Virus record (IMG/VR): IMGVR_UViG_3300026078_000023
Span: 29,290-93,289 of that record
Length of the DNA stretch: 64,000 nt
Direction: 5' to 3' (one strand)
Origin: a virus
Shown here: positions 1 through 64,000 of the stretch, one piece after another
Layout: each line of letters opens with the position of its first letter
How positions within the stretch are numbered: position 1 is the stretch's first letter
Made by a program: the position numbers and the translations under genes
The notes under the pieces: model-generated
Told to the model about the DNA's origin: nothing
Database searches by the model: none
The model's input: only the letters and a program-made list of their open reading frames with translations

Positions 1-80
1 CCGCCGAACCTCGCGTGGTTGGCCACGTGGACGTCCGCCACCACGGCGAACCCTGACCGCTGCTTCTTCTTGGCCGCCAT
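1..80 (-). CDS. Metallophosphoesterase (SbcD/Mre11-like), N-terminal fragment
   Basis: Only the first 26 codons are in the window; the gene runs off the left edge. The peptide begins MAAKKKQRSGF and continues FAVVADVHVAN followed by H-A-R-F-G-G. This matches the first metal-binding block (D-x-H) of calcineurin-like phosphoesterases of the SbcD/Mre11/T4 gp47 type. The start has a strong Shine-Dalgarno sequence (AAGGAG, 5 bases before ATG) lying inside the last codons of the recombinase gene, two bases upstream. In T4 the gp46/47 nuclease prepares DNA ends for UvsX, so its place directly after the UvsX-like gene makes sense. The family call rests on one motif. Confidence 0.6.
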   Translation of the reverse strand, partial: MAAKKKQRSGFAVVADVHVANHARFG

Positions 81-82
81 GG

Positions 83-1111
83 TCACTCCTTCTCCGGTTC
101 TTCACCGAGGTCCACCTGGACGTCGGGGGCGTCCGGGTTCACCTCCCACCCGAGCGCTACCCGGGCCTCCTTGAGGGACCGGCACCCCTTGTCGACGCAC
201 CCGACCTCGCGGGCGAACCGCATGGTCGACCGCTGGTCGTCCCACCCGCGCTCGAAGTCGAGCAGGGCGTGCGCGCTGTTGTTGCCCGAGATGAGGTGGT
301 TCTTGTTCGCGCGGAATTTGACCCACTTGCCGACGGTGGCCTTGCCGCTCTTGAAGGGGCCGCCGTGCGTGAGGCCGATCCGCAGGGACGCGTACTGCTT
401 GATGGCGCGCCCGCCGGCCGTCTCCTCGGTGGGCCCGTACATGACCCCGATCTTCGACCGGAGCTGGTTGACCAGGATGACGATCGCCAGGCGCTCGGAC
501 ACTAGCTTGTTCACCCGGCGCAGGCCGCGCGACCAGCTGGACGCCATCGCCCCGGGGATCTCCGAGTCGCGCAGGTCCTCGTCGAGGGCCTTCTTCGGGG
601 TCGTGCTCGGGACCGAGTCGAGGATGAACACCAGCTTGTTGCGCGCGCCGAACTTGGTCAGCGTCAGCGCCACCGAGGAGAGCCACTCCTCGACCGTGTT
701 GCTGGGCAGCAGGAGGACGTCGTCCCGCTTCACCTGGAACACATCGACCCAGTTCGGTTGGACCTTCCGTTCGCTGTCTCCGAGCGACGCCGTGGCGCCG
801 TCGCGCTGGGCGGCGGCGATCAGGCCGTTGACGAACGACGACTTACCGGCGTCCTCGAGCCCGGAGATCTCGACGACGCGCCCGTAGGGCAGGCCGCCGA
901 TCCCGAAGACGTGGCGGTCGAGCACCTCGATCCCGGTGGGCAGGACCTCCTTGACCGCCGAGTAGCCGCCCGTGCCGAGCGTGTCGGCGGCGTGCTCGTC
1001 CTTGAAGTGCGCCCGCACCGTGTCGCGCATCTTCTCGGTGAGGGTGCGGTTGTCCTGCTTCTTCTGGCGCGGCTTCGCCGGCGCCCGCTTCCGCTTCGTG
1101 TTCTTGGGCAT
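83..1111 (-). CDS. RecA/UvsX-like recombinase
   Basis: A 342-residue strand-exchange ATPase. Residues 84-91 (GLEDAGKS) form the Walker A motif. GDSERKV near 111-117 sits where RecA has its DAEH block. VFILDS at 161-166 is Walker B, and VILVNQLRSKIG downstream matches the RecA loop region. The basic N-terminus (PKNTKRKRAPAK) is typical of phage versions. I chose the ATG at 1111 over an in-frame ATG at 1186 because it has AGGA 8 bases upstream and the extra 25 residues look non-coding. The next upstream gene on this strand is the gp32-like binding protein, with a UvsY-like gene beyond it. The set suggests recombination-dependent replication and repair as in T4. Confidence 0.88.
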   Translation of the reverse strand: MPKNTKRKRAPAKPRQKKQDNRTLTEKMRDTVRAHFKDEHAADTLGTGGYSAVKEVLPTGIEVLDRHVFGIGGLPYGRVVEISGLEDAGKSSFVNGLIAAAQRDGATASLGDSERKVQPNWVDVFQVKRDDVLLLPSNTVEEWLSSVALTLTKFGARNKLVFILDSVPSTTPKKALDEDLRDSEIPGAMASSWSRGLRRVNKLVSERLAIVILVNQLRSKIGVMYGPTEETAGGRAIKQYASLRIGLTHGGPFKSGKATVGKWVKFRANKNHLISGNNSAHALLDFERGWDDQRSTMRFAREVGCVDKGCRSLKEARVALGWEVNPDAPDVQVDLGEEPEKE

Positions 1112-1260
1112 CAGGAGTTTCCTAAAAATTTCCCGACCAGGCGCGCGCCACCCCCTGGGGCGAACCGCGGAGATCGCCCGGACCATGGCTTGGGAGGCAG
1201 GGATTGGGGCGACCCCCGGGACGACCCGGCGGTGGCGCGCGCGCTGAGCGGAAAGCTAGG
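1112..1260 (-). other. Intergenic region before recombinase gene
   Basis: This 149-base gap separates the stop of the single-stranded-DNA-binding gene from the recombinase start. It contains an AT-rich patch (around 1121-1133) directly in front of the recombinase ribosome site. I see no convincing terminator and no copy of the promoter boxes found elsewhere in the window. An in-frame extension of the recombinase ORF covers part of it but lacks a ribosome site. Confidence 0.5.
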
Positions 1261-2370
1261 TCAGACCCGGCGCCCCGCGGCGCGGTGGTCGCGCCGGTAG
1301 CCCCACACCCCGTCCACCTCGATCCAGTCCTCCTCTTTGCCGCCGGAGGCGGGCGGGAGCTGGCGGTTGGCAGGCGCGGCGGCGTACGGGTCGTTCGGAC
1401 CGTCGACGGCCGGGCGCTCGCCGGAGCCCTCGACGATGCCGCGCATGGCGGTGTCGTCGGGCATGTCACGGAATTTGGTCAGGTCGTGCATCTGCTTCAG
1501 CCAGCCCATGTTGGCGAGCTTGGTCCGGGCGCGACCGGGGGAGACCTCGTAGGTGGTCTTGTCGACCATCTTGTCCCCGATCTTGACCTTGTTCTTCTGG
1601 TCGACGGTGCGGTCGATCACCAGGTTGAAGCCGGTCTCCGGGTGGGAGAAGTCGCCGCCGAGCTGCTCGTCGGTCTCCGGCTGGGCGAATATCCGGTTGA
1701 TCTTCTCGAACAGGGTCATCGTCACCTGGAGCCCGCGCGGGCCGCGCTCCATCTCCTCGGGCTTGTCCAGACGAACCGCGTTCATGAAGATCTCCTCCTT
1801 GGAGGAGAGGTCCTTGGCGATGAACTCCGCCGATTTCAGCGCCGCGGACGCGCGGGCGATCTTGAACAGGACCGACACGAGCTTGCACGTGAAGCAAGGC
1901 TCGTCGTTCATCTTCGACAGGCACACCGTCGCCTTGAACCCCTTGCCGAGGCTCGAGGCCTCGATGTCCATCACGCCGAGCTCGTCGGAGATCTGCTTCT
2001 TGGCGTCCTCAGGCAGGGCGGCGAGGATCCGGGTGGCGTCGTTCAGGCGCTCGTTGTTCACGCTGTGCGTCCACACGCGGTACCACAGGCGCCGGGTGCC
2101 CCGGATGGGGGGCAGCACGCGCCAGGTGGACTTGCCCTCCGGCGGCTTGACGACGGCGCCGGCGCGGCGCCGCTCCTCGGCGTCCTCCTCGTACTGGCCG
2201 TAGTCCTCGCGGACCCAATCCGGGTCGGCAGGTTCCCAGTCGGTCTCGCCAGTCGTCTCGACCGCGCCCTGGGCCTCCTGCTGGGCCCGGGCGACGTCCT
2301 TCGTCTCCCCGGCCCCCGCCGCCGCCGTCCCCTGCTCGGTCTCCGCTGCCTTCGTTCCCTTGCGTGCCAT
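1261..2370 (-). CDS. Single-stranded DNA-binding protein (T4 gp32-like)
   Basis: 369 residues. After an acidic, Ala/Glu-rich N-terminal 80 residues, STWRVLPP at 81-88 begins the conserved core seen in phage gp32-like proteins, where a W-R-(V/I)-L-P-P strand opens the OB fold. Cysteines at 150, 159 and 162 (C-x8-C-x2-C) could bind zinc, as gp32 does. The C-terminus is Pro/Asp rich. The start has GGAG upstream in a 68-base gap that also carries the CCGGCCAACA motif at 2423-2433. The protein would coat replication and recombination ssDNA and work with the UvsX-like and UvsY-like neighbours. The family is assigned by motif and context. Confidence 0.75.
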   Translation of the reverse strand: MARKGTKAAETEQGTAAAGAGETKDVARAQQEAQGAVETTGETDWEPADPDWVREDYGQYEEDAEERRRAGAVVKPPEGKSTWRVLPPIRGTRRLWYRVWTHSVNNERLNDATRILAALPEDAKKQISDELGVMDIEASSLGKGFKATVCLSKMNDEPCFTCKLVSVLFKIARASAALKSAEFIAKDLSSKEEIFMNAVRLDKPEEMERGPRGLQVTMTLFEKINRIFAQPETDEQLGGDFSHPETGFNLVIDRTVDQKNKVKIGDKMVDKTTYEVSPGRARTKLANMGWLKQMHDLTKFRDMPDDTAMRGIVEGSGERPAVDGPNDPYAAAPANRQLPPASGGKEEDWIEVDGVWGYRRDHRAAGRRV

Positions 2371-2422
2371 GTGCTTGTCTCCGTTCGCGTGGTTGGTGAG
2401 GTGGTGTCTTCGTGTCGTTCGT

Positions 2423-2433
2423 GTGTTGGCCGG
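2423..2433 (-). promoter_or_regulatory. CCGGCCAACA motif upstream of ssDNA-binding gene
   Basis: Minus-strand CCGGCCAACAC lies between the UvsY-like gene and the ssDNA-binding gene, about 53 bases before the ATG. The same string precedes several other starts (see 4084, 16516, 45674, 55985 and 59828). If it acts as a promoter element, the transcript would have a leader of about 45 bases with a GGAG ribosome site. Confidence 0.4.
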
Positions 2434-2438
2434 AGGTT

Positions 2439-2918
2439 CTACCTCGGCCGCCGGTCTCGGATCGACGGGTCGTTCTCGGCCTGCACCCGGAGGTCGGCCC
2501 CCAGGGAGACCAGCATCTCGCGCTTGGCGTTCACGGCGTCGACCATGTCCTGGGCCCGGGACTTGTTCGCCGCCACCTCCGCCACCTTCCGGCGAGCCCC
2601 CTGGTACTCCTCGTCGAGCACCAAGGCGTCGGCCGCCTGGTCCTCGGTCAGCGGCTTGATCTTCGTCCCGGCGCCGGCCGTTTCGATCTCCTCGAGCCGG
2701 GCCTTGCGGACGGCGGTCTTCACCCGCGCCTCCACCACCTCGAGGTCGAGCTCGGCGACCCGGAGCGCGAAGGCCGCCTCCGTGCGCTCGCTCAGCCAGC
2801 GGTGCAGCGTGGACGGGAGCTGGACGTACTCCTCCTGGATGGCCCCCGGCCGGATGGAGACGGCCCGCCGGATCTCCGCGGCGGTCTCTTGCCCCTGGGG
2901 CTTGACTGGCGCCGCCAT
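2439..2918 (-). CDS. UvsY-like recombination mediator (candidate)
   Basis: 159 residues, mostly helical, charged, with no enzyme motif. The order of blocks resembles T4 UvsY: an early LPSTLHRWLSE helix, a long amphipathic helix with Lys/Arg/Glu, a TKIKPLTEDQ linker, a D-E-E-Y block, and a final helix where K-R-E-M-L-V precedes a hydrophobic tail. UvsY loads UvsX onto gp32-coated ssDNA. Here the gene sits next to gp32-like and UvsX-like genes in the same operon, which is the main support. It overlaps the preceding gene by one base (TGATG). A structure-based search would be needed for certainty; it could be an unrelated helical protein. Confidence 0.5.
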   Translation of the reverse strand: MAAPVKPQGQETAAEIRRAVSIRPGAIQEEYVQLPSTLHRWLSERTEAAFALRVAELDLEVVEARVKTAVRKARLEEIETAGAGTKIKPLTEDQAADALVLDEEYQGARRKVAEVAANKSRAQDMVDAVNAKREMLVSLGADLRVQAENDPSIRDRRPR

Positions 2919-3469
2919 CAGCGCGCCAGCGCCTGCTTGAGGGCCTCGGTGAGTTTGCCGGCCAAGACGGCGTCGACCTGCGCCTTGACCGAGGTGCGCG
3001 CCTCGTCGACGACCTTGGTCATTTCCCTGGAGAACACCTCCTGCACGGCGGTGTGGATCATGCTCTGGAGCAGCGTCTTGTTGCTGCTCCGGTCGCCGCT
3101 CGGTGAGTTGAGGGACGTCACCACCAGCTCGGCGATGGTCCTGCGCTTCAGCTCCTTGCCCGAGTACACCTCGTGCTCGGGGATGCCCTCGGCGATCACG
3201 CGCGCCACCTCGGCGCCGACCAGGTCGCGCACGACCTCCGGGGTGATGGTGTTGACCGCCTCCTGAGCGCGCCGCTGGATCTCCTTCTGCGCCTGCTCCT
3301 TCCAGCCGCGCGCCACGATGATGCTCTCGAGCGCGCCGGTCATGACGTGCTCGAGCGCCGACACTGGGATCCCGCCGATCATCACGGTCGTCGCCTGCGA
3401 CGCCGCCTGGTTCGCGCGCGCCTCCTCGTACTCCCGCTCGTCTGGTTCTTCCGATCCGAATTCGCTCAT
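2918..3469 (-). CDS. Unknown helical protein in recombination operon
   Basis: 183 residues. An acidic N-terminus (S-E-F-G-S-E-E-P-D-E) is followed by alternating helices rich in Glu, Lys and Val, ending K-L-T-E-A-L-K-Q-A-L-A-R. I recognise no domain. It resembles in composition the 125-residue protein at 61682-62059, but I see no clear alignment. The start has GAGGAGA upstream. It is translationally coupled to the UvsY-like gene (stop and start overlap by one base), so a role in the recombination apparatus is possible but unproven. Confidence 0.75.
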   Translation of the reverse strand: MSEFGSEEPDEREYEEARANQAASQATTVMIGGIPVSALEHVMTGALESIIVARGWKEQAQKEIQRRAQEAVNTITPEVVRDLVGAEVARVIAEGIPEHEVYSGKELKRRTIAELVVTSLNSPSGDRSSNKTLLQSMIHTAVQEVFSREMTKVVDEARTSVKAQVDAVLAGKLTEALKQALAR

Positions 3470-3500
3470 CTCGATCTCCTCTCGCGTTCGTCGTCTTCGT

Positions 3501-4076
3501 TCAGAGCAGGTCCTCGCAGGTGGCCTCGACGCGCTCGCGGAGCACGTCGGGCGGGACCACCTCGAGCACCGGGACGGCTCCGGCTGCCTGGAGCTGGGCG
3601 CAGGCGCGGTAGGCCTCCTCGGCCGTCTCGCACCCCTGCCGGCGGAGGGCCAGGACGAGCTGGCGCATGGTCTTCACCTTCGCGAGCGCCCCGACGTCCA
3701 GCCCCGATCCACCAGCAGGAGCGGCACCTCCGGCGGGTCCCGGCGGAACAGCGGCGACAGGTCCACCTGCCCGCCGTGGGACAGGGCCAGGAGCATCCGG
3801 TCCTGAACCGGCAGTACCACCAGTGGCGGCAGGGACGGGACCACCATCGGTGGCCGCGCCCGCTCCGCCTCGAACCACCTCCGGAGTTTCCGCCGGCCGA
3901 GCCGGTTGAGACGCCCCCGGTGCACCAGGAGCACCTGCTTTCGCCGCCGAGCCCTTCGCTTCGATGCCATGCGCTTCCCCCTCCTTCGCCGGACCCAGTG
4001 CGTTGCGGAACGCGAGGAGCGTGTCCAGGAACACCTGCTCCGACGAGTCACCTTCGATCTCGATCTTGATCCTCAT
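3501..4076 (-). CDS. Unknown protein with Pro/Ala/Gly-rich linker
   Basis: 191 residues from the ATG at 4076. Residues 1-28 (MRIKIEIEGDS...) form a small beta-alpha unit. Roughly 40-120 is a low-complexity Ala/Pro/Gly linker. The last 60 residues form a helical domain with two cysteines (R-R-Q-G-C-E-T and R-A-C-A). The start overlaps the HTH gene stop by ATGA. It is also preceded, 7 bases away, by the CCGGCCAACAC motif, so it may have both coupled and independent expression. An ATG further upstream at 4121 would lie inside the HTH gene and is less likely. Confidence 0.65.
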   Translation of the reverse strand: MRIKIEIEGDSSEQVFLDTLLAFRNALGPAKEGEAHGIEAKGSAAKAGAPGAPGASQPARPAETPEVVRGGAGAATDGGPVPAATGGTAGSGPDAPGPVPRRAGGPVAAVPPGPAGGAAPAGGSGLDVGALAKVKTMRQLVLALRRQGCETAEEAYRACAQLQAAGAVPVLEVVPPDVLRERVEATCEDLL

Positions 4077-4372
4077 GCCCGACGTGTTGGCCGGGGCAGG
4101 ACGGTCCCGCACTCGCGGCACACGTGGACCACGTCTCCGAGGCCGATCCCGATGGTCGAGCAGACCACATCGAGGACGCTCATCCGGACGCGCAGCCGCC
4201 TCCCTCGCTCCAACCTGGACACGAACATGACGCTCCTGCCGAGTGCGGCGGCGACGTCTTCCTGCCTGACGCCGATTCGCTCGCGGGCCAATCTCAGCGC
4301 CGCGCCGATCCCGGGCGTCGCCGACACCCAGACCTCCTTCTTCGCCCGCGGCCTGCGGAGGTCAGGCATCAC
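4073..4372 (-). CDS. XRE-family HTH DNA-binding protein
   Basis: About 98 residues. The segment A-L-R-L-A-R-E-R-I-G-V-R-Q-E-D-V-A followed by G-R-S-V-M-F-V-S-R-L-E-R-G is a clear Cro/C1-type helix-turn-helix. A short C-terminal tail holds H-V-C-R-E-C-G, half of a zinc ribbon. The start is either GTG at 4372 or ATG at 4369; both overlap the helicase stop. Its embedding in the replication operon points to control of replication or early transcription rather than a classical lysogeny repressor, since no integrase or divergent promoter is nearby. Confidence 0.75.
   Translation of the reverse strand: MMPDLRRPRAKKEVWVSATPGIGAALRLARERIGVRQEDVAAALGRSVMFVSRLERGRRLRVRMSVLDVVCSTIGIGLGDVVHVCRECGTVLPRPTRRA
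4084..4094 (-). promoter_or_regulatory. CCGGCCAACA motif 7 bp before start at 4076
   Basis: Minus strand CCGGCCAACAC followed by 7 bases and ATG. The spacing to the start codon is the same as at 16508, 45666 and 59820. It lies inside the 3' end of the HTH gene, so conservation there is not forced by the amino acid sequence of a shared protein. Confidence 0.45.
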
Positions 4373-5751
4373 GGACCCGGGTCGTCTGGGGCGTCATAAA
4401 AGGCGGTGTAGCGCCCGTCCCACTGGACCGGGACCTGGCCCTCCACGTCGTCGCGGAACTTCGCGACGATGAGGGTCGCGTCCACCGGACCGCCGTTCCC
4501 CCGGTCGGCCTGGTCGCGCCACGGGAACATGACCACGTCGGCGTCCTGCTCGAGGGCGCCCGACTCGCGGAGGTCTGAGATGCGCGGGGGGCGCGGCTTC
4601 TTGTCCTTGGTCGCTTCGCGCGACAGGTGGACGATGAGGACGATCGTGATGCCGGTCGACTCGGCCAGCTTCTTGAGCGTCCTGGACATCATGTCGACGT
4701 CGGCCTTGCGGTCGCGCCCCGGATCCTCGGGGACCGTGAGGGACATCGAGTCGATCGCGACGACCTTCTTCGGCACCTCCCCCTCGCCGCGCGCAGCCGC
4801 GGCGCTGTTCACCGCGTAGGCCCACCGCCTGATCTCGGCGATCATGAGCTCGAACGTCAGGTCGTTCCGGTCGTCGATGGTGAGCGGAGCGGGGTCGAGC
4901 CTCTTGCCGGCCTCGTTGATCTGCCACCACTCGTCCTTGTTGAGCCGCGCGTGCTTGATCTTGCGCGCCTCCACCTTCGCGATGAACGAGATCATCTTCT
5001 CGACGATGCGCTGCTCGCCCATCTCCTGGCTGAAGAACAGCGAGTGGGCGGCGTCCGAGAGCGCGACCCGGACGAGCGTCGTGAGCACGTAGCTCGTCTT
5101 CGCGGCGCCGGGGCGACCGGCGACGATCACGTAGCCGCCGACCGGCCACCCGCCGAACTTGTCGTCGAAGGCGCGGATGCCGGTCGGGATCGCCACCGCG
5201 TGCTTCTTGCCCTCGCGCGCCTCCACCCGCTCGAGCACGCGCCCGACCACCTTGCCGACGCGCCGGGGTCCGTTCTCGCGCGCGTACGATCCGATCTGCT
5301 CGAGGTGACGCAGGTACTCGCCGGCCAGCTCCTCGGCGCTGGCGGCGGCGCCGTACGCGCGCCCGACCATCTCGCTTCCGTACGCGATCAGCTTCCGGAG
5401 CTCGGATTTCTCGCGCACGATGCGCGCGTAGTGCATCACAGCCTCCGACGTCGGGACGATGTTCGAGAGCTTGAGCAGGTACATCTCCCCGTCGGGGAGC
5501 CCTGACATCCGGTGCTTGTCGCGCAGGCGAGACGCGATCGTGATGACGTCGACCGAACTGCCGGACGCCTCCACCTCCTCGATCGCCTCCCAGATCTCCC
5601 GGTGCATCGGGAGCAGGAAGTCCTCCGTGCCGACCACCGCGCGCACGGCTGCCAGCCGCCCGGGCGCCTGTAGGATCGCGCCCAGCACCGCCATCTCGGC
5701 GTTCGGGTCACCGGGCGTCTTCCGCGTCCGGCCGTCAGTGGGCAGCGCCAT
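4369..5751 (-). CDS. DnaB-like replicative helicase
   Basis: 460 residues, the usual DnaB length. Residues 15-110 look like the DnaB N-terminal domain (P-N-A-E-M-A-V-L-G-A-I-L). The RecA-like motor starts near 185. The P-loop at 212-219 reads GRPGAAKT; the glycine normally preceding the lysine is alanine here. Walker B is K-K-V-V-A-I-D-S near 320. The SGALEQDADVV block near 395-405 is diagnostic of DnaB. The start abuts the upstream gene stop (TAG directly followed by ATG). The DnaC-like loader and an initiator-like gene lie just upstream. It would unwind DNA 5' to 3' at the fork. Confidence 0.92.
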   Translation of the reverse strand: MALPTDGRTRKTPGDPNAEMAVLGAILQAPGRLAAVRAVVGTEDFLLPMHREIWEAIEEVEASGSSVDVITIASRLRDKHRMSGLPDGEMYLLKLSNIVPTSEAVMHYARIVREKSELRKLIAYGSEMVGRAYGAAASAEELAGEYLRHLEQIGSYARENGPRRVGKVVGRVLERVEAREGKKHAVAIPTGIRAFDDKFGGWPVGGYVIVAGRPGAAKTSYVLTTLVRVALSDAAHSLFFSQEMGEQRIVEKMISFIAKVEARKIKHARLNKDEWWQINEAGKRLDPAPLTIDDRNDLTFELMIAEIRRWAYAVNSAAAARGEGEVPKKVVAIDSMSLTVPEDPGRDRKADVDMMSRTLKKLAESTGITIVLIVHLSREATKDKKPRPPRISDLRESGALEQDADVVMFPWRDQADRGNGGPVDATLIVAKFRDDVEGQVPVQWDGRYTAFYDAPDDPGP

Positions 5752-6231
5752 CTACCGCACCAGGCGCTGATCGCACGCGATGGCGTCGAGGACGATCCGC
5801 GGGCGCGGAAGGATGCAGACCACCCCGGGCGGCAGTCCGTTCGTCACCTGGATGAGGACGCCCTCGCCGCCGTTCACCTTGGCGCGCGGGTTCCGGCACG
5901 CGAGGCCGGCGCGGTGCTCGCACGGGCCGCAGAGCCGCGGGAAGGAGCCGGGGACCCCGGTCTCCCGCGCGTAGAGGCGCGGGTGCGCCGTCACCGCCCG
6001 GGAGCACCGCTCGTGGTCGCGCGCCACGAACACTAACGCCGCGTCGCCGGCGATCGGCCAATCACGCTCGTCGTGCTCGCGGAAGACCACCAGGTCCTCC
6101 GGGCTTCCGGGCGGGAGACCGCACAGGTTGCAGGCGGAGAGCGGGTCGCTCGGCCTTCGCGGGTGCCGGCTGAGCGGGACCGACTGCTGGATCGCCTTCG
6201 GGTCGTACTTCGGCTGGGGAGCTCGTCGCAT
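5752..6231 (-). CDS. Cysteine-rich (zinc-binding type) unknown protein
   Basis: 159 residues. Two cysteine clusters, A-C-N-L-C-G near 34-38 and L-C-G-P-C-E-H-R-A-G-L-A-C near 101-113, suggest zinc coordination. H-D-E-R-D-W and A-R-D-H-E-R-C-S-R lie between them and add possible ligands. No nuclease signature such as a clean HNH is convincing, though the H and C spacing would allow a degenerate one. The first 57 codons overlap the end of the upstream gene in another frame. It sits between the loader and the helicase, so a replication or processing role is likely but undefined. Confidence 0.65.
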   Translation of the reverse strand: MRRAPQPKYDPKAIQQSVPLSRHPRRPSDPLSACNLCGLPPGSPEDLVVFREHDERDWPIAGDAALVFVARDHERCSRAVTAHPRLYARETGVPGSFPRLCGPCEHRAGLACRNPRAKVNGGEGVLIQVTNGLPPGVVCILPRPRIVLDAIACDQRLVR

Positions 6232-6436
6232 GCTTGAACCTCGCCTCGATGTTGGCCTGACGCTCCGGGTGCGCCGTGAACCGCATGCAGGGTTGCTCGA
6301 CGGCTGGCTGGTTCTTGGCCAATTTGACCTGCCACCCGCGGCGCCGGAACCGGGTGACGCACGCCGCGCACATGATCTCGTGGCTGTCCCACTCGCGCTT
6401 GATCTCGTAGACCAGCCCGCGCGCCAGCGCGCTCAC
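6062..6436 (-). CDS. Small cysteine-containing protein with long 3' overlap
   Basis: 124 residues from a GTG at 6436 that overlaps the DnaC-like gene stop (GTGA). The N-terminal 65 residues look like a real domain: Y-E-I-K-R-E-W-D-S-H-E-I-M-C-A-A-C-V-T-R-F, then W-Q-V-K-L-A-K, giving a C-x2-C pair. The last 57 codons overlap the start of the next gene in a different frame and are Pro/Ala/Arg rich, so this tail is probably a by-product of the overlap. The domain is not recognised. Confidence 0.55.
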   Translation of the reverse strand: MSALARGLVYEIKREWDSHEIMCAACVTRFRRRGWQVKLAKNQPAVEQPCMRFTAHPERQANIEARFKHATSSPAEVRPEGDPAVGPAQPAPAKAERPALRLQPVRSPARKPGGPGGLPRARRA

Positions 6437-7098
6437 GAGACGCGCCGCCCGCGCAGGCTCTCGCCTTCGAATTGGATGAAGGCGCCGAGGGAGCGGACGC
6501 GCTCGGCCACCCGCTCGAAGCGGTACCGCGCCCGCACGTCGTCGACGAGGAGGTTCGTCGTCACGATCGTCAGGCGATGGTCCTCTGCGCGGCTGACGGT
6601 GACCTCCTCGAACAGCGTCCAGAACGACCCGCGCTCGTCGTTGAACTCGCTGCCCAGGTCGTCGACCACCAGCACCTGCGGCGAGAGCAGCCGGTCCACC
6701 TCGTCGGCGTCGTAGCGGTTCCAGCGCGCCAGCTGCATCGAGCGCACGAACAGCGCGCTCGAGACCCCCGGCCGCGTCGCCGCCCAGCACGCCGCCACCG
6801 ACTTCCCGGTCCCGACCCTCCCGGCCAAGAACACCAGGCTCTCGTGCGGGGCGAGCGAGCGCACCGCCGCCATCGGTTCCGTCAGGGTCGTCCCGGACTC
6901 CGCGAGCAGGACGTCCGCGATCACCCGCGGGACCCCGACCTCGTCCCGCATCCACCGCGCCTCCGCCGCGCGCCGCTCGGCTGCCTCCTCCCGCTCGGCC
7001 GCCGCCGCCGCCGCGATACCCTCGTCCGTCTTCGACCACGCCTCGAGGCGCGGCAGGTAGTCGCCGAACGTCTCGCCCTTCGCGCGCACCGGCTTCAC
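6433..7098 (-). CDS. DnaC-like helicase loader (AAA+ ATPase)
   Basis: 221 residues from a GTG at 7098 overlapping the upstream gene (GTGA). The Walker A motif is G-R-V-G-T-G-K-S near 102-109 and Walker B is V-L-V-V-D-D-L-G-S near 145. A sensor-like I-V-T-T-N follows. The layout matches the DnaC/IstB family: helical N-terminus, AAA+ core, C-terminal arginine-rich end. It would load the DnaB-like helicase encoded two genes downstream. The longer in-frame extension upstream of 7098 lies in another gene's coding frame and is rejected. Confidence 0.85.
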   Translation of the reverse strand: MKPVRAKGETFGDYLPRLEAWSKTDEGIAAAAAAEREEAAERRAAEARWMRDEVGVPRVIADVLLAESGTTLTEPMAAVRSLAPHESLVFLAGRVGTGKSVAACWAATRPGVSSALFVRSMQLARWNRYDADEVDRLLSPQVLVVDDLGSEFNDERGSFWTLFEEVTVSRAEDHRLTIVTTNLLVDDVRARYRFERVAERVRSLGAFIQFEGESLRGRRVS

Positions 7099-8009
7099 AG
7101 CCCGACCCTCCCGGCCTTGAACGCGCCGCTCGAGACACCCGCGTAGCCGACGCCGTTCGACCTGGCCGCCCCGTTCCGCGGCCTGGCAGGCAGCCACTCC
7201 TGGTTGTGGCACTTGCCGTTGAACCACGTGGACAGGTCCTTCACGAACCCGGCCGCCGGCCGGTCCGAGAGCATGTACGCCGACCAGCTGGCGGCGACCA
7301 GGTCGAGCGGCGGCCGGCCGACCTTCACCCACGCGCGGTGGGCGGCGTCCTTCCCACCGCGCCGGCCGGTGACCGCCCAGATCGCCTCGAAGACCTCCGT
7401 GTAGCGCGGGGGGCGCGGCGGCGCGGCGGCGGCGCGCGGAACCTCCGGGTCTGCCTCTCCCGGAAGAGGCACAGAGACCAGACCAGGGATCACCGCTTGG
7501 TTCCCGGGGTTAGTTTTCGTTTTCGGCTCGGGCACATTTGTTTGTTCCGATCCGAAGGATCGGATGGAGGGAACGGGAAGGGGGGGAGAGGAGGGGAGAG
7601 GAAGGGAAGGGGGTTTCGCTTCGGTTTCCGTCCGCTTAACCGACCGGTTTACCGGTAGGTTTTCAGGTTCGGAAATCGCAGGCTTTTTTGGCCTACCCTT
7701 GCTTTTCGCACCGTTCGCGCGCTTGGACTCGACCAGGCGCTGGCCGTGGTAGTCGTAGGCCTCGACGAAGAGGCCCCCGTCGACCCACTTGCAGAGGGAC
7801 GCCTCGGTCGCCGCCTCGACGTCTTCTTGGGTCACGCCGGCGCACAGCATCAGCGCCCGGGCGCTGGACAGGCGAGTGAGCGGGAGCGTGTCCGTCTCGG
7901 CCTTCGCCGCGGCCGCCGCCAGCCTGAGCCAGACCCCGACGGCCGCGTGGGGGGCGTCGGCGAAGGGTGGGCGGTTGAGGACCTCCTGGTAGACCGCCGC
8001 GAACTTCAC
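7095..8009 (-). CDS. Replication initiator-like protein (winged-helix N-terminus)
   Basis: 304 residues with a GTG start. Residues 10-95 resemble the winged-helix domain of phage replisome organisers: H-A-A-V-G-V-W-L-R-L-A-A-A-A-A-K, then L-T-R-L-S-S-A-R-A-L and D-G-G-L-F-V-E-A-Y-D-Y-H-G. About 100-180 is a disordered linker rich in Pro, Ser and Lys. The C-terminal 100 residues (Y-T-E-V-F-E-A-I-W ... W-F-N-G-K-C-H-N-Q-E-W-L-P) resemble the helicase-interacting tails of such proteins. Its place immediately before a DnaC-like loader supports an origin-binding or loading role. The linker DNA is locally less GC-rich and repetitive (GGGGAGAGG runs near 7580-7612). Confidence 0.6.
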   Translation of the reverse strand: MKFAAVYQEVLNRPPFADAPHAAVGVWLRLAAAAAKAETDTLPLTRLSSARALMLCAGVTQEDVEAATEASLCKWVDGGLFVEAYDYHGQRLVESKRANGAKSKGRPKKPAISEPENLPVNRSVKRTETEAKPPSLPLPSSPPLPVPSIRSFGSEQTNVPEPKTKTNPGNQAVIPGLVSVPLPGEADPEVPRAAAAPPRPPRYTEVFEAIWAVTGRRGGKDAAHRAWVKVGRPPLDLVAASWSAYMLSDRPAAGFVKDLSTWFNGKCHNQEWLPARPRNGAARSNGVGYAGVSSGAFKAGRVGL

Positions 8010-8140
8010 CGGCGACCCCCGCGTGTCGCCTGAACAACCCGTCCCGTCTCGCGGAGCCCCCCCGGTGACCCTTGCCTAGGGGGCCACATGGTTGGACGAG
8101 CGCAACGGGTTGACCAGGGGACACGCGAGGATGTCGCCAT
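8006..8140 (-). CDS. Small ORF (44 aa) coupled to initiator gene
   Basis: An ATG at 8140 with an excellent ribosome site (TAAGGAG, 9 bases upstream) opens a 44-codon frame whose TGA overlaps the GTG of the initiator-like gene (GTGA). The peptide is Arg, Pro and Gly rich with two Trp and one Cys, and matches nothing I know. It may act as a leader peptide ensuring coupled translation of the initiator rather than as a functional protein. Confidence 0.5.
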   Translation of the reverse strand: MATSSRVPWSTRCARPTMWPPRQGSPGGLRETGRVVQATRGGRR

Positions 8141-8185
8141 CGGGGGAAGCTCCTTAGTTTTGGGGACCGGAAGAGGAACCCGGGT

Positions 8186-8248
8186 CGGCGATTTTCGCCG
8201 GCACGGTAGGCAGGCGGAACGATACCCGATTTTGTTACAGACCGGAAA
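8186..8248 (-). promoter_or_regulatory. Candidate promoter and small palindrome before replication genes
   Basis: TTTCCG at 8243-8248 is followed by 18 bases and TATCGT at 8219-8224, the same spacing as the better promoters in this window, although the upstream box is weak. A 15-base palindrome (CGGCGATTTTCGCCG, 8186-8200) lies just downstream and could be an operator or hairpin. The region 8141-8234 holds no gene. Confidence 0.35.
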
Positions 8249-8810
8249 CGCGACCCTCCCGGCCGACCAGGCGGGCGACCGCGGCGCGGGCGCGTTCGTA
8301 CGCGCCTGGTTCGTTCCAGGCGCGGCAGAGGCCGCTCGGGTGGGGCAGGGACACGTACGGGACCGAGATCGCCTCGCCTTGCGCGAACCAGACCCCTTCC
8401 GCGAAGGGTTCGTATGGCACCCGGAACGCCTGGGCGACCCTGGCGCCCAGGAAGACCATGGGCAGCCGGCACGCCCGGAGGGCCTCGAGGCCGACCTCGG
8501 CGGCCCGCTCCCTGGCCTCCGCCAGGCGCCACGTCCGGCGGCACAGGTTCACCCGGCGGAAGTCCCGCACGTAGGTGCGGACGTCGACCCCCAGTACCAG
8601 CCGGCACAGGCGGTCCCCGGACGACCCGGCCGGCTTCGGGAAGAGGGCCATCTCCGGGCGGCCGCCGTAGGGGTTCGCCTCGCCGACCAGGACGGCGATG
8701 CGGGCGTCCTCGAGCAGCGGGTCGCGCCACCGGTGGCTCGGCAGGACGATCGCCGCCGCGATGTTGTCGACCAGGGCCTGGTCGATTTTGACCTTGGGTT
8801 TGTTTTTCAC
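8235..8810 (-). CDS. Uracil-DNA glycosylase-superfamily-like protein
   Basis: 191 residues from a GTG overlapping the helicase stop. V-G-E-A-N-P-Y-G at 42-49 followed by L-F-P-K-P-A-G-S-S-G-D-R-L corresponds to the first conserved block of family-4/5-like uracil-DNA glycosylases, and L-P-H-P-S-G-L-C near 157-164 to the H-P-S motif. Family members remove uracil or act as UDG-fold binding proteins in phages. Catalytic competence is unclear because the first motif has E-A-N-P rather than the usual G-E-A-P-G. It is translationally coupled to the UvsW-like helicase, so a repair role is a reasonable guess. Confidence 0.65.
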   Translation of the reverse strand: MKNKPKVKIDQALVDNIAAAIVLPSHRWRDPLLEDARIAVLVGEANPYGGRPEMALFPKPAGSSGDRLCRLVLGVDVRTYVRDFRRVNLCRRTWRLAEARERAAEVGLEALRACRLPMVFLGARVAQAFRVPYEPFAEGVWFAQGEAISVPYVSLPHPSGLCRAWNEPGAYERARAAVARLVGREGRVSGL

Positions 8811-10222
8811 GTCACCCTCCCGATTGTCGCCGGTTCGACGATGCGGACGGTGTACCCGCGCGACCGCCAGGCCTCGACCCGGGCCCTGGCGTGGGCCTCG
8901 AGCCACTTGTTCCCCTGGTCGTAGATGTCCAGGAACGTCACCGTGCGCGGCTTGCCCTCGCAGACGCGCATGATGCGGCCGACCTTCTGGAGGGCGTCGA
9001 TCCGGCTGGCGCCGGCGCCGGCGTTGACGGCGCCCTCGACCTCCGGGATGTCGATCCCCTTGTTGAACACCTTGCTCGTCACGAGGACATCGCGGAGGCC
9101 GACCTTGAGCTCGTGGATCGCGCGGTTGCGCTTGGCGGTGTTGCTGGCGCCCTCCACGAACGTCGTGCGGACGTACCCGTCGAGCATCCGCGTCAGCGCG
9201 CGCCCGTGCGGCAGCTTCGAGAAGAACACCATCGACGGGCGCGGGCACAGCTGGCGGTTGATGACCAGGCTCCGGACCAGCGCGTTCCTGGCCTCATTCA
9301 GCGTCACGCCGGCCTCGTACACGACCGGGAACGAGCCGGTCATCTTCCCGTGGCGGTGGCGCACGCAGAAGATCTGAGGGTCGCACAGCCACCCGGCGTC
9401 GATGAGCGGTCGCGGCTGCACGTCGTGGATGAGCGGCCCCAAGATCCCCACCGCGCGGTAGTCGGCCTCGTCAGACCGCTCGAACGGCGTCGCCGAGAAC
9501 CCGAGCCGCCACCAGGCGCGCTCGCAGGCCATGGCCACCTTCGAGAACTCGTCGGCCGACAGGACCTGCACCTCGTCCCCGATCACCCCTTCGGTCTCCT
9601 CGAGGAGCTGCCGGACGCGCGGTTCACCCATGTTCTTGTGCAGCGTCTGCAGGGTGGCGACCGTGTAGCGGCGCGGGTTCCACTCCCCGTCACCCGCCAG
9701 GCCGGCGACCTCGCCGGTGCACTGGTAGAACCGGTCCGCCGCCTGGTGCATGAGGTCCTTCGTGTCCACCAGGACGAGCCACCGGCACCGGACCGCGCTT
9801 CCGATCGCCGAGAAGCACTGGGTCTTCCCGCTGCCGGTCGGCATCGACACCACGCCGCGCCCGCGGCGGAGGATCGCCTCCACGGCGACGTGCTGGTAGT
9901 CGCGGAGCCACCCGAACCCGGCAGCCCGCGCCATCGCCGCGTCCCGGTCCCCGCCCGGCGCCGGCGGGCGAGCGTCGACGAAATCGAGGGCGACCCCCGC
10001 CTCCCGCGCGCGCCCGGCCACCATGCGCGACAGGCCGGCCAGGAACCGGCTCTGCTTGCGCGAGAACAGGTGGACCGTCCCGTCCCACACCCCGGCCTCG
10101 TACGCCTCTGAGTACTCGGCGCCGGGGGGTTCGACCGTCAGGTAGCCGTCCAGCCAGTCGAGCTCGGCCGGCGTGGCGCCCTCGACGCGCGCCCACGTGT
10201 TGTCAGCGACGACGCGCATCAC
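8807..10222 (-). CDS. UvsW-like superfamily 2 DNA helicase
   Basis: About 471 residues, starting at GTG 10222 or the adjacent ATG 10219. A 100-residue N-terminal domain precedes F-G-W-L-R-D-Y-Q-H (Q-motif-like). Walker A is MPTGSGKT at 127-134, motif II is V-I-G-D-E-V-Q near 195, motif III F-S-A-T-P-F near 225. The second RecA domain carries T-S-K-V-F-N-K-G-I-D-I-P and motif VI Q-K-V-G-R-I-M-R near 418. This order matches T4 UvsW, which remodels R-loops and stalled forks. Coupled to the UDG-like gene downstream and a small gene upstream. Confidence 0.82.
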   Translation of the reverse strand: MMRVVADNTWARVEGATPAELDWLDGYLTVEPPGAEYSEAYEAGVWDGTVHLFSRKQSRFLAGLSRMVAGRAREAGVALDFVDARPPAPGGDRDAAMARAAGFGWLRDYQHVAVEAILRRGRGVVSMPTGSGKTQCFSAIGSAVRCRWLVLVDTKDLMHQAADRFYQCTGEVAGLAGDGEWNPRRYTVATLQTLHKNMGEPRVRQLLEETEGVIGDEVQVLSADEFSKVAMACERAWWRLGFSATPFERSDEADYRAVGILGPLIHDVQPRPLIDAGWLCDPQIFCVRHRHGKMTGSFPVVYEAGVTLNEARNALVRSLVINRQLCPRPSMVFFSKLPHGRALTRMLDGYVRTTFVEGASNTAKRNRAIHELKVGLRDVLVTSKVFNKGIDIPEVEGAVNAGAGASRIDALQKVGRIMRVCEGKPRTVTFLDIYDQGNKWLEAHARARVEAWRSRGYTVRIVEPATIGRVT

Positions 10223-10497
10223 GCAAATTTCTTACGGAGTCCCAGGTCGATGAGGAGCTTCTCGACCTGACGCCCGTCCATCACCAGCAGCGTGCCGGTC
10301 ACCTCGAACGACACGCCGCGCTCGTCGACGTCGTCCACCTTCCACCCGTCCGGGAGCGGGTGCAGGAGGTCGTTCTCGTCGATCGCCTCGAGCTTGGCCG
10401 CCAGCTCCGGTCCAGGGTCGGCGTGGATCTCGAACTCGACCACCAGGTGGTCCCACGGCGTCCCCGGTTCGCCGTACTTGTTCCGCCTCACGGTCAC
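10219..10497 (-). CDS. Unknown small acidic protein
   Basis: 92 residues from a GTG overlapping the upstream HTH gene stop (GTGA). The sequence (W-D-H-L-V-V-E-F-E-I-H-A-D-P-G-P-E ... D-D-V-D-E-R-G-V-S-F-E-V-T-G-T-L-L-V) predicts a small alpha/beta fold. No family recognised. It lies between an HTH gene and the UvsW-like helicase within a string of coupled genes. Confidence 0.65.
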   Translation of the reverse strand: MTVRRNKYGEPGTPWDHLVVEFEIHADPGPELAAKLEAIDENDLLHPLPDGWKVDDVDERGVSFEVTGTLLVMDGRQVEKLLIDLGLRKKFA

Positions 10498-10805
10498 GCC
10501 GCCCTGCGCTTCCTGGGCCGCTGGGCCGGCGCCGGCTGCTTCTTCGGCTGCCCCTGGAACGCCTCCGGGACCTTGCGCTTCAGGTCCGCCAGGCTCGCGT
10601 AGACGCTCATCCGCCCGGCCCCCCATTTCCGCTTGCGGACCTCCCCCAGGCGGATCCAGTGGTAGATGTTCGACCGGACGACCTTCGCAAGCTCGGCCGC
10701 CTCTTCGATGGGGACGAACGGCCCGCCGTCCGCCGCGGGGACCGAGTACATCACGGCGTTCCTGGCCTCGAGCATCGCCTTCTTCTTCGGGTCTTGGATC
10801 TTCAC
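10494..10805 (-). CDS. Excisionase/MerR-type HTH DNA-binding protein
   Basis: 103 residues with a GTG start. P-I-E-E-A-A-E-L-A-K-V-V-R-S-N-I-Y-H-W-I-R-L-G-E-V near 33-57 is a winged helix-turn-helix of the HTH_17/MerR type, followed by a wing-like stretch (K-R-K-W-G-A-G-R-M-S-V-Y). The C-terminus is Lys/Arg/Pro rich. Such small proteins act as DNA-binding accessory factors. No recombinase gene is present to support an excisionase role, so a transcription or replication role is more likely. Confidence 0.6.
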   Translation of the reverse strand: MKIQDPKKKAMLEARNAVMYSVPAADGGPFVPIEEAAELAKVVRSNIYHWIRLGEVRKRKWGAGRMSVYASLADLKRKVPEAFQGQPKKQPAPAQRPRKRRAA

Positions 10806-10978
10806 GGTTGCCTCTCGTGTTGGGGGTTGTTGGTCATCGAGGCGCGCACCTTCTCGAGCGCCTCGAGGAACGTCGGGATCTTGGCCGTCTCCATCAGCTC
10901 GGCCGCCAGCTCGCGCTCCAGCTCCTCGCGGGTCAGGCCCGGCCGCGTCGTCTCCTGGTCGAACCCGTCGCTCGTCAC
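10802..10978 (-). CDS. Unknown 58-residue helical protein
   Basis: A GTG at 10978 overlaps the sigma-like gene stop, and its own TGA overlaps the next GTG, so it is held by 4-base overlaps on both sides. The peptide is one amphipathic helix (L-T-R-E-E-L-E-R-E-L-A-A-E-L) then a second (F-L-E-A-L-E-K-V-R-A-S-M). It is placed directly after a sigma-like factor, so a partner role is conceivable, but nothing in the sequence proves it. Confidence 0.6.
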   Translation of the reverse strand: MTSDGFDQETTRPGLTREELERELAAELMETAKIPTFLEALEKVRASMTNNPQHERQP

Positions 10979-11601
10979 GGCAGGACCGCCTCGGCCTCCT
11001 GCAGGGCCTCCCACAGCACGCCGGCGCGGGACGACGAGAGCGCGTGCCGAACGCGGAGGGCGGCGCGCTGCACCTGGTCCCGCCACAGGCCGGTCGCCTT
11101 GACGATCTCGGTGGTGTCCATCGCCGGCCCCTCGAGGCCGACCATGAGCGCGCCCACCTGCCGCGCGTCGTTCGGGAGCCGGCGGAGCGCCCGCTCCACC
11201 TCGCGCCGCCAGCGCACCCGCGCCGCCGCCGCCTTCAGGCGCGCCTCCGGGAGGCCCTCCACCTCGAGGGCGGCGTCCTCCGGGCTCTCCACCGGGAAGA
11301 TGACCTTCTCGGCCGGGACGCGGATCTGCAGCCGGCCGGCGAGCCCGGCCTTGGCCACGGCGCGGGAGATCGAGGTCGCGCTCAGCCACTTGTGCACGAG
11401 CGCCCCGACCGCGGTGACCATGCCGCGGTAGTAGTACGGCTCGGCCCTGCCGCGGCTGGGCTTGTAGTAGTTGGCCATCTCGAGGCCGACGAGCAGGGAC
11501 TCCTGCAGGATGTCGTCGCGCATGTGGGGTGGGAAGTGCTGGCCGAGGTGGCGGGTTACGGCCTGGGCGGCGCGCTCGATGGGGGCGTGGTCGACGGACA
11601 T
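10975..11601 (-). CDS. Sigma-like transcription factor (regions 2 and 4)
   Basis: 208 residues from the ATG at 11601, chosen for a perfect AGGAGG 5 bases upstream. Residues 10-75 contain D-D-I-L-Q-E-S-L-L-V-G-L-E-M-A and Y-Y-Y-R-G-M-V-T-A-V-G-A, reminiscent of sigma-70 region 2. Residues about 150-195 (A-L-R-R-L-P-N-D-A-R-Q-V ... T-T-E-I-V-K-A-T-G-L-W-R-D-Q-V-Q-R-A) match a region-4 helix-turn-helix. It could redirect host RNA polymerase to phage promoters such as those described below. The resemblance is to extracytoplasmic-type sigma factors, but region 2 is divergent, so a different DNA-binding role is possible. Confidence 0.6.
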   Translation of the reverse strand: MSVDHAPIERAAQAVTRHLGQHFPPHMRDDILQESLLVGLEMANYYKPSRGRAEPYYYRGMVTAVGALVHKWLSATSISRAVAKAGLAGRLQIRVPAEKVIFPVESPEDAALEVEGLPEARLKAAAARVRWRREVERALRRLPNDARQVGALMVGLEGPAMDTTEIVKATGLWRDQVQRAALRVRHALSSSRAGVLWEALQEAEAVLP

Positions 11602-11722
11602 GGGATCCTCCTGGTTGATTCTGACGTGGGGTATCGGAGCCTTGACGATTGGCTGCTTGGGTCTCACTCTGTCGGGAGCAGGCGCGTTCCTCCCTGGTTC
11701 GTGCCGTGGGGCTAGGCGGCCT

Positions 11723-11757
11723 CCCCGGGTCCAGGTCAAGCGTCACTGGACCCGGGG
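11723..11757 (-). terminator. 12-bp perfect hairpin after gene at 11736
   Basis: CCCCGGGTCCAG (11723-11734) and CTGGACCCGGGG (11746-11757) form a perfect 12-bp stem with an 11-base loop that contains the stop codon of the 97-residue gene. No U-run follows on the minus strand, so this may be a rho-dependent or processing structure rather than a classical intrinsic terminator. TTGACC at 11734-11739 lies in the loop and is followed 18 bases on by CTAGCC, a weak candidate promoter for the sigma-like gene. Confidence 0.5.
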
Positions 11758-12029
11758 GGCATCCTCAGCGGGTTCCGGTGAGTAAGCTCGCGGCGCACCA
11801 CCCGGAGGACGACGCCGTCGCCAGCCACCCGGAGTTCACCTTCCTTGGTCTCCGCCAGGCGCTGGCCGTAGGCCATCAGGAGCTCGTAGGGGTCCACCAC
11901 GACCTCGACCGTTAGGTCCTCGATCCCGGTCACGACAGGACTCAGGAACCCCTTTCCGTCCGGCGCTAACACGGGCGCCTTGATCGCGTGGCGGATCCGC
12001 CCGGCGGGCATGGTGAGTTTGACGCTCAC
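11736..12029 (-). CDS. Unknown 97-residue protein
   Basis: A GTG at 12029 overlaps the upstream stop (GTGA). The sequence is mixed alpha/beta: K-L-T-M-P-A-G-R-I-R-H, then V-V-T-G-I-E-D-L-T-V-E-V-V-V-D-P-Y and D-G-V-V-L-R-V-V-R-R-E. No family recognised. It is the last gene before a strong hairpin and a 134-base gap ahead of the sigma-like gene, which marks the end of a transcription unit. Confidence 0.65.
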   Translation of the reverse strand: MSVKLTMPAGRIRHAIKAPVLAPDGKGFLSPVVTGIEDLTVEVVVDPYELLMAYGQRLAETKEGELRVAGDGVVLRVVRRELTHRNPLRMPPGSSDA

Positions 12030-12595
12030 CGCGCCTCCAGGTGCTTGCCGTAACGGACGTGGAGCGACTCGGAGCCCTCGGGGTCGCGGCACAGGTACTC
12101 GCGGCCGCTGGGGGCGATCTTGTCGACCACCAACTCGGACAGGAACGCGGCGGCGTACAGGCCGGACCCGGTGTACTTGGGGAGGAACTTTTTGGCGACG
12201 CGGACGGCGTCGCCGACCTTGAAGCGCGGCGCCTTCGGAGGCCGCCCGGCGGGGACGCGCTCCGAGTCGATGACCTGCAGGTGCGGGACCGCGCCGGTGA
12301 ACGATGCCGACCCCAGCGCGCCCCTCGCGGCGAGGAGGGCGACCGAGGCGTCCGAACCCGGCTTCGCGCTCTCGTTCGCGATCGCAGCGGCCACCACAGC
12401 GACGGCCTTCTGGCGGACCACCTCGGCACGCTCGAGGGCGCGGGCGAATTTGTACCAGGCGGACGGTTTGCCGGAGCGGCGCGCGGCCCTGGGTTCGGCG
12501 GGTTTCTTCGCGCTCGCGGCAGCGAGCGCGGCGCCGCGGAGGGCGGGCGTGACGGAGGCGGTGTCGTTCGTCGACGGCTTCGTGGGCTTGGCCAT
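12026..12595 (-). CDS. Unknown basic protein
   Basis: 189 residues from the ATG at 12595 (AGGAG 6 bases upstream). The N-terminal 50 residues are Lys/Ala/Pro rich and probably disordered. The C-terminal half holds F-K-V-G-D-A-V-R-V-A-K-K-F-L-P-K-Y-T and a Y-L-C-R-D-P-E-G-S-E-S-L-H-V tail. The F-x-V-G-D-x-V-x-V pattern is typical of small SH3-like (KOW-type) barrels. It may be a nucleic-acid-binding protein. It begins an operon of two genes. Confidence 0.6.
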   Translation of the reverse strand: MAKPTKPSTNDTASVTPALRGAALAAASAKKPAEPRAARRSGKPSAWYKFARALERAEVVRQKAVAVVAAAIANESAKPGSDASVALLAARGALGSASFTGAVPHLQVIDSERVPAGRPPKAPRFKVGDAVRVAKKFLPKYTGSGLYAAAFLSELVVDKIAPSGREYLCRDPEGSESLHVRYGKHLEAR

Positions 12596-12697
12596 GGTGG
12601 TCTCCTGGTTCGGTGGTTTCATGGGTTCGTGGGTTCGTGGTTGGCACCGCTGGCACGTGCGAGTCCGCCGCGGTGTCGTCCGGTTGCCTTTCCGGGG

Positions 12698-12713
12698 CGC
12701 CGCTGCAGCGGCG
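12698..12713. repeat. 16-bp perfect palindrome
   Basis: CGCCGCTGCAGCGGCG lies in the gap between the DUF932-like gene and the basic-protein gene, about 105 bases before the ATG at 12595. It could be an operator for a dimeric repressor or simply a GC-rich hairpin. Confidence 0.4.
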
Positions 12714-12749
12714 TTGTCCCGGCCCTCGCTTGCTGAACGGACCGTGCGA

Positions 12750-12771
12750 GCCCGGAGGCGACCCTCCGGGC
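12750..12771 (-). terminator. 9-bp tetraloop hairpin after DUF932-like gene
   Basis: GCCCGGAGG and CCTCCGGGC pair around a 4-base loop 15 bases after the stop at 12786. There is no U-run, so it is a probable but not classical terminator. The rest of the gap 12596-12785 holds no gene. Confidence 0.45.
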
Positions 12772-12785
12772 CCGAGGCGGTCAGC

Positions 12786-13883
12786 TCAGGCCGCCTTGAG
12801 TACGTCGCCGGCCAGCCGCTCGAGCTCCAGCTTCTTCTCGGGCTCGGCGGTGTTGCGGGCGACCAGGCTGATGGCGTTCGAGAAGCGCCACATGGTGTTC
12901 CCCGGGGGGAGCTCGACGACGTCGGGGGAGTTGAAGGCCTCGGCGATCTTCTCGGCGTCGCCCACCAGGACCTTCTTCTTCAGGCCGGCGAGGGTGACCT
13001 TGGGGTCGATGCCCTGGGCGTGGGCCGCGGTGATCTTCCCGGCGGTCTCGGCGATCTTGGCGTCGGACAAGAGCGCCCGGGCGGTGTCGCGCGCGGCCAG
13101 CGTGGCGACCCGGGTGTCGGCCTCGAGCGTCTGCCGCGACCACTGGATGTCCTCGGAGAGGGCGCGGCCGAGGTGGACCTGGCGGAGGTTCTGCTCCATG
13201 GTGGCGCCGTTGAAACAGGCCAGCCGGAAGGCGAAGGTGCGCAGGCTGTTGGCGCCGGCGCCGAAGTCGCTGTTCGACCAGGCGAACCCGAACACCATGA
13301 ACTCGCCGGGCGCCGGCTCGATGATGCGGGGGACGATGAACTTCATCTCGCACCGGATGTCGGACATGACGCCGTCGACCACCACGGCGCCGACCCGCTG
13401 GGCCTCGCCGACCAGGACGTCGAGGATGGGCCGCGCGTCGATGCGGCGGAACTTGTCGCTGAGGACCGCGCGGACGTTGCCGCCGGCCGCGCGCACCAGG
13501 TAGCGCGCCTTCGCGTTCCCGAAGTGCAGGCCGTCGGTCAGGTTGCGGGCCACCAGCTCGCGGCCCCACTCGCCCTGGCCGAGGAGGTGGTCGACGTACG
13601 CCATCGGCATGGACGCCTGAGAGGCGACGTTGCCGAGCGCGTGGCGGTGGAGCGGAGCCGCCACCGCGGTCCGCCCGTCCGCGGTGCCGACGTTGAGCAC
13701 CAGGCGCCCGCCGTCAGCGTCAGAGACGGTCATCCGCGTGGCGGGCGAGATGTAGTCGGCCGGGACCTCGCGGGCCACGCGCTCCATGGTGGCGACGGCC
13801 CGGACCTGGCCCTCTTGGATGTAGCGGTCGAGGCGGCCGGTGGCGATGGACTTCTGCTCCGGGGTCGATGCGATCAGCGTCAT
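12786..13883 (-). CDS. DUF932-like phage protein
   Basis: 365 residues from the ATG at 13883 (AAGGAG 6 bases upstream); an ATG further out at 13952 lies in the promoter gap and is rejected. The order V-R-A-V-L-S-D-K-F-R-R-I-D near 138-150, G-F-A-W-S-N-S-D-F-G-A-G-A-N near 200-213 and L-A-C-F-N-G-A-T-M near 224-232 matches the DUF932 family found in phages and plasmids, whose biochemical function is unknown to me. It stands alone between a terminator/promoter region and a hairpin, so it is probably made separately and in quantity. Confidence 0.7.
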   Translation of the reverse strand: MTLIASTPEQKSIATGRLDRYIQEGQVRAVATMERVAREVPADYISPATRMTVSDADGGRLVLNVGTADGRTAVAAPLHRHALGNVASQASMPMAYVDHLLGQGEWGRELVARNLTDGLHFGNAKARYLVRAAGGNVRAVLSDKFRRIDARPILDVLVGEAQRVGAVVVDGVMSDIRCEMKFIVPRIIEPAPGEFMVFGFAWSNSDFGAGANSLRTFAFRLACFNGATMEQNLRQVHLGRALSEDIQWSRQTLEADTRVATLAARDTARALLSDAKIAETAGKITAAHAQGIDPKVTLAGLKKKVLVGDAEKIAEAFNSPDVVELPPGNTMWRFSNAISLVARNTAEPEKKLELERLAGDVLKAA

Positions 13884-13950
13884 TTGTGGCTCCTTCGTTC
13901 GTGCGTTTGTGGGTTTGTGGCGCCGGGCCCAACCGCTGCCCGACGCAGAC

Positions 13951-13980
13951 ATGATTACCGTAATGAAAAACCGTTCGCAA
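13951..13980 (-). promoter_or_regulatory. Promoter for DUF932-like gene (TTACGG type)
   Basis: TTGCGA (13975-13980), 18 bases, then AATCAT (13951-13956); with a 17-base spacer the second box reads TAATCA. The spacer carries TTTTCATTACGGTA, which is nearly identical to the spacer of the promoter at 15213-15242. ATTACCGTAAT at 13954-13964 is an imperfect palindrome. The region is strikingly AT-rich compared with its surroundings. Confidence 0.55.
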
Positions 13981-13983
13981 ATG

Positions 13984-14007
13984 AAAAGAGCCTGGGTCGG
14001 CTCTTTT
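13984..14007 (-). terminator. Bidirectional intrinsic terminator
   Basis: AAAAGAGCC and GGCTCTTTT form a 9-bp stem around a 6-base loop. On the minus strand it follows the stop at 14024 and ends in TTTT then CATTT. On the plus strand it is followed by eight Ts. It separates the three-gene unit upstream from the DUF932-like gene. Confidence 0.75.
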
Positions 14008-14023
14008 TTTTACGGTGGGGCGA

Positions 14024-14617
14024 TCAGGCCTCGCCCGCGCGCTCGGCGGGGCGGACCTCGCGCAGGAGGTCGTAGATGCGGACGATCGGGGACGTGCCGA
14101 GGAGGGCTCCCCCGGTGGCGTACTGGGATTCAACGGCGGCGGCGGCGATCCCGGACGCCTTGGTAGCGGCCTCGACGATTCGCCGCAGGCGGGTGATCTC
14201 AGCCACGACCTGCTCGTGCTTCGCGCCCGGCATGCCGGCGGCGGCGGCCACCTCCACGGCCCGGGAGCCGGAGACCGAGTCCGACAGCATGGCGATGTCC
14301 GACAGCATGGCGATCTTGTCCTGCATGACCCGGGCGACCTGCTGGACGAGCGCCCGGGGGTCCACGGCGCGCGGGACGGCTGAGTCGTCCGGCAGGGTGA
14401 CGAATCCCGGTAGGCCCGCCTGTTCGGCGTGCCACTGGGCGGCGTGCGCGTGGCAGGCGCCGTCCCCGTCGCAGGCGTCCTCGCACCCGATCGGGTCGAG
14501 GCACTCGTCGACCGCGGCGCACAAGCCGGGGCACTTCTCGCCCGCCGGGGCGCCGTCGCGGTGGAAATCGCACCGGCCCTCGGTCGTGCAGATCAGGACC
14601 CCCTGCCCGGTGGTCAC
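14024..14617 (-). CDS. Unknown protein with N-terminal cysteine cluster
   Basis: 197 residues from a GTG overlapping the upstream stop (GTGA). The first 65 residues hold many cysteines (L-I-C-T-T-E-G-R-C-D-F-H, E-K-C-P-G-L-C, E-C-L-D-P-I-G-C-E-D-A-C-D-G-D-G-A-C-H), a metal-binding pattern. The C-terminal half is helical and carries a duplicated I-A-M-L-S-D unit encoded by a short direct repeat at about 14280-14310. No family recognised. It is the last gene of a unit started by the promoter at 15213. Confidence 0.65.
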   Translation of the reverse strand: MTTGQGVLICTTEGRCDFHRDGAPAGEKCPGLCAAVDECLDPIGCEDACDGDGACHAHAAQWHAEQAGLPGFVTLPDDSAVPRAVDPRALVQQVARVMQDKIAMLSDIAMLSDSVSGSRAVEVAAAAGMPGAKHEQVVAEITRLRRIVEAATKASGIAAAAVESQYATGGALLGTSPIVRIYDLLREVRPAERAGEA

Positions 14618-14874
14618 GCGCGCACCGCCGTGATCCGAAGGACGGTGTCGTACAGGGTGTGGACGACGGACTGGAGGTCCTCGCCGGTGCGCGTGACCGA
14701 CCACTTCGACGCGTGCTCGCCGAGGTCGTCGCTGTAGCTGTGAACCACCTTCCACGACACGTGAACGTGCCACTTTCCGAACACGCGGTACGTCTCCAGC
14801 ACCGCGCTCGATTTGTCCATCCACGCGACGAAATCGAGGACCTTGCGCGTAATGATCATCCCGTCGGGAGTCAC
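14614..14874 (-). CDS. Unknown 86-residue protein
   Basis: GTG at 14874 overlaps the upstream stop (GTGA); an internal ATG five codons on is the alternative. The sequence (F-V-A-W-M-D-K-S-S-A-V-L-E-T-Y-R-V-F-G-K-W-H-V-H-V-S-W) is beta-rich with several Trp and His. It fits a small fold with no known match. Confidence 0.6.
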   Translation of the reverse strand: MTPDGMIITRKVLDFVAWMDKSSAVLETYRVFGKWHVHVSWKVVHSYSDDLGEHASKWSVTRTGEDLQSVVHTLYDTVLRITAVRA

Positions 14875-15146
14875 GCCGGCACCTGGCCGCTGCAGGAGGT
14901 GCATGTGGCGTCGACCACGCCGTTGAAGCCCTCGCACCCGTACGGGCACGCGTCGAAGCCGCGGTCCACCGCCACGGCCCCGGTGTCGTTGCAGACGCAC
15001 GGGCCGGAGGCGAACTTGGCCAGGACCTCGCGCGCCACCCGGCGCGCCTCGTCCAGGTCCTGGGTGTCGGGGCGGGTGTACGGGGTGACGAGCTCGGCGA
15101 TGACGGCTGAGATCGGCGCGTCGGAACAGCTGGCGGTCTTTTCCAT
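14871..15146 (-). CDS. Zinc-ribbon-like small protein
   Basis: 91 residues with AGGGAGG upstream. After a helical N-terminal half, the C-terminal 45 residues carry C-V-C-N-D-T-G, A-C-P-Y-G-C-E-G and C-T-S-C-S-G. This CxC...CxxxC...CxxC arrangement resembles DnaJ-type cysteine-rich domains and zinc ribbons. It is the first gene of a three-gene coupled unit. Confidence 0.65.
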   Translation of the reverse strand: MEKTASCSDAPISAVIAELVTPYTRPDTQDLDEARRVAREVLAKFASGPCVCNDTGAVAVDRGFDACPYGCEGFNGVVDATCTSCSGQVPA

Positions 15147-15212
15147 CTGGCTACCTCCCTGGGTTTCTGGCGGCGGGTCCCGTGGGGCGGGAACCCATCA
15201 CCAATTCAGATC

Positions 15213-15242
15213 GGTATACCGTAACGAAAACTTAAACGCCAA
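15213..15242 (-). promoter_or_regulatory. Promoter with TTACGG element
   Basis: TTGGCG (15237-15242), 18 bases, TATACC (15213-15218). The spacer contains TTTTCGTTACGGTA, matching the promoter at 13951-13980. The 8-base palindrome GGTATACC covers the second box. A leader of about 60 bases with a ribosome site follows before the ATG at 15146. Confidence 0.55.
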
Positions 15243-15272
15243 ATAAAAATAGTCGCCCGACGGTGGCGGGCG
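15240..15272 (-). terminator. Intrinsic terminator
   Basis: CGCCCG (15267-15272) and CGGGCG (15254-15259) pair around a 7-base loop, followed on the minus strand by ACTATTTTTATTT. It closes the RuvC-containing unit 15 bases after the stop at 15287 and abuts the next promoter. Confidence 0.7.
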
Positions 15273-15286
15273 GGCCGGATCGGGAT

Positions 15287-15691
15287 CTACCGGCGGGAGG
15301 CCAGGGCGCGCAGGAACTCGGACCGGATGCGCCCCCGGAGCCACCGGTGGTGGGCGTAGTAGGCATCGATCAGCTCGTACCTCCGGGCGCGCATCTCTTC
15401 CAGGCGGAGGCGCTCCTCCTCGAGGTCGCGCTCCTCCGACCCGACGTCGCGCGCCTTGCGGCGCGGGAGCGACACGCCGCGCGCCGGATCGACGTCCACG
15501 AACCAGGTCACGGCGTCGAACACGGTGCGCGCGTACACGAGCACGCGCCGCGTCTTCTTGGTGCACACGATGAAGGCGGGCGATCCGTCGATCCACATGG
15601 AGGACACGATGGTCCTGCGCCCGACCACCTCGCGCCCGCGGATCGCGTCGGCGCACAGCGCATGCACGCGCGCGGCGCGCGACTCGCTCAC
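15287..15691 (-). CDS. Unknown protein with C-terminal coiled coil
   Basis: 134 residues from a GTG overlapping the upstream stop. The N-terminal 80 residues are alpha/beta (R-T-I-V-S-S-M-W-I-D-G-S-P-A-F-I-V-C-T-K-K-T). The C-terminal 45 form a charged coiled coil (E-E-R-D-L-E-E-E-R-L-R-L-E-E-M). No family recognised. Confidence 0.6.
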   Translation of the reverse strand: MSESRAARVHALCADAIRGREVVGRRTIVSSMWIDGSPAFIVCTKKTRRVLVYARTVFDAVTWFVDVDPARGVSLPRRKARDVGSEERDLEEERLRLEEMRARRYELIDAYYAHHRWLRGRIRSEFLRALASRR

Positions 15692-15930
15692 GAGCTGCCA
15701 CGCGGCTTCTCGTCGTGCGCGTGGCGGATCGTCGCGGTGCCTTCGTTCAATTGGTTCGCGACGTTCGCGCACAGGTTAGCCACCACCAGCGCGCTCGGAG
15801 CGTGCGATCCCGTGACGACGGCGTCGACGCCGTCCCACGCGATGACGACTACGGCGGTGAAGCCGAATTTCTCGGCGGCCTCCTGCGCGATCATTCGAAC
15901 CGCCACCCCGACCTCAGTGGTGATGATCAC
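15688..15930 (-). CDS. Unknown 80-residue protein
   Basis: GTG at 15930 overlaps the RuvC-like gene stop (GTGA). A helix-strand-helix pattern (V-G-V-A-V-R-M-I-A-Q-E-A-A-E-K-F, then F-T-A-V-V-V-I-A-W-D-G) suggests a small alpha/beta domain. No match recognised. Confidence 0.6.
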   Translation of the reverse strand: MIITTEVGVAVRMIAQEAAEKFGFTAVVVIAWDGVDAVVTGSHAPSALVVANLCANVANQLNEGTATIRHAHDEKPRGSS

Positions 15931-16508
15931 CGGAGCCCCAGCTTGCCGAAGTGCGCGAGCAAGAGCGCGTCGGCGCGGTCGATGAGCAGCGCGCCCTTCG
16001 GCCCGCGCAACATGCCGGCGGCCTTCGGATAGAGGCGCTGCGCGAACGGGATCACCGCCTCCTTCGTCTTTGGCTCTCCGTGCATCAGGACCGATTTCCA
16101 ATGCGACGAATGGACCGCCTGGTAGGTCGACGTTCGCTCGCCTTCGACGCTGCAGACGGCGAGCAGCATCTGCCACAGGCCCCAGCCCTCACCGGACGCG
16201 AACGCGTAGACCGCGCCCTGTCTCACCATACCGCCGCGGATCGCCGGCATCGGTTGCACCTTCTCGATCGTGAAGTGGTCGACGCGCGCGTCGCGGACCA
16301 TGCGCAGCATCTCGATCGGTAGGTACACCCGGTGCTGTTTCTTGTTCCCGGCCTTCGTCTTGGTGGTCTTCTCCACCCAGGCCGTCGGGACGTCGTGGAA
16401 CTCGACGTCGCCGCTGGGCCTGATGACGGCGAGGCACCCGTCCTTCCCGGGGTCGATCCCCCCGAACGAGCGCTGGTCTTGGGCCCCCGGTGCGGTCTGA
16501 TTTTCCAT
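15927..16508 (-). CDS. RuvC-like Holliday junction resolvase
   Basis: 193 residues. F-G-G-I-D-P-G-K-D-G-C-L-A-V-I at 15-29 provides the first catalytic aspartate (D19), F-T-I-E-K-V-Q at 79-85 the glutamate (E82), and D-R-A-D-A-L-L-L-A near 178-186 the C-terminal acidic pair. This is the RNase H-fold RuvC set. It would resolve recombination branches before packaging, fitting the UvsX-type replication module. The start has CCGGCCAACAT 7 bases upstream and no ribosome site, so its mRNA may be leaderless. Confidence 0.82.
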   Translation of the reverse strand: MENQTAPGAQDQRSFGGIDPGKDGCLAVIRPSGDVEFHDVPTAWVEKTTKTKAGNKKQHRVYLPIEMLRMVRDARVDHFTIEKVQPMPAIRGGMVRQGAVYAFASGEGWGLWQMLLAVCSVEGERTSTYQAVHSSHWKSVLMHGEPKTKEAVIPFAQRLYPKAAGMLRGPKGALLIDRADALLLAHFGKLGLR

Positions 16509-16515
16509 GCCCCGG

Positions 16516-16525
16516 ATGTTGGCCG
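16516..16525 (-). promoter_or_regulatory. CCGGCCAACA motif 7 bp before resolvase start
   Basis: CCGGCCAACAT then CCGGGGC and ATG on the minus strand. The layout is the same as at 4076 and 59820. There is no TTGACA-like box 18 bases upstream. Confidence 0.5.
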
Positions 16526-16541
16526 GGGACGGCCGCGGCTG

Positions 16542-16820
16542 CTACCAGCAGGAGGCGGTGACGATGCCGTTCGAGCCGGTGACCATGCGGAACCACACCT
16601 TCTGGTACCGAGACCCCGGGCGCGAGGTCGACTTGAAGTTCGCGCTGTCGAGTCGGCCGTGGTCGTTCTTGCCGTCGAAGGAGAACGCGATCACGACCGT
16701 CGCCGTGGGGGTGAACATCTCGAGGCCGTTCCGGGGGACATACCCGAAGTCCACCTCCGGGGTGGCCGCGTAGGTGGTCGTGGACGTGATCGCCGCGGTG
16801 GTGACGCTGGAGGCAGCCAT
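16542..16820 (-). CDS. Small beta-rich virion-like protein
   Basis: 92 residues, Thr/Ser rich, alternating strands (T-A-T-V-V-I-A-F-S-F-D-G-K and K-V-W-F-R-M-V-T-G-S-N-G-I-V-T-A). Proteins of this style in phages are often small head or tail decoration proteins. The gene has its own class I promoter with the second box 6 bases before ATG and no ribosome site. It is far from the other structural genes, beside a paralogue of the protein at 52978. Confidence 0.6.
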   Translation of the reverse strand: MAASSVTTAAITSTTTYAATPEVDFGYVPRNGLEMFTPTATVVIAFSFDGKNDHGRLDSANFKSTSRPGSRYQKVWFRMVTGSNGIVTASCW

Positions 16821-16826
16821 GCGGAC

Positions 16827-16856
16827 AGCCTACGCGCCAGCGCGCGCGGCAGTCAA
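16827..16856 (-). promoter_or_regulatory. Class I promoter, 16820 gene
   Basis: TTGACT (16851-16856), 18-base GC-rich spacer, TAGGCT (16827-16832), then 6 bases to the ATG. The predicted start site falls on or next to the start codon. Confidence 0.65.
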
Positions 16857-16859
16857 AGC

Positions 16860-17234
16860 TCAGTCCCCGGCGATCACGTACTCGATGCGGCCGGCGCCCG
16901 CCAGGCTGACCGAGGTGAGCGGGTCGCCGGCGCCGGGGGCGTGCAGGACGAGCAGGTCCGAGAACGGGATCCGCTGGTTCGCCCCGCCCGTCGCGCTGCT
17001 GACCACCGCCACCATGGCCTGCCCGTCGAGGGCCCGGACCGCCAGGAAGCGGATCGCCGTCACGGCCCCGGGGGACAGCTGGGTCGTCCCGGAGACCGAG
17101 AACGCGCCGCCGTCCTGGGCGGCGTAGTTCCGGCCGGACACGTCCAGCGCGACCGTTGCGTGAGCTCCACCTGACCCGGTGGGCGACGACGGGGACAGCG
17201 TGACCTCACCGGAGACGACGAGCTTGCTGGACAT
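16860..17234 (-). CDS. Virion-like protein, paralogue of 52978 gene
   Basis: 124 residues. The C-terminal 65 residues (I-R-F-L-A-V-R ... F-S-D-L-L-V-L-H-A-P-G-A-G-D ... A-G-R-I-E-Y-V-I-A-G-D) align closely with the C-terminus of the protein at 52978-53379, 36 kb away. The N-terminal halves differ. The fold is beta-rich and the partner lies among virion genes, so both are probably surface or assembly proteins. It has a class I-type promoter 6 bases before the ATG. Confidence 0.65.
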   Translation of the reverse strand: MSSKLVVSGEVTLSPSSPTGSGGAHATVALDVSGRNYAAQDGGAFSVSGTTQLSPGAVTAIRFLAVRALDGQAMVAVVSSATGGANQRIPFSDLLVLHAPGAGDPLTSVSLAGAGRIEYVIAGD

Positions 17235-17240
17235 CGGGCC

Positions 17241-17270
17241 ATCTTAGCGGCGGCCGCGCGCCGGCGTCGA
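17241..17270 (-). promoter_or_regulatory. Class I promoter, 17234 gene
   Basis: TCGACG (17265-17270), 18 bases, TAAGAT (17241-17246), 6 bases to the ATG. The upstream box matches TTGACA in four of six positions. Confidence 0.5.
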
Positions 17271-17621
17271 CTCGCGCGCCGAGGCCCTGCGGTCGGCGAA
17301 CACGGCCTGGATCCCCTCCCCGGGTAGGCCGAGGTACCCGACCGGGGCCTGGAGGACCGTGGGTTCGCGGCAGACGAACCACCTGGCGTTGCCGCGGCAC
17401 CTGCCCGGGCCCTGCCCGCCGGCCGGCCCCAGGAACTCGCCGTAGCTGCCGGGCGGGTCGATGCTCTCGTCCACCAGGTCGATCGGCCCCGTGCACCCTG
17501 GGCACAGGCTCTTGACGACGGTGGGGACGTCGTCGAATGGCGCCGCGTCGATGTCTACCGACGGCGGGGTCGGCACCAGCCGCCTGGCGACCGCGGGGAC
17601 CGGTGGCGGCAGCTTGGCCAT
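17244..17621 (-). CDS. Unknown protein with single C-x2-C
   Basis: 125 residues. P-P-P-V-P-A-V-A-R-R-L-V-P-T-P at the start is disordered. S-L-C-P-G-C-T-G-P-I-D-L-V-D-E may bind metal with later cysteines (G-R-C-R, V-C-R-E). Glycine and proline are frequent. No match recognised. Its stop lies inside the promoter region of the next gene. Confidence 0.55.
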   Translation of the reverse strand: MAKLPPPVPAVARRLVPTPPSVDIDAAPFDDVPTVVKSLCPGCTGPIDLVDESIDPPGSYGEFLGPAGGQGPGRCRGNARWFVCREPTVLQAPVGYLGLPGEGIQAVFADRRASARESTPARGRR

Positions 17622-17626
17622 TGACC

Positions 17627-18015
17627 TTAGGACCTGCTCTTGCGGCCCGGCGACGAGCCGTCCCCGCGCTCGCGGATCAGGCGCCGGCGGGTCTCGCTCG
17701 TCTCCCCGGGCGCCGACGAGGCCGCGGGCGCCGCCATGGCCCGCTCGATCTCGCGCGCTTCGACGAGCGCGAGGTCGCCCTGTCGCAGCAGTTCCGGCGC
17801 GAATTCCCTTACTGCGTCGTTGAAAAGCCGGAGAGCCTGGCTTTTGTGGACTCCGACAGCTCCGACAGCTCCTCCTTGAATCTCGAGTAGAGTGTCGAGA
17901 GCTCTCCGGAGTCGACGCCAGTGACGACGGCTCTCCTGGTCCTCCCGGAGACGACGGTTTGCTTCTTCGACACGCGCTGCCCTACCCACCCCCGCACTGC
18001 CGTTGCGATGTTCAT
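17627..18015 (-). CDS. Putative -1 frameshift product of 17809 gene
   Basis: From about 17830 down to the stop at 17627 the coding-type base pattern moves to the -1 frame (E-F-A-P-E-L-L-R-Q-G-D-L-A-L-V-E-A-R), which has no ATG or GTG nearby. A slip on ACA AAA GCC (codon 57-59 of the 68-residue frame; four As at 17842-17845) would fuse the two into about 125 residues. The alternative is a single 131-residue frame from the ATG at 18022, but its start has almost no space for a ribosome site and its first 60 codons have poor third-position composition. A real indel in this isolate is also possible. Confidence 0.35.
17809..18015 (-). CDS. Small basic protein, possible frameshift donor
   Basis: 68 residues from the ATG at 18015, which has GGGGGA 8 bases upstream. 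Third codon positions are strongly G or C, like the rest of the genome, supporting this frame over the overlapping one. Sequence: basic N-terminus (R-V-S-K-K-Q-T), then S-R-F-K-E-E-L-S-E-L-S-E-S-T-K-A-R-L. No family recognised. The following frame (see 17627-18015) has no good start of its own. Confidence 0.5.
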   Translation of the reverse strand: MNIATAVRGWVGQRVSKKQTVVSGRTRRAVVTGVDSGELSTLYSRFKEELSELSESTKARLSGFSTTQ

Positions 18016-18055
18016 CGGACATGTCCCCCGTCCATGTTGATGGGTGAAACGTAGA

Positions 18056-18703
18056 TCACTTGCCAGACGCTCCGCCGGAATTCGTCTGTGGCTGTTGAGG
18101 CGCCGGTGTCGGTGGAACTGGCACCACCTCGGGCGGCTTCGGCGGCGGTGCCGGCGGCGCTTCCTGGTTCTTCGGCGGCAGCGGCGGCGGCTCGAGCGGG
18201 ATCGGCTTGATGATCGCCGCCGGCCGCTTCACGCGCGCCGCGAGCTCGGCGGCGTTCTTCGCGGCATTCTCCTTGACCGCCTTCACCAGCCCCGGGTCGA
18301 TGCGCCGCCGAGCTGGGCGACCCTCCACGACGAAGTCCTGGGCGACGATCACCGCGCTCTGCGCCTTCTGGGTCTTCTCGATGGCGGCCAGGCGATCGTC
18401 CATCGCCTTGATGACCGGGCCCATCTTGTTCACGTCCTCGGCCAGGCTCATCCACCGCAGCCTGACCGCGCTCTCCGTCTCCTTCGTGACCTCGGCCGCC
18501 TTCTCGTCGACCTTGGCCGTCGTCTTGAGGTGCGCGAAGGCCCCGCCCGCGAGCAACGTCAGCAGCGGCCACAGGCCGCGCTCGAGGAAGAGGTGGAACC
18601 CCTTGCTTTCGCGCAGCTGCGCCAGCCAGCCGTCGGAGCCGTCGTCCTCGACTGCGCGCGCCCGCATGGGGGACGGCGGGGTCTGGCGATCGTCGGTGTT
18701 CAC
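18056..18703 (-). CDS. Membrane-anchored coiled-coil protein with Pro-rich tail
   Basis: 215 residues, GTG start overlapping the holin-like gene stop. One hydrophobic segment, L-W-P-L-L-T-L-L-A-G-G-A-F-A-H-L near 44-59, is followed by a helical stretch (K-V-D-E-K-A-A-E-V-T-K) and a C-terminal 50 residues very rich in proline. Topology and position directly after a holin-like gene resemble inner-membrane spanin or lysis-regulator proteins, but no spanin signature is present. Confidence 0.6.
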   Translation of the reverse strand: MNTDDRQTPPSPMRARAVEDDGSDGWLAQLRESKGFHLFLERGLWPLLTLLAGGAFAHLKTTAKVDEKAAEVTKETESAVRLRWMSLAEDVNKMGPVIKAMDDRLAAIEKTQKAQSAVIVAQDFVVEGRPARRRIDPGLVKAVKENAAKNAAELAARVKRPAAIIKPIPLEPPPLPPKNQEAPPAPPPKPPEVVPVPPTPAPQQPQTNSGGASGK

Positions 18704-19161
18704 GTGCTACCGGCGACGGGCGCCACGGGGACCGCGTTGGCAGCAGCCACGCGCGCCAGCTTCATCTGGTCGTAGGCCGATTCGATCTTGGCCAGCAGGT
18801 CAGACGTCACCGCCGCCGCGGTCATCGCCTTGAGCTTCTGCATGTCGTCGACGTCCTTGGCGGCGACCTGCCGGAGCTTCGCCAGGGCCGTGCTGCGCAG
18901 GGCCTCCTGGTCGGCGGAGTCGATCTTCCCGTCGCCGGCCCTGGCGGCGAGCTCCTTGTAGGTCGTCGCGGCCACCTCGCGGACGATCTCGGCGGCCGAG
19001 TCGGTCACGCGGTCGAGCACGCCCCGGAGCTGCTCGTTCTTCGTCTTCGCGGCGACCAGCTTCTTCACCTCGAGCACGATGAGCGGCATCAGGATGCCCA
19101 TGACCGCGCCGAGCGCCGGGATGACCACCTCGACGATGAACTTCAAGACGGCCTGGTTCAT
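18700..19161 (-). CDS. Holin-like membrane protein (LLH-type)
   Basis: 153 residues from the ATG at 19161. A single N-terminal transmembrane helix (V-V-I-P-A-L-G-A-V-M-G-I-L-M-P-L-I-V-L near 12-30) leads into a charged helical cytoplasmic domain (E-V-K-K-L-V-A-A-K-T-K, then A-D-Q-E-A-L-R-S-T-A-L). This matches the architecture of the Holin_LLH group. No strong ribosome site is seen. Neighbouring lipoproteins, a papain-like peptidase and other single-pass membrane proteins support a lysis region. Confidence 0.55.
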   Translation of the reverse strand: MNQAVLKFIVEVVIPALGAVMGILMPLIVLEVKKLVAAKTKNEQLRGVLDRVTDSAAEIVREVAATTYKELAARAGDGKIDSADQEALRSTALAKLRQVAAKDVDDMQKLKAMTAAAVTSDLLAKIESAYDQMKLARVAAANAVPVAPVAGST

Positions 19162-19208
19162 TCGCCCGATGATGGAGCACGCGGCCTGCGCCGCGCAAAT
19201 TTCGCCGA

Positions 19209-19469
19209 CTACTGCTGGCAGGCGTCCCACTGCGCGCAAGTCCGCGCCGCGGTGAGGCATCCGACGGGGTAAGTGAACACGCCGGAGGCGACCACGTTCT
19301 CGCACGCCTGGTCGCAGAGCGGGCCGACGTCCGGGCAGTGCATCGACTGGGCGTTCTGGCACGCGGTCGCGCACGTGGCGCCCTCGACGGGCGGGGGGAG
19401 CGGAGTCGGCGGCGGGACGACGGTGGCGCAGCCGGCGGCGAGGAAGACGAGGACGAGTAGCTTCGGCAT
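19209..19469 (-). CDS. Small cysteine-rich lipoprotein
   Basis: 86 residues. M-P-K-L-L-V-L-V-F-L-A-A-G-C is a typical lipoprotein signal with lipobox L-A-A-G-C (Cys14 lipidated). The mature part starts with a Pro-rich stretch (V-P-P-P-T-P-L-P-P-P), as in outer-membrane spanin subunits, then has eight cysteines likely forming disulfides. The ATG follows the upstream TAG directly. It could be an outer-membrane lysis factor or a superinfection-exclusion protein. Confidence 0.6.
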   Translation of the reverse strand: MPKLLVLVFLAAGCATVVPPPTPLPPPVEGATCATACQNAQSMHCPDVGPLCDQACENVVASGVFTYPVGCLTAARTCAQWDACQQ

Positions 19470-20279
19470 CTAGAACCCCCTGTAACGCGGGACGCTGTAC
19501 GCGACCCACAGGTCATCGGTCCGGTCGTCCTCGACGTAGTCCCAGCTCATGTCGAAGTACCCGCCCTGGAACACGCCGGGGCCCCAGGACGTCAGGGTCC
19601 GGACGGCCTCCGGGCTGTGCCCGCACCAGACCATGGCGTGGCCGCCGGCGATCTTGTCGGACGGTCCGGGCGGCTCGGCGATCCCGGACTTCCCCAGCTC
19701 GCCACCGCAGAACGCCTCCGACACGTCGGTCCCGAACACCACCAGGTGGCCGGCGCCGAGGGAGCGCTTGACGTCGTCGACGCGCTGGCCGCCGGTGCTC
19801 AAGATCCGACGGTAGTCGACCTCCGGCCGCGGCCCATCGGCCACGCTCTGGGGGAAGGCCGCCTCCATGACCTGCAGCGGCGGGCGGCGCCTCCACCGGT
19901 CGTCGTCCGTCGTGTACGGCCACGCCGTCTCGGGGGCGAACCCGAACGTGTTCATCCCCTGGAACGCCAGGTGAATGAAGGCGCCGGCGTCCTCGTCCTG
20001 CTCGCCGGCGATGGCGCGGGCGAGCCAGTAGATCGCCCACCGCGACGGCAGCGGCGTCGAGGCCGGCGCGCCGGCGACGAGCTGGCCGCCGCGGATCAGG
20101 TTGGCGGAGGAGTTGCCGACGCAGGACGAGTAGGGGCCCTGGTCGACGACCTCGGTCAGGGAAACCAGGGTGGACCGCTCGGGGACCTCCCCGCCGTTGA
20201 GCCTGTGCGCGGCGAAGGGCCGCGTCCTGTCCCCGCCGTTCGGCGGGCGCTTGTACCCGGTCTGTCGGATCGTCGTCAC
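19470..20279 (-). CDS. Papain-like (C1 family) cysteine peptidase
   Basis: 269 residues, GTG start overlapping the upstream stop. V-V-D-Q-G-P-Y-S-S-C-V-G-N-S near 45-57 is the catalytic cysteine block (C53). G-G-H-A-M-V-W-C-G-H near 218-227 supplies the histidine. T-S-W-G-P followed by G-G-Y-F-D-M-S-W matches the N-S-W-G block, with Ser in place of the usual Asn. No signal peptide. It sits between holin-like and membrane genes where an endolysin would be expected, yet no muramidase or amidase is visible. It may cleave peptide cross-links or process virion proteins. Confidence 0.72.
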   Translation of the reverse strand: MTTIRQTGYKRPPNGGDRTRPFAAHRLNGGEVPERSTLVSLTEVVDQGPYSSCVGNSSANLIRGGQLVAGAPASTPLPSRWAIYWLARAIAGEQDEDAGAFIHLAFQGMNTFGFAPETAWPYTTDDDRWRRRPPLQVMEAAFPQSVADGPRPEVDYRRILSTGGQRVDDVKRSLGAGHLVVFGTDVSEAFCGGELGKSGIAEPPGPSDKIAGGHAMVWCGHSPEAVRTLTSWGPGVFQGGYFDMSWDYVEDDRTDDLWVAYSVPRYRGF

Positions 20280-20599
20280 GCGGACCCCCTCGCTGCCACG
20301 ACCAGCTCGGCCGCGACGGTTGGTTCGATCTCGAATCGGAGCGCGGTCATCGCGACGGCCTCCGCCGCGTGCATGCGGGCGTGGGTCGCGACGGAGGCGC
20401 GCGCTGATGCCTCCCCGGCGGCCTCGGCGATCCGCCGCTGGACGAGGATCCGATTGGCCCCGCCGAGGAACACGTCGAACCCGAGCTCGACCAGGAGCTG
20501 GGCGCCGGCGGCCGTGAGCGACACGGCGGGGATCCCGAGGTGCTTGGCCACCTCGAGCGCGTCCTCGATCACCTTCTGGACGACGCGTGGGTCAGCCAC
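20276..20599 (-). CDS. Unknown 107-residue helical protein
   Basis: GTG at 20599 overlaps the preceding 55-residue gene by 8 bases. Two hydrophobic helices (I-P-A-V-S-L-T-A-A-G-A-Q-L-L-V-E-L-G-F near 25-43) and a long Ala-rich helix follow. It is coupled to the peptidase (GTGA) and could be a chaperone, inhibitor or membrane-associated partner. No family recognised. Confidence 0.55.
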   Translation of the reverse strand: MADPRVVQKVIEDALEVAKHLGIPAVSLTAAGAQLLVELGFDVFLGGANRILVQRRIAEAAGEASARASVATHARMHAAEAVAMTALRFEIEPTVAAELVVAARGSA

Positions 20600-20759
20600 C
20601 GGGGGCACCGGTGGTCTTCCAGATCACGAATCCCGTCCCGATGACGAACGCCACGAACGCGACCAACAGGACCACCTCGAACATGACCTGCGCGCGCGGG
20701 CTGACCCCGCACTCGTGGTCAGGGGGGGACGAGACGTCGTAGTCGCGGTCGACGGGCAC
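20592..20759 (-). CDS. Small single-pass membrane protein
   Basis: 55 residues from a GTG at 20759, four bases after the lipoprotein stop. A polar N-terminal 25 residues with one Cys is followed by one transmembrane helix (V-V-L-L-V-A-F-V-A-F-V-I-G-T-G-F near 29-45) and a short tail. The size and topology suit a small holin or holin accessory. It is too short to be found by a simple length-limited ORF scan. Confidence 0.6.
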   Translation of the reverse strand: MPVDRDYDVSSPPDHECGVSPRAQVMFEVVLLVAFVAFVIGTGFVIWKTTGAPGG

Positions 20760-20763
20760 CTGG

Positions 20764-21237
20764 TCAGGCCCCGAAGACGAGCGGCTCGGGGACCACGAAC
20801 CCGCCTGACGGTGCGGCCCCGGCCCTGCCCCCGGGCGTGGCGCGCCTGACGCCGTACGGTCCCAAGATCGCGAGGGCGTCGTTGTAGAGCCCCTTGAAGT
20901 CGCCGAACGCCAGGTCGACCTGGGCCCGCGTCAGCTCGGTGATCCCGTCGCACGTCCGGACGGCAGCGTCGATCGCCACCTTCGTCTTGGCGAACAGGGC
21001 GTCCAGGTCCTTTCGCTTGGCGGGGTCCAGGTTGATGGTCTGAGAGACCGACTCGAGCACGCCGACCACGAGGAGCGCGTCCTGGGCGTACTTCTGGACG
21101 TCGACCTTCGCGATGACGTCGGTCACCGGCTTGACAGTCGCGCAGCCGGGACTCGAGACGATCGAGGCGGTGCCGGCGACGGCGGCCATGGTGCCGATGA
21201 TTGCGGCGGCGATGACGGGGAAGCGCGGTGGTCTCAT
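20764..21237 (-). CDS. Exported lipoprotein
   Basis: 157 residues. The N-terminus (R-P-P-R-F then A-A-A-I-I-G-T-M-A-A-V-A-G) is a signal peptide ending S-S-P-G-C, an atypical lipobox. The mature part is helical (I-A-K-V-D-V-Q-K-Y-A-Q-D-A-L-L-V-V-G-V). It would sit in the periplasm or envelope. It is driven by a class I promoter with the second box 7 bases before the ATG. Confidence 0.6.
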   Translation of the reverse strand: MRPPRFPVIAAAIIGTMAAVAGTASIVSSPGCATVKPVTDVIAKVDVQKYAQDALLVVGVLESVSQTINLDPAKRKDLDALFAKTKVAIDAAVRTCDGITELTRAQVDLAFGDFKGLYNDALAILGPYGVRRATPGGRAGAAPSGGFVVPEPLVFGA

Positions 21238-21244
21238 GCCGACG

Positions 21245-21274
21245 ATGCTGCGCCGGCCGAGGCGCAGCTGTCAA
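21245..21274 (-). promoter_or_regulatory. Class I promoter, 21237 gene
   Basis: TTGACA (21269-21274), 18 bases, CAGCAT (21245-21250), 7 bases to the ATG at 21237. Confidence 0.7.
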
Positions 21275-21289
21275 CGTCCGGCCGCGGCG

Positions 21290-21766
21290 CTACTCGTCGC
21301 CGGCCGGCTTGGAGTCGGACTTGCGGGCCTCGAGCACCTCGTCGATCGGGGGCAGTTCCTGCTGCTCGGAGGCCTTGGACGCGGCCACCTCGGCGGCTCG
21401 AGCGGCGGCTTGCTCGGCGTCCCTGGCGGCGGCGGCGATCTCGGCGTCGCGGGCGGCGACGGCGGCCGCGCGGGCGACGTCACCGGGGTGGTTGACGAGC
21501 TCGACGATCTCCCACTCCTTGGACTCGAACTCCGGCGCGGTGGCGTGCCAGTCGTGGAGCCGGTGGCCGGTGTCCGTGAAGACGCCGATCGTGTCGGCCC
21601 CGGCGGCGCCGGCGATCCCGACGTACCCCATTGCGATCGGGCCCGAGTACTGGCCGGCGGGCGTCTGCACGTTCGGGGCGGTCCAGTTGGCGTGCCGGGC
21701 GAACTTCCCGTTCTTGATTGCCTCCTGGACCTGCTTCCAGCCCTTGCCCTTCGCGATCGTCTTCAT
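21290..21766 (-). CDS. Unknown protein with Ala-rich coiled coil
   Basis: 158 residues. Residues 1-90 form a compact domain beginning M-K-T-I-A-K-G-K-G-W-K-Q-V-Q-E-A-I-K and including H-D-W-H-A-T-A-P-E-F-E-S. Residues about 95-140 form an Ala/Glu/Arg coiled coil. The end is Asp/Glu rich. The initial K-G-K-x-W-K-x-V-x-x-A-I pattern occurs in small phage proteins of unknown function. It stands alone between two promoters. Confidence 0.6.
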   Translation of the reverse strand: MKTIAKGKGWKQVQEAIKNGKFARHANWTAPNVQTPAGQYSGPIAMGYVGIAGAAGADTIGVFTDTGHRLHDWHATAPEFESKEWEIVELVNHPGDVARAAAVAARDAEIAAAARDAEQAAARAAEVAASKASEQQELPPIDEVLEARKSDSKPAGDE

Positions 21767-21805
21767 GGCAACGGAGTGTAGTACAGGACCGGGCCCGCCG
21801 GATAT

Positions 21806-22474
21806 TCAGGCGAACGCCCGGCCGCCGCCCGCGGCCGGATCGTGGTCCTCGCGCCAGGAGCGCGACACGCGCCCCTCGAGACCCCCGTTGCCCACCGCGC
21901 TCGCGGCGCCGACGTGCTGCACGAGGGAGGGCACCACGATCGCGTAGGACAGGCCCAGCGTCGCGCCCAGCAGGGCGAGCTGGTTGTCCGAGCCAACCCG
22001 GTCGAATGACGTGCAGCCCATGTAGCGCATGAGCCCGCACGTCCGCAGCGGGAACTTGATGGCCTGCGCGTAGACGAAGCCCTCCGGCCGCCGCGAGACC
22101 CACAGGCCGTGGGGCATCTCCCACGTGCTGCCGATGTCAAAGAGGCTCACCCAGGCGACGTCATGCGGGACCTGCAGTATCTCCGCGCAGCGCGCACCGT
22201 TGCGGCACCAGCGCACGTCGTCCTCGACGGCGATCAGATCTTCGCCGGCCTCGTAGGCGAGGCTGGCGGCGCGCCAGAGCGTCCACCGGTTGTCCGGCGT
22301 GGCGGTGGCCGGCCGCTCGAAGGCGTCGAGGGTCCAGCCCTTGGGCAGCTCGCCAACGGGGGACAGCGAGTCGCTCACGACCACGCGGCGGCCCTCGGCC
22401 GAGGCGTCCGTCGAGGCGAGCGTGGCTGCGAGGTACGAGGCTCCCGGGCGCGGGTGGGTGAGGACGGCGATCAC
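21806..22474 (-). CDS. Glycosyltransferase-like protein
   Basis: 222 residues with GTG overlapping the fibre gene stop. A Rossmann-like start (M-I-A-V-L-T-H-P-R-P), the acidic L-I-A-V-E-D-D-V-R-W-C near 80-90 (E84-D85-D86, a DxD-type metal site) and P-S-L-V-Q-H-V-G near 183-190 resemble family-25-type GT-A glycosyltransferases. Being coupled to a tail-fibre gene, it may glycosylate the fibre or another virion protein. Modification of the host surface or DNA is the alternative. Confidence 0.6.
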   Translation of the reverse strand: MIAVLTHPRPGASYLAATLASTDASAEGRRVVVSDSLSPVGELPKGWTLDAFERPATATPDNRWTLWRAASLAYEAGEDLIAVEDDVRWCRNGARCAEILQVPHDVAWVSLFDIGSTWEMPHGLWVSRRPEGFVYAQAIKFPLRTCGLMRYMGCTSFDRVGSDNQLALLGATLGLSYAIVVPSLVQHVGAASAVGNGGLEGRVSRSWREDHDPAAGGGRAFA

Positions 22475-24015
22475 TCCTGGAACCTCCCCGTGATGTACAG
22501 GCCGATGGCGCCGCTGTTGATCGTTCCGGAGGCGACGGAGATGCGGATCCCCACGATGTCGCCCGCGGAAAAGACTTGCGTCGACGTGGCAGTACCCCCC
22601 GCGGTCGAGCCGGCGAAGAACGTCCCCAGGGTAATGACGGGCGTTCCGTTGAGGACGACTTGGACGCTGTACGTGGGCGAGCCGGTGCCCGCCAGCGTGT
22701 TCAGCATGATGTCGAACGCCCAGTCCTGCGCGGTGCTGTCGTTGGGGACGCGGAAACCGAAGAACGACGTCGCAAACTCAGTGATGTAACCGACGCCGAT
22801 GTAGAACGACGAGCTCGCAAGCGTGGTTCCGGGGAAGCCGCTGCGGCAGCCCCAGGTCAGGCTGTACTGCTTCCCCACCTTGAAGGTCGACGCCGAGAAT
22901 TTCGCCGGCCCGGAGACGGTCAACTCCTGTATGGTCCCCGGACCGAGACTTCCGCTACCGAGCAGGACGTTCGCCGAGCTGGTCGTTTGGATCTTGGTGT
23001 AACTGACGGTGTTGTTGCCATACGCCCCCGTGGCCAATTGGCCGAACCCGAGGAAGCCACCGCTCTCGCGCAGCGCGAAACTTGTGCTCGAGCTCGTCGC
23101 GATGTCCGCCCTCGCGCCCGTTGAGCCGCCTGCCACGCCGAGCACGGAGAGGGCGGACCCGTTGGCGACGGCCACCGTGGGGTTCGCGGCGGTGCCACCG
23201 ATGGTGATCTGAGAGCCCCCCGTCACCGACAGGACGCCGGTGTTGTTCACGACGGGGTTGGTCCCCGTGCCCGTGATCGAGATGCCGGTACCGGCCGTCA
23301 CCGACGCCACGCCGGCCCCGGAGGTGAAGTCGACGAAGGCCGCGGTCCCGTTGTCGACGAGGGTGAACTTGTTCGAGAACTGCAGGTTCGTGTGGTGGGT
23401 GATCGGCGTCCCGGACGAGTCCCTGGTGTTGACCACGCCGCCGTTGATCACGACGGGCGACGCCGGGGATCCGGTGATCGAGATGCCGGACCCGGCGTTG
23501 ACCAGCAGGACGCCGGTGTTGTTGACGACCGGGTTGGTCCCCGTGCCCGTGATGCTGATGCCGGTACCGGCCGTCACCGACGCCACGCCTGTCGTCCCTG
23601 GGACTGCCGGGTAGTTCACCATCACCCAGGCCCCGGACGCCCCCAGCGAGGTGTCGTACCGGAACGTGTAGATCGTGTTCGCGGTCGTGGTGACGTTGGC
23701 GCCGCCGATGAGGAGCATCGGCCGCTCGCTGCCCGACGGGGCTGAGTTGTGGGTGAGGACCTTCGGGGCCTCGGTCAGGAAGTCGACGTGCTGACCGTCC
23801 GAGACGCCGCCGGCGTCGATCCGGAAGATCGTCGTCAGGCCGGCGCCCGTGATGTGGAAGTAGTCGCCCGGGTAGGACGGGATCAGCGCCGCCGACGCGG
23901 CGATGTCCGGGCCGCGCCGGAACTCGCCCTGGATGGTGAAGTCGGTCAAGGACTGCGACTTGGCGGTGTTGTTCTCGCCGTGCAGCCGGAGTCCCTGTGT
24001 CGTGATGAATCCCAT
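22471..24015 (-). CDS. Tail fibre protein with T-A-G-T-G-I-S repeats
   Basis: 514 residues, Gly/Ser/Thr rich. It contains two near-identical modules of about 29 residues (beginning A-S-V-T-A-G-T-G-I-S-I-T-G-T and ending N-N-T-G-V-L) encoded at about 23228-23314 and 23504-23590, plus two divergent copies. Such repeats build triple beta-stranded fibre shafts. The C-terminal 200 residues look like a globular receptor-binding or trimerisation domain. It is the last large structural gene before the glycosyltransferase-like gene. Confidence 0.7.
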   Translation of the reverse strand: MGFITTQGLRLHGENNTAKSQSLTDFTIQGEFRRGPDIAASAALIPSYPGDYFHITGAGLTTIFRIDAGGVSDGQHVDFLTEAPKVLTHNSAPSGSERPMLLIGGANVTTTANTIYTFRYDTSLGASGAWVMVNYPAVPGTTGVASVTAGTGISITGTGTNPVVNNTGVLLVNAGSGISITGSPASPVVINGGVVNTRDSSGTPITHHTNLQFSNKFTLVDNGTAAFVDFTSGAGVASVTAGTGISITGTGTNPVVNNTGVLSVTGGSQITIGGTAANPTVAVANGSALSVLGVAGGSTGARADIATSSSTSFALRESGGFLGFGQLATGAYGNNTVSYTKIQTTSSANVLLGSGSLGPGTIQELTVSGPAKFSASTFKVGKQYSLTWGCRSGFPGTTLASSSFYIGVGYITEFATSFFGFRVPNDSTAQDWAFDIMLNTLAGTGSPTYSVQVVLNGTPVITLGTFFAGSTAGGTATSTQVFSAGDIVGIRISVASGTINSGAIGLYITGRFQE

Positions 24016-24022
24016 CGTCTAC

Positions 24023-26077
24023 TCAGTAGGAGGAGAACCCGGCGTTCTTGCCGACCTGCCAGATCGGCAGGTCCGACCAGTTGTAGTTGGTGCCCGTGAC
24101 GAGGAGCTGACTCGCGGCCGACGTCGTCGCCGTGAACGCGGTCGACGGCGAGGGATTCGACGACGAGAGCTTGGACCCCGGGTCGAGGATGTTCACGATG
24201 AAACCGGTGTTGCTGGACCCGAAGATCCCGTCCACCGACGCCTGCGCGCCGCCGATCACCTGGATCGCCGAGGCCGAGCAGTCGAACACGTAGAGCGTCC
24301 CCAGGCGACCGTTGCAGCCGACCAGGAGCTGGCAGCTGCCGGTCTTCGCGATCAGGTTAGTGTTCACCTGGAGGTTGCCGGTCCATGCCGACATGAACGC
24401 CGACGAGAGCCACAGGCAACGGTTCGGGGCGGTGGTCCCGGAGAAGGTGAAGCTCCCGACGTTCACGCAGCCCTGGACCACGCAGCCGGACGGGACCGAG
24501 GCGCCCGACGCGCGCCACCCGCAGTGCCGGATCTGGGCCTGGCCGCCGGCGACCTTGTCCAGGTCCAGCAGGACCAGGTGGCAGTTCAGGGTCGTGACCC
24601 CAGCGTTGGAGACCGGGAGGATGACGGACGGGAACTTCGGGAGCGAGAGGACCTCGTAGTTGTCCCCGCTCACGAACGACGCAGAGGCCGTGCCGGCGGC
24701 GGTCGTCGCCGGCCAGCCGTTCGTCGGGGAGATCTCCGCGGTCTTGGCCACGTTCTCGTAGCCCATCGCCGCGTACTTCAGCCCGTCCGTCCTCCTGATG
24801 ATCCGCGACCCGGAAGAGGTGGACAGGCACCCGGACGCCGACCAGGACGTCGGCAGGGACGAGTCGGAGACGGTCCACGGCGCGTCGGCCGCGCCGGTCA
24901 GCGTCCCTGACCGGACCACCGTCGGGACGCCCACGAACAGCAGGGGGTTCGCCGTGTATGACCCGACCTGTGTCCCGTGCATGATGGGGGTCAGGTTCAA
25001 GGAGGCGTGCGCCGTGTCGCTCATCCACCGGACGGTGGTGGCCTGGGCCAGGGCCACCCCTTTCACGCGGCGCACGAACTCGTCGGCGGTCCGGAGCGGG
25101 TGGGTGTCGTCGACCCCGGTCTGCTCGTCGGTGGCGACGCCCGAGACGTTGGCCTCGTCGATGCTCCACGTCGCCTGGGTCTGCCAGATCTGGCTCGGGA
25201 ACCCGAGCCGGATCCACCGGCCCAGGGCACCACCGTCTGCCAGGACCGTGATGCCGTCGACGATCGCCGACGAGCCGGGGACGAACACGAAGAAGTCGTG
25301 CAGCGTCAGGACCTCGCAGATGTGGCAGTCGCTCGTCAGGAAGACCGACGTGTCGATCGCCACCATCCCGGTCAGGTTGGTGCGCCGGAACAGCGTGTTC
25401 GCTGCGCCGCCGCCACCGCCGCCGCTCGAGTTGATGATCGGGTTCTGGGCGGTGCCCGTGATGCTAATGTTCGTTCCGGCGCTGATGGTCAGGACGCCGG
25501 CGTTGTTGATGACCGGGTTCGTCACGGTCCCGGTGACTGAGATCCCCGTGCCGGCCGTGACGGTGTCGACGCCGCCCCCGCCCCCGGCGTTCTGGCGGAA
25601 GTACTCCAGCCACCGGATCGCCTGGGTCTTCCACCCCTGGCTGATGTTCGCCTTCTCGGTGTCCTCGGTGGACTCGAAGCCGCCCATCTTCCGGAGCGGC
25701 AGCGGCGTCCCGCCCGGACCCGTCACGAACAGGCCCGACAGGCGCGCCAGGAGCACCACCCGGCGGGTCTCGCCGGGAGACCCCGGGTTGATGACCGCCT
25801 CGAGGACGTACGTCCCGTCCGTGTGGTAGACGCCGTCGTTCGCGTCGACCGTGAACGAGCACGACGAGGCGTAGGCCAGGGTGATCGGCTCCGGGCCGGC
25901 GCCGCCGACCACCGACCCCTCGGGCCGACCCTTCAGGACCCACTTGACCGTGCTGACGCCGACCATCGAGGTCAGCGAGGCGGTCACCACGTCGCCGGCG
26001 GCGAGGTCCTCGCGGTACCCGATGACGGCGGGGCCGCCGTTCCTGGTGCTCTGTACCTGTACCGACTCGAAGGCCAT
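24023..26077 (-). CDS. Tail fibre or spike with beta-helix region
   Basis: 684 residues. An N-terminal beta-sandwich-like domain of about 150 residues is followed by a Gly-rich joint (G-G-G-G-G-V-D), two copies of the T-A-G-T-G-I-S-type repeat shared with the next gene, another Gly-rich linker, and a 400-residue C-terminal region rich in short strands and Cys (C-V-V-Q-G-C-V-N-V-G-S) typical of right-handed beta-helices found in tailspikes. It would mediate receptor binding or surface-polymer contact; no catalytic residues can be assigned. Confidence 0.65.
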   Translation of the reverse strand: MAFESVQVQSTRNGGPAVIGYREDLAAGDVVTASLTSMVGVSTVKWVLKGRPEGSVVGGAGPEPITLAYASSCSFTVDANDGVYHTDGTYVLEAVINPGSPGETRRVVLLARLSGLFVTGPGGTPLPLRKMGGFESTEDTEKANISQGWKTQAIRWLEYFRQNAGGGGGVDTVTAGTGISVTGTVTNPVINNAGVLTISAGTNISITGTAQNPIINSSGGGGGGAANTLFRRTNLTGMVAIDTSVFLTSDCHICEVLTLHDFFVFVPGSSAIVDGITVLADGGALGRWIRLGFPSQIWQTQATWSIDEANVSGVATDEQTGVDDTHPLRTADEFVRRVKGVALAQATTVRWMSDTAHASLNLTPIMHGTQVGSYTANPLLFVGVPTVVRSGTLTGAADAPWTVSDSSLPTSWSASGCLSTSSGSRIIRRTDGLKYAAMGYENVAKTAEISPTNGWPATTAAGTASASFVSGDNYEVLSLPKFPSVILPVSNAGVTTLNCHLVLLDLDKVAGGQAQIRHCGWRASGASVPSGCVVQGCVNVGSFTFSGTTAPNRCLWLSSAFMSAWTGNLQVNTNLIAKTGSCQLLVGCNGRLGTLYVFDCSASAIQVIGGAQASVDGIFGSSNTGFIVNILDPGSKLSSSNPSPSTAFTATTSAASQLLVTGTNYNWSDLPIWQVGKNAGFSSY

Positions 26078-26083
26078 CGCCGC

Positions 26084-27544
26084 TCAGACGAGGCCGCGGA
26101 CCCCGTGTCCGTACGCCTTCACGTAGAGGTTGATGAGGGGGGACCCGGACGGAGTGTTCTGGATGATCACGTAGGCGAGGCCGTTCGACAGGTCGTCGAG
26201 GGGGACCGCCGCGGTGCCGCCGATGATGACCCCGCCCGTGCCGGCCGTGACCGCCAGGGAGGCGCAGGCGTCGTTGAAGCCGTTCGGCGGGCCCATCGAC
26301 GACGGGTTGAGGTGCATGCTGATGTTCAGCGGCGACCCGGTGACCGATCCCGGGGACATGGTCACGACGACCTCGCGCTTGATGAGCGGCATCGACGCCA
26401 GGACGGCGGGGGACGCCGCGACCGTGAGCTGCTGCTCGAGGCCCCACTTGCCGTACGTGCGCTCGGCCGTCATCACGCAGGGCTGCCGGTTCGTGGTCCC
26501 CTTGTAGACGAACCCGAGGCCGATGTAGAGGGCGCTGGTGCGCGCCACGCCGCGCGGGGTGTTGATGCTGGCGTTCGGGTGGCCCTCGCTGTCGGGCGGG
26601 GTCGTGCTCTCCACGATGACCGCGGGGATCCAGAACGGCGTCCCCAGGATGGTCTGGATCGACCCCTGCCCCTGGTCCGGCCGCCCGGCCACCAGGTAGA
26701 TGTAGTAGGGCCTGGAGGAATTCGCCGGGGCAGCCGTCGCGAACGGGTTGGCCCCGGCGTCCTGGTACACCTGCGGCGACCCGGTGAACTCGATCAGCTC
26801 GCCGTTGATCAGCACGCGGTGCTTAACGCCGTTCAGGGTCAGGTCAGACGAGGCCGTCGTCGGGTCGGTGGCGTTCGACCACAGCAGCCGGCACCCGGCC
26901 AGGATGCGGCTCTCGAGCGCGCCGGGGGCGACCGTCTTGCGCCACAGCCGGCGCCGGAAGGTGAAGGCCCCGGCGTTCGCCGACGCCGCCGGCACGAACA
27001 CCTCGTAGAGCGCGCACTTGTGCGCGGGGACCGCCGGCGGGACGGGCGTCGAGGACGGCGTCCCCGTGACCACCGAGAGCGTCGTGCTGGGATTCGTCGT
27101 CTTGTAGACGTTCTCCGGCGTGGTGTTGCGGGTCTGCGGGTCGAGCAGGATGTTCCGGCTCTGGAGGTCGGTGTCGACCGACGACGGATCGCCGACGATG
27201 AGGTCTACCCGGTGGTTCGTGAGGTCGGGGTTGCTGAACGACAGCGGCGTCGCCGGCCAGCGCATGACGATGTTCGAGCTGTCGTCGGCCGTCAGGTTCG
27301 GCATCGTCGGGTCCCAGAAGAAGCCGGAGCCCTTCGGGATCGTGGCCGTGTACCCGCTCGTGTCGCCGAACACGTCGTGGATCTCGATCGCCCCGGAGAT
27401 CGGCGAGTCGTCGTCCGCGGTGCCACCCATGTAGGCGACCATGTCCTGCAGCTCGCGCGAGGACAGGCGCTGCAGGCGGTTCAGGTCGCCGGAGAGGAGC
27501 TGCTCGCGGGCGGCGAACCCGACGCGAGAGAAGCCTGCTGCCAT
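26084..27544 (-). CDS. Baseplate/fibre-associated structural protein
   Basis: 486 residues. Starts F-S-R-V-G-F-A-A-R-E-Q-L-L-S-G-D-L-N-R-L-Q. The body is beta-rich with many P-x-x-P turns, and the C-terminal part includes L-A-V-T-A-G-T-G-G-V, a degenerate version of the fibre repeat. It lies between J-like baseplate and fibre genes, so it probably connects fibres to the baseplate. It has its own class I promoter 7 bases before the ATG. Confidence 0.6.
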   Translation of the reverse strand: MAAGFSRVGFAAREQLLSGDLNRLQRLSSRELQDMVAYMGGTADDDSPISGAIEIHDVFGDTSGYTATIPKGSGFFWDPTMPNLTADDSSNIVMRWPATPLSFSNPDLTNHRVDLIVGDPSSVDTDLQSRNILLDPQTRNTTPENVYKTTNPSTTLSVVTGTPSSTPVPPAVPAHKCALYEVFVPAASANAGAFTFRRRLWRKTVAPGALESRILAGCRLLWSNATDPTTASSDLTLNGVKHRVLINGELIEFTGSPQVYQDAGANPFATAAPANSSRPYYIYLVAGRPDQGQGSIQTILGTPFWIPAVIVESTTPPDSEGHPNASINTPRGVARTSALYIGLGFVYKGTTNRQPCVMTAERTYGKWGLEQQLTVAASPAVLASMPLIKREVVVTMSPGSVTGSPLNISMHLNPSSMGPPNGFNDACASLAVTAGTGGVIIGGTAAVPLDDLSNGLAYVIIQNTPSGSPLINLYVKAYGHGVRGLV

Positions 27545-27551
27545 GTCGGCG

Positions 27552-27581
27552 AAGTTACACGAGCGCCGGAGGCGCTGTCAG
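27552..27581 (-). promoter_or_regulatory. Class I promoter, 27544 gene
   Basis: CTGACA (27576-27581), 18 bases containing an inverted repeat GCGCC...GGCGC, TAACTT (27552-27557), 7 bases to the ATG. Confidence 0.65.
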
Positions 27582-27584
27582 TTT

Positions 27585-28994
27585 TTACGGCCAGGGCTGG
27601 ATCAGGTGGACCCACACCGTCCCCACGACGTTCAGGAAGTTCGTCCCGTCCGACCGGCCGCGCCCGTGGATCACCGTGACCGGGATCTGCGGGACCTTGA
27701 CCGCGACCGTGTCGCGCGCGCTGCGCTCCGGGGTGTCGATGACCTGGCTGTCCCAGGTGACGAACCGCATGTGGCAGGTGGACCCGGGGATCGGGTTCGC
27801 GGAGGACATCCCCACCGTGCAGCCGACGATCATCCAGGCCGTGTTCGGAGGCGCCGAGATGACCCAGGCGTCGTTGTCCCCGGCCGACGTCGTCAGGCCC
27901 ATCTCCGCGATCACCGTCGGGCGCTGGAGGAACAGGTCGAAGTTGACCCCGCCCGCCTTGGCCTGCGAGACGTGCTGGTACACCGAGAGCAGCCCGGCCA
28001 GGACCCCCGGGGGGAGCGTCAGCCAGGCGTCCAGGTACCCCATCATGGGGTCGTCGGCGAAGCCTTCGTCCAGGAACATCGCCTGCGCTTCCCGGTCGCT
28101 CACGTAGTCCCCGGCCTGCACCTCGAAGTAGGCGCGGGCGACGCGCCGGTCGGAGAGCGTCGTCACCTCGTCGTCCAGGAAGTCGCCCCCCAGGCCGGGG
28201 ACGTCCGTGGTCCCGGCGATCGCCGTGAACGAGTAGAGCCCGTCCGCCGCCTTCTTGGACGGGGTGGCGAGGTCCTGGAAGGGCTCGCCCACCAGGAACG
28301 GCGGCAGGCCGGTCCTCTGGGCGATGGACCTGACCAGCGCCGAGATCGCCTCGGGTGACACCAGATCGGCGATATTGCGGACCCGGGCCCGGAACTCGTC
28401 CTCCTGCTCCCCCGGCTGCTGCAGGAGCCCGCGCTCCCCGCCGTGCACCGCCAGCCAGTTCGCCGCCCCGCCCGTGATGAGCGTGCTCGAGGCGACCACG
28501 AACGTGTCATCGCCGTTCCCGGTCGTCCCGGCGGGGGCGATCAGGTTCTGCACGCCGGCCACGACCGGGGCGTCGGGGGCGACTTGGAACACGGCCTCGT
28601 CCTCCGTGTTCACGAGCTCGGACCGGCGGTCCGTCTCCACCGGCACGGAGACTGTGATGGTCCCGGCCGAGACCGGCACGTCCGTCTGAGACCGGGCGAG
28701 GACGCCGCGCTCGTCGAGGAACCGGTAGCCGCGCGGGATGACCCCGCCGTAGAGCGCGGTGGTCCGGGTCAGGGTGATGACCGCCACCCCGCGCTGCCCG
28801 GCCGAGCTCGCCGAGATCGTCAGGGCGTCCCGGTTGTGGACGATGGCGGTCCCCAGGCGCGCCATCTGGGCCACCGTCGCCATGACGATCGCCGCCGAGT
28901 CCGGGTCGTCGAGGAGCGGCTGCAGCCACCCCCACTCGTCCGTGTTCGCGCGGAGCAGCTCGAGCAGCGTCTCCTGGGTCTCGGGCGTCGCCAC
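27585..28994 (-). CDS. Baseplate J-like protein (second copy)
   Basis: 469 residues. L-Y-G-G-V-I-P-R-G-Y-R-F-L-D-E-R-G near 80-96 followed by V-P-V-S-A-G-T-I-T-V-S-V-P-V is the G-x-x-I-P-x-G...T pattern of Mu gp47/P2 gpJ-like wedge proteins. E-Q-E-D-E-F-R-A-R-V-R-N near 195-206 matches the conserved D-x-x-F-R-x-R block. The C-terminal 200 residues are an additional domain of unknown role. A more typical J-like protein is encoded two genes upstream, so this is probably a specialised wedge component carrying fibres. Confidence 0.6.
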   Translation of the reverse strand: MATPETQETLLELLRANTDEWGWLQPLLDDPDSAAIVMATVAQMARLGTAIVHNRDALTISASSAGQRGVAVITLTRTTALYGGVIPRGYRFLDERGVLARSQTDVPVSAGTITVSVPVETDRRSELVNTEDEAVFQVAPDAPVVAGVQNLIAPAGTTGNGDDTFVVASSTLITGGAANWLAVHGGERGLLQQPGEQEDEFRARVRNIADLVSPEAISALVRSIAQRTGLPPFLVGEPFQDLATPSKKAADGLYSFTAIAGTTDVPGLGGDFLDDEVTTLSDRRVARAYFEVQAGDYVSDREAQAMFLDEGFADDPMMGYLDAWLTLPPGVLAGLLSVYQHVSQAKAGGVNFDLFLQRPTVIAEMGLTTSAGDNDAWVISAPPNTAWMIVGCTVGMSSANPIPGSTCHMRFVTWDSQVIDTPERSARDTVAVKVPQIPVTVIHGRGRSDGTNFLNVVGTVWVHLIQPWP

Positions 28995-28997
28995 GGG

Positions 28998-29360
28998 TTA
29001 CGTCACCACGCCGTTCGTGACGTGACCGTGCCAGCACCCGACGTCGATAGACGGGGACAGGGTCAGGTCGTGGAACCCGGTCCCGGACACCACCCACCTG
29101 GACGGCTTGCCGACCCGACCCTGGGACCCGGCGTCGTCCGGCACCGGCGCGCAGCCGCGCGGGTTCGCGAACGACACGCGCACGGCGTGCGGGCGACCGC
29201 CGTCGAGCGGGAACTCCGGCTTCCCGTACCCGCACGGGCACCAGAACTGGACGCCGTCGGCACCATCGATCGAGTCCGTGTAGGTGCAGCCGCGCGCGGT
29301 CGTGTCCTTCACGAACTTGGCCTCGAACCACGGGTCATCAAAGCGAGCGATCATGTTCAC
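28998..29360 (-). CDS. DUF6527-like small protein
   Basis: About 120 residues. G-V-Q-F-W-C-P-C-G-Y-G near 36-46, P-H-A-V-R-V-S-F, R-W-V-V-S-G-T-G-F-H-D-L-T-L-S-P-S-I and C-W-H-G-H-V-T-N-G near 108-116 match the order of conserved blocks in DUF6527-type phage proteins. The C-P-C, H and C-W-H residues could form a zinc site. The function is unknown to me. Its stop is 3 bases from the next ATG, and its start overlaps the upstream gene, so it is expressed with the baseplate. Confidence 0.6.
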   Translation of the reverse strand: MNMIARFDDPWFEAKFVKDTTARGCTYTDSIDGADGVQFWCPCGYGKPEFPLDGGRPHAVRVSFANPRGCAPVPDDAGSQGRVGKPSRWVVSGTGFHDLTLSPSIDVGCWHGHVTNGVVT

Positions 29361-30463
29361 TCGAAGCTGACGTCCTCCGCGCGGACGCGGATGATCGTCT
29401 GGTTGTCAGGGGGGACCACGTCGCCGGCCGGCTCCTGGACCGATGCCTCGGTGGCGATGACGCCCGGGACTGCGCGCGCGGCCGCGTAGACGTCCGAGCG
29501 CAACAGGGACTGGCCGGGGCGCAGGAACTGCGTCATGGCCACGATCGTCGAGCGGACCTCGTTGGTGGCCCGGACGGTGTCGATGCCGGTCGAGAACGAC
29601 AGGCGGTACCGGACGTCCTCGAATGCCACCTGACCGCCTGACAGGAAGACGGGGATCCCGCAGGCCCGGAACTCGAGCAGGACGTCGCGCACGGCCTGGA
29701 GCACGAGGGACGTCGCGTTGCCGTCTTCGTCCCCGACGATGAGCTCCACCGCGCCGGCCGGCAGCGCGGTCCCCGGGTTCACGATCTCGTAGGCGGTGGA
29801 CACGGCCACGCCCGGGACGGTGGTCGCGGCGTACTGGATCGCGCCCAGCGTCGCCCGCCGCAGGGTGAGGAAGTAGGACCGGATCCGCCCGCGGAAGGCC
29901 GGGTCCGTCTCCTGGTTCGACCCGCCCGCCGCCGGGGTCGTGTTCGAGACGATGATCGTCGTGTCGAACGGGGCGTCCTGGAACGTCCACAGCGTGCCGG
30001 CGGTGACGTTCTGCTCCGGGCCCACCAGCTGGGCCACGCCGGTCGCCTTCAGCATCAGGTCCGAGGGGCCGAACACGACGTCCGTCTTGAGGGCGAAGAC
30101 GTTCCCCCCCGGCGTGGAGATCCGAGTCCCGGCGTCGACCGTGCCGCCGCCGGCCGCCGCGGTCGGGCGCTGCATGAACCAGTCGACGGTCGCCGCCGCC
30201 GCCGGCTTGCGCGTGATGCCGAACCGGTCGAAGGCGATCCGGTCGAGCTCGGCGCCGCGCGCGCTGTCGACGAACATGGCGCGCATGCAGTTGGCCCAGC
30301 CGGCGGAGAGCGCTTCGCCCATGAGGGCGGACTGCCCGACCACCAGGTTGACGTCCGAGCCCTCGACGTCGACCACCTTCGGGTTGATGCGCGTGCCCGA
30401 CGCCGTGACGATGTACCGGCGCCCGACGCGGAACAGGGCGTCCCTGGTCAGCAAGTCAGCCAA
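29357..30463 (-). CDS. Baseplate J-like wedge protein (gp47/gpJ family)
   Basis: 368 residues with a TTG start at 30463 that overlaps the upstream stop by 8 bases; no ATG or GTG is better placed. R-G-A-E-L-D-R-I-A-F-D-R-F-G near 70-83, V-D-A-G-T-R-I-S-T-P near 108-117, G-P-E-Q-N-V-T-A-G-T and D-P-A-F-R-G-R-I-R-S-Y-F near 187-198 follow the Mu gp47 block order. It forms the wedge that links the hub to the periphery of the contractile baseplate. Confidence 0.8.
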   Translation of the reverse strand: MADLLTRDALFRVGRRYIVTASGTRINPKVVDVEGSDVNLVVGQSALMGEALSAGWANCMRAMFVDSARGAELDRIAFDRFGITRKPAAAATVDWFMQRPTAAAGGGTVDAGTRISTPGGNVFALKTDVVFGPSDLMLKATGVAQLVGPEQNVTAGTLWTFQDAPFDTTIIVSNTTPAAGGSNQETDPAFRGRIRSYFLTLRRATLGAIQYAATTVPGVAVSTAYEIVNPGTALPAGAVELIVGDEDGNATSLVLQAVRDVLLEFRACGIPVFLSGGQVAFEDVRYRLSFSTGIDTVRATNEVRSTIVAMTQFLRPGQSLLRSDVYAAARAVPGVIATEASVQEPAGDVVPPDNQTIIRVRAEDVSFE

Positions 30464-31355
30464 GGCTCACCACCTCTCCGTTCTGGTCGACGACGAGCTT
30501 GGCCGGGACGGTCCCCGACCGGCGCGTCTTGATGCGGGCGTCCACCGTGGTCAGCCCCCCGCCGGTCACCGAGACCTTCGTCTCCACCGCCCTGGCCTCC
30601 GGTTCGCGCAGGAGCTGCGGCCGGGCCTCGTCGCGGAGCTGGGACATCTTGGCCGTGGTCGCCAGGCCCTTGAGCGGGATCGACAGGCCGTAGTCCGGCA
30701 GCCACGAGAAGGCCGCCTTCTGCGTCCCCAGGCGCCGGAGCGCGCGCTTGCGGATGCCCACGTCGGCCACCTTGGACTGCGGCGGCTCGGGGGCGATGTC
30801 CCCGCCGTCGAACACCCACCGGCCCTCCCGGTTCCAGAAGTCGGTCAGGTCCTGGCTGCGCTCGGGACGCTTGGTCTCCTGGATCAGGGTGACCCCCGAG
30901 AGGTCGGCCGAGTACGGAGCGCCCAGGTCGCCGCCCGCCGCGGACACGAGCGCCTTGACGGTCACTCGGTACCTCACCCCCGCCACCAGCGCCCGGTCGA
31001 CGTGGACGTCCACGCCGCGCTCGTCGGACTGGATGTACAGGAAGTTCCCGCCCTCGTCGTAGACCGGGACCCCCCCGTTGCCGACGCCGTAGGCCGGCCA
31101 GGCGAGCGAGTCGTGGTCGACGCCCACGGGCACCGGGGCCTCAGCCACGCCGTCCACCACCGAGAACAGGTAGTTCGCGACGTTCAGGGCGTCGCGCGTG
31201 CCCGCCGGGGACCAGCGCTGGGGGTCCTCCGTGAACACGACGCGGACCACCTGTCCGGCCACGGCCAGGGCCCGGACGACGGAGATCGGCCCGCCGGATC
31301 CGAATGGGTCGCCGTACGCCTCCGCGCCGAAGCCGCCGGGCTTGGTCTGTGGCAC
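30456..31355 (-). CDS. Baseplate protein with gp25/gpW-like C-terminus
   Basis: 299 residues, GTG start. The first 170 residues are a beta-sandwich-like domain (V-V-F-T-E-D-P and R-Y-R-V-T-V-K-A-L-V). The last 100, from T-Q-K-A-A-F-S-W-L-P-D-Y-G-L-S-I-P-L, correspond to the lysozyme-like gp25 domain pattern (P-x-x-G followed by helices and E-A-R-A-V-E-T-K-V). Fusion of a gp25-like domain to an N-terminal sandwich is unusual compared with T4. A class I promoter sits 6 bases before the start. Confidence 0.6.
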   Translation of the reverse strand: MPQTKPGGFGAEAYGDPFGSGGPISVVRALAVAGQVVRVVFTEDPQRWSPAGTRDALNVANYLFSVVDGVAEAPVPVGVDHDSLAWPAYGVGNGGVPVYDEGGNFLYIQSDERGVDVHVDRALVAGVRYRVTVKALVSAAGGDLGAPYSADLSGVTLIQETKRPERSQDLTDFWNREGRWVFDGGDIAPEPPQSKVADVGIRKRALRRLGTQKAAFSWLPDYGLSIPLKGLATTAKMSQLRDEARPQLLREPEARAVETKVSVTGGGLTTVDARIKTRRSGTVPAKLVVDQNGEVVSLG

Positions 31356-31361
31356 GAGACC

Positions 31362-31391
31362 AGACTACTCGCCGTTGATGACGTTCGACAA
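31362..31391 (-). promoter_or_regulatory. Class I promoter, 31355 gene
   Basis: TTGTCG (31386-31391), 18 bases, TAGTCT (31362-31367), 6 bases to GTG. It includes the TAG stop of the upstream spike gene. Confidence 0.6.
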
Positions 31392-32144
31392 GAACGCGGC
31401 CGACTGGGCCTCGAACGCCTGGACGGCGAGCAGGGCGGCGTTGAGCCCCGGCGACAAGAGCGGCAGCGGCGTCACCGTGGCCGCCGCTATCAGCAACTGG
31501 AGCGCGGCCTCGAGCTGCTGGTGGAACTGCTGCTGCGCCTGGCGGTAGGTGGAGCCCTTCAGGTACGCCTCCGCCGCGCCGGCGCCGTGCAGGCGGACGG
31601 TGCCGTCCGGATCGATCCGGACGGTCCCGCTGCCGTTCATGATCTGGACCCCGCCGTCCGCGTCGAGGAGGGCGCGCGCCCCGCCGTCCGTCCTGACGTC
31701 CACCGGGACCCCGCGGGCGTGCACGAGTAGCCGGTCGTTCTGGAACACCGGCAGGCCGTCGTCCCCCACCGGCAGCGGCCCGGACGCACCCGACACCGCC
31801 GCCAGGACCTGGGGGACCATCGAGGCGTCCCCGTCCGGGAAGCCCAAGATCACCTGGTCGCCGGGCTCGAGCGGGCAGTGCGCGGAGACGCGCCCGCCGC
31901 CCCAGCCCCACCGCGCCGTCATCGGCTGCATGCTGGGCTCGAGGACGACGTCGACCTCCGCCCCGCTCGGGGTGATGACCACCGCGTTCCGGTTGCTGAA
32001 GTCCGGCTTGCCGGTCTCGTCGTCGACCACGGCCACGGTCGCGTAGGACATCCAGAAGCGCAGGTCCACGCCGGCGGTGCGGAGCCCCTGCGCGAACCTG
32101 GTCATGTCCAGCGCGCGCCGCGACGCCATCGACCTGGCCCTCAC
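31365..32144 (-). CDS. Baseplate spike protein (gpV/gp45-like)
   Basis: 259 residues, GTG start overlapping the hub stop; an ATG five codons on is an alternative. An OB-fold-like N-terminal part (V-A-V-V-D-D-E-T-G-K, then R-V-S-A-H-C-P-L-E-P-G-D-Q-V-I-L-G-F near 80-97) is followed by short repeats ending in G-T-V-R-I-D-P-D-G-T-V-R-L-H-G, the beta-helix pattern of puncturing spikes. The C-terminal 60 residues are helical. It would form the trimeric membrane-piercing tip beneath the hub. Confidence 0.75.
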   Translation of the reverse strand: MRARSMASRRALDMTRFAQGLRTAGVDLRFWMSYATVAVVDDETGKPDFSNRNAVVITPSGAEVDVVLEPSMQPMTARWGWGGGRVSAHCPLEPGDQVILGFPDGDASMVPQVLAAVSGASGPLPVGDDGLPVFQNDRLLVHARGVPVDVRTDGGARALLDADGGVQIMNGSGTVRIDPDGTVRLHGAGAAEAYLKGSTYRQAQQQFHQQLEAALQLLIAAATVTPLPLLSPGLNAALLAVQAFEAQSAAFLSNVINGE

Positions 32145-34312
32145 CCGCCACCTCCCGCCGCCCGCTCGGCCAGGCTCAGGAGGAGCGCGTCCTGGTTCGC
32201 CTGGAGGGCGGCCGCCCGCGCGTCCGGCTTCTTCCCGCTCACCTTCGCCTTGTAGTGGTCGTCGGCCGCCTTGTCCTGCGCGGAGAGCGACGCCGGGTTG
32301 TTCCGCGCCTCCTGGTACCCGGCCACCTCGACCGTCACCTGGAAGCCCTCCTGGGCGTCCCAGCGGTAGCAGACGGAGCGCACGTAGAACCAGTCGGTCA
32401 GCTTGGCCGACTGGTAGGCGGCGTCGATCTTGGCCATGATGCGGTCGAGCTGGTCGCGCTTGCCGGCGGCCACCAGCGCCCGGGACGCCGGGTTCTCGAG
32501 CAGGGCCTTCCGGATGAACGCCGGGTTCGCGCGCCGGTCCATCAGCTGGGACAGGTTGTCGGTAGCCACGTCGTTCGAGGCCGGGTCCTCCACTTGGCGG
32601 GCGACCATGATCCGGACGCATGCCCCCGGGCGCAGGCGCAGGAGGTCGGGGTTCTCGTTGTGGGTCTCGGGGCGGGTGGGGTCGAGGTAGCTCGACAGCT
32701 CGTCCGTCTCGATGGTGGCGGTCACCTCGTGCTGGCTGATCGTGTGGTACAGGGCGACGGCGACCCGCTCCAGCTCGGCCTGGGTCCGCACCTCGCGGAT
32801 CACGCGGACCACCTCCTCCTCGATCGGTTGGTGGCCGCGCGCCGATCCGGCAGGCCCGGTGCCGGCGGCGCTGACGATGGTCGCGCGCGGCGTCTTGGGG
32901 AACACGGCCTCTAGGGTCCGCTCCCCCGGCCGGCCGTCGGGGTTGTGGGCGAGGACGCGCACGCGCGGGACGCGCTTCGTCCGGCCGTACTTGCGGGACA
33001 CCTTGTACTTGCGGATGTTCTTCCCCCACACCAGCAGGCGGACCTGGGTGGTGATCTCGCGCGACCCGCCGATGGTCACCGTCCGCTCGAAGCCGTCCGC
33101 CGGCCCGCCGGGGATCGTGGTCCCGCCCTGGGGCGTCTCCTTCAGGTTCTGCGGCGGCACGATCAGGATGTTGTTCGCGCCGATCGGGTTGATGCGGCCG
33201 TCGGGCTCGCGCACGACCACGCTCGGGTCGTAGACCGGGATCATCCCGGCCAGGAGGCACGCGCGGGTGACCAGGTCCCACACCGTCACCTCGACCTGGG
33301 GGGCGATCGACGGCATGCCCACGCCCGCCGGCACGCCGCCGCCCGGGTCGGCCGCCGGGTCGAGTCCCGGGGGGACGCCGGAGGCCTGGACCTGCCCGCC
33401 GGCCGCCGCGCGCGAGGACGCCGTCTGGAGCGAGCGCTTGAGGCGCTTGGCGTCGATCCGGGGGGCCTTGGCCGGGTCGACGTTGGGGAAGTACCGGACG
33501 CCGATGGCGTCGCCCAGGGTGCCGTTGAACTCCGGCACGGCGGCGATGATCTTGCGGACGTAGTCGGCCAGGTCCTCGCCCCCTTTCGCCACCCGGCGCG
33601 TCGGCGCGAACGGGTCGAACTTCGCGTCGATGAGGCGCTTCTCCAGGCTGTACGCCTCGATCGTCAGGCGCAGGTCGTCGTCGGACGCCTCCAGGCTCTC
33701 CTCATCGGCGTAGCCGCGGAACACCGGCGCCGAGTGCATGACCTGGGGCACCCACACGCCTGGGTCCTGGTAGTCGTCGACCGCGACGGTCCCCCAGAAC
33801 ACCTCGACGAGCAGGGCCCGGACCACGTCCGGCAGGACTGGGAAGTCGGCGAGCGGCACCTCGACGGTGACCTTGTCGGCGGTCTTGAAGCCGTTGAGGT
33901 CGGCGCTGAGCCCCGTCGGGATCACCGCGATCTGCACCGTGAGGCCGTCCCCCGGCTTCCCGAGCGGCGCCGCCTCGTCGACGGCCCCCTTGCGGTCGCT
34001 GCGGCCGCGGCCCGCCCGCGCGCGCCCGGCGACCACCGCCGTGTCGGCTGCCAGGTCCCGCTCCCCGGAGGCCCGGCGGACTGCCTGGAGGTGGGCGTCG
34101 AACGCGGCGGTGGCGGCGGCGCGCGCGGCCGCCGTCTTGGCCGGGCGGCCCTCCTGCAGCGCGTCCGGCCCGTCGTCGTTCGAGAAGTCCTCGAGGCGGA
34201 CGGTGAGCCGGACGACCACCGCCGGCCGGTAGGTGTACTTCGCCGTCCGCGAGCGCACCAGGCGCTGCGCGGAGGCCACGCCGACCGGGGCTATCAGGTC
34301 GGAGATGCCCAC
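32141..34312 (-). CDS. Baseplate hub protein (gp27/gpD-like)
   Basis: 723 residues, larger than most gpD proteins because of Ala/Arg/Pro-rich inserts near 50-110 and 290-330. R-G-Y-A-D-E-E-S-L near 202-210, L-R-L-T-I-E-A-Y-S-L-E-K, P-E-F-N-G-T-L-G-D-A-I and the C-terminal R-S-V-C-Y-R-W-D-A-Q-E-G-F-Q-V-T-V-E-V-A-G-Y follow the hub/late-control-D arrangement. It forms the trimeric hub carrying the spike. The GTGA overlap couples it to the spike gene. Confidence 0.75.
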   Translation of the reverse strand: MGISDLIAPVGVASAQRLVRSRTAKYTYRPAVVVRLTVRLEDFSNDDGPDALQEGRPAKTAAARAAATAAFDAHLQAVRRASGERDLAADTAVVAGRARAGRGRSDRKGAVDEAAPLGKPGDGLTVQIAVIPTGLSADLNGFKTADKVTVEVPLADFPVLPDVVRALLVEVFWGTVAVDDYQDPGVWVPQVMHSAPVFRGYADEESLEASDDDLRLTIEAYSLEKRLIDAKFDPFAPTRRVAKGGEDLADYVRKIIAAVPEFNGTLGDAIGVRYFPNVDPAKAPRIDAKRLKRSLQTASSRAAAGGQVQASGVPPGLDPAADPGGGVPAGVGMPSIAPQVEVTVWDLVTRACLLAGMIPVYDPSVVVREPDGRINPIGANNILIVPPQNLKETPQGGTTIPGGPADGFERTVTIGGSREITTQVRLLVWGKNIRKYKVSRKYGRTKRVPRVRVLAHNPDGRPGERTLEAVFPKTPRATIVSAAGTGPAGSARGHQPIEEEVVRVIREVRTQAELERVAVALYHTISQHEVTATIETDELSSYLDPTRPETHNENPDLLRLRPGACVRIMVARQVEDPASNDVATDNLSQLMDRRANPAFIRKALLENPASRALVAAGKRDQLDRIMAKIDAAYQSAKLTDWFYVRSVCYRWDAQEGFQVTVEVAGYQEARNNPASLSAQDKAADDHYKAKVSGKKPDARAAALQANQDALLLSLAERAAGGGG

Positions 34313-34313
34313 G

Positions 34314-34805
34314 TCAGCCGGCGCTCCTCTCGCGCTGGCACGGAGGGCACTCGCACTCGGTCTGCAGGGCGACGTGCTGGTCCCATTCCGGTGGGTGGGG
34401 GGCCAGCACCGAGATCCTGACGTCGTCGATCAGGCCTGCGCGGCTCGGATGCGGGTCCCAGACCATCTTCCCGTGGCGGGCGACGACGATGTGCCTCTCG
34501 GCGGCGCCCAGCGTCCCCGTGCGCACCGTCGTCCCGCTCAGGAAGTGGTACCCCGGGTCGCGGAACGCGAACACCGACAGGATCGTCGACGGGAGCCTGT
34601 CGAAGTACGCGAGTCCGTGGTGCTTCCTCAAGTAGGCCTGCAGCAGGTTCTGGAAGTACGGCTCCTGCCGGCGCCCGTCAGGCCCGCGTCGATCGCACGC
34701 GGACTGATCCGGGAGCGACGCCGGTTCGACCTCCAGGACGCACGCTATTGCCGTCTGGAAGCAGTTGCCGCGATCACCGAACGTCGTCTGGGTGTACTCC
34801 CTCAT
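34314..34805 (-). CDS. Papain-fold cysteine peptidase-like protein
   Basis: 163 residues. F-G-D-R-G-N-C-F-Q-T-A-I-A-C-V-L at 9-24 supplies a candidate nucleophile (C15), E-R-H-I-V-V-A-R-H near 103-111 the histidine (H105) and M-V-W-D-P-H-P-S near 114-121 the aspartate (D117). This C-H-D order fits the C39/NlpC/transglutaminase-like superfamily. The C-terminus carries E-C-E-C-P-P-C, a possible metal site. Lying between hub and LysM genes, it may cleave cell-wall peptides during entry or process a tail protein. Confidence 0.6.
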   Translation of the reverse strand: MREYTQTTFGDRGNCFQTAIACVLEVEPASLPDQSACDRRGPDGRRQEPYFQNLLQAYLRKHHGLAYFDRLPSTILSVFAFRDPGYHFLSGTTVRTGTLGAAERHIVVARHGKMVWDPHPSRAGLIDDVRISVLAPHPPEWDQHVALQTECECPPCQRERSAG

Positions 34806-34809
34806 GGGA

Positions 34810-35994
34810 TCAGCACTGGGCGCCCAAATCGGACGACGCGCCCGGCTGGACGCGCGGGATGTAGGTCGGGCGGGGCGGCACGTCCCCGGGGCCGGTCGGG
34901 ATCGAGGGCACCAGCATCCCGTCCACCCCGTTGAACGACGCGATCGACCACCCGAGGTCCGGGTCCCCGTAATAGCGCAGCGCCAGGTCGCGGTAGCTCG
35001 TCCCCGCGGGGGCCTCGACCTCGGCGATGATGTCCGGCTCGACCAGCTCGATCACGCCCGTCCTGAGACGAACCAGGCGCTCGCGCGACTCGCCGTGGAC
35101 CACCAGCTGCTGGAGCCGGTCGTCCGCCGCGCGCAGCAGGTCGAGGGCGCTGTCCCGGACTTCGATCTGCAGGAGGTCCAGGTTGAGGAGCGTCGACTCC
35201 ATGACGCGGACGCTGCGCAGGCCGTCCTCGCAGGCGGCGACCATCCGGAGCGCGGCGACGGTCGGGATGACCGTGACGGCCTGGACCTGGGCCTGGGCGT
35301 CCTGCAGGGCGCCGACCGCCGTGTCGATCGACGCCTGGGCCTGCTCCATGGCCTGCTCGGCGAGCTGGGGGAACCCGTTCGCCCCACCCGGCCCCTGGGC
35401 GAAGGCCGTCCAGCTGGCGGATGACATCTCGAGGGCGTCGGTCGCGTCGGCCACGTCCTGCCGCGGGTTGACCGCCGGGGTCGACGTCACGGTGGGCGCC
35501 GCCGGGTCGCCGGCCGACCGCCACTCGAAGGTGAGCTCCCACTGGCAGTCCTGGATCCGGGGGAACGTGAACTTCGCGTTCGAGATGATGCCGATCCGCA
35601 CGATCCCCCGCCCCGAGGCGCTGGGGTTCTCGCCGGCGTCGACCGCCCCGCCCCAGGTGACCTCCACGCTCACCCCGCGGTCGGCCAGGTCCTCGAACAG
35701 GCTGTGGTAGCCGGCGGCGGCGCCGTCCCACAGCTTGCGGTCGTTCCACTCGCCCGTCAGGACGGTGGGCTTCTTGATGGAGCCGAGCGGCTGCTGGCTG
35801 GCGTTCTTGTTGCCCGGGTAGAACGTCGTCTTCACCCGCTGGCCGCCCTCCACCGTGAAGCTCTGGAAGGGGCCCGCCCAGCCGGCGAGCTTGACGACCC
35901 CGGGCATCTCGCCGGGCTGCAGGTCGGCCACCGAGAGCTCGCCCTCGAGCACCCGGATCTGAAGCGCCCCCGCCTGGGTGTCGGCCGTGGCCAT
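34810..35994 (-). CDS. Baseplate/tail protein with C-terminal LysM-like domain
   Basis: 394 residues. The first 165 residues resemble tube-initiator domains (F-T-V-E-G-G-Q-R-V-K-T-T-F-Y-P-G-N). Residues about 185-310 form an Ala/Gln/Leu helical region. Residues 330-380 (A-P-A-G-T-S-Y-R-D-L-A-L-R-Y-Y-G-D-P-D-L-G-W) match the LysM-like domain of gp53-type baseplate proteins. It probably links tape measure, tube and hub. A class I promoter lies 7 bases before the ATG. Confidence 0.7.
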   Translation of the reverse strand: MATADTQAGALQIRVLEGELSVADLQPGEMPGVVKLAGWAGPFQSFTVEGGQRVKTTFYPGNKNASQQPLGSIKKPTVLTGEWNDRKLWDGAAAGYHSLFEDLADRGVSVEVTWGGAVDAGENPSASGRGIVRIGIISNAKFTFPRIQDCQWELTFEWRSAGDPAAPTVTSTPAVNPRQDVADATDALEMSSASWTAFAQGPGGANGFPQLAEQAMEQAQASIDTAVGALQDAQAQVQAVTVIPTVAALRMVAACEDGLRSVRVMESTLLNLDLLQIEVRDSALDLLRAADDRLQQLVVHGESRERLVRLRTGVIELVEPDIIAEVEAPAGTSYRDLALRYYGDPDLGWSIASFNGVDGMLVPSIPTGPGDVPPRPTYIPRVQPGASSDLGAQC

Positions 35995-36001
35995 GAGGAA
36001 C

Positions 36002-36031
36002 AGACTACTCGGACAGCGGCTCGGCTGTCAT
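36002..36031 (-). promoter_or_regulatory. Class I promoter, 35994 gene
   Basis: ATGACA (36026-36031), 18 bases, TAGTCT (36002-36007), 7 bases to the ATG. The second box overlaps the tape measure stop codon (GAG TAG TCT). Confidence 0.55.
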
Positions 36032-37717
36032 GGCCTGGGTCCGCTTGCTCACGTAGCCCTCGAGGTTGTCGGCGAACCGCACGAAGGCGCGGTCCGGGTC
36101 GGTCTCCTCGTTCTTCCAGGTGACGTGCACGCCGCCCGTGAAGTTGTTGTTGATGACCTGCTTCGCGAACTTCCGGTCGGCGTCGTTGGTCTTCGTGACG
36201 GCCTGGGCGTTAATGGTGGCGAGCAGCGGCGAGACGGCGTCGGCGATGGCGGCGGGGACCTTGGCAACGTCCATCACCCGGTCTCCCACGCCGAAGTACT
36301 TCTTCAGCAGCTGGGAGTCGGTGGCGTCGAACTGGCCGCCCTTGTACTCGGCCTTGAGCCTGTCCATGTTGACGGAGAACCGGCCGGCGGCGTCGGCGCC
36401 CACGATCCCCATCTTCTCGAGCACGGCGATCGACTTGCGCGCCGCCTTCTCCTGGGCCTCGGCCAGCGGCCCGCCGGCGGCCGAGCGGGAGAGCGCCGCC
36501 AGGTTGGCGAGCTTGCTCACCATGTCGCCGGAGCGCTCCTGCTTCTCCTGGCCGGCCTGCATCCGATTTGCGATGAGGTCCCCGAAGGCGGAGCCCACCA
36601 GGTAGGCGGCCTCGGCGGCGATCGTCAACTTGGCGACCTTCCCCAGGACGCCGGCCGCACCGCCGGCGAGCGGGGCCAGCCCTGACCCGGCGCCGCCCGC
36701 GGCCTGGATGGCGGCGGCGGCGCCGCCGAGCCTCTCGGCCATGCTGGCGATCTTCATCCCGGCCGTGATCGCCGCGAACGCCGCCCAGTGCTCCCGGATC
36801 TTCCCGACCACGTCGGCGAGCGTGGTGAACACCTTGAGGAGCTTCTCCCCGGTGTCCTCGACCAGGCTCTTGCCGTTCTCGCGGGTCTCCTTCAGGTGCT
36901 TGGCCCACGTCTGCATCCGCCCGGCGACGTCCTTGAAGATCGGGGACGTCAGGTCGCGCAGGGTGTCGCCGACGACGTTGCGGATCTTCGCCAGGGCACC
37001 GCCGATGCCGTTGTTCATCTCGTCGGCGATCTGGACGCCGCCCTGCAGGAACTTCTGGATGTGCTCGAAGCGCTGCGCCTGGGTGAGCTTGTGCATGTTG
37101 CCGGTCGCCCGGCCGAGGGCGATCGAGAACGGGTCGACGCCGCGCACGGTGCCGGTCTTGAGCGCGCGGGTGATGGTGTCGACGGCCTGCTCGCCGGCGA
37201 CCTGGAACCTGACCGCGTTGGCGGACAGCTTCGTCGTCAGGTCCATCACCTTCTCCTGGGACATCCCCAGGCCGCCGACCGCCAGGGCGGTCTTCTTGTA
37301 GATCCCCACCGTCGAGTCGAGGACGGTGCCGAAGCGCGCCGACGTCTCGTCGAGCTCGTCGGTGATGTCCTTGGCGAGCTTCATCGACCGCCGGTACCGG
37401 TCGATCTCAGTCGCCCCCTTCTCAAACTCGAGGGCGCCCGCCAGGACGCTGGCGATGCCCTTCTGGGAGCGGGCGAATTCGGCGTTCTCGTCCTTGATGC
37501 GCTCGAGGAGGGACCCGATCCCGTAGCCCACCCCGAAGGCCGCGGCCGCCGTCAGGTTCTGCTCGCGCCGGAAGTCGCGCACGCTCTCGCGCAGCTCCTC
37601 CGACTTGTGGTGAGCGTGCATGAATGACCCGGCCACCCGGTCGAGGTGGGACTGGAGCCCGCGGTCCGCCGCGGTGAACTCCGTCCTCACCTCCTTGGTC
37701 TGCACCTGGCCGCTCAT
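36005..37717 (-). CDS. Tail tape measure protein
   Basis: 570 residues. Long helical stretches with few aromatics, an Ala/Gly-rich hydrophobic middle (A-A-A-A-I-Q-A-A-G-G-A-G-S-G-L near 345-360, then I-A-A-E-A-A-Y-L-V-G-S-A-F-G) and a charged C-terminus are typical. At about 1.5 angstroms per residue it implies a fairly short tail of roughly 85 nm. The ATG overlaps the stop of the frameshifted chaperone product by ATGA, the classical order chaperone to tape measure. Confidence 0.85.
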   Translation of the reverse strand: MSGQVQTKEVRTEFTAADRGLQSHLDRVAGSFMHAHHKSEELRESVRDFRREQNLTAAAAFGVGYGIGSLLERIKDENAEFARSQKGIASVLAGALEFEKGATEIDRYRRSMKLAKDITDELDETSARFGTVLDSTVGIYKKTALAVGGLGMSQEKVMDLTTKLSANAVRFQVAGEQAVDTITRALKTGTVRGVDPFSIALGRATGNMHKLTQAQRFEHIQKFLQGGVQIADEMNNGIGGALAKIRNVVGDTLRDLTSPIFKDVAGRMQTWAKHLKETRENGKSLVEDTGEKLLKVFTTLADVVGKIREHWAAFAAITAGMKIASMAERLGGAAAAIQAAGGAGSGLAPLAGGAAGVLGKVAKLTIAAEAAYLVGSAFGDLIANRMQAGQEKQERSGDMVSKLANLAALSRSAAGGPLAEAQEKAARKSIAVLEKMGIVGADAAGRFSVNMDRLKAEYKGGQFDATDSQLLKKYFGVGDRVMDVAKVPAAIADAVSPLLATINAQAVTKTNDADRKFAKQVINNNFTGGVHVTWKNEETDPDRAFVRFADNLEGYVSKRTQAMTAEPLSE

Positions 37718-38261
37718 CCCTTGTCTCCGTTCTCCCTCTTGACGATGTCAGCGAGGGCGCGCTCGAGCTTCGTGGCCTGCTCGCGGGTGAGCCCGAGCGC
37801 CTCCGACCAGCGGACGTGTCCGTACCGGCACAGGTAGGCCAGGCGCCCGTAGGTGCTGGCCTCGAACCTGCGCAGGTTGAAGCGCACGCTCACCCCACCG
37901 TGGTCGTGAGGTTTTTTACGAAATCGTCCAGCTCGCCGGCGTCGAGGCCGTCGTTCTCGAGCTTGGCCCAGGCGACCTTCAAGTACGCGCGCACCTGGGG
38001 CGACTGCTCGTCGAGCCAGTCGAGGTTGTCGCTGGCCGGCTTGCCATCGATCTCGAACACCACCCGGCGGAGGACCTCGGCGTCGAGGGCCTTCTGCGTC
38101 CCGCCGACCAGCTGCGCGGCCTTGGCGGCGTCGAGCTCCTCCCCCAGGGTCGGCGGCCGCATCTTGAACTTCTCGATGTCGGTCGGCCAGACGCGGGCCT
38201 TCGCGGGGATCTCGCCCGACATGACCGGGCGCTTCAGGGTGCTATCGAGGGACTTGCTCAT
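37714..38261 (-). CDS. Tail assembly chaperone, -1 frameshift product (gpGT-like)
   Basis: Ribosomes slipping back one base on A AAA AAC (37911-37917) after residue 117 enter a frame open for 65 more codons (P-H-D-H-G-G-V-S-V-R-F-N-L-R-R-F-E ...), giving about 182 residues. The extension (Y-G-R-L-A-Y-L-C-R-Y-G-H, T-R-E-Q-A-T-K-L-E-R) has coding-type base usage and ends in TGA overlapping the tape measure ATG. This mirrors lambda gpG/gpGT, where the T part recruits tail tube to the tape measure complex. Represented as join 37911-38261 and 37714-37911. Confidence 0.75.
37890..38261 (-). CDS. Tail assembly chaperone, short form (gpG-like)
   Basis: 123 residues. Helical, acidic, with the core T-L-G-E-E-L-D-A-A-K-A-A-Q-L and L-D-W-L-D-E-Q-S-P-Q-V. 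It lies between tube and tape measure, the usual chaperone slot. The start has GGAGGAAGG about 10 bases upstream. The start codon region is part of a 9-bp inverted repeat (see 38259-38309). Near its 3' end codons GTA AAA AAC give the slippery heptamer A AAA AAC. Confidence 0.78.
   Translation of the reverse strand: MSKSLDSTLKRPVMSGEIPAKARVWPTDIEKFKMRPPTLGEELDAAKAAQLVGGTQKALDAEVLRRVVFEIDGKPASDNLDWLDEQSPQVRAYLKVAWAKLENDGLDAGELDDFVKNLTTTVG
37911..37917 (-). promoter_or_regulatory. Slippery heptamer A AAA AAC (-1 frameshift site)
   Basis: The heptamer is in the correct register relative to the chaperone zero frame (GTA AAA AAC). The zero-frame stop comes 7 codons later, and the -1 frame is open to the tape measure start. 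GC-rich sequence follows and could fold as a stimulator. Confidence 0.75.
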
Positions 38262-38309
38262 CGTGCCTGCCTTCCTCCGGGCCCGGGATTGGGCCCGTCC
38301 GGCACGATG
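38259..38309 (-). promoter_or_regulatory. Nested hairpin that pairs the chaperone start codon
   Basis: On the mRNA, CATCGTGCC (38301-38309, just after the tube stop) can pair with GGCACGATG (38259-38267), which contains the chaperone ATG. Inside, CGGGCCC (38291-38297) pairs with GGGCCCG (38278-38284) around a 6-base loop. The ribosome site GGAGGAAGG lies in the enclosed region. The structure would reduce chaperone translation relative to tube, or make it depend on an unfolding event. The inner stem may also attenuate transcription. Confidence 0.55.
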
Positions 38310-38750
38310 CTACGCGATTACCTTGAAGTCCGGGGCCTCGGCCGTGAGCTTGAGGGGGACGTAGGCGTCGCGGCCGGACATGCTGAAGCCCGGGTCCTGG
38401 AAGTGCAGGTCGCTGACGCTGATGCGCTTCCGCTTCTGCTGGAAGGCCATCGAGAACGTCACGTTGATCTGCGTGTCGGCCGCCGAGGTGCGCCGGGACG
38501 CGCGGTCCCGGATGGCCTCCAAGATCTCGATGATCTCCGGCGACTCGGCGTCGATCGACAGTTCCAGGGCCACGCCCCGGTAGATGTCGTCCCTCCGGTC
38601 GGTCGTCTCTCCGAGGTAGCTCTTGCGGAGGATGTCGACCTTCACGGTGAAGGTCAGCGACTCGACCGCGGTCAGGGTGCGCTTGAGCTCCCCGCCCTTG
38701 GTGAGGCGGATCTGGATCTCCTGGCCCTTGATTCTCAGCTCGTCAGCCAC
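38310..38750 (-). CDS. Tail tube protein
   Basis: 146 residues, GTG start with AAGGAAA upstream. Beta-rich with the pattern I-Q-I-R-L-T-K-G-G-E-L-K-R-T-L-T-A-V-E-S-L-T-F-T near 13-36 and V-A-L-E-L-S-I-D-A-E-S-P-E near 61-73, typical of tube proteins of contractile tails. It polymerises as stacked hexameric rings inside the sheath. Sheath lies upstream and chaperone downstream, the canonical order. Confidence 0.75.
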   Translation of the reverse strand: MADELRIKGQEIQIRLTKGGELKRTLTAVESLTFTVKVDILRKSYLGETTDRRDDIYRGVALELSIDAESPEIIEILEAIRDRASRRTSAADTQINVTFSMAFQQKRKRISVSDLHFQDPGFSMSGRDAYVPLKLTAEAPDFKVIA

Positions 38751-38764
38751 GCTCGTTTCCTTTC

Positions 38765-39055
38765 TCAGGCCGCCTGTCCGGGAACCACGATCTTTCCGAT
38801 CTGGGCCATGTACTTCACGCTCAGCGATTCGACCTGGACCTCTATTTGCCTGACACCAATCGCCGCGAGGCCCGGGCCGATGCCATGCGCGACCACGCTG
38901 AACCCGCTGATCTCTCCGGAAGCGACCAGCTCCTCGAGAAACTTCCTCGCCTTTTTCGACCAGTCGGCCACCACGGCGTCGTCGGCCGGGCGATCGAGGT
39001 AGCCCTCGGCGAGCTCGCCGAGGAAGTCGGACACCTTCTGCTTCGTGTTCTCCAT
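38765..39055 (-). CDS. Small protein between sheath and tube
   Basis: 96 residues. An N-terminal helical part (K-V-S-D-F-L-G-E-L-A-E-G-Y-L-D-R) is followed by a small alpha/beta C-terminal domain (I-S-G-F-S-V-V-A-H-G-I-G and V-R-Q-I-E-V-Q-V-E-S-L-S-V). Tail-operon proteins in this slot are usually unknown. No family recognised. Confidence 0.6.
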   Translation of the reverse strand: MENTKQKVSDFLGELAEGYLDRPADDAVVADWSKKARKFLEELVASGEISGFSVVAHGIGPGLAAIGVRQIEVQVESLSVKYMAQIGKIVVPGQAA

Positions 39056-39068
39056 GCCAACAGTCCTA

Positions 39069-40781
39069 CTACGCCGCCGCGTCCACGGTGACCGGGATAG
39101 TGACGGTCTCGCCGATCTGAGTGCGGTAGACGATGTAGTCGTTCGTCGCCAGGAGGCGGACGTAGACCAGGATCACTCGGATCCCGACCGACGTCAGGGC
39201 CGCCGTGTTCCCGCCGTCGGGGTCGACCTTGTACGCCTGGATCCGCTGGAGCGACGGCTGGTCCGTCGACAGCAGGGTCTCGAGGAACGCGACGTTCTCG
39301 CCCACCAGCGCGTCGATCCGGTCCTGAGTCGCCGGGCTCTTGAGGAACGGCGCCGCCTGCTCCGCCAGGCTGTCCTGGATGAAGTCCGCCATGCGCCGGC
39401 GCTTGATGGGGGTGCGCGTCGGGTAGGACGCGCTGTTCGCCGCGGTCACGCCCTGCATCCACTGCCAGCCGGTGGACCGGTCCTTGTAGAGCGCGCACAC
39501 GCCGGCGCGGATGAGGTTCGCCTGGTCGCCCTTCGACAGTGGCGAGACCTTGAACGCGTCCTCGAGCTCCGTGATGTCCTGGATGTACGGATTCGCCTCG
39601 CCCGGGTTGTGCTCCTCGGGGATGTTCGACAGGGTCGACGCCATCGCCGACGCCGCGTCGGTGGTGACGTTCACCGAGCCGAATTCGGTCACGACGATCT
39701 TGCGGTGCGGGAAGGCGATGATCGCGCGCTCTCCGCCGGACGGCTGGGCGTACCCGTCCGCCGCCGCCAGGCCGATCGCCGCCGTCTTGGCGGTGCTGGC
39801 CGCCGCCACCGTCGCCGCCGTCGCCGGGTCGGCCGCCACGACCGCCATGCGCCCGCGGGCCATCTCCGAGCAGGCCACCGCGTTCGACACGAGGGCCACC
39901 CGGATCGCCGAGGTCCGGCGGGCCGACCACAGGACCACGATGTTCGGGGTGACGTCGCCGTCGCCCGGGATGGTCTTGTCGACCGCCGCGACGTACTGCG
40001 ACTCGAGGCGAGCTGCCAGCGTCGTGCCGGCGCCGGGCGGCCACAGCACGGTCGAGTTCGTGACCGCCGTGATAGTGGTCGTCGCCGCCACGTTCGACAG
40101 GGTCGGGTCGAGGACGAACACGATCGCCGCGATCGCCGTCGCCACCACCGGCTCGACCACCCGGATCGGAAAGCACGGGACCTGGACCGTGACCGCGTTG
40201 GTGGTCAGCGCCGTCCCCTTCGGGATGGTGAAGTCGCCCGACGCCGCGAACACGCGGGTCGAGCCGGCGAACGTGGCCGCCGAGCCGAACCGAGCCCCGG
40301 CCGGGATGAGGATGTCCTTGGCCGTGTTGCTGCTGCCGTCCTGGTCGACGGTGGCCACCGTCACCGTCACCGACAGGGTCGCCTTCGTCGTGCCGGCGTC
40401 CGCCGTCACTGCCTCGTGGTCGACGCGCAAGATCGCCAGGCGCCGAAACGTCCTCTTGTAGAGCGAGAGGTTCCCGTTCCCGTTCCACGGCGCGTACCCG
40501 ATCGCCGTGCTGGTGACGTCGGCCGAGCCGTCCTGGACGCCGGCGGCGGACTGGCTGAAGTACTTGTAGACCGTGCCGCCGAACAGGGCCGCCTGCTCGC
40601 CGCCGTCGGTGACTTCTGTCGGGACGAAGGGTCCCTTCACGAACTCGCCGATGACGCAGCACAGGCCGGGCGCCGTGCCGATCGAGATGACGGGACCCGT
40701 CTCGTCGATGACGACGATCTGGGGGACCGCCGTGATCTCAGCCAGGGTCGGGGTGGTGTCGCGTCGCAGGACGAATGCCAT
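39069..40781 (-). CDS. Tail sheath protein
   Basis: 570 residues from the ATG at 40781 (GGAGG 4 bases upstream); another ATG at 40799 lacks a ribosome site and overlaps the promoter. The N-terminal region (V-I-G-E-F-V-K-G-P-F-V-P-T-E-V-T) is the conserved sheath segment A-x-x-G-P. C-terminal R-R-R-M-A-D-F-I-Q-D-S-L-A-E-Q-A and G-I-R-V-I-L-V-Y-V-R-L-L match the sheath core. The central inserted domain is Thr/Ala/Val rich. It contracts during DNA delivery. Confidence 0.85.
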   Translation of the reverse strand: MAFVLRRDTTPTLAEITAVPQIVVIDETGPVISIGTAPGLCCVIGEFVKGPFVPTEVTDGGEQAALFGGTVYKYFSQSAAGVQDGSADVTSTAIGYAPWNGNGNLSLYKRTFRRLAILRVDHEAVTADAGTTKATLSVTVTVATVDQDGSSNTAKDILIPAGARFGSAATFAGSTRVFAASGDFTIPKGTALTTNAVTVQVPCFPIRVVEPVVATAIAAIVFVLDPTLSNVAATTTITAVTNSTVLWPPGAGTTLAARLESQYVAAVDKTIPGDGDVTPNIVVLWSARRTSAIRVALVSNAVACSEMARGRMAVVAADPATAATVAAASTAKTAAIGLAAADGYAQPSGGERAIIAFPHRKIVVTEFGSVNVTTDAASAMASTLSNIPEEHNPGEANPYIQDITELEDAFKVSPLSKGDQANLIRAGVCALYKDRSTGWQWMQGVTAANSASYPTRTPIKRRRMADFIQDSLAEQAAPFLKSPATQDRIDALVGENVAFLETLLSTDQPSLQRIQAYKVDPDGGNTAALTSVGIRVILVYVRLLATNDYIVYRTQIGETVTIPVTVDAAA

Positions 40782-40797
40782 CTGGCCTCCGCGGACC

Positions 40798-40827
40798 ATC
40801 CTGTAGCGCGCAGCGCGCGCGGGTCAA
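40798..40827 (-). promoter_or_regulatory. Class I promoter, sheath gene
   Basis: TTGACC (40822-40827), 18 bases of alternating GC, CAGGAT (40798-40803). The predicted transcript would start about 10 bases before the ATG, just upstream of the GGAGG ribosome site. Confidence 0.6.
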
Positions 40828-41462
40828 GGAATTGGCCCGTCTCCTACATCCACGACCATCTTCAGCTTGAACGGCTGGACCGGCCCGACCACCACGTGGG
40901 GCGCCTCGCAGCGGACCACGAACTCGGCCTCCTCGATATTCCGGGCGGCGCTGTCGGCGTCGTCCGGCTTCCTCGAGGAGATGAGGGTGTAGCGGGCGGG
41001 GACCCCGTAGTAGTCCGGCAGGGTGGTGATGATCCCGTAGCGCACGCCCTCGTCCGTCATCAGGACCCGCGGGTCGACGAACATCTCCTCGATCCCACCC
41101 TTGATGGCGGTGCGCTCCGCCCCGGTCGTCGCCCGCGCCTGGACCACGAGGTCCTTGGTCCCCTCGGAGAGCTTGTAGAGCCCGAACCCGGGTTCTCCCC
41201 TGCGCTCCCACGTGTCCTCGAGGAGCGCCGGCGTGTTCTCCGGCGCCGAGTAGGTGATGTCGTTGTCCGGCAGCACGCACGCCGCCGGCGCCACGTTCCC
41301 GTCGTTCAGGCCCGGCCACTCGTCGAACACCTCGAGGAAGCGCACCGGGCCGCCGGGGGCCGGGAACACCGCCGCCTCGAGGAGGCGCTTGAGGCCGCGC
41401 GCCATGGCGGTCTCGAGGTCGCAGGTGCGCCGACGGCTGAACTCCTCGCGGGTGATCGGCAT
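40824..41462 (-). CDS. Neck/tail-completion protein
   Basis: 212 residues. Start overlaps the upstream stop by one base (TGATG). Beta-rich sequence with C-V-L-P-D-N-D-I-T-Y and G-F-G-L-Y-K-L-S-E-G-T-K-D-L-V-V-Q-A. In the neck-to-sheath interval, such proteins act as tail terminators or connectors. I assign it by position; no family motif is decisive. Confidence 0.6.
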   Translation of the reverse strand: MPITREEFSRRRTCDLETAMARGLKRLLEAAVFPAPGGPVRFLEVFDEWPGLNDGNVAPAACVLPDNDITYSAPENTPALLEDTWERRGEPGFGLYKLSEGTKDLVVQARATTGAERTAIKGGIEEMFVDPRVLMTDEGVRYGIITTLPDYYGVPARYTLISSRKPDDADSAARNIEEAEFVVRCEAPHVVVGPVQPFKLKMVVDVGDGPIP

Positions 41463-41980
41463 CAGGCCCCCCTCCCCGCGACGTCGGCCCGGAGCGCCTC
41501 GCTGACGTCGCGCTCGAGCCGGAGCGAGGCGATCTGGAGGACGTGGCGCCCCTTGATGCCGCGGCGCTTGATCGCGCGGGCGATGAGGAACGCCACGCTC
41601 CGGACCTCTGAATCGCGGGACCGCGCGGCGTGCGTGGCGCCCGGGTCGCCGGCGATCTTCTTCCTGGAGACCCAGTCGATGATCACCTTCAGCGGGGGCG
41701 CCTTGGCGCCGATCCGCCGGCCCCATTCGATGATCGAGGCGTAGGGCGAGCTGTTGTAGAACGCCGCCCCGGTCGGGATGTCGTCGGCGTGCCAGTCGCG
41801 GCGGTACGTCTCGCGGTCCACCGGCGCGCGCGGCGCCAGGGCGGAGATGACCTCCTGGACGCGCTGGGGGCCCCTGAGCTTCACGGTGCGGCGGATGACC
41901 TCGACGGCCTCCTCGACCGGGCGCGCCTGCTCGCGGTAGTAGCGCGCCATCCCGTCGAAGCTGTAGGTCTCGCCGGGCAT
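41462..41980 (-). CDS. HK97 gp10-like neck/tail-completion protein
   Basis: 172 residues. A helical N-terminus (A-V-E-V-I-R-R-T-V-K-L) leads to P-V-D-R-E-T-Y-R-R-D-W near 53-63, F-Y-N-S-S-P-Y-A-S-I-I-E-W-G-R-R near 74-89 and A-P-P-L-K-V-I-I-D-W-V. The P-V-D-x-G-x-L-R and N-x-x-P-Y-A-x-x-x-E-x-G pattern is the hallmark of HK97 gp10-type proteins that join head and tail. One-base overlaps couple it on both sides. Confidence 0.75.
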   Translation of the reverse strand: MPGETYSFDGMARYYREQARPVEEAVEVIRRTVKLRGPQRVQEVISALAPRAPVDRETYRRDWHADDIPTGAAFYNSSPYASIIEWGRRIGAKAPPLKVIIDWVSRKKIAGDPGATHAARSRDSEVRSVAFLIARAIKRRGIKGRHVLQIASLRLERDVSEALRADVAGRGA

Positions 41981-42597
41981 CAGAAGTCGCTCCGCTGGTA
42001 CCCGCCGCGCCGACCGCGGTCGTAGTCCTGGCGGGTGACCGTGACCCGCCAGCCGAAGCCGTCGCGCTGGAGCTCGGGCACGGCGACCGGCGGGGAGAAC
42101 CGGCGCGGCGCCGGCGGCGGCCGCTGCGGCGTCAGCTCGACCACCTCGTAGAAGAAGTCGACGTTCCGCTTCGACGTGCGCTGGAGGACCGGGTCCTGCA
42201 GGTCGGGGGTCCGCCCCATCAGGTCGTCCTCGCTGTAGATGCCGGCGGAGATCTGGTCGATCACCAGGTCCCCTTGTTCGATCGTCCCGGTGGCCTCGAC
42301 CACGCGCCGGACCGAGTCGACGTCGCGCACGCGCGGTGGCGGGACGAGCTCGCGCCGGGAGATCTCCACCTGCTGCCCCTCGCCGCGCTCGATGCCGGAC
42401 CACTGCACGTGCACCAGGTACACGCGGTGACGCCGGACGCCGAACTTGGCCGGGAGGCGCCGGACGCGGTCGACTACGCCCTGCAGGCGCCACGCGAGCG
42501 ACGCGGGCGCCTGGTTCGGCGCGGGCCCGCGGAGCTGCCCGGTGACCTCCGGGAGGTCGGCTCCTGGGACCCCCGTCGGTACGCGGTCAGCCGCCAC
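41980..42597 (-). CDS. Head-tail connector-region protein
   Basis: 205 residues with a GTG start 10 bases after the upstream stop. The middle (I-Y-S-E-D-D-L-M-G-R-T-P-D-L-Q-D-P) and beta-rich segment (V-D-F-F-Y-E-V-V-E-L-T-P) do not match a family I know. By position it is a neck or stopper protein. Pro and Arg content is high at both ends. Confidence 0.6.
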   Translation of the reverse strand: MAADRVPTGVPGADLPEVTGQLRGPAPNQAPASLAWRLQGVVDRVRRLPAKFGVRRHRVYLVHVQWSGIERGEGQQVEISRRELVPPPRVRDVDSVRRVVEATGTIEQGDLVIDQISAGIYSEDDLMGRTPDLQDPVLQRTSKRNVDFFYEVVELTPQRPPPAPRRFSPPVAVPELQRDGFGWRVTVTRQDYDRGRRGGYQRSDF

Positions 42598-42607
42598 GGA
42601 TCAACCC

Positions 42608-43096
42608 TTACAGGATCTCTTCGACGGCAGGGGCGACCTCGGACCAGCGCACCAGGAGGTCGATCTGGACGTTCGGCGTCGGGGTGAACCCGGAGTTCGT
42701 GGTGTGCTTCACGCCCAGCTTGTCGCCGGCGTTGAACGAGATCGGCACCGACAGGAGCTTGATGCCGGAGGTCGCCGTGGTCAGGTCGGCCGCGTCGCCG
42801 GACGCCGTCCCGCCCACCGTCGCCTGCGCCGTGCACGTCCCCGCCGTCACGGCGGTGCTCAGCTGCCAGATCAGCCCCATGATCTTCCCGGGACGACCAG
42901 CCACGACCGACGTGGGGGCATTCGTGTCGATGCCCTGGTACTTCTCGGCGACGCCCGACTGGCTGGCGGCCAGCGCGTCGACGCGGAACTGCCCGAGCTG
43001 GCCGATCCGGGCGTTCGCCGTCTCGAGCGCCGGCTCATTGCACTTCTCGACCCGAACCTTGCCGCCGCCCTGGTCGATGACTCTTCGCGTGTTCAT
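42608..43096 (-). CDS. Small virion structural protein
   Basis: 162 residues, ribosome site GAGGAG upstream. The C-terminal 100 residues are Thr/Ala/Gly rich with alternating strands (W-Q-L-S-T-A-V-T-A-G-T-C-T-A-Q-A-T-V-G), typical of small capsid decoration or head-fibre proteins. N-x-T-R-R-V-I-D-Q-G-G-G at the start is basic. No family recognised. Confidence 0.6.
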   Translation of the reverse strand: MNTRRVIDQGGGKVRVEKCNEPALETANARIGQLGQFRVDALAASQSGVAEKYQGIDTNAPTSVVAGRPGKIMGLIWQLSTAVTAGTCTAQATVGGTASGDAADLTTATSGIKLLSVPISFNAGDKLGVKHTTNSGFTPTPNVQIDLLVRWSEVAPAVEEIL

Positions 43097-43108
43097 GCTG
43101 GCTGCTCC

Positions 43109-43534
43109 TCAGGAGTGGATGACTTGCCGCGACCGCCCGACACCCGCCGTCGTCGCGTAGCGCTCAGAGTACGGGTTGACGGGCGCGCCGAGCAAATTCG
43201 AGAGCCGCTGGACCCAGCGGTTGTACTCGGCCTCGAGGGCGCCGGTGGCGTCCTTGTTGATGACGATGTTGTCGACCTTGTCGGCGTCGACCTGCTCGAC
43301 GATCTCCATCAGGCGCTGCTCGATGCGCGCGAGGTTGGCCAGGAACATGCGCAGCCGGCCGACGGACGACTCGGGGATCCGCTCCAGCGCCATGGCCACC
43401 AGGAACTGGGGCTGCGTGGCGGCGGGGATCCCGAGCGTGATGGAGGCCGCCGCCAGCTGCTGGGCCTGGTAGCCCATGTGCAGCAGGACGGCGGTCTTCT
43501 CCTCCTGGCTCAGTACGGCGGTCGCTTCGGCCAC
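43109..43534 (-). CDS. Helical neck-region protein
   Basis: 141 residues, GTG start with a class I promoter box 6 bases before it. Helical through most of its length (M-F-L-A-N-L-A-R-I-E-Q-R-L-M-E-I-V-E-Q-V-D-A). Its size and all-helical nature would suit a head-tail adaptor. Function is not provable from sequence. Confidence 0.55.
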   Translation of the reverse strand: MAEATAVLSQEEKTAVLLHMGYQAQQLAAASITLGIPAATQPQFLVAMALERIPESSVGRLRMFLANLARIEQRLMEIVEQVDADKVDNIVINKDATGALEAEYNRWVQRLSNLLGAPVNPYSERYATTAGVGRSRQVIHS

Positions 43535-43540
43535 GGACCC

Positions 43541-43570
43541 AGACTAGCAGGGCGCCGCGGCCGGAGTGAA
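43541..43570 (-). promoter_or_regulatory. Class I promoter, 43534 gene
   Basis: TTCACT (43565-43570), 18 bases, TAGTCT (43541-43546), 6 bases to GTG. Confidence 0.6.
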
Positions 43571-43573
43571 GGA

Positions 43574-43963
43574 CTAGGCCACGGCGTCGTCTTCGACCTC
43601 GCCCGATTCGCGCGCGGCGACCGACCATGCCGGCTCCTCGCACGGCTCCAGTTTCACGCCTGACGCCACGAGCTGGCCGATGTCGTAGGACGTCGACCGG
43701 ATGACCTTCCCCTTCGGCATGCGCGTCCTGCCGGATTTGTTCGAGACCTCGCCGTCCTCGAGGACGCGGAACCATTGGACCTCGACCTCGTGGCCGCCGT
43801 CCGCCTTCGCCGGGGCCGCCGCGCGAGCTGCCGGCCTGCGGGCCGGGGGCGGCGACGGGTTGGCGACCTGGCCGTCGGACGAGCCGGCGACGTTCTCGGA
43901 CTGAGCCTGATCCGCCACCGCCTCGACGGCGGCTCGCTTACTTCCTCCCAGGGGCTTCGACAT
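43574..43963 (-). CDS. Unknown protein with small C-terminal domain
   Basis: 129 residues with AAAGGATGAGG upstream. The first 55 residues are a disordered Ala/Pro/Ser linker. The rest (V-E-V-Q-W-F-R-V-L-E-D-G-E-V, then G-K-V-I-R-S-T-S-Y-D-I-G-Q-L-V-A-S-G-V) forms a small alpha/beta domain like those of minor head proteins. Starts after a strong terminator, so it needs its own promoter or read-through. Confidence 0.55.
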   Translation of the reverse strand: MSKPLGGSKRAAVEAVADQAQSENVAGSSDGQVANPSPPPARRPAARAAAPAKADGGHEVEVQWFRVLEDGEVSNKSGRTRMPKGKVIRSTSYDIGQLVASGVKLEPCEEPAWSVAARESGEVEDDAVA

Positions 43964-43993
43964 GGGTCCTCATCCTTTCGGGGCCGAAAAGAG

Positions 43994-44035
43994 AACGGCC
44001 CGCCCCGCCAGACTGTCCTGGCGAGAGCGGGCCGT
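43994..44035 (-). terminator. Strong intrinsic terminator
   Basis: The arms at 43994-44011 and 44018-44035 pair through most of their length (ACGGCCCGC with GCGGGCCGT, CGCCAG with CTGGCG) around a 6-base loop. On the minus strand TCTCTTTT follows. It ends the unit transcribed from the 44476 promoter. Confidence 0.8.
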
Positions 44036-44050
44036 CAACGGCGACCGGGA

Positions 44051-44476
44051 TCAGGTGCCGCTGGGGGCGTCCGAACCGGGGGTCGCGTCCGGGGGGGTCG
44101 CCGCCTGGTCGGAAGGCGCGGTGGGCGACGGCGCCGGAGGGGGGGGCGTGGCGGGGACGGCCGGGGTGCTGCCGGTATTCGCGGCGACGGCCATGGAGAG
44201 CGCCTCGGCACTGCCCATGAGCGAGGCCCGGAGGTCCGCCAGCTTGGCGGCGTCGGTGCCGGCCGCGGCCAATTCCGCGTTGATCCCCTGGATCAGGGTG
44301 AGGGCCGACTTCTCGACCTCGACGCTCTTGGCGACTTGGTCGGCGAGGTCGGCGATGCGCTGGTTCAGGTCGGTGATGCTTCCCATGATGGTCCTCACGT
44401 TTCTGGCGGTCTCCTCCACGGAGAGCAGGGCGTGATGGACGCGGTGGAGGACGCGATCGATCCGCTCGAAGAACAT
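44051..44476 (-). CDS. Common phage coiled-coil protein (A-V-A-A-N-T type)
   Basis: 141 residues. The segment I-A-D-L-A-D-Q-V-A-K-S-V-E-V-E-K-S-A-L-T-L near 40-60, then G-T-D-A-A-K-L-A-D-L and A-V-A-A-N-T near 97-102, is a pattern seen in many tailed phages, usually near head genes, with unknown function. The last 40 residues are Pro/Thr/Ala rich. A class I promoter with the second box 6 bases from the ATG makes it a likely leaderless transcript. Confidence 0.65.
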   Translation of the reverse strand: MFFERIDRVLHRVHHALLSVEETARNVRTIMGSITDLNQRIADLADQVAKSVEVEKSALTLIQGINAELAAAGTDAAKLADLRASLMGSAEALSMAVAANTGSTPAVPATPPPPAPSPTAPSDQAATPPDATPGSDAPSGT

Positions 44477-44482
44477 GCCGGC

Positions 44483-44512
44483 AGAGTACACCCGCCGGGC
44501 CCGTCGAGTCAC
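44483..44512 (-). promoter_or_regulatory. Class I promoter, 44476 gene
   Basis: GTGACT (44507-44512), 18 bases, TACTCT (44483-44488), 6 bases to ATG. Confidence 0.6.
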
Positions 44513-45666
44513 CCCGCGGCGGCGACCAGGGCGCGATCTACCACCTCGCCGAGGCAGTTCAGGCAGCACCTGCCGCTGCCCTCGCCCGGGCGCCTGTCGA
44601 TGCCGCCCACGCACACCAGGCAGCGGCGCACCCCGTCCGGGCCGGGTTCGCTCCACCCGGCGTCGTCCGCGACGTCGCCCTCGACCACGATCGCGACGTC
44701 CTCGACGACGACCTCATCGGCGGCGCTGGCGGCCGCCGCGGCGCGCTCGATCTTGTCGTGCCAGCCCTTGTTGTGCCCGGTCCTCCCGCAGACCTTGCAC
44801 ACCTGCTCGCGCCGGCCGCCGATGAGCGGGCCCTCGCCGGGCGGCGGCTGACCAGCGGGCCCCGGCTCCGCCGGCGCCGGCGCGGGCACGGGCACGGGCA
44901 CGGGGACGTCGCGTCCTCCGCGCCGACGCGCCCAGCTCGCGCGCTGGCCGGCGGAGATGCGCTCCCGCTGCTCGTCCGTGAGCCTGGACCCGCGAGGGCG
45001 CCCGCCGCGCTTCGCCTGGCGCTCCGGTCCGCCCTGGGCGGGGCGTTCTTGTTCGACCTGGCCAGCGGGGGCGGGCGCCGACGACGGCGCGCCTGGCGCG
45101 AACCAGCGCGCCTCGCCGCTCTCCTGGCGGGCGACGAGGACCAGGGACATGGCCACGTCGGCCGACTGCTCGTCCTCGAATGGGCCCCCGTCCATGGGCG
45201 GCATCCCCTCGCGGGGGATCTCCCACCACCACCCGTCCTCCCGCTGGGCGACGCGCGGCCTGGACGGTCGCCGGCGCTCCTGGCGCCTCGCCCGCCGGAT
45301 CGCGCCCAGCTCTCGCTCCGCCTCCCAGATCTGCTCGGCGACCCGGCGCTGGCGCCCCCGCAGGCGCCCGAGCTCCTCCTCGAGCTGCTCCTCGGTGCGC
45401 GGCCCGGGCTCCGCCTCACCAGCCGGTTCCCGCAGGACCGGCTCTTCCGTCAAGCACGGCGCCGTTTGTAAAGCAGGCCCGGTTCTGTCAAGCACGGGCG
45501 GCCGCGGGACGCTGCAGAACGCCAGCGCCCGGACCGCCTCGTCCCTGGTCCGGAACGGGCCGCCCCAGAAGAACCCGCCCGCGCTGGCGGCGCGCCAGAC
45601 CCAGCCGCCGCCCTGGGGGTGGACGACCAGGTCGGTCCCGTCTTCCTGGCGCCACTCGTTCCTCAC
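44509..45666 (-). CDS. Multi-domain protein with duplicated module and zinc motifs
   Basis: 385 residues, GTG start preceded 7 bases away by CCGGCCAACAT. A module of about 30 residues appears twice: W-V-W-R ... F-W-G-G-P-F-R-T-R-D-E-A near 22-45 and W-W-W-E-I-P ... M-D-G-G-P-F-E-D-E-Q near 145-168. Between them is a coiled coil (E-E-Q-L-E-E-E-L-G-R-L-R-G). L-T-D-E-Q-R-E-R-I-S-A-G-Q near 228-240 resembles a NUMOD3-type DNA-binding helix. The end has C-K-V-C-G-R-T-G-H and C-C-L-N-C zinc knuckles. A DNA-binding role is suggested; it is not an obvious structural protein. Confidence 0.55.
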   Translation of the reverse strand: MRNEWRQEDGTDLVVHPQGGGWVWRAASAGGFFWGGPFRTRDEAVRALAFCSVPRPPVLDRTGPALQTAPCLTEEPVLREPAGEAEPGPRTEEQLEEELGRLRGRQRRVAEQIWEAERELGAIRRARRQERRRPSRPRVAQREDGWWWEIPREGMPPMDGGPFEDEQSADVAMSLVLVARQESGEARWFAPGAPSSAPAPAGQVEQERPAQGGPERQAKRGGRPRGSRLTDEQRERISAGQRASWARRRGGRDVPVPVPVPAPAPAEPGPAGQPPPGEGPLIGGRREQVCKVCGRTGHNKGWHDKIERAAAAASAADEVVVEDVAIVVEGDVADDAGWSEPGPDGVRRCLVCVGGIDRRPGEGSGRCCLNCLGEVVDRALVAAAG

Positions 45667-45673
45667 CTCGACG

Positions 45674-45683
45674 ATGTTGGCCG
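45674..45683 (-). promoter_or_regulatory. CCGGCCAACA motif 7 bp before GTG at 45666
   Basis: CCGGCCAACAT then TCGTCGAG-type spacing to GTG; the distance from the motif to the start codon matches that at 4076, 16508 and 59820. Confidence 0.45.
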
Positions 45684-45700
45684 GTCGCGCCCCAAAATGA

Positions 45701-45726
45701 AACGGGGCCCCGCGTGGGACCCCGTT
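45701..45726 (-). terminator. Intrinsic terminator after major capsid gene
   Basis: AACGGGGTCCC and GGGGCCCCGTT (45716-45726 and 45701-45711) form an 11-bp stem with one G-U pair and a 4-base loop, followed by TTCATTTT on the minus strand. It lies 26 bases after the capsid stop. Confidence 0.8.
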
Positions 45727-45751
45727 AGGAGAGACGACCAGGCGGCGAGGG

Positions 45752-47116
45752 TTACTCGCCGTGGATGCAGACCACGGCGCGCTTGAACGTCGCCGGGGAC
45801 GAGGCCGCGAGCTCGTCGCTCGGGATCGGCCAGTCGCCCGAGATGCTCCAGGACGACGCCGTCACCTGCTGCAGGCGGTCCAGGGGCGCCCGCATGATGA
45901 GGCGGATCCGCTCGGTCATGACCTGGATGCCGCCGTTCGTCACAGCGAACTCCCCGATCTTGCCCATCACGCCCGCCTCGCTGATGTAGCGAGACTCGTC
46001 GAGGTACTTCTCTTCGACCACGCCCTGGCCCGTCACGATCGGGCGGTGGACCGAGATGCCACCGGCGTTCGTCACCTCGAACCCGTGCGTCGCACCGTTG
46101 ATGGTGTCGGTGTCGCAGTTCGTGAGGTACGGGACCTCGTTGTTCTCGTAGAACGCGGCGTTCAGCATCACCTTGATGACGAACTCGCGGTAGTGGATGC
46201 CCTCGGGCAGCGACTGGTTGAGCCGCTGGAACTCGTTGTCGCCGAACACCTGGTTCACCGACGCGGGGTCCACGTGGAAGTGGTACATCCCGTCCTCGTG
46301 GGTGGGGATGTTGTTGAAGCGCAGCTTCGCGATCGCCGAGCGGACGTCGCCCAGCGTGAAGGTGTCGGACGACGTGATGTCGTCGACCGACGTGCCGCCG
46401 CCCGAGTACACCAGGTCGGTCCGGTTCGCCGAGAGCACCGATGAGCGCGCCGCCAAGTTCGAGCCGAGCGCAGGGGAGATGGTCAGGGTCCCGCCGTGGA
46501 CCTCGTCGCCCGAGGTGTCCGAGGTGAACCCGGTGATCTGGCCGGCGTATGCGATGGCCGGGATCGTGATGCTGATCGGGTTCGTGCTCGAGACCAGCTG
46601 CGGTCGGCCCTGGTACAGCTTGCGAGTGAAGCCGCCCAGGTTCGCGACGTGGATCGTCGAGTTGCCGGACGTCTGCGCGACGTCGGTCACCGTGTTGCCG
46701 GAGACGTACGCGTTGTAGATCCGATCGCGCACGACGCGGTTGATCGACTGGCCGGCCTGCATGCCCAGCGCCTGCATGTTGCTCAGGTACTGGCTGGCCA
46801 GCGTGACGTAGCTGGTCGGCATGTGCGTGTCCACCGTGTCGCTCCACTGGGCCGCGGTCGCGTCCCACTGCTCGGTCTGGGGCGTCTTCGGCATCGGGTC
46901 CTGACCCGGCGTGGTGGGCCGGGTGCGGACCTTCATCAGGCCACGGCGGGTGAACGTCTGCGAGCCGCCCAGGTTCTGCGCCCACAGCTCTGCGTTCGCC
47001 TCCATGCGGAACAGCAGGCGCGGGAACAGGGCGTCGCGGAACATGCGCTGGAGCGTTCGGTCCTGGATGGTGGCGACGACGCTCGGGTTGAACGCGACGG
47101 AAATGTTGTCGGCCAT
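45752..47116 (-). CDS. Major capsid protein (HK97 fold)
   Basis: 454 residues, ATG with AAGGAG 10 bases upstream. The N-terminal M-F-R-D-A-L-F-P-R-L-L-F-R and the mid-region Y-L-S-N-M-Q-A-L-G-M-Q-A-G-Q-S-I-N-R-V-V-R-D form the N-arm and spine helix. D-T-F-T-L-G-D-V-R-S-A-I-A-K-L-R and D-G-M-Y-H-F-H-V-D-P near 270-280 match the P/A-domain motifs of P22-tail-type capsids. A scaffold-like gene precedes it and a strong terminator follows. A class I promoter and a good ribosome site predict high expression. Confidence 0.82.
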   Translation of the reverse strand: MADNISVAFNPSVVATIQDRTLQRMFRDALFPRLLFRMEANAELWAQNLGGSQTFTRRGLMKVRTRPTTPGQDPMPKTPQTEQWDATAAQWSDTVDTHMPTSYVTLASQYLSNMQALGMQAGQSINRVVRDRIYNAYVSGNTVTDVAQTSGNSTIHVANLGGFTRKLYQGRPQLVSSTNPISITIPAIAYAGQITGFTSDTSGDEVHGGTLTISPALGSNLAARSSVLSANRTDLVYSGGGTSVDDITSSDTFTLGDVRSAIAKLRFNNIPTHEDGMYHFHVDPASVNQVFGDNEFQRLNQSLPEGIHYREFVIKVMLNAAFYENNEVPYLTNCDTDTINGATHGFEVTNAGGISVHRPIVTGQGVVEEKYLDESRYISEAGVMGKIGEFAVTNGGIQVMTERIRLIMRAPLDRLQQVTASSWSISGDWPIPSDELAASSPATFKRAVVCIHGE

Positions 47117-47140
47117 GGTCTGTGATCTCCTTGGTTAATC

Positions 47141-47170
47141 AAGCTGCCAGGACGACGACTCCGCCGTCAA
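47141..47170 (-). promoter_or_regulatory. Class I promoter, major capsid gene
   Basis: TTGACG (47165-47170), 18 bases, CAGCTT (47141-47146), then a leader of about 17 bases holding the AAGGAG ribosome site. The upstream box overlaps the end of the scaffold gene region. Confidence 0.65.
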
Positions 47171-47174
47171 GAAA

Positions 47175-48008
47175 TCAGCCGAAGTTGTGGCGAGAGCGGA
47201 GGTGACGGTTGAACTCCTCGGGAGACATGTCGTCGACGTCCTTCGGCGGCGGTGGCGCCGGCGGCGTCGCTGACGTCGGCGCGCCACCACCGGGAGCGGT
47301 GCTCTCTGGCGGCGCAGTCGCCGGGGGCACCGGGACGACCTGCGGCGGGGCCGCTGGCGCGCCGAACAGGTACGGCATGTCGGCCTTCATCCCGACGAAG
47401 AACGCGCGCGGCTCTTTCGCCTTCTCGGGGCCCTCGGTGCGGACGTGCTGCTGGTACTGGTCCAGCGCGAAGGCGATGTGCTTCTCGACGATCCCCGCCG
47501 CCATCGCGTCCTGCCGCAGGCCGAGCTCGAACACCTCGGCCTCGTGGCGCGACTGCAGGCGCTTGTACTTCGTCTTCCACTTGTCGCCGCGCTGGCGCTC
47601 GCGCTGGGTCCGCTCGTCGGGCGGATCGCCCGCGCCGGGCGCCGCCGGAGCGGCCGCCGCGGGTGCGGGAGCCGCCGCGGGTGCCGGCGGCGTCGCCTGC
47701 TTCGCCCGCGCCAAAATCGCCTTGGCCTCCTCGAGCGTGCAGCCGAGCTCGTCCTGGACCATCTGCTGCGCGCGGCGAGCGGCGCGCTTCTTCAGGTCGG
47801 CCTCCGGGATGCGGTGAACGCGGCCGGGCTGACCGGGGGCGGCGGCGGGCGGCGCGCCGGGGGCCGGGGCCGCGGGTGCGGCGGCGGGCGCTGCGGCCGG
47901 TGCCGGTGCGGCGGGTGCCGCGGGGGCTGCGGCGGCGGGCGCGGCAGCGGGTGCCGCGGGTGCGGCGGGCGGGTTGGTACCTGGGATCGTCTCCTGCTCT
48001 GGCGGCAT
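47175..48008 (-). CDS. Scaffolding-like head assembly protein
   Basis: 277 residues. Long Ala/Pro low-complexity stretches at 14-60 and 105-130 flank charged helical parts (D-L-K-K-R-A-A-R-R-A-Q-Q-M-V near 72-85; R-G-D-K-W-K-T-K-Y-K-R-L-Q-S-R-H-E-A-E near 140-158). The end (E-E-F-N-R-H-L-R-S-R-H-N-F-G) is a basic helix, as in capsid-binding scaffold tails. Position just upstream of the capsid gene supports the role. The ribosome site is weak. Confidence 0.6.
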   Translation of the reverse strand: MPPEQETIPGTNPPAAPAAPAAAPAAAAPAAPAAPAPAAAPAAAPAAPAPGAPPAAAPGQPGRVHRIPEADLKKRAARRAQQMVQDELGCTLEEAKAILARAKQATPPAPAAAPAPAAAAPAAPGAGDPPDERTQRERQRGDKWKTKYKRLQSRHEAEVFELGLRQDAMAAGIVEKHIAFALDQYQQHVRTEGPEKAKEPRAFFVGMKADMPYLFGAPAAPPQVVPVPPATAPPESTAPGGGAPTSATPPAPPPPKDVDDMSPEEFNRHLRSRHNFG

Positions 48009-48060
48009 CGTGCTCTCTCTCAGTCGGTCCCTCGGGTCGGTGTGCGTGGCCGGATTTAAC

Positions 48061-48161
48061 CGCCCGGCCGGGCGTGGGGGAGGGAACCGCGGACCCCTAC
48101 CCGAGGACCCCCGCTGATACGGACGGCGCGCCCGGGGGTACCCCGGATGCTCGGCGCGCCG
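48061..48161. repeat. GC-rich hairpins in gap before scaffold gene
   Basis: CGCCCGGCCGGGCG (48061-48074) is a 14-base palindrome. CGGCGCGCC (48124-48132) pairs with GGCGCGCCG (48153-48161) and encloses GGGGTACCCC. No U-run follows on the minus strand, so these may act as mRNA stabilisers or weak terminators between the 48172 gene and the scaffold. No gene lies in 48009-48171. Confidence 0.45.
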
Positions 48162-48171
48162 CCCGCGCGGA

Positions 48172-48582
48172 TCACTTGTCGAGGGGCTGGCTGAGCCCGG
48201 ACCGGGTCACGTCCGACGCCTTCGCGTACGTGAAGGCGGCCACGGTCACCGCGTCGGCGGTGTTGAAGAGGACCTTCTTGTTGCCGTCCCAGATGGCCTC
48301 GCCGGGGACCGGGACGAGCGCGCCGGGACCCGAGATCGGGCCCTGCCGGACGGACTTGATGCCGGTCGACGTGGCGGTGGTCGCGTTCACCAGCACGAGC
48401 GACGTCGGCTGGTTCGCCAGCGTCGCGACGTTCGACGTCACGGACACGCCGGTCTCCGTGGCGGTGAGACCGGACAGGAGCAGGTTGAGCAAGTCGCCGA
48501 ACTGCAGCGAGCGGAACACGTCCGCCACGCGGTTCGGGTTCCCGCTGTTGAGGCTGTCGCGGATCGTGGACTCGGCTGCCAT
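48172..48582 (-). CDS. Small virion/head structural protein
   Basis: 136 residues, ATG with AGGAG upstream. Thr, Ser and Val rich with alternating strands (T-G-V-S-V-T-S-N-V-A-T-L and A-D-A-V-T-V-A-A-F-T-Y-A-K), suggestive of a capsid decoration or head-fibre protein. It sits directly before the scaffold and capsid genes. Driven by a class I promoter with a leader of about 40 bases. Confidence 0.6.
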   Translation of the reverse strand: MAAESTIRDSLNSGNPNRVADVFRSLQFGDLLNLLLSGLTATETGVSVTSNVATLANQPTSLVLVNATTATSTGIKSVRQGPISGPGALVPVPGEAIWDGNKKVLFNTADAVTVAAFTYAKASDVTRSGLSQPLDK

Positions 48583-48631
48583 TGGTGAATCTCCTAGTGA
48601 GCGGTTGACGTGCGCGGCTGGTGCGTCGTCC

Positions 48632-48661
48632 AGACTGCGTCGCGCGCGGTCGCGGTGTCAA
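48632..48661 (-). promoter_or_regulatory. Class I promoter, 48582 gene
   Basis: TTGACA (48656-48661), 18 bases, CAGTCT (48632-48637). Unlike most, it is about 49 bases before the ATG and the gene has a normal ribosome site, which supports the boxes as promoter rather than translation signals. Confidence 0.7.
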
Positions 48662-50910
48662 GGAACGGAGGCGTCGGAAAGCACGACCAGGTCGACCTCC
48701 CCGATGCCGGAGATCGCGAGACCCGTCAGGCGCGAGGCCGACAGCCACAGCAGCCCGGACAAGGGGACCACGGCGGTCCCGCTCGAGGACGTCAGGTGCA
48801 GGGCGACGTCGCGCCCGCCGATCCGGGAGGCGGCCACGAACGTCGCGGCGCGGGACAGCTCCATCTGGTACGGGTCGTCGCGGCGCCGGCGCAGCTGGAG
48901 GCGCCCGCAGAACGACGTGACCGCCAGGAGGCGCCGGTCGCAGTCGGCCACCTCGTCCCCGGCGAGGACGGCCACCAGGCGAGCGCTCACCTCGCCGACG
49001 CTGAGCGGCTGGATGACGATCCCACCGGACGGCACGATCCGCCCGGCCGCGGTCGCCACTGCCTGGCCTGCGACCCCCACCGCCACCGAGAGCGACACGG
49101 CGCCGGCCGCGGTCGCCAGCTGCTGGCCGCCGACCGGCCTCGAGGCGCCCGGAACCGGCTGCCCGGCGGCAACGCCCGCGCCAGCGCCCGCCAGGGCGAC
49201 CACCGAGGTCGGGGAGAGCGCCCCCGGCGACCCGGAGGCCGCCTGCCCCGCGAGGACAGTGGCGCTCTGCGGGGCGACCACGCCGCCGGCGACGCTGGCC
49301 GCCGACCCGGAGGTCGCCCTGGCCAGCGCCGGGGAGGCCGTGCCCGGGGAAGCCGCGGCCGCCGCCCCCAGGAGGGTGAGCACCGACGCCGGGGACGCGC
49401 TCCCGGCGGCCGAGTTCGCGCCCTGCCCCGTGAGAGCTACCGTCACGCTGACGCCGAGGGCGCCGGCCAGGGCCTGGAGCGCCTGCCCGACGAGGACCAC
49501 GCCCCCGGGGGTCGACAGGTTGCCGGCCTGGGCCTGGGCCTGGGCGCCGGCCAGGAACGCGGCCACGGCCGGGACCTGCGAGCCCTGGGCCCCGGTGGCG
49601 GCGATCCCGGACAGGGCCCGCGCGATCGCGGGCGACGCGGTGCCGGTGACCGCGGCCACCGCCTGACCCCCGACCGCCAGCGAGAGCGTGACGGTGACCG
49701 CCCCGGCCGCCGCGGTGGCGGCTTGGCCCGCCAGGGCGACCACGGACGCCGGCGCGAGCGCACCGGAGGCGCCCGTCGCCGCCTGCCCCGCCGGTGTGAC
49801 GGCCGCCGACGCCGCCACCGACCCGGAGGCGGTCCCGGCCTGCTGCCCAGACACCGCCTTGCTCAGGGCGGGCGTCACCGCGCCGGCCGCCGCGGTCCCC
49901 GCCTGGCCGGGGAGCGGGACGGACGAGGTGACGCCGGCGGCCCCGGCCGAGCCCGCCAGTTGCTGGCCGGACAGCGCGAGGGAGGTGGCCGGGGTTGTGG
50001 TCCCCGCGGCCGAGCTAGCGGCGGACCCCGACGCGGCCACGTTCGTAGCGGGGAGCGCGGTGCCGGCGGAGGCCGTCGCCACTTGGCCAGACAGCGACAC
50101 CGTCACGCCGGAGGCGACAGTGAGGCCGTCGTCGTCGACGATCCTGCCCATCGCCCACGGGTCCGCGCCGAACAGCTGGACCTCGGCCTTGGTCAGGTTG
50201 CGCGTCCAGATCCACGCCCCCGCCAGCTGCGCCACGCCCGCCGCGATGTTCTGGGTCCCCAGGATCACGTCGCTCGCGGTGGGGATGCGCGCCGCCCCAC
50301 CGCCGCCGAGCGTGCCGATCGATCCGACCACGCCCGGTTCGAGCAGCAAGCCGCCGACGCCGCCGCCGGCGTTGATGTCCTGGTAGCTCCAGACGATCAG
50401 CCGAAAGCGCGAGGTCGTGAAACCGGAGGTGCCGGGAGAGGACTGGCCGCGGTTGTTCTGCTGCGTGTAGACCTGGCCGGCGACGAAGTTGCTGCCGAAC
50501 CCGACGCTGCCGCTCTCCTGGTTCGGGGCGGTGTTGTTGTTGTAGGTGCCGATGCCAACGATCGGCACCTGCGTCCCGGCGGTCGCCGTCGTGACGCGGA
50601 AGAGGGCCGCGAACGTGATGCCCCAGCGGCCGGTCGCGTTGGCCGCGAGCTCCTGGTGGAGCATCGGCGTGAGGGCCGCCTTCCACCGGATCTCCTTCGT
50701 CCCGCTTAGCGAAACGGCGGGACCGACCTCTCCGGAGACGAAGTCGGCCCCAACCAGTCCGGACGGCGTCCCGATCGCACCCGACACCAGGTCCTTGAAG
50801 CCGGCCGAGCCGCCGTGCTCGGTCAGCGCAGCGAAGAACCCCAGGTCCTGGCTGAGGGGATGGTGCTCGTTGAACCTCACCACCTCCGGCTTTACGGGAA
50901 AGCCAGCCAT
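48658..50910 (-). CDS. Repeat-rich virion surface protein
   Basis: 750 residues. Residues 1-260 resemble a LamG/concanavalin-type jelly roll (W-G-I-T-F-A-A-L-F-R-V and F-R-L-I-V-W-S-Y). About 265-630 is a run of some 17 tandem units of about 20-21 residues, consensus A-L-S-G-Q-A-A-T-A-A-A-G-A-V-T-P-A. The last 100 residues form a separate domain with two Cys. Such G-Q...G-x-V repeats occur in long, probably fibrous, phage head or tail decorations. It stops three bases before the promoter of the decoration-like gene. Confidence 0.65.
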   Translation of the reverse strand: MAGFPVKPEVVRFNEHHPLSQDLGFFAALTEHGGSAGFKDLVSGAIGTPSGLVGADFVSGEVGPAVSLSGTKEIRWKAALTPMLHQELAANATGRWGITFAALFRVTTATAGTQVPIVGIGTYNNNTAPNQESGSVGFGSNFVAGQVYTQQNNRGQSSPGTSGFTTSRFRLIVWSYQDINAGGGVGGLLLEPGVVGSIGTLGGGGAARIPTASDVILGTQNIAAGVAQLAGAWIWTRNLTKAEVQLFGADPWAMGRIVDDDGLTVASGVTVSLSGQVATASAGTALPATNVAASGSAASSAAGTTTPATSLALSGQQLAGSAGAAGVTSSVPLPGQAGTAAAGAVTPALSKAVSGQQAGTASGSVAASAAVTPAGQAATGASGALAPASVVALAGQAATAAAGAVTVTLSLAVGGQAVAAVTGTASPAIARALSGIAATGAQGSQVPAVAAFLAGAQAQAQAGNLSTPGGVVLVGQALQALAGALGVSVTVALTGQGANSAAGSASPASVLTLLGAAAAASPGTASPALARATSGSAASVAGGVVAPQSATVLAGQAASGSPGALSPTSVVALAGAGAGVAAGQPVPGASRPVGGQQLATAAGAVSLSVAVGVAGQAVATAAGRIVPSGGIVIQPLSVGEVSARLVAVLAGDEVADCDRRLLAVTSFCGRLQLRRRRDDPYQMELSRAATFVAASRIGGRDVALHLTSSSGTAVVPLSGLLWLSASRLTGLAISGIGEVDLVVLSDASVP

Positions 50911-50916
50911 GGCGAA

Positions 50917-51417
50917 CTACGCGATGGTCTCGTAGACCGGCTTGACCGTGATCCGATGGTTGCCGGACGTCGCGTTCAGGTTGACGCCGGTGTTGTGGAC
51001 CGCGAAGACCACGAACTGCGCCGGGCACTTCCCGCCGAACAGCGCGGCGACCGAGACGTTGGTGAATTCGTAGGCGACGTTCGAGGTAGCGGTGACGATC
51101 CCGACCCACGCCATGCGGCCGTACTGCTGGAGCTGGGCGCGGCTGGTGACGGTCTCGGCGCTGTTGGTCCCGTCGAACACGTCGGGCCAGTTCGTGTCGT
51201 CGCTCTTGGCGATGACCCACACCTCGATCGCCGTGTCCACGGTGGGCGTCGTGCCCGTCGTGATCTTCCCGGACAGGAGGTAATCCAGGTACACGTTCGT
51301 CGTGTTGTCGATCGCGTCGGACTCCTCGCCGGCGACCAGCGTCGACGACGTCGCCAGCGACGCCAGCGGGATCGTCAGGGCCGACGAGGCTACGTATGTG
51401 AGCTTCCGGGTGGCCAC
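50917..51417 (-). CDS. Virion structural protein
   Basis: 166 residues, GTG start. Beta-rich: A-L-T-I-P-L-A-S-L-A, Y-L-D-Y-L-L-S-G-K-I-T-T and V-W-V-I-A-K-S-D-D-T. Composition matches small phage surface proteins. It ends six bases before the repeat-rich protein and is co-transcribed with it. Confidence 0.6.
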   Translation of the reverse strand: MATRKLTYVASSALTIPLASLATSSTLVAGEESDAIDNTTNVYLDYLLSGKITTGTTPTVDTAIEVWVIAKSDDTNWPDVFDGTNSAETVTSRAQLQQYGRMAWVGIVTATSNVAYEFTNVSVAALFGGKCPAQFVVFAVHNTGVNLNATSGNHRITVKPVYETIA

Positions 51418-51437
51418 GGCTCAGGCTCGTTTCTCTA

Positions 51438-51728
51438 TCAGGTGCCGGCCTTCGGCCCCTTGGCCGCCTTGGGGTCCTGGCCCCACCCCTTCTCGACCCG
51501 GCGCTCCACGCGCTTCACGTGGCTGGTCCCCGGGATCTTGTACTCGACCCAGTGCAAGTCGCTGTCGGGAGCAGAGGTGTCCTCCCCCGTCGTGACCTCG
51601 AGGTTGTCCGTCGGGACCGGCACCTCGACGTCCCTGGTGACCGGGACGCCGAATGCGGCACCGAGCGCGTCGGCGTCCACCGGAACGCCGACGACGGCGG
51701 GCCGGTTGCTCTTGAAGTAGTTCGCCAT
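51438..51728 (-). CDS. Unknown 96-residue protein
   Basis: ATG at 51728 just after the 51740 gene stop. M-A-N-Y-F-K-S-N-R-P-A-V-V-G-V-P begins the peptide; the end is Lys rich (K-R-V-E-R-R-V-E-K-G-W-G-Q-D-P-K). Probably a minor virion or assembly protein. Confidence 0.55.
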   Translation of the reverse strand: MANYFKSNRPAVVGVPVDADALGAAFGVPVTRDVEVPVPTDNLEVTTGEDTSAPDSDLHWVEYKIPGTSHVKRVERRVEKGWGQDPKAAKGPKAGT

Positions 51729-51739
51729 CGCCGGACGCC

Positions 51740-52207
51740 TCAGGCGATGCGGAGCAGGCCGTTGGTGGCGTCGTTGGTCGGCATGGTCAGGGTGAAGTTC
51801 CCGGCCGTGACCGACTGCGACCCGAACGTGTAGACGCCCACCGCCCGGTTGCTCTGGGTGCTGTTGTAGAGCAGGCACGCGTCCACCGTGGTGAGCGTGA
51901 CCGTGGTCCAGGCGAAGTTCGCGGAGGGCGTCCAGAACGCGGTGGTGCCGGTCGACGTCGGCGCGGTGCCGTTCGTGACCGTCACGCCGCCGGCCGTGTA
52001 GCCGGTCCCGCTCGCCTCGTTGGTCGTGCTGTAGACGGTGGTCGCGGCGCCGAGGGACCCGGCCGTCGTGAACAGGGCCGCCTTGAAGGTGTCCGTGGTC
52101 GGGGCCGTCAGCGACGTCCGCGACACCAGGGTCACGGCGCCGAACTGGTGGGCGCCGAGCATGAGCTCGACCTTGAACGACGTGCAGATCGCTTGAACGT
52201 TCGCCAT
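51740..52207 (-). CDS. Virion protein of the Q-A-I-C-T-S-F-K type
   Basis: 155 residues. M-A-N-V-Q-A-I-C-T-S-F-K-V-E-L followed by D-T-F-K-A-A-L-F-T-T-A and Y-T-A-G-G-V-T-V-T matches a small protein found in many tailed phages, close to head genes, with unknown role. Beta-rich and Thr rich. AAGGATGAG provides the ribosome site. Confidence 0.7.
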   Translation of the reverse strand: MANVQAICTSFKVELMLGAHQFGAVTLVSRTSLTAPTTDTFKAALFTTAGSLGAATTVYSTTNEASGTGYTAGGVTVTNGTAPTSTGTTAFWTPSANFAWTTVTLTTVDACLLYNSTQSNRAVGVYTFGSQSVTAGNFTLTMPTNDATNGLLRIA

Positions 52208-52210
52208 TTC

Positions 52211-52756
52211 TCAGCTCATCCTTCCCTGTTCGCCCGCCATGGACGGGATCACTTTTTTACGCACGTAGACCGACCGGTGGACGTGCTCCTCGCGGCCCGG
52301 CTCGTAGAATTCGACAGCGGTCACGTACTCGTCGGGGCCGTCGTCCTCGGTCCGACGGACGACCAGGCCGGCCACGGGCCGGAGCCGGAACCCCTGCCCA
52401 TCGCGGTAGTCGATGGGGATCGTCCCGTCCTCGGCGACGAGGTGCTGCGGCTCCGCGAACCTCGGGTCCTTGTAGGAGTACCGGATCCCGCGGTAGTCGT
52501 CGCCCTTCGCGAACAGCGCCGCCTCGGAGCGGTGCACGCGCTCGGCGCCGAGCCAGTACTCGACGAAGTAGCCGAACCTGGCGCCGTCGTCGATCGAACC
52601 GGTCCGCCGCTCGAGCAGCTCGTCCGGGACGGACACCTCGTAGCGCCCCGAGGCGTCGAGGTCGCCGGACACGGTCCCGACGTCGAAACCACCGAGCGAC
52701 AGCTTCCCCCCTTGCAGGGCGAGCAGGTTTCCGGGGACGCTGCAGGGGACGCTCAT
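52211..52756 (-). CDS. Unknown virion-associated protein
   Basis: 181 residues from the ATG at 52756, chosen because a class I promoter predicts transcription starting about 5 bases upstream. Alpha/beta sequence with many charged and aromatic residues (F-G-Y-F-V-E-Y-W-L-G-A-E, E-D-G-T-I-P-I-D-Y-R-D). No family recognised. Four bases separate its stop from the next ATG. Confidence 0.6.
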   Translation of the reverse strand: MSVPCSVPGNLLALQGGKLSLGGFDVGTVSGDLDASGRYEVSVPDELLERRTGSIDDGARFGYFVEYWLGAERVHRSEAALFAKGDDYRGIRYSYKDPRFAEPQHLVAEDGTIPIDYRDGQGFRLRPVAGLVVRRTEDDGPDEYVTAVEFYEPGREEHVHRSVYVRKKVIPSMAGEQGRMS

Positions 52757-52768
52757 TGCCTGAGGGCC

Positions 52769-52798
52769 ATGCTGCGGCCCGCGCGTCCGCGGTGTCAA
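52769..52798 (-). promoter_or_regulatory. Class I promoter, 52756 gene
   Basis: TTGACA (52793-52798), 18 bases, CAGCAT (52769-52774), then 12 bases to the ATG. Confidence 0.65.
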
Positions 52799-52802
52799 GA
52801 TT

Positions 52803-52946
52803 TCAGCGGAGAGGCGAGGGCGCGTCGTGCGCCAGTCCTACCGCGGCGCCCACGAGGGCGGAGAGCGCCAGGCGGCCGCGGCGCCGCCCCTCGCGCTCGA
52901 CCTGGTAGAGCAGGGTCGGCCGGACGCGCCAGTACCACCATGGCAC
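52803..52946 (-). CDS. Small basic ORF with hydrophobic C-terminus
   Basis: 47 residues from a GTG at 52946. Starts V-P-W-W-Y-W-R-V-R-P and ends with a short hydrophobic helix (L-A-L-S-A-L-V-G-A-A-V-G-L-A). It lies between a 30-base palindrome and a class I promoter. No ribosome site is obvious, so confidence is moderate. Confidence 0.4.
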   Translation of the reverse strand: MPWWYWRVRPTLLYQVEREGRRRGRLALSALVGAAVGLAHDAPSPLR

Positions 52947-52965
52947 GTCGCCGTAGTCGTTCGAC

Positions 52966-52995
52966 CGGCGACGTCGGCTAGCCGACGTCGCCGGC
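52966..52995. repeat. 30-bp perfect palindrome at gene end
   Basis: The half CCGGCGACGTCGGCT (52966-52980) is followed directly by its reverse complement (52981-52995). It spans the stop codon of the 52978 gene. As RNA it would form a very stable hairpin, but no U-run follows. It could stop transcription, protect mRNA ends, or bind a dimeric protein. Confidence 0.7.
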
Positions 52996-53379
52996 GATGA
53001 CGTAGCTGATGTCACCCGCGCCTACCACCTTGATCGCGGTCATCTCGTCGCCGGCGCCGGGGGCGTGCAGGACGAGCTCGTCGGAGATGGGGACGACCTG
53101 GTCGACGCCGCCGTTCGGGCTGGAGAGCAGGAGCCGCATCGGGAGTTGGGTCCTGAACGCCAGGAAGCGGACCTTCGCGATGCCCTCGAGCGGGATGACG
53201 TACGGCGACCCGAGGTTCGGGTTCTGGACGTTGGGGCGGCCGCTCTTCCACGCGCCGTACGCGGCCTGCGTGAAGATCTGGAGCGTGTCCGTGAGGGACG
53301 GCGACCCCGGGTAGCAGCTGCCGGTCACGGGGGAGACCACGACCGCGCCGGTGACCTGGACGAGTGCTGGCTGTCCCAT
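52978..53379 (-). CDS. Virion-like protein, paralogue of 16860 gene
   Basis: 133 residues. Its C-terminal 65 residues (V-R-F-L-A-F-R ... P-I-S-D-E-L-V-L-H-A-P-G-A-G-D ... Y-V-I-A-G-D) align with the protein at 16860-17234. The N-terminal half is beta-rich (V-T-G-A-V-V-V-S-P-V). Coupled to the small gene before it (TGATG). Probably a small surface component. Confidence 0.65.
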   Translation of the reverse strand: MGQPALVQVTGAVVVSPVTGSCYPGSPSLTDTLQIFTQAAYGAWKSGRPNVQNPNLGSPYVIPLEGIAKVRFLAFRTQLPMRLLLSSPNGGVDQVVPISDELVLHAPGAGDEMTAIKVVGAGDISYVIAGDVG

Positions 53380-53570
53380 CAGAAGTCCACCAGGGGTGTG
53401 CCGACGGGGTACGAGTCCCCGATCGGGTTGGGGTTGCGGACCGGGTTGAGGGCGGTGCCCCAGGCCTCGTCCTCGGGGATCCGGTGGTCGCCGCGCGCGC
53501 GGGCGAACCCGGCCTCTGGGTCGACCACGGGGAGACCGTCGCGGACGGAGATCTCAGCGGGCGTCGGCAC
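53379..53570 (-). CDS. Unknown 63-residue protein
   Basis: Compact, Pro and Asp rich (G-L-P-V-V-D-P-E-A-G-F-A-R-A-R-G), overlapping the next gene start by one base. It is held in a string of small genes with 1-3 base junctions, which supports translation. No function seen. Confidence 0.55.
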   Translation of the reverse strand: MPTPAEISVRDGLPVVDPEAGFARARGDHRIPEDEAWGTALNPVRNPNPIGDSYPVGTPLVDF

Positions 53571-53572
53571 CC

Positions 53573-53770
53573 TCAGTCGCCCCTCAGGTTCTTGTAGGGG
53601 GTCGGGTTGCTGACGGGCAGGGTGGCGGACGGGTCGTCCGGGAGGTTCCCGGACGACTCGCGCTCCAGCGCGGAGACCGACGGCGCCTCGGACGCCGGCA
53701 CCGGCACGAGGACCGGGAGCACGGCCCCGGGTCGGGGCGGCGTCATCGGCGTCTTGAAAGGGAGCGGCAT
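53573..53770 (-). CDS. Unknown 65-residue Pro-rich protein
   Basis: Mostly Pro, Ser and Val (T-P-P-R-P-G-A-V-L-P-V-L-V-P), probably disordered. GGAGGCC lies upstream of the ATG and the gene ends two bases before the next. Possibly a tether or assembly peptide. Confidence 0.5.
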   Translation of the reverse strand: MPLPFKTPMTPPRPGAVLPVLVPVPASEAPSVSALERESSGNLPDDPSATLPVSNPTPYKNLRGD

Positions 53771-53780
53771 GGCCGGCCTC

Positions 53781-54158
53781 CTAGTCGTCGCCTTCGTCCG
53801 TCTCGTCGTCCTCGCCGGAACCCTCGTCCTCGGCGTGCTCCTCGTCGTAGTCGTCGGCGAGCTCGGTCACGTCCTCGAGGAACGTCTTCAGGTCCTCGTT
53901 GAGGGCGTCCAGGCGCTTGCGGAACGCCTTGGCGTCGGCGGCCGGGAGCTTGATCTCGGAGAGCGCCTCCATGTGCGCGGTGGCGTCCTCCTCGAGGCCG
54001 CGCAGGCACTCGCCCAGCGTCTTCGCGGCGCCGGCGTCACCCGCGGCGCCGGCGCCACCGGCGGCGTCCCCGCCCACGCTGCCGGCGCCCTTCTTCGGGG
54101 TCGCGGCTCGGTTCTGGGCCCAGTTGCTCACCTGACTCGCGTCGAACTCTCTGGCCAT
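53781..54158 (-). CDS. Acidic helical protein
   Basis: 125 residues from the ATG at 54158. A disordered Gly/Ala segment near 20-45 is followed by a helix (L-R-G-L-E-E-D-A-T-A-H-M-E-A-L-S-E) and a very acidic tail (D-D-Y-D-E-E-H-A-E-D-E-G). Acidic small proteins near scaffolds may act as assembly factors. A class I promoter sits 6 bases before the ATG; an upstream ATG at 54194 lies within that promoter and is rejected. Confidence 0.6.
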   Translation of the reverse strand: MAREFDASQVSNWAQNRAATPKKGAGSVGGDAAGGAGAAGDAGAAKTLGECLRGLEEDATAHMEALSEIKLPAADAKAFRKRLDALNEDLKTFLEDVTELADDYDEEHAEDEGSGEDDETDEGDD

Positions 54159-54164
54159 GGGCCG

Positions 54165-54194
54165 AGGATGGGGCGCGCGGCGCTGCGGTGTCAA
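54165..54194 (-). promoter_or_regulatory. Class I promoter, 54158 gene
   Basis: TTGACA (54189-54194), 18 bases, CATCCT (54165-54170), 6 bases to ATG. Confidence 0.65.
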
Positions 54195-54204
54195 GGAAAC
54201 CGGA

Positions 54205-54546
54205 TCACCGACCGCGGCACCCGCGGCGCGCGACCAGCCCGGGGGCGCGCGCGTGGCCGCGCGTGGCGCGCGGGACGACCGCGATCGGACTCGGCAGCGG
54301 CGGCGGGCACCAGCGCAGCGCGCGCGCCCTCAGCGGCAGGACACGCTCCAGGTTCGCCAGGTCCAGGCCGTCGCGCGGGCTGTTACTGCTGAGGTGCTCG
54401 ATCACCAGGGCGATGCCGCCTCGCACGCGCATCTCGGTCGCGCTCGTCGCGCCCGCGGTCGAATCCCAGGTGACGATGACGACCGAGGTCCCCCCGTACG
54501 TGACTTCGATCGGCGGCGACGCCGCGGTGCTGGCGTAGGCCGTCAC
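54205..54546 (-). CDS. Small beta-rich protein coupled to MuF-like gene
   Basis: 113 residues from a GTG overlapping the MuF-like stop (GTGA). The first 60 residues (I-E-V-T-Y-G-G-T-S-V-V-I-V-T-W-D and M-R-V-R-G-G-I-A-L-V-I-E) form a compact beta domain. The rest is Arg and Pro rich with one Cys, possibly disordered. Probably a minor head protein. Confidence 0.55.
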   Translation of the reverse strand: MTAYASTAASPPIEVTYGGTSVVIVTWDSTAGATSATEMRVRGGIALVIEHLSSNSPRDGLDLANLERVLPLRARALRWCPPPLPSPIAVVPRATRGHARAPGLVARRGCRGR

Positions 54547-55463
54547 AGTCCCCTCGTGCTCGGGTCGACCGGGCCCATGCTGTCGAGCACCGGCGACGCC
54601 GGCCAGCTGGCCTCCCAGGGGATGACGATCTCGCGGTCGTTCGGGCGGTTGGGCGGCTGCATGTAGTGGACGACCTTCCCGGTGGGGACGCCGTGGCTGT
54701 TCTTCACCACCCACAAGAACGGCTTGTCGACGTCGACCGTCTGGCCGTTGAGGTCGATGCTGTCCCGCCCGGTGCGTTCGTCCAGGGTGGCCACTAGGCG
54801 CTTCTGGAGCCGGGGGACGTCCTTGCGGAGCTCCTCCATGCCCACCTGCTTGGCGACCCCGTAGCTGTAGGCCGACTCTGTCCTGACGATGCGCTCGGCG
54901 CGCCAGCGCTCGCCGTCGAAGATCCCCGAGGTCCCGGCCACCCGGTCGACCGCGTCGTCCACGCCCTCGCCCTGCAGGATGGACTGGGTCATCTGGTCGC
55001 GGACGGCCTTGACCACGGGCGCGCCGTAGAGCTCGGAGGACGCGCGGTAGCGGTCGAGGAGGGACGGGGCGACGTCCGGGTAGGCCGCCTGGAAGACGGC
55101 CGCCTGGCGCGGCTGGAGCACGGGCGTCACGCCCCGGAAGTTGTCCTGCAGGACCTCGACGGCCTGGACCAGGTGGCGGGGGGCCAGGTCGGCGGCGGTG
55201 CGCCCGGTGTCCTCGAGGCGGTCGACGATCCCGGTGCGCACCTCGTGCACGGCGGCCGCCACCTGGGCGAGGACGATCCGCATGTGGTGGGCGCCGAAGG
55301 TGTCCCCCTTGCCGGCGCGCACCAGCGCCTTGAGCTTCCGCTCGAGGTCGGCGCGGGCGCGCTCGTAGGACGGGCGCAGCTTCTGGACGCCGCGGATCTC
55401 CGTCAGGCCGAACAGCTGGCGCCGGTGCAGGTCGATGACGCGGCGGATGTCGGAGACGGCCAC
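54543..55463 (-). CDS. MuF-like minor head protein
   Basis: 306 residues, GTG start. A long helical N-terminal part is followed by R-I-V-R-T-E-S-A-Y-S-Y-G-V-A near 195-208, T-L-D-E-R-T-G-R-D-S-I-D-L-N near 229-242 and Y-M-Q-P-P-N-R-P-N-D-R-E near 270-281. R-T-E followed by D-x-R-T-C-x-x-C/S-x-x-L-D/N-G and P-x-x-H/N-x-x-C/D-R is the Mu gpF/SPP1 gp7 signature; cysteines are replaced here. It would help head assembly or DNA ejection. A portal gene lies upstream, separated by accessory genes. Confidence 0.72.
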   Translation of the reverse strand: MAVSDIRRVIDLHRRQLFGLTEIRGVQKLRPSYERARADLERKLKALVRAGKGDTFGAHHMRIVLAQVAAAVHEVRTGIVDRLEDTGRTAADLAPRHLVQAVEVLQDNFRGVTPVLQPRQAAVFQAAYPDVAPSLLDRYRASSELYGAPVVKAVRDQMTQSILQGEGVDDAVDRVAGTSGIFDGERWRAERIVRTESAYSYGVAKQVGMEELRKDVPRLQKRLVATLDERTGRDSIDLNGQTVDVDKPFLWVVKNSHGVPTGKVVHYMQPPNRPNDREIVIPWEASWPASPVLDSMGPVDPSTRGL

Positions 55464-55470
55464 GGGCCCG

Positions 55471-55500
55471 ATGCTACCCCGGTCACCCGGCGAAGATCAG
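55471..55500 (-). promoter_or_regulatory. Weak class I promoter, MuF-like gene
   Basis: CTGATC (55495-55500), 18 bases, TAGCAT (55471-55476), 7 bases to GTG. The upstream box matches only three of six positions. Confidence 0.4.
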
Positions 55501-55974
55501 GTCCAGGACCGCGATCGCCGCCGCCTCGCGCGCCTCGCGCTCGCCGAAATCGGCCCTGTTGAACCGGTCGAAGAGCAGCATGGCGACGTTCGCGACGTAG
55601 GTGTGCCGGAGGTCGGCGTCGCCCTCGAAGGCGTTCGCCATCGTCCGGCGCGCGGCCATGAACCTGTCCGAGAACACCGCCTCGTTCACGCGCTCGGCCA
55701 GGAGCAGCGCCATGGCCTCCAGGAGCACCGACGCGTTGACCGCAGCGGCGGCCGTCTCGGGGCGGAGCGCGGACGCCTTCTCGCGGACCATGGACTCGAC
55801 CCACCCGCGCGCCCGCTTCACGCTCATCACCGGGAGGGCGGGTCCGCCGCGATCCACCTCGAGCAAGATCTGCGCGAACGCCTCCCCGAGCTCGCCGTCG
55901 AACTCCTTCTCCCGGTTCCCGGGCGTGGTCCACGCTTGAGCTGCCAATCCACGCGCTGCCTCGATGGTCATCAT
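55483..55974 (-). CDS. Unknown helical protein
   Basis: 163 residues, all helical, ribosome site GGAGGGAG upstream. Includes F-D-G-E-L-G-E-A-F-A-Q-I-L-L-E-V and D-L-R-H-T-Y-V-A-N-V-A-M-L-L-F-D-R-F. It begins with A-A-R-G-L-A-A-Q-A-W as in small phage accessory proteins. Function unknown. Confidence 0.6.
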   Translation of the reverse strand: MMTIEAARGLAAQAWTTPGNREKEFDGELGEAFAQILLEVDRGGPALPVMSVKRARGWVESMVREKASALRPETAAAAVNASVLLEAMALLLAERVNEAVFSDRFMAARRTMANAFEGDADLRHTYVANVAMLLFDRFNRADFGEREAREAAAIAVLDLIFAG

Positions 55975-55984
55975 GCGGTCTCCC

Positions 55985-55994
55985 TCCTGCCCGG
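55985..55994 (-). promoter_or_regulatory. CCGGCCAACA motif before 55974 gene
   Basis: CCGGCCAACAC is followed by ACCGGGC and then AGGAGGGAG, so transcription from the same relative position as at 16508 would begin just ahead of a ribosome site and give a leader of about 14 bases. Confidence 0.45.
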
Positions 55995-56010
55995 TGTGTT
56001 GGCCGGTGGT

Positions 56011-56496
56011 TCAGACGCGCGGGGGCCAGTTCCAGCAGCCGGGTTTCGGCACGTCGTCCGGCGCCTGCTTGCACCGGTTGAAGAACAAGCCGCCGGGGTT
56101 GAGGACGACCAGGTCGACGAGGTCTCCGGCTTCGTCGTCCACGACCGCAGCGATGATCGCGGCGCGCGGCTGCGGCAGGTACTCGCCGCCGGGCGTGCCA
56201 TACGACTGGTAGTGGACGATCCGACCGACGCTCGGCTTCTGCTTCGGAGGCGCGGACTGCGCGAGCGACTCGCGTTCCGGGAGCTTGCCGATCTTCCGCA
56301 CGAGGGCGCCGATCGCCTGGTCGTAGTCCTGCCCCTCGGGCCTGAGCTCGATCCACCGCTTGTACGCGGCGGAGGCGTGCTCCCTCCGCATCTGGTGCTC
56401 TCCGGCCTTGATCACGAGCGCCTCCGGGATCTCAGCCTCGGCTTCGAGGTACTCGAGCAGCGCGGCCTCAGATTTCGTCAACTCTGCCTGGTCCAT
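56011..56496 (-). CDS. Phage protein with W-N-W-P-P C-terminal domain
   Basis: 161 residues from the ATG at 56496 (AGGAGG 6 bases upstream). A helical N-terminal domain of 75 residues precedes a beta domain: V-G-R-I-V-H-Y-Q-S-Y near 92-101, A-A-I-I-A-A-V-V-D-D, L-V-V-L-N-P-G-G-L-F-F and G-C-W-N-W-P-P-R-V at the end. This ending (W-x-W-P-x) is common in small phage proteins of unknown function. Confidence 0.65.
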   Translation of the reverse strand: MDQAELTKSEAALLEYLEAEAEIPEALVIKAGEHQMRREHASAAYKRWIELRPEGQDYDQAIGALVRKIGKLPERESLAQSAPPKQKPSVGRIVHYQSYGTPGGEYLPQPRAAIIAAVVDDEAGDLVDLVVLNPGGLFFNRCKQAPDDVPKPGCWNWPPRV

Positions 56497-56518
56497 GGCG
56501 GTCCTCCTGGGGCCGAAC

Positions 56519-56740
56519 TTACACGAGGTCCTCGTGGACCCACAGCCGGATGACGTCGCCTGGGGCGCCCGACAGATCCTCGTAGACCTCAAGCGTGTGC
56601 GGGTGCGGCCGCGCGCCGGGACCGGCGCAGCTCTCGCAGGTCCGCACGACCAGCGTGACCCGGGTCCGCGAGATCAGGCGCCCGAAGTCGACCCCGGCGG
56701 CGTCGACGGCCTCCTGGCGCGTCCGGTAGGTCTCGGCCAC
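56519..56740 (-). CDS. Unknown 73-residue protein
   Basis: GTG start three bases after the upstream stop. R-T-C-E-S-C-A-G-P-G-A-R-P-H-P-H offers a C-x2-C...H-x-H site that could bind zinc. The remainder is alpha/beta (R-V-T-L-V-V-R, V-I-R-L-W-V-H-E-D). No family recognised. Confidence 0.6.
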   Translation of the reverse strand: MAETYRTRQEAVDAAGVDFGRLISRTRVTLVVRTCESCAGPGARPHPHTLEVYEDLSGAPGDVIRLWVHEDLV

Positions 56741-56743
56741 CTG

Positions 56744-57256
56744 TCAGCCGGCGGGCTTGAGGTCGCTCACCACCAGGCGCAGGGTGCCGCGGCCCCTCCC
56801 GAACGGGTCGTCTGGCGCCCGGACCCCCTGGCTGGGGACGGCCTCGCTGTCGTCGCTGGCCAGGCCCTCGAACAGGTACCGGGTCTGCTCGCTGGGAGCC
56901 AAGTCGGGCAGGTTGGCCAGCGTCTGGTCCCACGGGTCGGGGATGACCACGCCGTCCTTGGTGAGGGGCCGAAGGAGGCGCGTGTTGCGCGTCACCGTGC
57001 GCGCCGGGGCGGCGTGGGCGCCGTGGGGCATGGGGGGCATGGCCTGGGGCGAGAACGCCCCGCCTGGGGCGAATGGCTGCGCCACGGGGGGCGCCAGGGG
57101 CACCAAGACCGGGATCGCGCCCTGCATCACGTACCCGTAGCCGGGGGGCGGGACGGGGAGGGTCGCTTGCGGGGTCGCTGGGGCCGGAGGGGTGGGGGCC
57201 GCCGACCGACGACCCCGACCAGCCCAGGCCGCCAATTTGTCCCGGTTGATGCTCAC
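56744..57256 (-). CDS. Unknown Pro-rich protein
   Basis: 170 residues, GTG start. Residues 15-85 are Pro/Ala rich and hydrophobic (V-P-P-P-G-Y-G-Y-V-M-Q-G-A-I-P-V-L-V-P), residues 85-170 mixed (R-N-T-R-L-L-R-P-L-T-K-D-G and T-R-Y-L-F-E-G-L). A TACCCT box 7 bases before the start suggests a promoter like class I, but its upstream box is weak. Confidence 0.55.
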   Translation of the reverse strand: MSINRDKLAAWAGRGRRSAAPTPPAPATPQATLPVPPPGYGYVMQGAIPVLVPLAPPVAQPFAPGGAFSPQAMPPMPHGAHAAPARTVTRNTRLLRPLTKDGVVIPDPWDQTLANLPDLAPSEQTRYLFEGLASDDSEAVPSQGVRAPDDPFGRGRGTLRLVVSDLKPAG

Positions 57257-57275
57257 CCGTACGAGGGTAGCACGG

Positions 57276-57872
57276 TCACGCGACCGGCTCGATCCCGGCG
57301 CGCTTCAGCTGGAACCGGAGCTGGGCGGCGACCGAGCGGTGCTGGGCGGCCTGCTGGCGGGCGGCGGCGACCTGGGCGCTGGCTATCTCGGCGGCCCGCT
57401 CCTCCACCGCCCGGCCGTGGGGCGAGCAGCGGTAGGCGCGCCGGACGATGGCGCACAGGAGCTCGCGGGACACCGGCTTGGCCTCGGTCTCGAGCGGATG
57501 GACCCGCCAGCGCAGTTCGTTCCCCTCGGCCACCAGCAGGCCGTGTCCGGCTGGGACCTCGTGCTGGTGGACGATCCCGTGGTCACCGGCGACGATGACC
57601 CACTGGTCGCAGAACTGACCGACCGCCTCGCGCTTGATGGGGCGGGCGATCTCACGCAACCAGTCCGACCGGGACGACTTCATCTCGAACCCGGTGAGGT
57701 GCAGGCCCTGGGACGGCCACAGCGACAGCGCGAGCGCGTCGGCCACGCGCTGCCGCTTCCACCCGGTGGCGTTCGCGACGTGCGGCAGGAGGACGTGGGC
57801 CGGCTCGCAGTAGAGCCTCGCCAGCATGTCGAACAACTCCGCCTCCGTCCGCGCGTCGCTCACGCTGGACAT
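57276..57872 (-). CDS. PD-(D/E)XK-like nuclease (MmcB-type)
   Basis: 198 residues from the ATG at 57872, which overlaps the lipoprotein stop (TGATG). G-F-E-M-K-S-S-R-S-D-W-L at 61-72 provides the E-x-K catalytic pair (E63, K65), and C-D-Q-W-V-I-V-A-G-D near 88-97 the following core strand. E-V-P-A-G-H-G-L-L-V continues the pattern of MmcB/DUF-type repair nucleases that end in a P-x-G-x-G-L-L strand. It may repair or degrade DNA. The C-terminal 50 residues are helical. Confidence 0.6.
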   Translation of the reverse strand: MSSVSDARTEAELFDMLARLYCEPAHVLLPHVANATGWKRQRVADALALSLWPSQGLHLTGFEMKSSRSDWLREIARPIKREAVGQFCDQWVIVAGDHGIVHQHEVPAGHGLLVAEGNELRWRVHPLETEAKPVSRELLCAIVRRAYRCSPHGRAVEERAAEIASAQVAAARQQAAQHRSVAAQLRFQLKRAGIEPVA

Positions 57873-58573
57873 CAGGACCCGAACGTCCGCGAGACAGGGC
57901 CGCAGTAGCCGTTGCCGTCCGGCCACGGGGTGGCCCCGGAGTACCCGACCACCCAGTAGGGCGCGAAGGCGTTCGTCCCGCCGACCTGCTGCAGGCCGGC
58001 CACCGGCACCGTCACCGGCCAGGACTTTACCGGGCCGTTGGCGACGTGGCCGTACACGTTGCAACTGAGGACGGCGGTGTTGTAGAGCACGGCGTATTGC
58101 GACGAGTACGCCATCGTCGCCGTGGGGCAGCTGATGGTGGACACCGCCCGATCTGGGTTGTTGAAGAGGTACGCGAACGACCCGCCGACCGTCGTGTGCC
58201 AGACCGCCGGCATCGTCCCCGGCGGGGGGAAGCCGTCGTAGCTCTGGTAGATCGTGGTGTACATCCGGTACGAGACGGTGTTCGCGCAGATGTAGGGACC
58301 GTCGCGGTTCACGGCGTCGCTGACCGAGCCGACCACGAAGTCGTAGACCACGTAGTGGTACGGAGTCCACAGCGCCGAATTCGTCGGCGTCGCGTCGTCG
58401 TGCACGTCCGGGCGCGGCGGTGGGATCTCCGCCGGCATCGGCATCATGGTCGGCGTCACGGCCGCCGCCGGCTGCACGTCGTCCCCGCACCCGCTGAGCA
58501 GCGCCCCCGTGCACGCCACCGCGCACGCCGTCGCCAGCACCAGCATCCCTCGCCTGTATCTCTCGATCGTCAT
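57872..58573 (-). CDS. Exported lipoprotein of unknown function
   Basis: 233 residues. Signal peptide with L-A-T-A-C-A-V-A-C-T-G-A-L-L-S-G-C; lipobox L-L-S-G-C (Cys29). The mature part begins with a Pro-rich linker, then a beta-rich, Tyr-rich domain with four cysteines. The 49-base gap before it holds GGAGG and an AT-rich patch. Exported from the infected cell, it might block superinfection or alter the envelope; it is not needed for known morphogenesis steps. Confidence 0.65.
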   Translation of the reverse strand: MTIERYRRGMLVLATACAVACTGALLSGCGDDVQPAAAVTPTMMPMPAEIPPPRPDVHDDATPTNSALWTPYHYVVYDFVVGSVSDAVNRDGPYICANTVSYRMYTTIYQSYDGFPPPGTMPAVWHTTVGGSFAYLFNNPDRAVSTISCPTATMAYSSQYAVLYNTAVLSCNVYGHVANGPVKSWPVTVPVAGLQQVGGTNAFAPYWVVGYSGATPWPDGNGYCGPVSRTFGS

Positions 58574-58624
58574 CGTCGCCTCCTCGGTTCGTTTGTTTTC
58601 CGGTATTCGGTCGTGATTAAAGAT

Positions 58625-58831
58625 TCACCTCAGGTCGTCGATCAGGCGCTCGACCAGCTGCGCCTCGCTGCGCGACACGCCGCCGAGCATGATCTGTCGG
58701 TCGAGCCACGCCTGCACCGCGCGCGACGGCGACGACTTCTCCTCCGAGCACACGTGGTGGAGCGGGCCGTTTCCGTTCGAATCGAAGTAGACGACGGGGT
58801 TCTCCTTCGACCCGTCCATCGGCGTGCTCAT
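58625..58831 (-). CDS. Unknown 68-residue protein
   Basis: ATG overlaps the upstream stop (ATGA). V-V-Y-F-D-S-N-G-N-G-P-L-H-H-V-C near 13-28 and a helical C-terminus (A-W-L-D-R-Q-I-M-L-G-G-V-S-R-S-E). No family recognised. Confidence 0.6.
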   Translation of the reverse strand: MSTPMDGSKENPVVYFDSNGNGPLHHVCSEEKSSPSRAVQAWLDRQIMLGGVSRSEAQLVERLIDDLR

Positions 58832-59820
58832 TCGTCGAACGCCTCCACGTTGGTCTTCTCGTCGAACGCCTCCACGTCGATCTCGTCGTAGACGTGGCCG
58901 AGGACGCGGACCGAGGTGACGCCGTGACGCTCGAGCAGCGGCGCGAGGCGCGCGGCAATCGGCCTCACCTCCTCTCCTTCGCGGTCGTGGAACTCGAGGA
59001 CCAGCGTGAAGCCGAGCGATCCGGGGTCGGGTTCCAGCCGCAGTTCGTACTCGCCGCCCGGGCAGTTGTGGTCATACGGCGGACCCTCTTCGGACCACCG
59101 TTCGATCTCCGCCTCGATCTCGTGGATGGCGGTGTCGACGGCCTTTCGAGCGAGGCCGAGGGGGGTGCCTTCGATCTTGAGCTGCTTCCGTTGCACCGGC
59201 GGTGCCTGCTGCGCCTGCCACTCGGTCAGGTGGTTCTTTAGGAGCGCGGCCGCGACGACGTCTTCGGTGACGGCCATCCTCAAGTACGACATGTCCTCGA
59301 CCACCGCGAGCATCTCCTTGACGCCGAGGCCGCCGCGGCGAGCAAGTGTCGCTAGGTCTTGGTCGTGATTCTTGATGGCCTGCGCCTCGTGCGGCGCCAG
59401 GAACGCCCACGGCACGGTGAGGATGCCGAGCTTGTGGTCATCGGAGTGGACGGGGAAACCGACGGGCGCCGGAGGCGGCGCCTCCGGTCCGGGCCGCTCG
59501 CCAGCGCGCTCCTCCAGTTCGGCGGCGTGGTGGATGAGAGAGATCAGCGCCTTCGATCCCTTGTCGAACTCGACCCAGTCGATGATGTCGTAGCGGTCGC
59601 AGAGGACGCGCCCCCGGTCGGTGACCCGGAACGTGTATTTGCCGCTGTCGACGGTGACCTTCGTGTCTGCCATGGGGTTCCTCTCGGTTGGTGTGCTGTC
59701 GGGCGGCGTCACCTCTACCAGGCCGTAGTTGACGGTCCCGAACCCGGCGTGGCACCGGGCGCCCTCCGGGACGTCCCCGTGGTCCTGGATCTCGAACCGG
59801 CGGAAGTAGCGCGTCGCCAT
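58828..59820 (-). CDS. Unknown protein with two candidate starts
   Basis: 330 residues from ATG 59820, which has CCGGCCAACAC 7 bases upstream and no ribosome site. An internal ATG at 59673 has AGAGGAACCCC and would give 281 residues. Alpha/beta sequence; the middle is rich in helix (V-D-T-A-I-H-E-I-E-A-E-I-E-R-W) and the end contains two copies of V-E-A-F-D-E encoded by an 18-base direct repeat at about 58833-58880. No known domain identified. Confidence 0.6.
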   Translation of the reverse strand: MATRYFRRFEIQDHGDVPEGARCHAGFGTVNYGLVEVTPPDSTPTERNPMADTKVTVDSGKYTFRVTDRGRVLCDRYDIIDWVEFDKGSKALISLIHHAAELEERAGERPGPEAPPPAPVGFPVHSDDHKLGILTVPWAFLAPHEAQAIKNHDQDLATLARRGGLGVKEMLAVVEDMSYLRMAVTEDVVAAALLKNHLTEWQAQQAPPVQRKQLKIEGTPLGLARKAVDTAIHEIEAEIERWSEEGPPYDHNCPGGEYELRLEPDPGSLGFTLVLEFHDREGEEVRPIAARLAPLLERHGVTSVRVLGHVYDEIDVEAFDEKTNVEAFDE

Positions 59821-59827
59821 GCCCCAG

Positions 59828-59838
59828 GTGTTGGCCGG
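59828..59838 (-). promoter_or_regulatory. CCGGCCAACA motif 7 bp before start at 59820
   Basis: CCGGCCAACAC, CTGGGGC, ATG: nearly the same as the leader of the resolvase gene at 16508. Confidence 0.5.
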
Positions 59839-59845
59839 CGGCGGC

Positions 59846-60253
59846 CTACGACACCAGGAGGCCGAGCTCCAGCGCCAGCTGGCGGAGGTCGCCGGGGAGC
59901 GCGGCGCGGGCGTCGACCACGGCGGTCGCCGGGGGCGCGCCGGGGGCCTCCCACACGCGCACCAGGTCCCAGACGCCGAGCGCGCGCAGCTGGTCGCGGA
60001 GCGCGGCCTGGGCCACCCAGGCGACCTCGGCGTCGGCTGGCACGCGGCCGGTGAGGACCCAGTCCTCTTGGTCGCCCGGGACGGCGTCGACGCTGGGGGC
60101 GGCGGCCGGGGAGACCAGCCACACGCGCCCGCCGGCCTCGGAGGCGGCGACCAAGAACTCGGCGGCGCCTGGGACCAGCTCCAGGACGCCGTCCAGGTTG
60201 CGGCGGGCGATGCCGCCCTCGAGCGCGACGGCCACCTCGAAGGGGTGCGTCAC
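59846..60253 (-). CDS. Degenerate HAD-like protein
   Basis: 135 residues from a GTG overlapping the upstream stop. F-E-V-A-V-A-L-E-G-G-I-A near 5-16, L-E-L-V-P-G-A-A-E-F-L and G-R-V-W-L-V-S-P-A near 41-49 follow the order of HAD phosphatases (D-F-D-G-V, P-G-A, S/T motif), but the catalytic D-x-D is replaced by L-E-G. A well-formed HAD protein lies at 61055, so this may be a decayed or repurposed paralogue. Confidence 0.5.
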   Translation of the reverse strand: MTHPFEVAVALEGGIARRNLDGVLELVPGAAEFLVAASEAGGRVWLVSPAAAPSVDAVPGDQEDWVLTGRVPADAEVAWVAQAALRDQLRALGVWDLVRVWEAPGAPPATAVVDARAALPGDLRQLALELGLLVS

Positions 60254-60633
60254 CCGCGCACCGCCGGGAACGTGGACGGCTCGTCGACGAGCGCGGGGAA
60301 GAGGGGCCGGTCGCTCATGATCAGCTTCGGGAACAAGGCGTCGCGGAACACGTGCCGCATGATGGCGTCGGCCGTGCGCGCCGTCGCCGCGCCCATGAGC
60401 CGCATGGATTCGAGCATGTCCGGCGTCGTCGCCGGGAAGAAGTCGACGGTCACCGACGTCACGATCGCCGGCGGCGCGACCAGCGCCGCCACCGCTTCGA
60501 CCTGGCGGGCGACCGGCAGCGCCAGCGCGCCCATCAGGAAGAACCGGCGACCGCGGTTCACGCGCTGCTCGCAGACGCCCCCCGGGAACGGGCATTCGCC
60601 GCACCTGGGGCACCTCGGGGCGAGCAGCGTCAT
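60250..60633 (-). CDS. Zinc-finger-like protein
   Basis: 127 residues, ATGA overlap with the membrane gene. C-P-R-C-G-E-C-P-F-P-G-G-V-C-E at 8-22 gives a four-cysteine knuckle. R-F-F-L-M-G-A-L-A-L-P-V-A follows and is hydrophobic. M-R-H-V-F-R-D-A-L-F-P-K-L-I-M near 98-112 is very similar to a short stretch near the N-terminus of the major capsid protein (F-R-D-A-L-F-P-R-L), which could be chance or a real link. Confidence 0.55.
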   Translation of the reverse strand: MTLLAPRCPRCGECPFPGGVCEQRVNRGRRFFLMGALALPVARQVEAVAALVAPPAIVTSVTVDFFPATTPDMLESMRLMGAATARTADAIMRHVFRDALFPKLIMSDRPLFPALVDEPSTFPAVRG

Positions 60634-61058
60634 GGCAGGTACTTTAGCGCGAGGCCGTTGCACAGGACGTGCATGACGTTGTCCGCGATGATGAGCAGCC
60701 ACACCGCGAGGAAATCTGGAACGCCGGGCGGGTAGCCGGTCTTCTCGCAGCTCTTCCACGAGAGCCGGTGCGTCGACCGGATGAGGCCGGGGATCGGAGG
60801 CGTGTCCCAGCCACCGAAGCCGACGTTCTTCGCCCAGCACACGAACCGCGCCAGCCGCCACCTGTCGATCACGAAGTGCGTCCCGACGATGACGGCGAGC
60901 GCCGGCCACGACTGCGTGATGACGGCGAACGGCCACGCGTAGGTGACCGCGTGCACGAGCGCGGCGACGCTGCGCTTCGTCTTGTTGCTCGCCATCCAGT
61001 CCGACTGGATCACGTAGTCGCCCACCGCGTGGCACACCAGCTGGTCGGCGGTGATCAC
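60630..61058 (-). CDS. DUF3307-like membrane protein
   Basis: 142 residues from a GTG overlapping the HAD gene stop. H-A-V-G-D-Y-V-I-Q-S-D-W-M-A near 10-23, A-L-V-H-A-V-T-Y-A-W-P-F, I-V-G-T-H-F-V-I-D-R-W-R-L near 58-70 and F-L-A-V-W-L-L-I-I-A-D-N near 115-126 match DUF3307, a family of small integral membrane proteins. It has three or four membrane helices. Its role is unknown; phage copies may influence the host envelope. Confidence 0.7.
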   Translation of the reverse strand: MITADQLVCHAVGDYVIQSDWMASNKTKRSVAALVHAVTYAWPFAVITQSWPALAVIVGTHFVIDRWRLARFVCWAKNVGFGGWDTPPIPGLIRSTHRLSWKSCEKTGYPPGVPDFLAVWLLIIADNVMHVLCNGLALKYLP

Positions 61059-61558
61059 GGCTGCGGCGCCCCCTTCTTCACCGCGCACCACGGCCGGTGC
61101 ATTCGCAGTTCGATTGAATTCGGGAAGTGCTTGCCGTCGAACCGCCACGCGCGGTCGTCGACGTAGACGATCGCCGCCGGCTTGCGCGACGTGACCCGGA
61201 TGCCCGAGGCGACGTCGTCGCCGATGACAGGTGCGCAACCGAAGTGCGCCATGATCTGCTGGCGCAGCCACCTGCGGATCGCCCACCACCCCCACGGGCG
61301 CGACGCGCGCGCAGAGCACACGACCACGTCGAAGTGCTCCACCAGTTCGACCAGCCACTCGATCGCTCCCGGAACCGGGCCGTCAAGGATGACGCTCGCG
61401 CCGCGCCACCCGGACGTGTACGCGTGCAGGACGCCGTCGAAGTCGATGCTGATCGTTGGCCGACGGCGGCGCTTCGGCGACTCCTTGAACACGATCGCAG
61501 TGATTACCATGAAGCCGGCTACGGCGACGCACGTGCCGACCACGTTGACCAGATTCAC
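61055..61558 (-). CDS. HAD-family phosphatase with N-terminal membrane anchor
   Basis: 167 residues from a GTG at 61558. Residues 7-24 form a transmembrane helix, then S-I-D-F-D-G-V-L-H near 37-45 (catalytic D39, D41). V-V-V-C-S-A-R-A-S near 77-85 is motif II, R-K-P-A-A near 131 includes the motif III lysine, and I-V-Y-V-D-D-R near 137-143 is motif IV. The complete set suggests an active phosphatase or nucleotidase. The membrane helix would anchor it to the inner face of the cell. Confidence 0.7.
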   Translation of the reverse strand: MNLVNVVGTCVAVAGFMVITAIVFKESPKRRRRPTISIDFDGVLHAYTSGWRGASVILDGPVPGAIEWLVELVEHFDVVVCSARASRPWGWWAIRRWLRQQIMAHFGCAPVIGDDVASGIRVTSRKPAAIVYVDDRAWRFDGKHFPNSIELRMHRPWCAVKKGAPQP

Positions 61559-61677
61559 GGCCGCCCCCTTCTCCGGTGCCACCAATGGCGACAGAAGTGC
61601 CCGTCGAGGCACCGCCAAGGCAGCCAGCACAGCAGGCACCAGCCGGCGTCGCGCAGGGTCCAATTGCGCCCCTTCAT
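61555..61677 (-). CDS. Small Trp/Cys/His-rich ORF (40 aa)
   Basis: An ATG at 61677 with TGAGG just upstream opens 40 codons ending in TGA that overlaps the next GTG (GTGA). The peptide is unusually rich in Trp, Cys and His (W-C-L-L-C-W-L-P-W-R-C and F-C-R-H-W-W-H-R). It could be a metal-binding peptide or a leader that couples translation of the phosphatase gene. Confidence 0.45.
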   Translation of the reverse strand: MKGRNWTLRDAGWCLLCWLPWRCLDGHFCRHWWHRRRGRP

Positions 61678-61681
61678 TGCC

Positions 61682-62059
61682 TCAGTACCTGTCCCCGAAC
61701 ACGCCGCGCGCGATGGCATCTCCGACCTTCTTGACGAGCTCCTCTCTCCCTTCGCCGAGGACGCGCTTGTCCCACGCTTCGGCGACGATGCTGCGGAGCT
61801 TCTCGACGTTCTCCGGTTTCAAGAACTCCTCCTCGGCCAGCTTCCGCGCCACGTCGCTCGCAGCCGACGCGAAGATCCGCTGCAGGTCGCTGGGAGCGTT
61901 CCACGTGCCCTCCAGGAGCTTGCGGATCGCGCTCGTGACCAGCTGGTCGCGCTGCTCCGGCGCCAGGGCCTTGATGAGGGCCTCCTGCAAGAACTGCCGG
62001 ACCATGTCCTCGTCCAGGATGAACTTGAACCCCTCGCTCGTCTTCACTGCGTCAGCCAT
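61682..62059 (-). CDS. Unknown helical protein after portal
   Basis: 125 residues, all helical (D-M-V-R-Q-F-L-Q-E-A-L-I-K-A-L and L-R-S-I-V-A-E-A-W-D-K-R-V). GGGAGG is upstream. It follows the portal gene by about 30 bases; small helical proteins in that place sometimes interact with the portal. The gap carries a variant of the CCGGCCAACA motif (TCAACATCCCCGGC near 62075-62088). Confidence 0.6.
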   Translation of the reverse strand: MADAVKTSEGFKFILDEDMVRQFLQEALIKALAPEQRDQLVTSAIRKLLEGTWNAPSDLQRIFASAASDVARKLAEEEFLKPENVEKLRSIVAEAWDKRVLGEGREELVKKVGDAIARGVFGDRY

Positions 62060-62091
62060 GCGCGGACCTCCCTCTGCCGGGGATGTTGACC

Positions 62092-63843
62092 CTACCTGGC
62101 GTCCGTGTCACCCGCCGGCTGCCCGCCGGCCCCCTCGCGCCGAGCGGCCGAGGCGTCGGAGGCGGCGGCGCCGGTCAGCTGGCGGGGCGGGGCGAGGCCA
62201 GCGGTGGCCTGCTCGAGGAGGCGCTGGGTGTCGGCCTCCTGCTCGGTGTTGGCCTTGGCCAGCATGGCGTCGACGTCGCGCACCTGGAACACCTCGCCGG
62301 CCACGCTGGCGGCGGCGGTGCGCTGGTCGATGAGCCCGCCCGTCTTGGCGCCGGTGGCCACCTGGACCCGGATCAGGTCCTCGGCCGGGCTGCTGTTGAA
62401 GTACGGCCCCCACTTGAGCTCGATCACGCCGCCCTCGCCGAGCCGGTGGGGGACCGGCAGGCCGTCCTTGTCGCGGGCCGGCTCGATGTCCCAGGTGAAC
62501 ACGCCGACGCGCGGGTTGCCCTGCTCGTCGGGCGGCAGCTGGATCCGCTTCTCGGAGAACGTCTGGACGATGCGGATCACGATGGCGGCGGCGTCCTTCA
62601 TGGCGCGGCCGTACTGGGCGCGCTTCTTATCGGCGCGCTGGATCATGGGGCGGAACATGAGCTTGATGGCCAAACTGGAGGCGGCGGCCGCGCCGACCTC
62701 CTTCGGGTCGACGAACACGTAGCCGGTGCGCCGGGAGATCCACTGCTCGAGCTTCCCGCAGAACTCCATGGCGGAGGCGAGGCCGGTGCCGGCCAGCTCG
62801 AGGAGCTCGGCCCTGCCCTTGTCCGACAGCTCGATGGTGTTGTCGGAGCCGGTGCGGACGGCGCCCATCTCCTTGGCCTTCGGGTCGTCGGCGATGACGA
62901 TGGACGGGTCGACGGTGGCGAGCTCGCCCTTGTTGATCTGGCTCATCAGCCGGTCGAGGGCGTCGACCTGCTTCCAGGCGCCGTCGCAGTCGGGCAGGCC
63001 GTCCGGCTCGTCGTCGGCCGAAGTGTTCTGGACCCACACGCCGGGGAAGAACCCGAGGTCGTGCTTGACGGTCAGCTCGGGCACCGGGACCCACGCCCAC
63101 GTGCGCGAGTCGTCCATCCGGATCGGGCGGTACGTGACGTCCTCCGACTCGGTCACGATCCGGCGGTGCACCACCTCGACCAGCCTGCGCGTCGGGTTTC
63201 CCTTGTCGTCTTGGTCGTCGACCTCCACCTTGGCGATGCGCCAGATCAGGAGCGCCCCCAGCTGGAGCGCGCGCCGGTTGCGCCACAGGGGGATCGCGAA
63301 CCGCCGGTTGATGACCTCCATGTCGATGCGCCCGTCCCGCGCCGCGAACAGCGCCAGGACCGAGCCGACCGAGCCGCCGAGGTCGCGGGCGTAGCACCAC
63401 TTCTGGTCCCAGCTCATCCGGTCGAACAGGGCGTGGAGCATGGCCTCCGACTGCGGGTCGCCCTGGACCGTCAGCTCGGGGGCCGCCTGCTCCGAGAACA
63501 TCAGGTCCGTGTAGCCCTCGACGATGGTCGCGCAGGCCCCCGTCTCGATGGAGGGGCGCTTCTGCCGGGTGCTGAGGGCCACGTTCATCGGCATCGAGAA
63601 CCCGCGCGGGACCGCCGCCGCCGGCGAGATGGTCTCGTAGTCGTCGGCCGTCATGCCCCACCAGTCGGTCTGCTGGTGGGCGTACTGCTCGCCGCGCCAG
63701 TGGGCCTCGTACCGCTCCAGCTGCTTCGAGTCCTCGTCGGCGCCGTAGGGCGGCTGGGCGTTCTTCTCCAGGTAGGTCCGCGCCATGGACGGGTCGAGCG
63801 TGTAGGACCCCAAGATCGGCTGGCCGGACGGCAAGATCGGCAT
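62092..63843 (-). CDS. Portal protein
   Basis: 583 residues. N-terminal region with L-E-R-Y-E-A-H-W-R-G-E-Q-Y near 43-55, the wing segment V-E-G-Y-T-D-L-M-F near 107-115, a beta-rich middle (V-P-V-P-E-L-T-V-K-H-D-L-G) and G-A-W-K-Q-V-D-A-L-D-R-L-M-S-Q near 287-301 as in portal stem regions. The end is disordered and Ala/Gly rich. Portal rings form the DNA channel and head vertex. A class I promoter with the second box 6 bases from ATG predicts leaderless mRNA. Confidence 0.8.
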   Translation of the reverse strand: MPILPSGQPILGSYTLDPSMARTYLEKNAQPPYGADEDSKQLERYEAHWRGEQYAHQQTDWWGMTADDYETISPAAAVPRGFSMPMNVALSTRQKRPSIETGACATIVEGYTDLMFSEQAAPELTVQGDPQSEAMLHALFDRMSWDQKWCYARDLGGSVGSVLALFAARDGRIDMEVINRRFAIPLWRNRRALQLGALLIWRIAKVEVDDQDDKGNPTRRLVEVVHRRIVTESEDVTYRPIRMDDSRTWAWVPVPELTVKHDLGFFPGVWVQNTSADDEPDGLPDCDGAWKQVDALDRLMSQINKGELATVDPSIVIADDPKAKEMGAVRTGSDNTIELSDKGRAELLELAGTGLASAMEFCGKLEQWISRRTGYVFVDPKEVGAAAASSLAIKLMFRPMIQRADKKRAQYGRAMKDAAAIVIRIVQTFSEKRIQLPPDEQGNPRVGVFTWDIEPARDKDGLPVPHRLGEGGVIELKWGPYFNSSPAEDLIRVQVATGAKTGGLIDQRTAAASVAGEVFQVRDVDAMLAKANTEQEADTQRLLEQATAGLAPPRQLTGAAASDASAARREGAGGQPAGDTDAR

Positions 63844-63849
63844 GCGGAC

Positions 63850-63879
63850 AGACTACCGGTGCAGCGCCGCGCGCAGCAA
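63850..63879 (-). promoter_or_regulatory. Class I promoter, portal gene
   Basis: TTGCTG (63874-63879), 18 bases, TAGTCT (63850-63855), 6 bases to ATG. The second box and following six bases (TAGTCTGTCCGC) resemble those before the 16820 gene (TAGGCTGTCCGC). Confidence 0.6.
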
Positions 63880-63880
63880 G

Positions 63881-64000
63881 CTACCCGGCGAGCTGGCGCC
63901 AGGCCCAGCGCAGGAGGCGCGCCAGCCAGCCGGCGCGGGGCGGGGGCGCGAGCTCGGCCGGGTCCACCACCTGGAGGTGCTCCTCACCGCCCGACCACCC
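63881..64000 (-). CDS. C-terminal end of an upstream gene
   Basis: The final 39 codons of a gene entering from the right edge end at TAG (63881-63883). The tail is Pro, Arg and Trp rich (A-P-P-P-R-A-G-W-L-A-R-L-L-R-W-A-W-R). In this position terminase or another packaging gene would be expected, but the fragment is too short to identify. Confidence 0.6.
   Translation of the reverse strand, partial: GWSGGEEHLQVVDPAELAPPPRAGWLARLLRWAWRQLAG

Follow-up and report, generated by a model that had tools for sequence, protein, structure and literature searches.

The virion-gene half of an uncultivated soil phage appears to contain about 14 internal promoters of the sigma-70 type used by high-GC bacteria, with a TTGAC-like −35 box, a spacer of 18 bp and a YANNNT −10 box. 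Where the −10 box ends 6–7 bp before the start codon the RNA should begin at that codon, and the conclusion that most of these predicted promoters are placed to yield leaderless mRNA is well supported by the sequence comparisons described below.

Promoter sites

The window (the whole stretch of DNA analysed, 64 kb) holds most of a contractile-tailed phage, with almost all genes on one strand. It belongs to a virus record of 93 kb, in which 149 gene starts were scanned for a −10 box; relatives of the phage were also considered. Gene starts were called from codon usage alone, with promoters not considered. An earlier note on this DNA had listed thirteen main sites and three weaker copies. All thirteen were found where it had placed them, each with an 18 bp spacer, three to six matches to TTGACA and a YANNNT −10 box. 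Two of the weaker copies, 17234 (TCGACG-18-TAAGAT) and 55463 (CTGATC-18-TAGCAT), also held up, but at 57256 a good TACCCT at gap 7 is accompanied by a best −35 of only 3/6 at 17 bp. The sites, with the gap in bp between −10 box and start codon, are as follows.

16827–16856, minus strand: promoter TTGACT-18-TAGGCT; gap 6, ATG 16820; G002 has TTGACC-18-TAGGCT
17241–17270, minus strand: promoter TCGACG-18-TAAGAT; gap 6, ATG 17234, a start backed by the G005 alignment; G002 has GTGACC-18-TACCAT
21245–21274, minus strand: promoter TTGACA-18-CAGCAT; gap 7, ATG 21237; kept in G005 and G002
21774–21779, minus strand: −10 TACACT without −35; gap 8, ATG 21766; ortholog boxes in G005 and G002
27552–27581, minus strand: promoter CTGACA-18-TAACTT; gap 7, ATG 27544; G005 has TAGACA-18-TAGCCT
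31362–31391, minus strand: promoter TTGTCG-18-TAGTCT; gap 6, GTG 31355; the upstream gene stops at the TAG of this −10; conserved in G005 and G002
36002–36031, minus strand: promoter ATGACA-18-TAGTCT; gap 7, ATG 35994; the TAG in the −10 doubles as the stop codon of the gene before; conserved in G005 and G002
40798–40827, minus strand: tail sheath promoter TTGACC-18-CAGGAT; gap 16, start 40781; leader with GGAGG; kept in G005 and G002
43541–43570, minus strand: promoter TTCACT-18-TAGTCT; gap 6, GTG 43534; G005 has TCGCCA-18-TAGGGT
44483–44512, minus strand: promoter GTGACT-18-TACTCT; gap 6, ATG 44476; G005 ortholog has TACCGT at gap 7
47141–47170, minus strand: major capsid promoter TTGACG-18-CAGCTT; gap 24, start 47116; leader with AAGGAG; kept in G001, G005 and G002
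48632–48661, minus strand: promoter TTGACA-18-CAGTCT; gap 49, ATG 48582; leader with TAGGAG; identical in G005
52769–52798, minus strand: promoter TTGACA-18-CAGCAT; gap 12, ATG 52756; very short leader, no Shine-Dalgarno (SD) sequence
54165–54194, minus strand: promoter TTGACA-18-CATCCT; gap 6, ATG 54158; kept in G001 and G005
55471–55500, minus strand: −10 TAGCAT with weak −35 CTGATC at 18 bp; gap 7, GTG 55463 of the gene for a Mu F-like head protein; G001 and G007 share the −10
57264–57269, minus strand: −10 TACCCT, no real −35; gap 7, GTG 57256, a start backed by the G001 alignment
63850–63879, minus strand: portal promoter TTGCTG-18-TAGTCT; gap 6, ATG 63843; G005 and G002 have TTGCGA and TTGCGG at 18 bp

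Tail sheath (40781), major capsid (47116) and portal (63843) were assigned by PHROG 23, PHROG 1357 and PF05133 respectively. The −35 boxes TTGCTG, TTGTCG and TTCACT are among several poor ones. The label 'TTGACA-like' was generous for the portal gene and for 31355, but the TTG and the 18 bp spacer are kept there in relatives. The codon-usage starts of the full-record run match 11 of the 16 listed box-gene starts, and 21237 was also matched in a run on the window only. At 17234, 40781 and 57256 protein alignments of relatives favour the start proposed in the earlier note; here the promoter boxes mend starts misplaced by codon-based annotation.

Position and spacing of the boxes

A TANNNT box lies 6–8 bp before 15 of the 149 starts of the record (0.43–0.50 expected), the placement looked for in leaderless genes, and before none at gaps of 3–5 or 9–10 bp. 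Internal ATG and GTG codons gave 2/1649 at gaps of 6–8 bp. Nine of the 13 main sites, and 12 of 16 overall, have a gap of 6–7 bp, which bears out the statement that this spacing holds in most; the longer gaps are those of 52756 (12), 40781 (16), 47116 (24) and 48582 (49).

The spacer is equally sharp. For box pairs no more than 30 nt from a start, spacers of 15 to 21 bp were found at 0, 0, 0, 12, 0, 1 and 0 genes. The predicted enrichment of the 18 bp pair over shuffled sequence was recovered: 12 genes, against a mean of 0.19 and a maximum of 2 in 300 dinucleotide shuffles of the upstream regions. Pooling five phages gave 14 TANNNT and 11 CANNNT starts at 18 bp, two TANNNT and no CANNNT starts at 17 bp, and none at 19 bp. 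TANNNT or YANNNT with a TTGAC-like −35 at 17–18 bp is the form of a high-GC sigma-70-type promoter. Two other scan matches in the window, 51392 and 43171, fall away from starts. The idea that boxes lacking a −35 form a class of their own, with an extended −10 (TGn), was rejected (13/43 vs 3/16, not significant). In some −10 boxes, among them those of 31355 and 35994, the stop codon of the preceding gene forms part of the box; a literature search for such an arrangement found no paper.

Leaders and start codons

Only one of 69 box genes has an SD sequence of at least 5 nt, compared with 102 of 271 comparison genes, as would be expected of leaderless genes; for SD sequences of at least 4 nt the contrast has P = 1.4e-8. 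Box genes also prefer ATG (51/65 vs 231/441, P = 8e-5). The major capsid, sheath and 48582 genes carry the same promoter 16–49 bp upstream, with an SD sequence in the leader. The contrast drawn earlier between leaderless genes and these three stands, but its list of exceptions was incomplete: 52756 is a fourth, whose leader is predicted to span only about 5 nt and lacks an SD sequence.

Distribution and conservation

The 18 bp class was found in the virion block only: 14/68 genes vs 0/82 outside it in this phage, 11/43 vs 0/47 in G005 and 9/37 vs 0/26 in G002. With non-overlapping starts only, the restriction has P values of 1.1e-4, 0.006 and 0.03 respectively. A late regulon would be limited to virion genes in this way; the limitation is seen in these three phages and not in G007, in which the leaderless −10 is present with hardly any of the 18 bp class.

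In relatives, TANNNT at a gap of 6–8 bp precedes 17/143 (G005), 9/118 (G002) and 13/96 (G007) genes, and the −10 box is retained at orthologous starts (P = 9.6e-9 and 5.4e-6). Relatives with 42–51% capsid identity seem, from their sequences, to use a 17 bp spacer. The cultured actinophages D29, phiC31 and Kromp lack the leaderless signature in the TANNNT gap 6–8 test.

Among cultured phages the best capsid match is only 33.5% identical (Streptomyces phage Kromp). Tracing the host through relatives was abandoned, as capsid, portal, sheath, helicase and one further virion protein gave distant or uninformative matches to cultured phages. A single-sequence capsid query found no match in cellular genomes; a capsid alignment gave one match of 46%, on a 4.7 kb contig titled 'uncultured delta proteobacterium' that may be misbinned. 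The portal was searched for in the same bacterial assembly and not found. In that assembly 21 leaderless TTGAC-TANNNT-ATG sites were counted, with a spacer mode of 18, and the reversed control gave 1. The 17 or 18 bp spacer may hint at the host.

Discussion

We consider it quite probable that the virion genes are read from high-GC sigma-70-type promoters by the host polymerase, mostly as leaderless mRNA, with capsid and sheath leadered. Presumably host RNA polymerase with a housekeeping-type sigma reads the boxes; transcription would start at or within 1–2 nt of the ATG or GTG, and the leaderless mRNA would be translated without SD pairing. For the abundant virion proteins (major capsid, sheath) the same promoter, 16–24 bp upstream, would add a short SD leader. 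The actual 5′ ends, a late timing and leaders that serve higher expression are what we infer.

That the boxes are promoters and not chance, as the earlier note had argued, is now indicated jointly by position, exact spacer, SD contrast, ATG preference and ortholog conservation. It is very improbable that the pattern is an artefact arising from composition, from stop codons 9–11 nt ahead of the starts or from selective reading: three of the 15 −10 boxes at gaps of 6–8 bp in this phage do coincide with stop codons and the −35 criterion is loose, but the other 12 are not stop codons, the starts were called blind to promoters, non-18 spacers occur at 0–1 genes, and phiC31, D29 and Kromp are negative in the same test. 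The internal-start, ortholog and shuffle tests have already largely refuted it. The promoters might instead be real but minor, with virion mRNA made mostly by polycistronic read-through and translated by re-initiation or internal initiation. The genes are tightly packed on one strand, and the promoters of 31355 and 35994 overlap the preceding gene. Set against this, overlapping genes have SD sequences of at least 5 nt in 44/166 cases, far above the 1/69 of box genes, and selection retains the boxes at starts across relatives; we think this reading unlikely.

Against the host-promoter reading stand the poor −35 boxes, the near-lack of the 18 bp class in G007, and the fact that a housekeeping promoter alone gives no reason for the absence of that class from early genes. 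The last point could be accounted for by a late regulon under phage control, in which a phage sigma, or a factor modifying host RNA polymerase, reads TTGAC-18-YANNNT late to give leaderless mRNAs, the spacer being fixed strictly at 18 bp in one clade and at 17 bp in the sister clade, and protein amount being set by an upstream promoter shift that adds an SD leader. In its favour are the absence of the class outside the virion block of three phages, a spacer tighter in phages than in the bacterial assembly (18 bp vs other, 25:2 vs 11:8, P = 0.009) and the possible 18 vs 17 bp difference between clades. However, the consensus is of the ordinary housekeeping type, and neither a Pfam screen covering almost every protein nor the PHROG families listed (at most 25 in a list) showed a sigma factor or RNA polymerase, though divergent ones would escape. 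We therefore hold phage control to be a minority possibility, slightly ahead of read-through. A conserved virion-specific set of leaderless promoters in an uncultivated clade offers a testable case of tuning protein amounts by moving a promoter a few bases.

Comparison with known systems

The earlier note knew of no described phage with so many leaderless virion genes behind sigma-70-like −35 boxes. This goes too far in view of Thermus phage phiYS40, in which, according to a review, the majority of middle and late mRNAs lack leaders and IF2 rises while IF3 falls during infection (PMC3594737). In its first 50 kb TANNNT lies 6–8 bp before 16/54 called starts (4.1 expected). phiYS40 resembles the present phage in being tailed and in its large number of leaderless genes, a likeness assessed at the −10 box; it is of an unrelated lineage, with 32% GC in the tested part. 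P23-45, run as a second positive control on its first 50 kb with a gene caller tuned for high GC, gave 2/76 genes (2.1 expected). In the literature reachable here, phiYS40 is the only phage for which late expression of many leaderless genes is reported; elsewhere it is stated in passing, with no data given, that transcripts of phages frequently lack leaders (PMC5312081). Kromp, the closest cultured relative by capsid, has the signature in just 1/86 genes.

Leaderless promoters of the TTGAC-18-TANNNT form are nothing unusual among high-GC bacteria, several of which have them. Streptomyces lividans has a TANNNT −10 and a TGAC −35 with spacers of 18–19 nt from TGAC (17–18 from TTGACA), and its leaderless genes (∼ 20%) are biased to ATG (PMC6742748). 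The phage shares these features, but the S. lividans chromosome has several spacer lengths, whereas the phage has one exact spacer in virion genes only. In Deinococcus-Thermus, mutation showed that leaderless transcription of bacterial genes is driven by a TANNNT lying a few bp upstream of the ORF (PMC12340547); in the phage virion block a −35 at 18 bp joins the box. The arrangement is thus known in some bacteria and one Thermus phage, and is seen here as what appears to be a distinct promoter set of virion genes.

Gene content

Codon usage alone gave 150 genes in the full 93,289-bp record, of which 148 lie on the minus strand; functions come from profile matches and gene starts from our own caller. 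Within the window, bases 29290-93289 of that record, are genes for a portal, a Mu F-like head protein, the major capsid protein, a tail sheath, and baseplate J-like and tape-measure-like proteins. The sheath, the baseplate J-like gene and the other virion genes therefore indicate a contractile-tailed phage. Streptomyces phage Kromp, at 33.5% in the capsid protein, is its closest relative in culture. Genes for DnaB, UvsX/RecA, SbcC/SbcD-like and gp32-like proteins, terminase and 7-deazaguanine functions lie left of ∼ 16.5 kb as well as in the 29 kb preceding the window. Record bases 1-21,500 (L002, L003), left of the window, hold QueC, QueD, QueE, GTP cyclohydrolase I and a queuine tRNA-ribosyltransferase-like family; this set makes 7-deazaguanine DNA modification probable.

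An 18-bp box pair upstream of virion genes

The earlier note had described at least thirteen main minus-strand sites, and three weaker copies, with a TTGACA-like -35 box, an 18-bp spacer and a YANNNT -10 box that in most ends 6-7 bp from the start codon. All 13 main boxes were located, every one with an 18-bp spacer. The 6-7 bp distance holds at the main sites generally, failing at 52756 (12), the tail sheath gene 40781 (16), the major capsid gene 47116 (24) and 48582 (49), and the weaker copy at 57256 has no real -35. For 17234, 40781 and 57256, three starts that the codon-based caller had placed elsewhere, comparison with aligned relatives favoured the starts of the note, from which the scored consensus was also taken.

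TANNNT at 6-8 bp precedes 15/149 genes, against ∼ 0.43 expected from other upstream positions, and 2/1649 internal ATG/GTG codons. With the -35 required to match at ≥ 4 positions (≥ 5 for CANNNT) and the -10 to lie ≤ 30 nt from the start, 12 genes pass at 18 bp compared with 0, 0, 0, 0, 1 and 0 at 15, 16, 17, 19, 20 and 21 bp, and 0.19 in shuffled upstream regions. Among uncultivated relatives, G005 has 10 such pairs and G002 has 11 (all other spacers 0-1 in each), and G007 has 2.

Start-associated 18-bp sites precede 14/68 virion-block genes (13 under a stricter rule that excludes the portal) and 0/82 others. Since the block boundary was drawn after the sites were seen in this phage, G005 (11/43 versus 0/47) and G002 (9/37 versus 0/26) serve as independent tests. 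The contrast stays with non-overlapping starts only (P = 1.1e-4, 0.006 and 0.03 in the three phages). Some early genes carry TANNNT boxes without a -35.

Signs of leaderless transcription

A Shine-Dalgarno match of ≥ 5 nt occurs in 1/69 genes with a box at 6-8 bp versus 102/271 other non-overlapping genes (P = 1.4e-8 for matches of ≥ 4 nt). ATG starts 51/65 box genes versus 231/441 others (P = 8e-5), a bias that S. lividans leaderless genes are also reported to show (PMC6742748). The capsid gene has a shifted promoter and a CCAAGGAG leader common to the relatives G001, G005 and G002.

Stops 9-11 nt before the next start are TAA/TAG in 25/35 cases, compared with 57/163 for the remaining short distances (P = 1.1e-4). 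In these cases T is the sixth base in 18/25, versus 11/57 (P = 9e-6). The upstream stop codon thus serves also as the beginning of the -10 box, a pattern significant over five relatives and seen at:
31362-31367, minus strand, -10 box containing the upstream gene's TAG stop
36002-36007, minus strand, -10 box containing the upstream gene's TAG stop

Conservation and recognition

Allowing alternative starts, orthologues of box genes have a box in 13/17 cases in G005 (5/73 otherwise, P = 9.6e-9) and 9/13 in G002 (3/50 otherwise, P = 5.4e-6). At the portal (TTGCTG-18-TAGTCT, TTGCGA-18-TAGCCT, TTGCGG-18-TAGGCT) TTG, TA and T are kept while spacer bases drift. The promoters of 31355 and 35994 overlap the preceding coding sequence, so their conservation may be partly owed to protein. 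Within a gene, TTGCTC-18-TACTCT at 43171 has the G005 counterpart TTGCTC-18-TACGCT, probably through coding conservation.

Among high-GC capsid-related loci, those with capsid identity ≥ 55% have 22 non-redundant sites at 18 bp and 4 at 17; those with 42-51% (L056-L095) have 11 at 17 bp versus 1 at 18. These distant relatives appear to favour 17 bp, in a set of few sites and many weak -35 boxes. A 46% capsid relative lies on a small contig (L037, 1-4658) of an assembly labelled uncultured delta proteobacterium, either a host clue or misbinning. That assembly holds 21 leaderless TTGAC-TANNNT-ATG sites (1 in the reversed control), spaced by 16 (2), 17 (6), 18 (11) and 19 bp (2).

In the simplest account, host housekeeping-type promoters within the virion block would yield leaderless mRNAs, leaders being added for the most abundant virion proteins. 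A phage late factor that reads the 18-bp class is a viable alternative on two grounds: these promoters are specific to the block, and their spacer length varies less than that of the sites in the bacterial assembly (P = 0.009).

Comparison with known systems

By the same caller, the leaderless signature is absent from phiC31 (0/46 genes), D29 (0/77) and Kromp (1/86), and TANNNT is at background in P23-45. Thermus phage phiYS40 is enriched (16/54 versus 4.1 expected) and is described with leaderless middle and late genes (PMC3594737), which counts against the note's view that no described phage has so many. Leaderless promoters of the same form are known in Actinobacteria (PMC6742748) and Deinococcus-Thermus (PMC12340547), and are predicted in 8/33 delta-proteobacterial genomes, for a mean of 15.8% of genes there (PMC3160421). 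We therefore regard the phage promoter set as a variant of a kind already known from bacteria and phiYS40.

Follow-up and report, generated by a model that had tools for sequence, protein, structure and literature searches.

The start codon of the tail assembly chaperone gene in an uncultured tailed phage is paired, in the predicted fold of its message, with the bases that immediately follow the stop codon of the preceding tail tube gene. The hairpin that holds it is a genuine, partly conserved RNA structure, and we propose that it is probably an intercistronic mRNA switch that couples chaperone translation to tube translation. This proposal draws on the sequence, the predicted fold, a statistical excess of structure and a second phage with a like architecture; from these we infer folding in vivo, repression, ribosome-driven opening and a purpose in stoichiometry.

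The window (the whole 64-kb stretch of DNA analysed here) is part of a 93-kb record of an uncultured virus. Its tail genes run along the minus strand in the order sheath (40781-39069), a small ORF, tube (38313..38750, with a GTG start and a product of 146 aa), chaperone (37890..38261, with a zero-frame product of 123 aa), a -1 frame extension of the chaperone, and tape measure (37717-36005). Since the message is the minus strand, on which tube and chaperone both lie, folds of the plus strand are irrelevant and were discarded. The small ORF between sheath and tube (38765-39055, minus; 96 aa) matches the C-terminal part of a tail sheath family (PHROG 23, E 2.6e-4) and may be a second copy of the sheath C-terminal domain that stands alone; in two relatives, L015 and L016, sheath and tube lie too close together to accommodate it.

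Relatives were drawn from scans of viral contigs, which returned one identical virus, the contigs L015, L016, L019, L020 and L021, and a number of more distant ones. L015 (G001) is the closest, with a sheath 83% and a tube 68% identical to those of the window, followed by L016 (G002; sheath 66%, tube 51%), by L019, L020 and L021 (sheath 56-58%), and by distant relatives whose tubes are 31-39% identical. The contig IMGVR_UViG_3300005614_000075 belongs to the same virus, being 100% identical at the DNA level over the 5.5 kb compared, and is uninformative for covariation; L017 (sheath 94%) ends within the sheath gene, so that its gap is not readable. Searches of named phage records and bacterial genomes returned no relative of either sheath or tube, and plasmids contained no relative of the sheath.

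Neither tube nor chaperone is recognised by the sequence families of Pfam and PHROGs, and their identities come from other evidence. An AlphaFold2 model of the tube protein (pLDDT 77.8) matches, in a Foldseek search, the tail tubes of phage Mu, Pam3, P1 and diffocin, together with pyocin-like and contractile injection systems; this structure search, and the position of the gene after the sheath, support its assignment as a tail tube. For the chaperone, support comes from synteny (the order tube, chaperone, tape measure is present in relatives), from the fold, which weakly matches that of the HK97 chaperone 2ob9, and from a conserved -1 frameshift site with its extension. An in-frame slippery heptamer, A AAA AAC, lies near the 3' end of the gene (37917-37911, minus), from which the -1 frame is open for about 67 aa to a stop at 37716-37714, ending on the tape measure start. 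Equivalents of the heptamer, mostly of the form U UUU UUA/C in close relatives, occur in L015, L016, L019, L020 and several distant relatives; in L021, L003, L004 and L007, scanned likewise, none of such form was found. The heptamer stands 8-15 codons ahead of the zero-frame stop, and the extension is conserved in most relatives. This is the arrangement of the lambda G/GT chaperones, in which a slippery heptamer and a -1 extension are likewise followed by the tape measure (PMC5009743), and as far as the sequence goes it is a programmed frameshift of that already known kind.

The hairpin occupies the junction between these two genes. Read in the sense of the mRNA, the order is TAG CATCGTGCC GGA CGGGCCC AATCCC GGGCCCG GAGGAAGGCA GGCACGATG, in which TAG is the tube stop codon (38312-38310) and abuts the 5' arm of an outer stem, CATCGTGCC (38301..38309). 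The 3' arm of that stem, GGCACGATG (38259..38267), ends in the chaperone ATG (38261-38259), so that the nine bases straight after the tube stop form a perfect 9-bp helix with the start codon itself and the six gap bases that precede it. Within it, separated from the outer 5' arm by GGA, lies a 7-bp GC inner stem formed by CGGGCCC (38291..38297) and GGGCCCG (38278..38284), which closes the loop AATCCC, and on the 3' side an internal loop, GAGGAAGGCA (38268..38277), carries the Shine-Dalgarno sequence and is unpaired with a probability of 0.77 in the local fold. The sequence-only reading of this DNA had described just such a structure, with nine-base complementary arms that include the ATG, a 7-bp GC stem inside them and the ribosome site in the enclosed loop, and had suggested folding as a check. 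The observation is confirmed on all these points: the predicted local fold has an energy of -31.6 kcal/mol and places the start codon in the stem with a pairing probability of 0.97. One figure needs adjusting: the gap proper, from tube stop to chaperone start, is 48 nt, and the 51 bases given earlier include the ATG.

High GC content raises the background of stems, and one rival explanation is that short GC-rich gaps often fold by chance, the likeness to L016 being partly shared ancestry of a few bases. When the gap alone was shuffled with dinucleotides preserved (5000 shuffles), the observed energy had a z of -3.7 (p 0.0018), and a perfect helix of at least 9 bp that includes the ATG arose in only 0.135% of shuffles (0.00135), while helices of at least 6 bp that include it arose in about 5%. 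The tube-chaperone gap is also the most structured of the 27 short gaps (25-130 nt) in the window. These three results, the energy shuffle, the helix shuffle and the gap rank, are views of a single fact and do not constitute independent tests. A separate survey, which took in 88 stop-to-start junctions of five related phages by a mechanical definition, places the 9-bp helix of the window first among all helices that contain a start codon; second place, at 6 bp, is shared by the tube-chaperone junction of L016 and a junction with a GTG start in the window.

It is L016 that provides the principal comparative evidence. Its gap reads TAG|CATCGC...GCGATG, with the ATG within the stem and the same folding as in the window; shuffles give a z of -5.2 (p about 0.001), and the gap is the most structured of 16 in 40 kb of that contig. 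We counted compensation by hand from the gap sequences, since MAFFT, when applied to the gaps of the window and its two nearest relatives, ignores the arms. Five outer pairs of the outer stem are the same in both phages, the sixth is C-G in L016 where the window has U-A, and the two inner stems, wholly different in sequence, are nonetheless both paired. In both phages the 5' arm of the helix begins at the first base after TAG, and the CATCG that follows the tube stop is common to the window, L015 and L016. The CAT that faces the ATG encodes nothing, so that its retention beside the stop in all three is the informative part.

The other relatives give a less uniform picture. L015 keeps CATCG after the stop, but its 3' side reads GAGAAGATG, which reduces the outer stem to an optional and weak 4 bp; its ATG is paired only in an alternative 1.3 kcal/mol weaker than the minimum-energy fold, and structure in the gap as a whole is not significant (p 0.18), nor does the gap have a rank, the simple gene caller having missed the chaperone start in the gap survey. 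In L021 the start codon is free, and it is the Shine-Dalgarno sequence, AAGGAG, that is paired, with a CTCCT close behind the tube stop; that helix again begins right after the stop, and the gap ranks first of ten (p 0.012). Gap folding in L019 and L020 is not significant and the feature is missing (L019 gap rank 4 of 9), and the gap folds of the distant relatives (tubes 31-39% identical) contain no comparable structure at the start codon. In L010, a distant relative, a large nested hairpin occupies the tube-chaperone gap at 3424-3516 with the start codon outside it (p 0.008). The check suggested earlier, for arm changes in relatives that lack compensation, gives a mixed answer: L016 shows compensation at one pair and has exchanged its inner stem for another, L015 has changes in the 3' arm, and L019 and L020 are without the feature; the support that double changes lend to the pairing comes from only one independent phage.

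Taken across relatives, chance appears quite an improbable explanation. It is favoured by the lack of significance in L015 and in L019 and L020, by the one shuffle in about twenty that yields a start-codon helix of at least 6 bp, and by the possibility that L016 resembles the window partly because both inherited CATCG. Against it stand the first rank of the tube-chaperone gap in three of the five phages, the low shuffle p-values in the same number of phages, and the fact that the 9-bp helix and one of the two 6-bp helices that head the junction survey belong to the tube-chaperone junctions of two phages.

The comparison with L016 also bears on the idea that the hairpin is a protein-binding operator, to which the tube protein or the chaperone would bind and so repress chaperone translation, in the manner of autoregulation by RNA-phage coat protein or ribosomal protein L20. 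The usual form of such an operator is a hairpin that contains an internal loop and is placed at a start site, and the present structure has that form. The window and L016, however, share no loop or bulge sequence, their inner stems being fully replaced, and there is no match in Rfam above the gathering score; the covariance models gave sub-threshold matches only, none of them within the hairpin and all on the opposite strand. We consider this explanation very improbable indeed.

How firmly the stem would form depends on the context in which it is folded. Sequestration of the start site is strong in the local fold of the window. Over 49 flank-length contexts, the outer stem of the window has a probability above 0.5 in only 30, and that of L016 in all 49. 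With longer flanks alternatives compete in the window, and the outer stem is missing from the minimum-energy fold of a 181-nt stretch. We argue that the short contexts are the more relevant, because a real mRNA would be covered by ribosomes upstream. The cost of opening the structure locally is about 19-22 kcal/mol; therefore, if the stem forms, unassisted initiation would be very weak, and an essential chaperone would therefore rely on its being opened by translation of the tube.

The mechanism that we propose for this opening makes use of the position of the 5' arm. While the outer stem is folded, the chaperone start codon would be hidden and independent initiation blocked. A ribosome terminating at the tube TAG would cover the next 9-12 nt or so, which is exactly the 5' arm; the outer stem would open while the inner GC hairpin stayed folded, freeing the ATG and the Shine-Dalgarno sequence, and the chaperone could then be started either by another ribosome or by the terminating one, the 48-nt gap being long enough to hold two ribosomes at once, one terminating and one initiating. 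The outcome would be that chaperone synthesis is confined to messages on which tube is being made and runs at a fraction of the rate of tube synthesis. Two features expected of such coupling are present, namely closely spaced genes on the same strand and a structure that includes sequence covered by the upstream ribosome, since covering the nine nucleotides after the stop frees the ATG in the predicted fold. A ribosome on the stop codon was simulated by covering 10 nt. With 10 nt downstream of the ATG included, the probability that the ATG is unpaired, 0.00 in both phages before, became 0.96 in the window and 0.64 in L016; with 30 nt downstream, the L016 ATG was only 0.25 unpaired. Residual structure near the chaperone start in the window still costs about 11-16 kcal/mol to open with the ribosome in place, which in this model fits a low yield of chaperone.

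A stable hairpin directly behind a stop codon might instead insulate the chaperone from the terminating ribosome. In that case it would be a ribosome termination structure, which blocks scanning and re-initiation after the tube stop; fresh ribosomes would start the chaperone, and the pairing of the ATG would be incidental. Such structures, defined by position and energy and proposed as insulators, are enriched in bacteria straight after stop codons, where the gap is at least 25 nt, the energy is low and the upstream gene is highly expressed (PMC7518266). The junction resembles them in each respect: judged on position and energy rather than by the published sliding-window definition, it has a hairpin straight after the stop at -31.6 kcal/mol, far below the threshold of -6 kcal/mol or lower, a gap of 48 nt and an abundant upstream product, and the hairpins after the tube stops of L015 and HK97 leave the ATG free. 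An insulator of this kind, however, has no need of a downstream start codon in its stem (PMC7518266), yet two diverged phages pair theirs with the first bases after the stop, and an opening cost of 19-22 kcal/mol would block fresh initiation as well. We regard insulation as an unlikely account of the hairpin.

Similarly unlikely, in our judgement, is a role at the level of the transcript, in which the element would be a 3'-end stabiliser, a processing site or a weak transcription attenuator following the abundant tube message, lowering the downstream transcript and pairing the ATG as a by-product. In its favour, the inner stem forms a compact hairpin rich in GC, and there are precedents at this position. 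In HK97 a hairpin lies directly between the major tail gene gp12 and the chaperone gp13 and is annotated as a putative terminator; we find it significant (z -2.8), with no U-tract and an unpaired start codon. In cluster O mycobacteriophages the major tail gene is closely followed by a stem-loop with a T-rich tail (TTTCT), which has been interpreted as a terminator (PMC4351075). The present stem, however, is not followed by a U-tract, and a terminator scan gave no site at the hairpin; a strong terminator would also deprive the tape measure and baseplate genes, which share the strand, of their transcript, and the pairing of the start codon in two phages would be left unexplained.

Two other strong hairpins were observed in gaps on the minus strand of the window. 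At about 43964-44050, in a gap of 87 nt whose z lies between about -3.2 and -3.7, a long GC stem is followed by TTCTCTTTT; by its sequence the element resembles a transcription terminator, placed ahead of the gene at 43963-43574. At about 1112-1260, a 149-nt gap contains a very stable, long inverted repeat (z -5.25) followed by the AT-rich AAATTTTT, likely a terminator or a regulatory element.

Coupling by RNA unfolding, the reading that we prefer, has well established analogues. In MS2 coat-lysis, f1 VII-IX and E. coli rpmI-rplT the downstream start is likewise structured and its partner strand can be opened by the upstream ribosome, and in rpmI-rplT the spacing, at +52 nt, is similar to the gap of 48 nt here (PMC12548453). 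Those systems were studied by experiment, whereas ours is described from sequence and folding, and it differs from them in the gene pair, tail tube followed by tail chaperone, and in the exact pairing of CAT with ATG beside the stop. Elsewhere at the equivalent junction, the lambda V-G gap is 15 nt long with no notable structure, the P2 FII-E hairpin is not significant, and the short gap in Mu is without structure. The principle of start sequestration is therefore known, and hairpins have been noted close to this junction before; what a limited search of the open-access literature did not find described is a chaperone start codon paired with the bases that follow the tube stop. The initial impression that no such device had been reported for this gene pair accordingly holds for start-codon sequestration, within that literature, and fails for tube-adjacent hairpins as such, which have been described as terminators in HK97 and the cluster O phages (PMC4351075).

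It is conceivable, though we consider it doubtful, that the junctions of tube and chaperone genes in tailed phages carry a recurrent and fast-turning-over RNA gate that ties chaperone dosage to completed translation of the tube. Such a gate would be built from different sequences in each phage, by pairing of the ATG with post-stop bases in some, by a hidden Shine-Dalgarno sequence in others, and by a plain hairpin in HK97 and P2.

In phages generally, the tube protein is needed in far larger amount than the chaperone; tail assembly consumes tube subunits in large number, needs fewer copies of the chaperone and takes very few of its frameshifted form. The sequence-only reading concluded from this dosage that a structure which reduces initiation or responds to tube translation would fit, an argument that is sound as general phage biology within an interpretation that our results partly support. 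That a programmed frameshift sets the ratio of chaperone to frameshifted chaperone is textbook knowledge, while it is less clear how the ratio of tube to chaperone is obtained from one message. The latter would find a simple and testable answer in a hairpin that adjoins the tube stop and pairs the start codon of the chaperone, and such a hairpin can be searched for at the tube-chaperone junction of any tailed phage. If a recurrent RNA gate of the kind considered above exists, it would constitute a second layer of stoichiometric control above the known G/GT frameshift.
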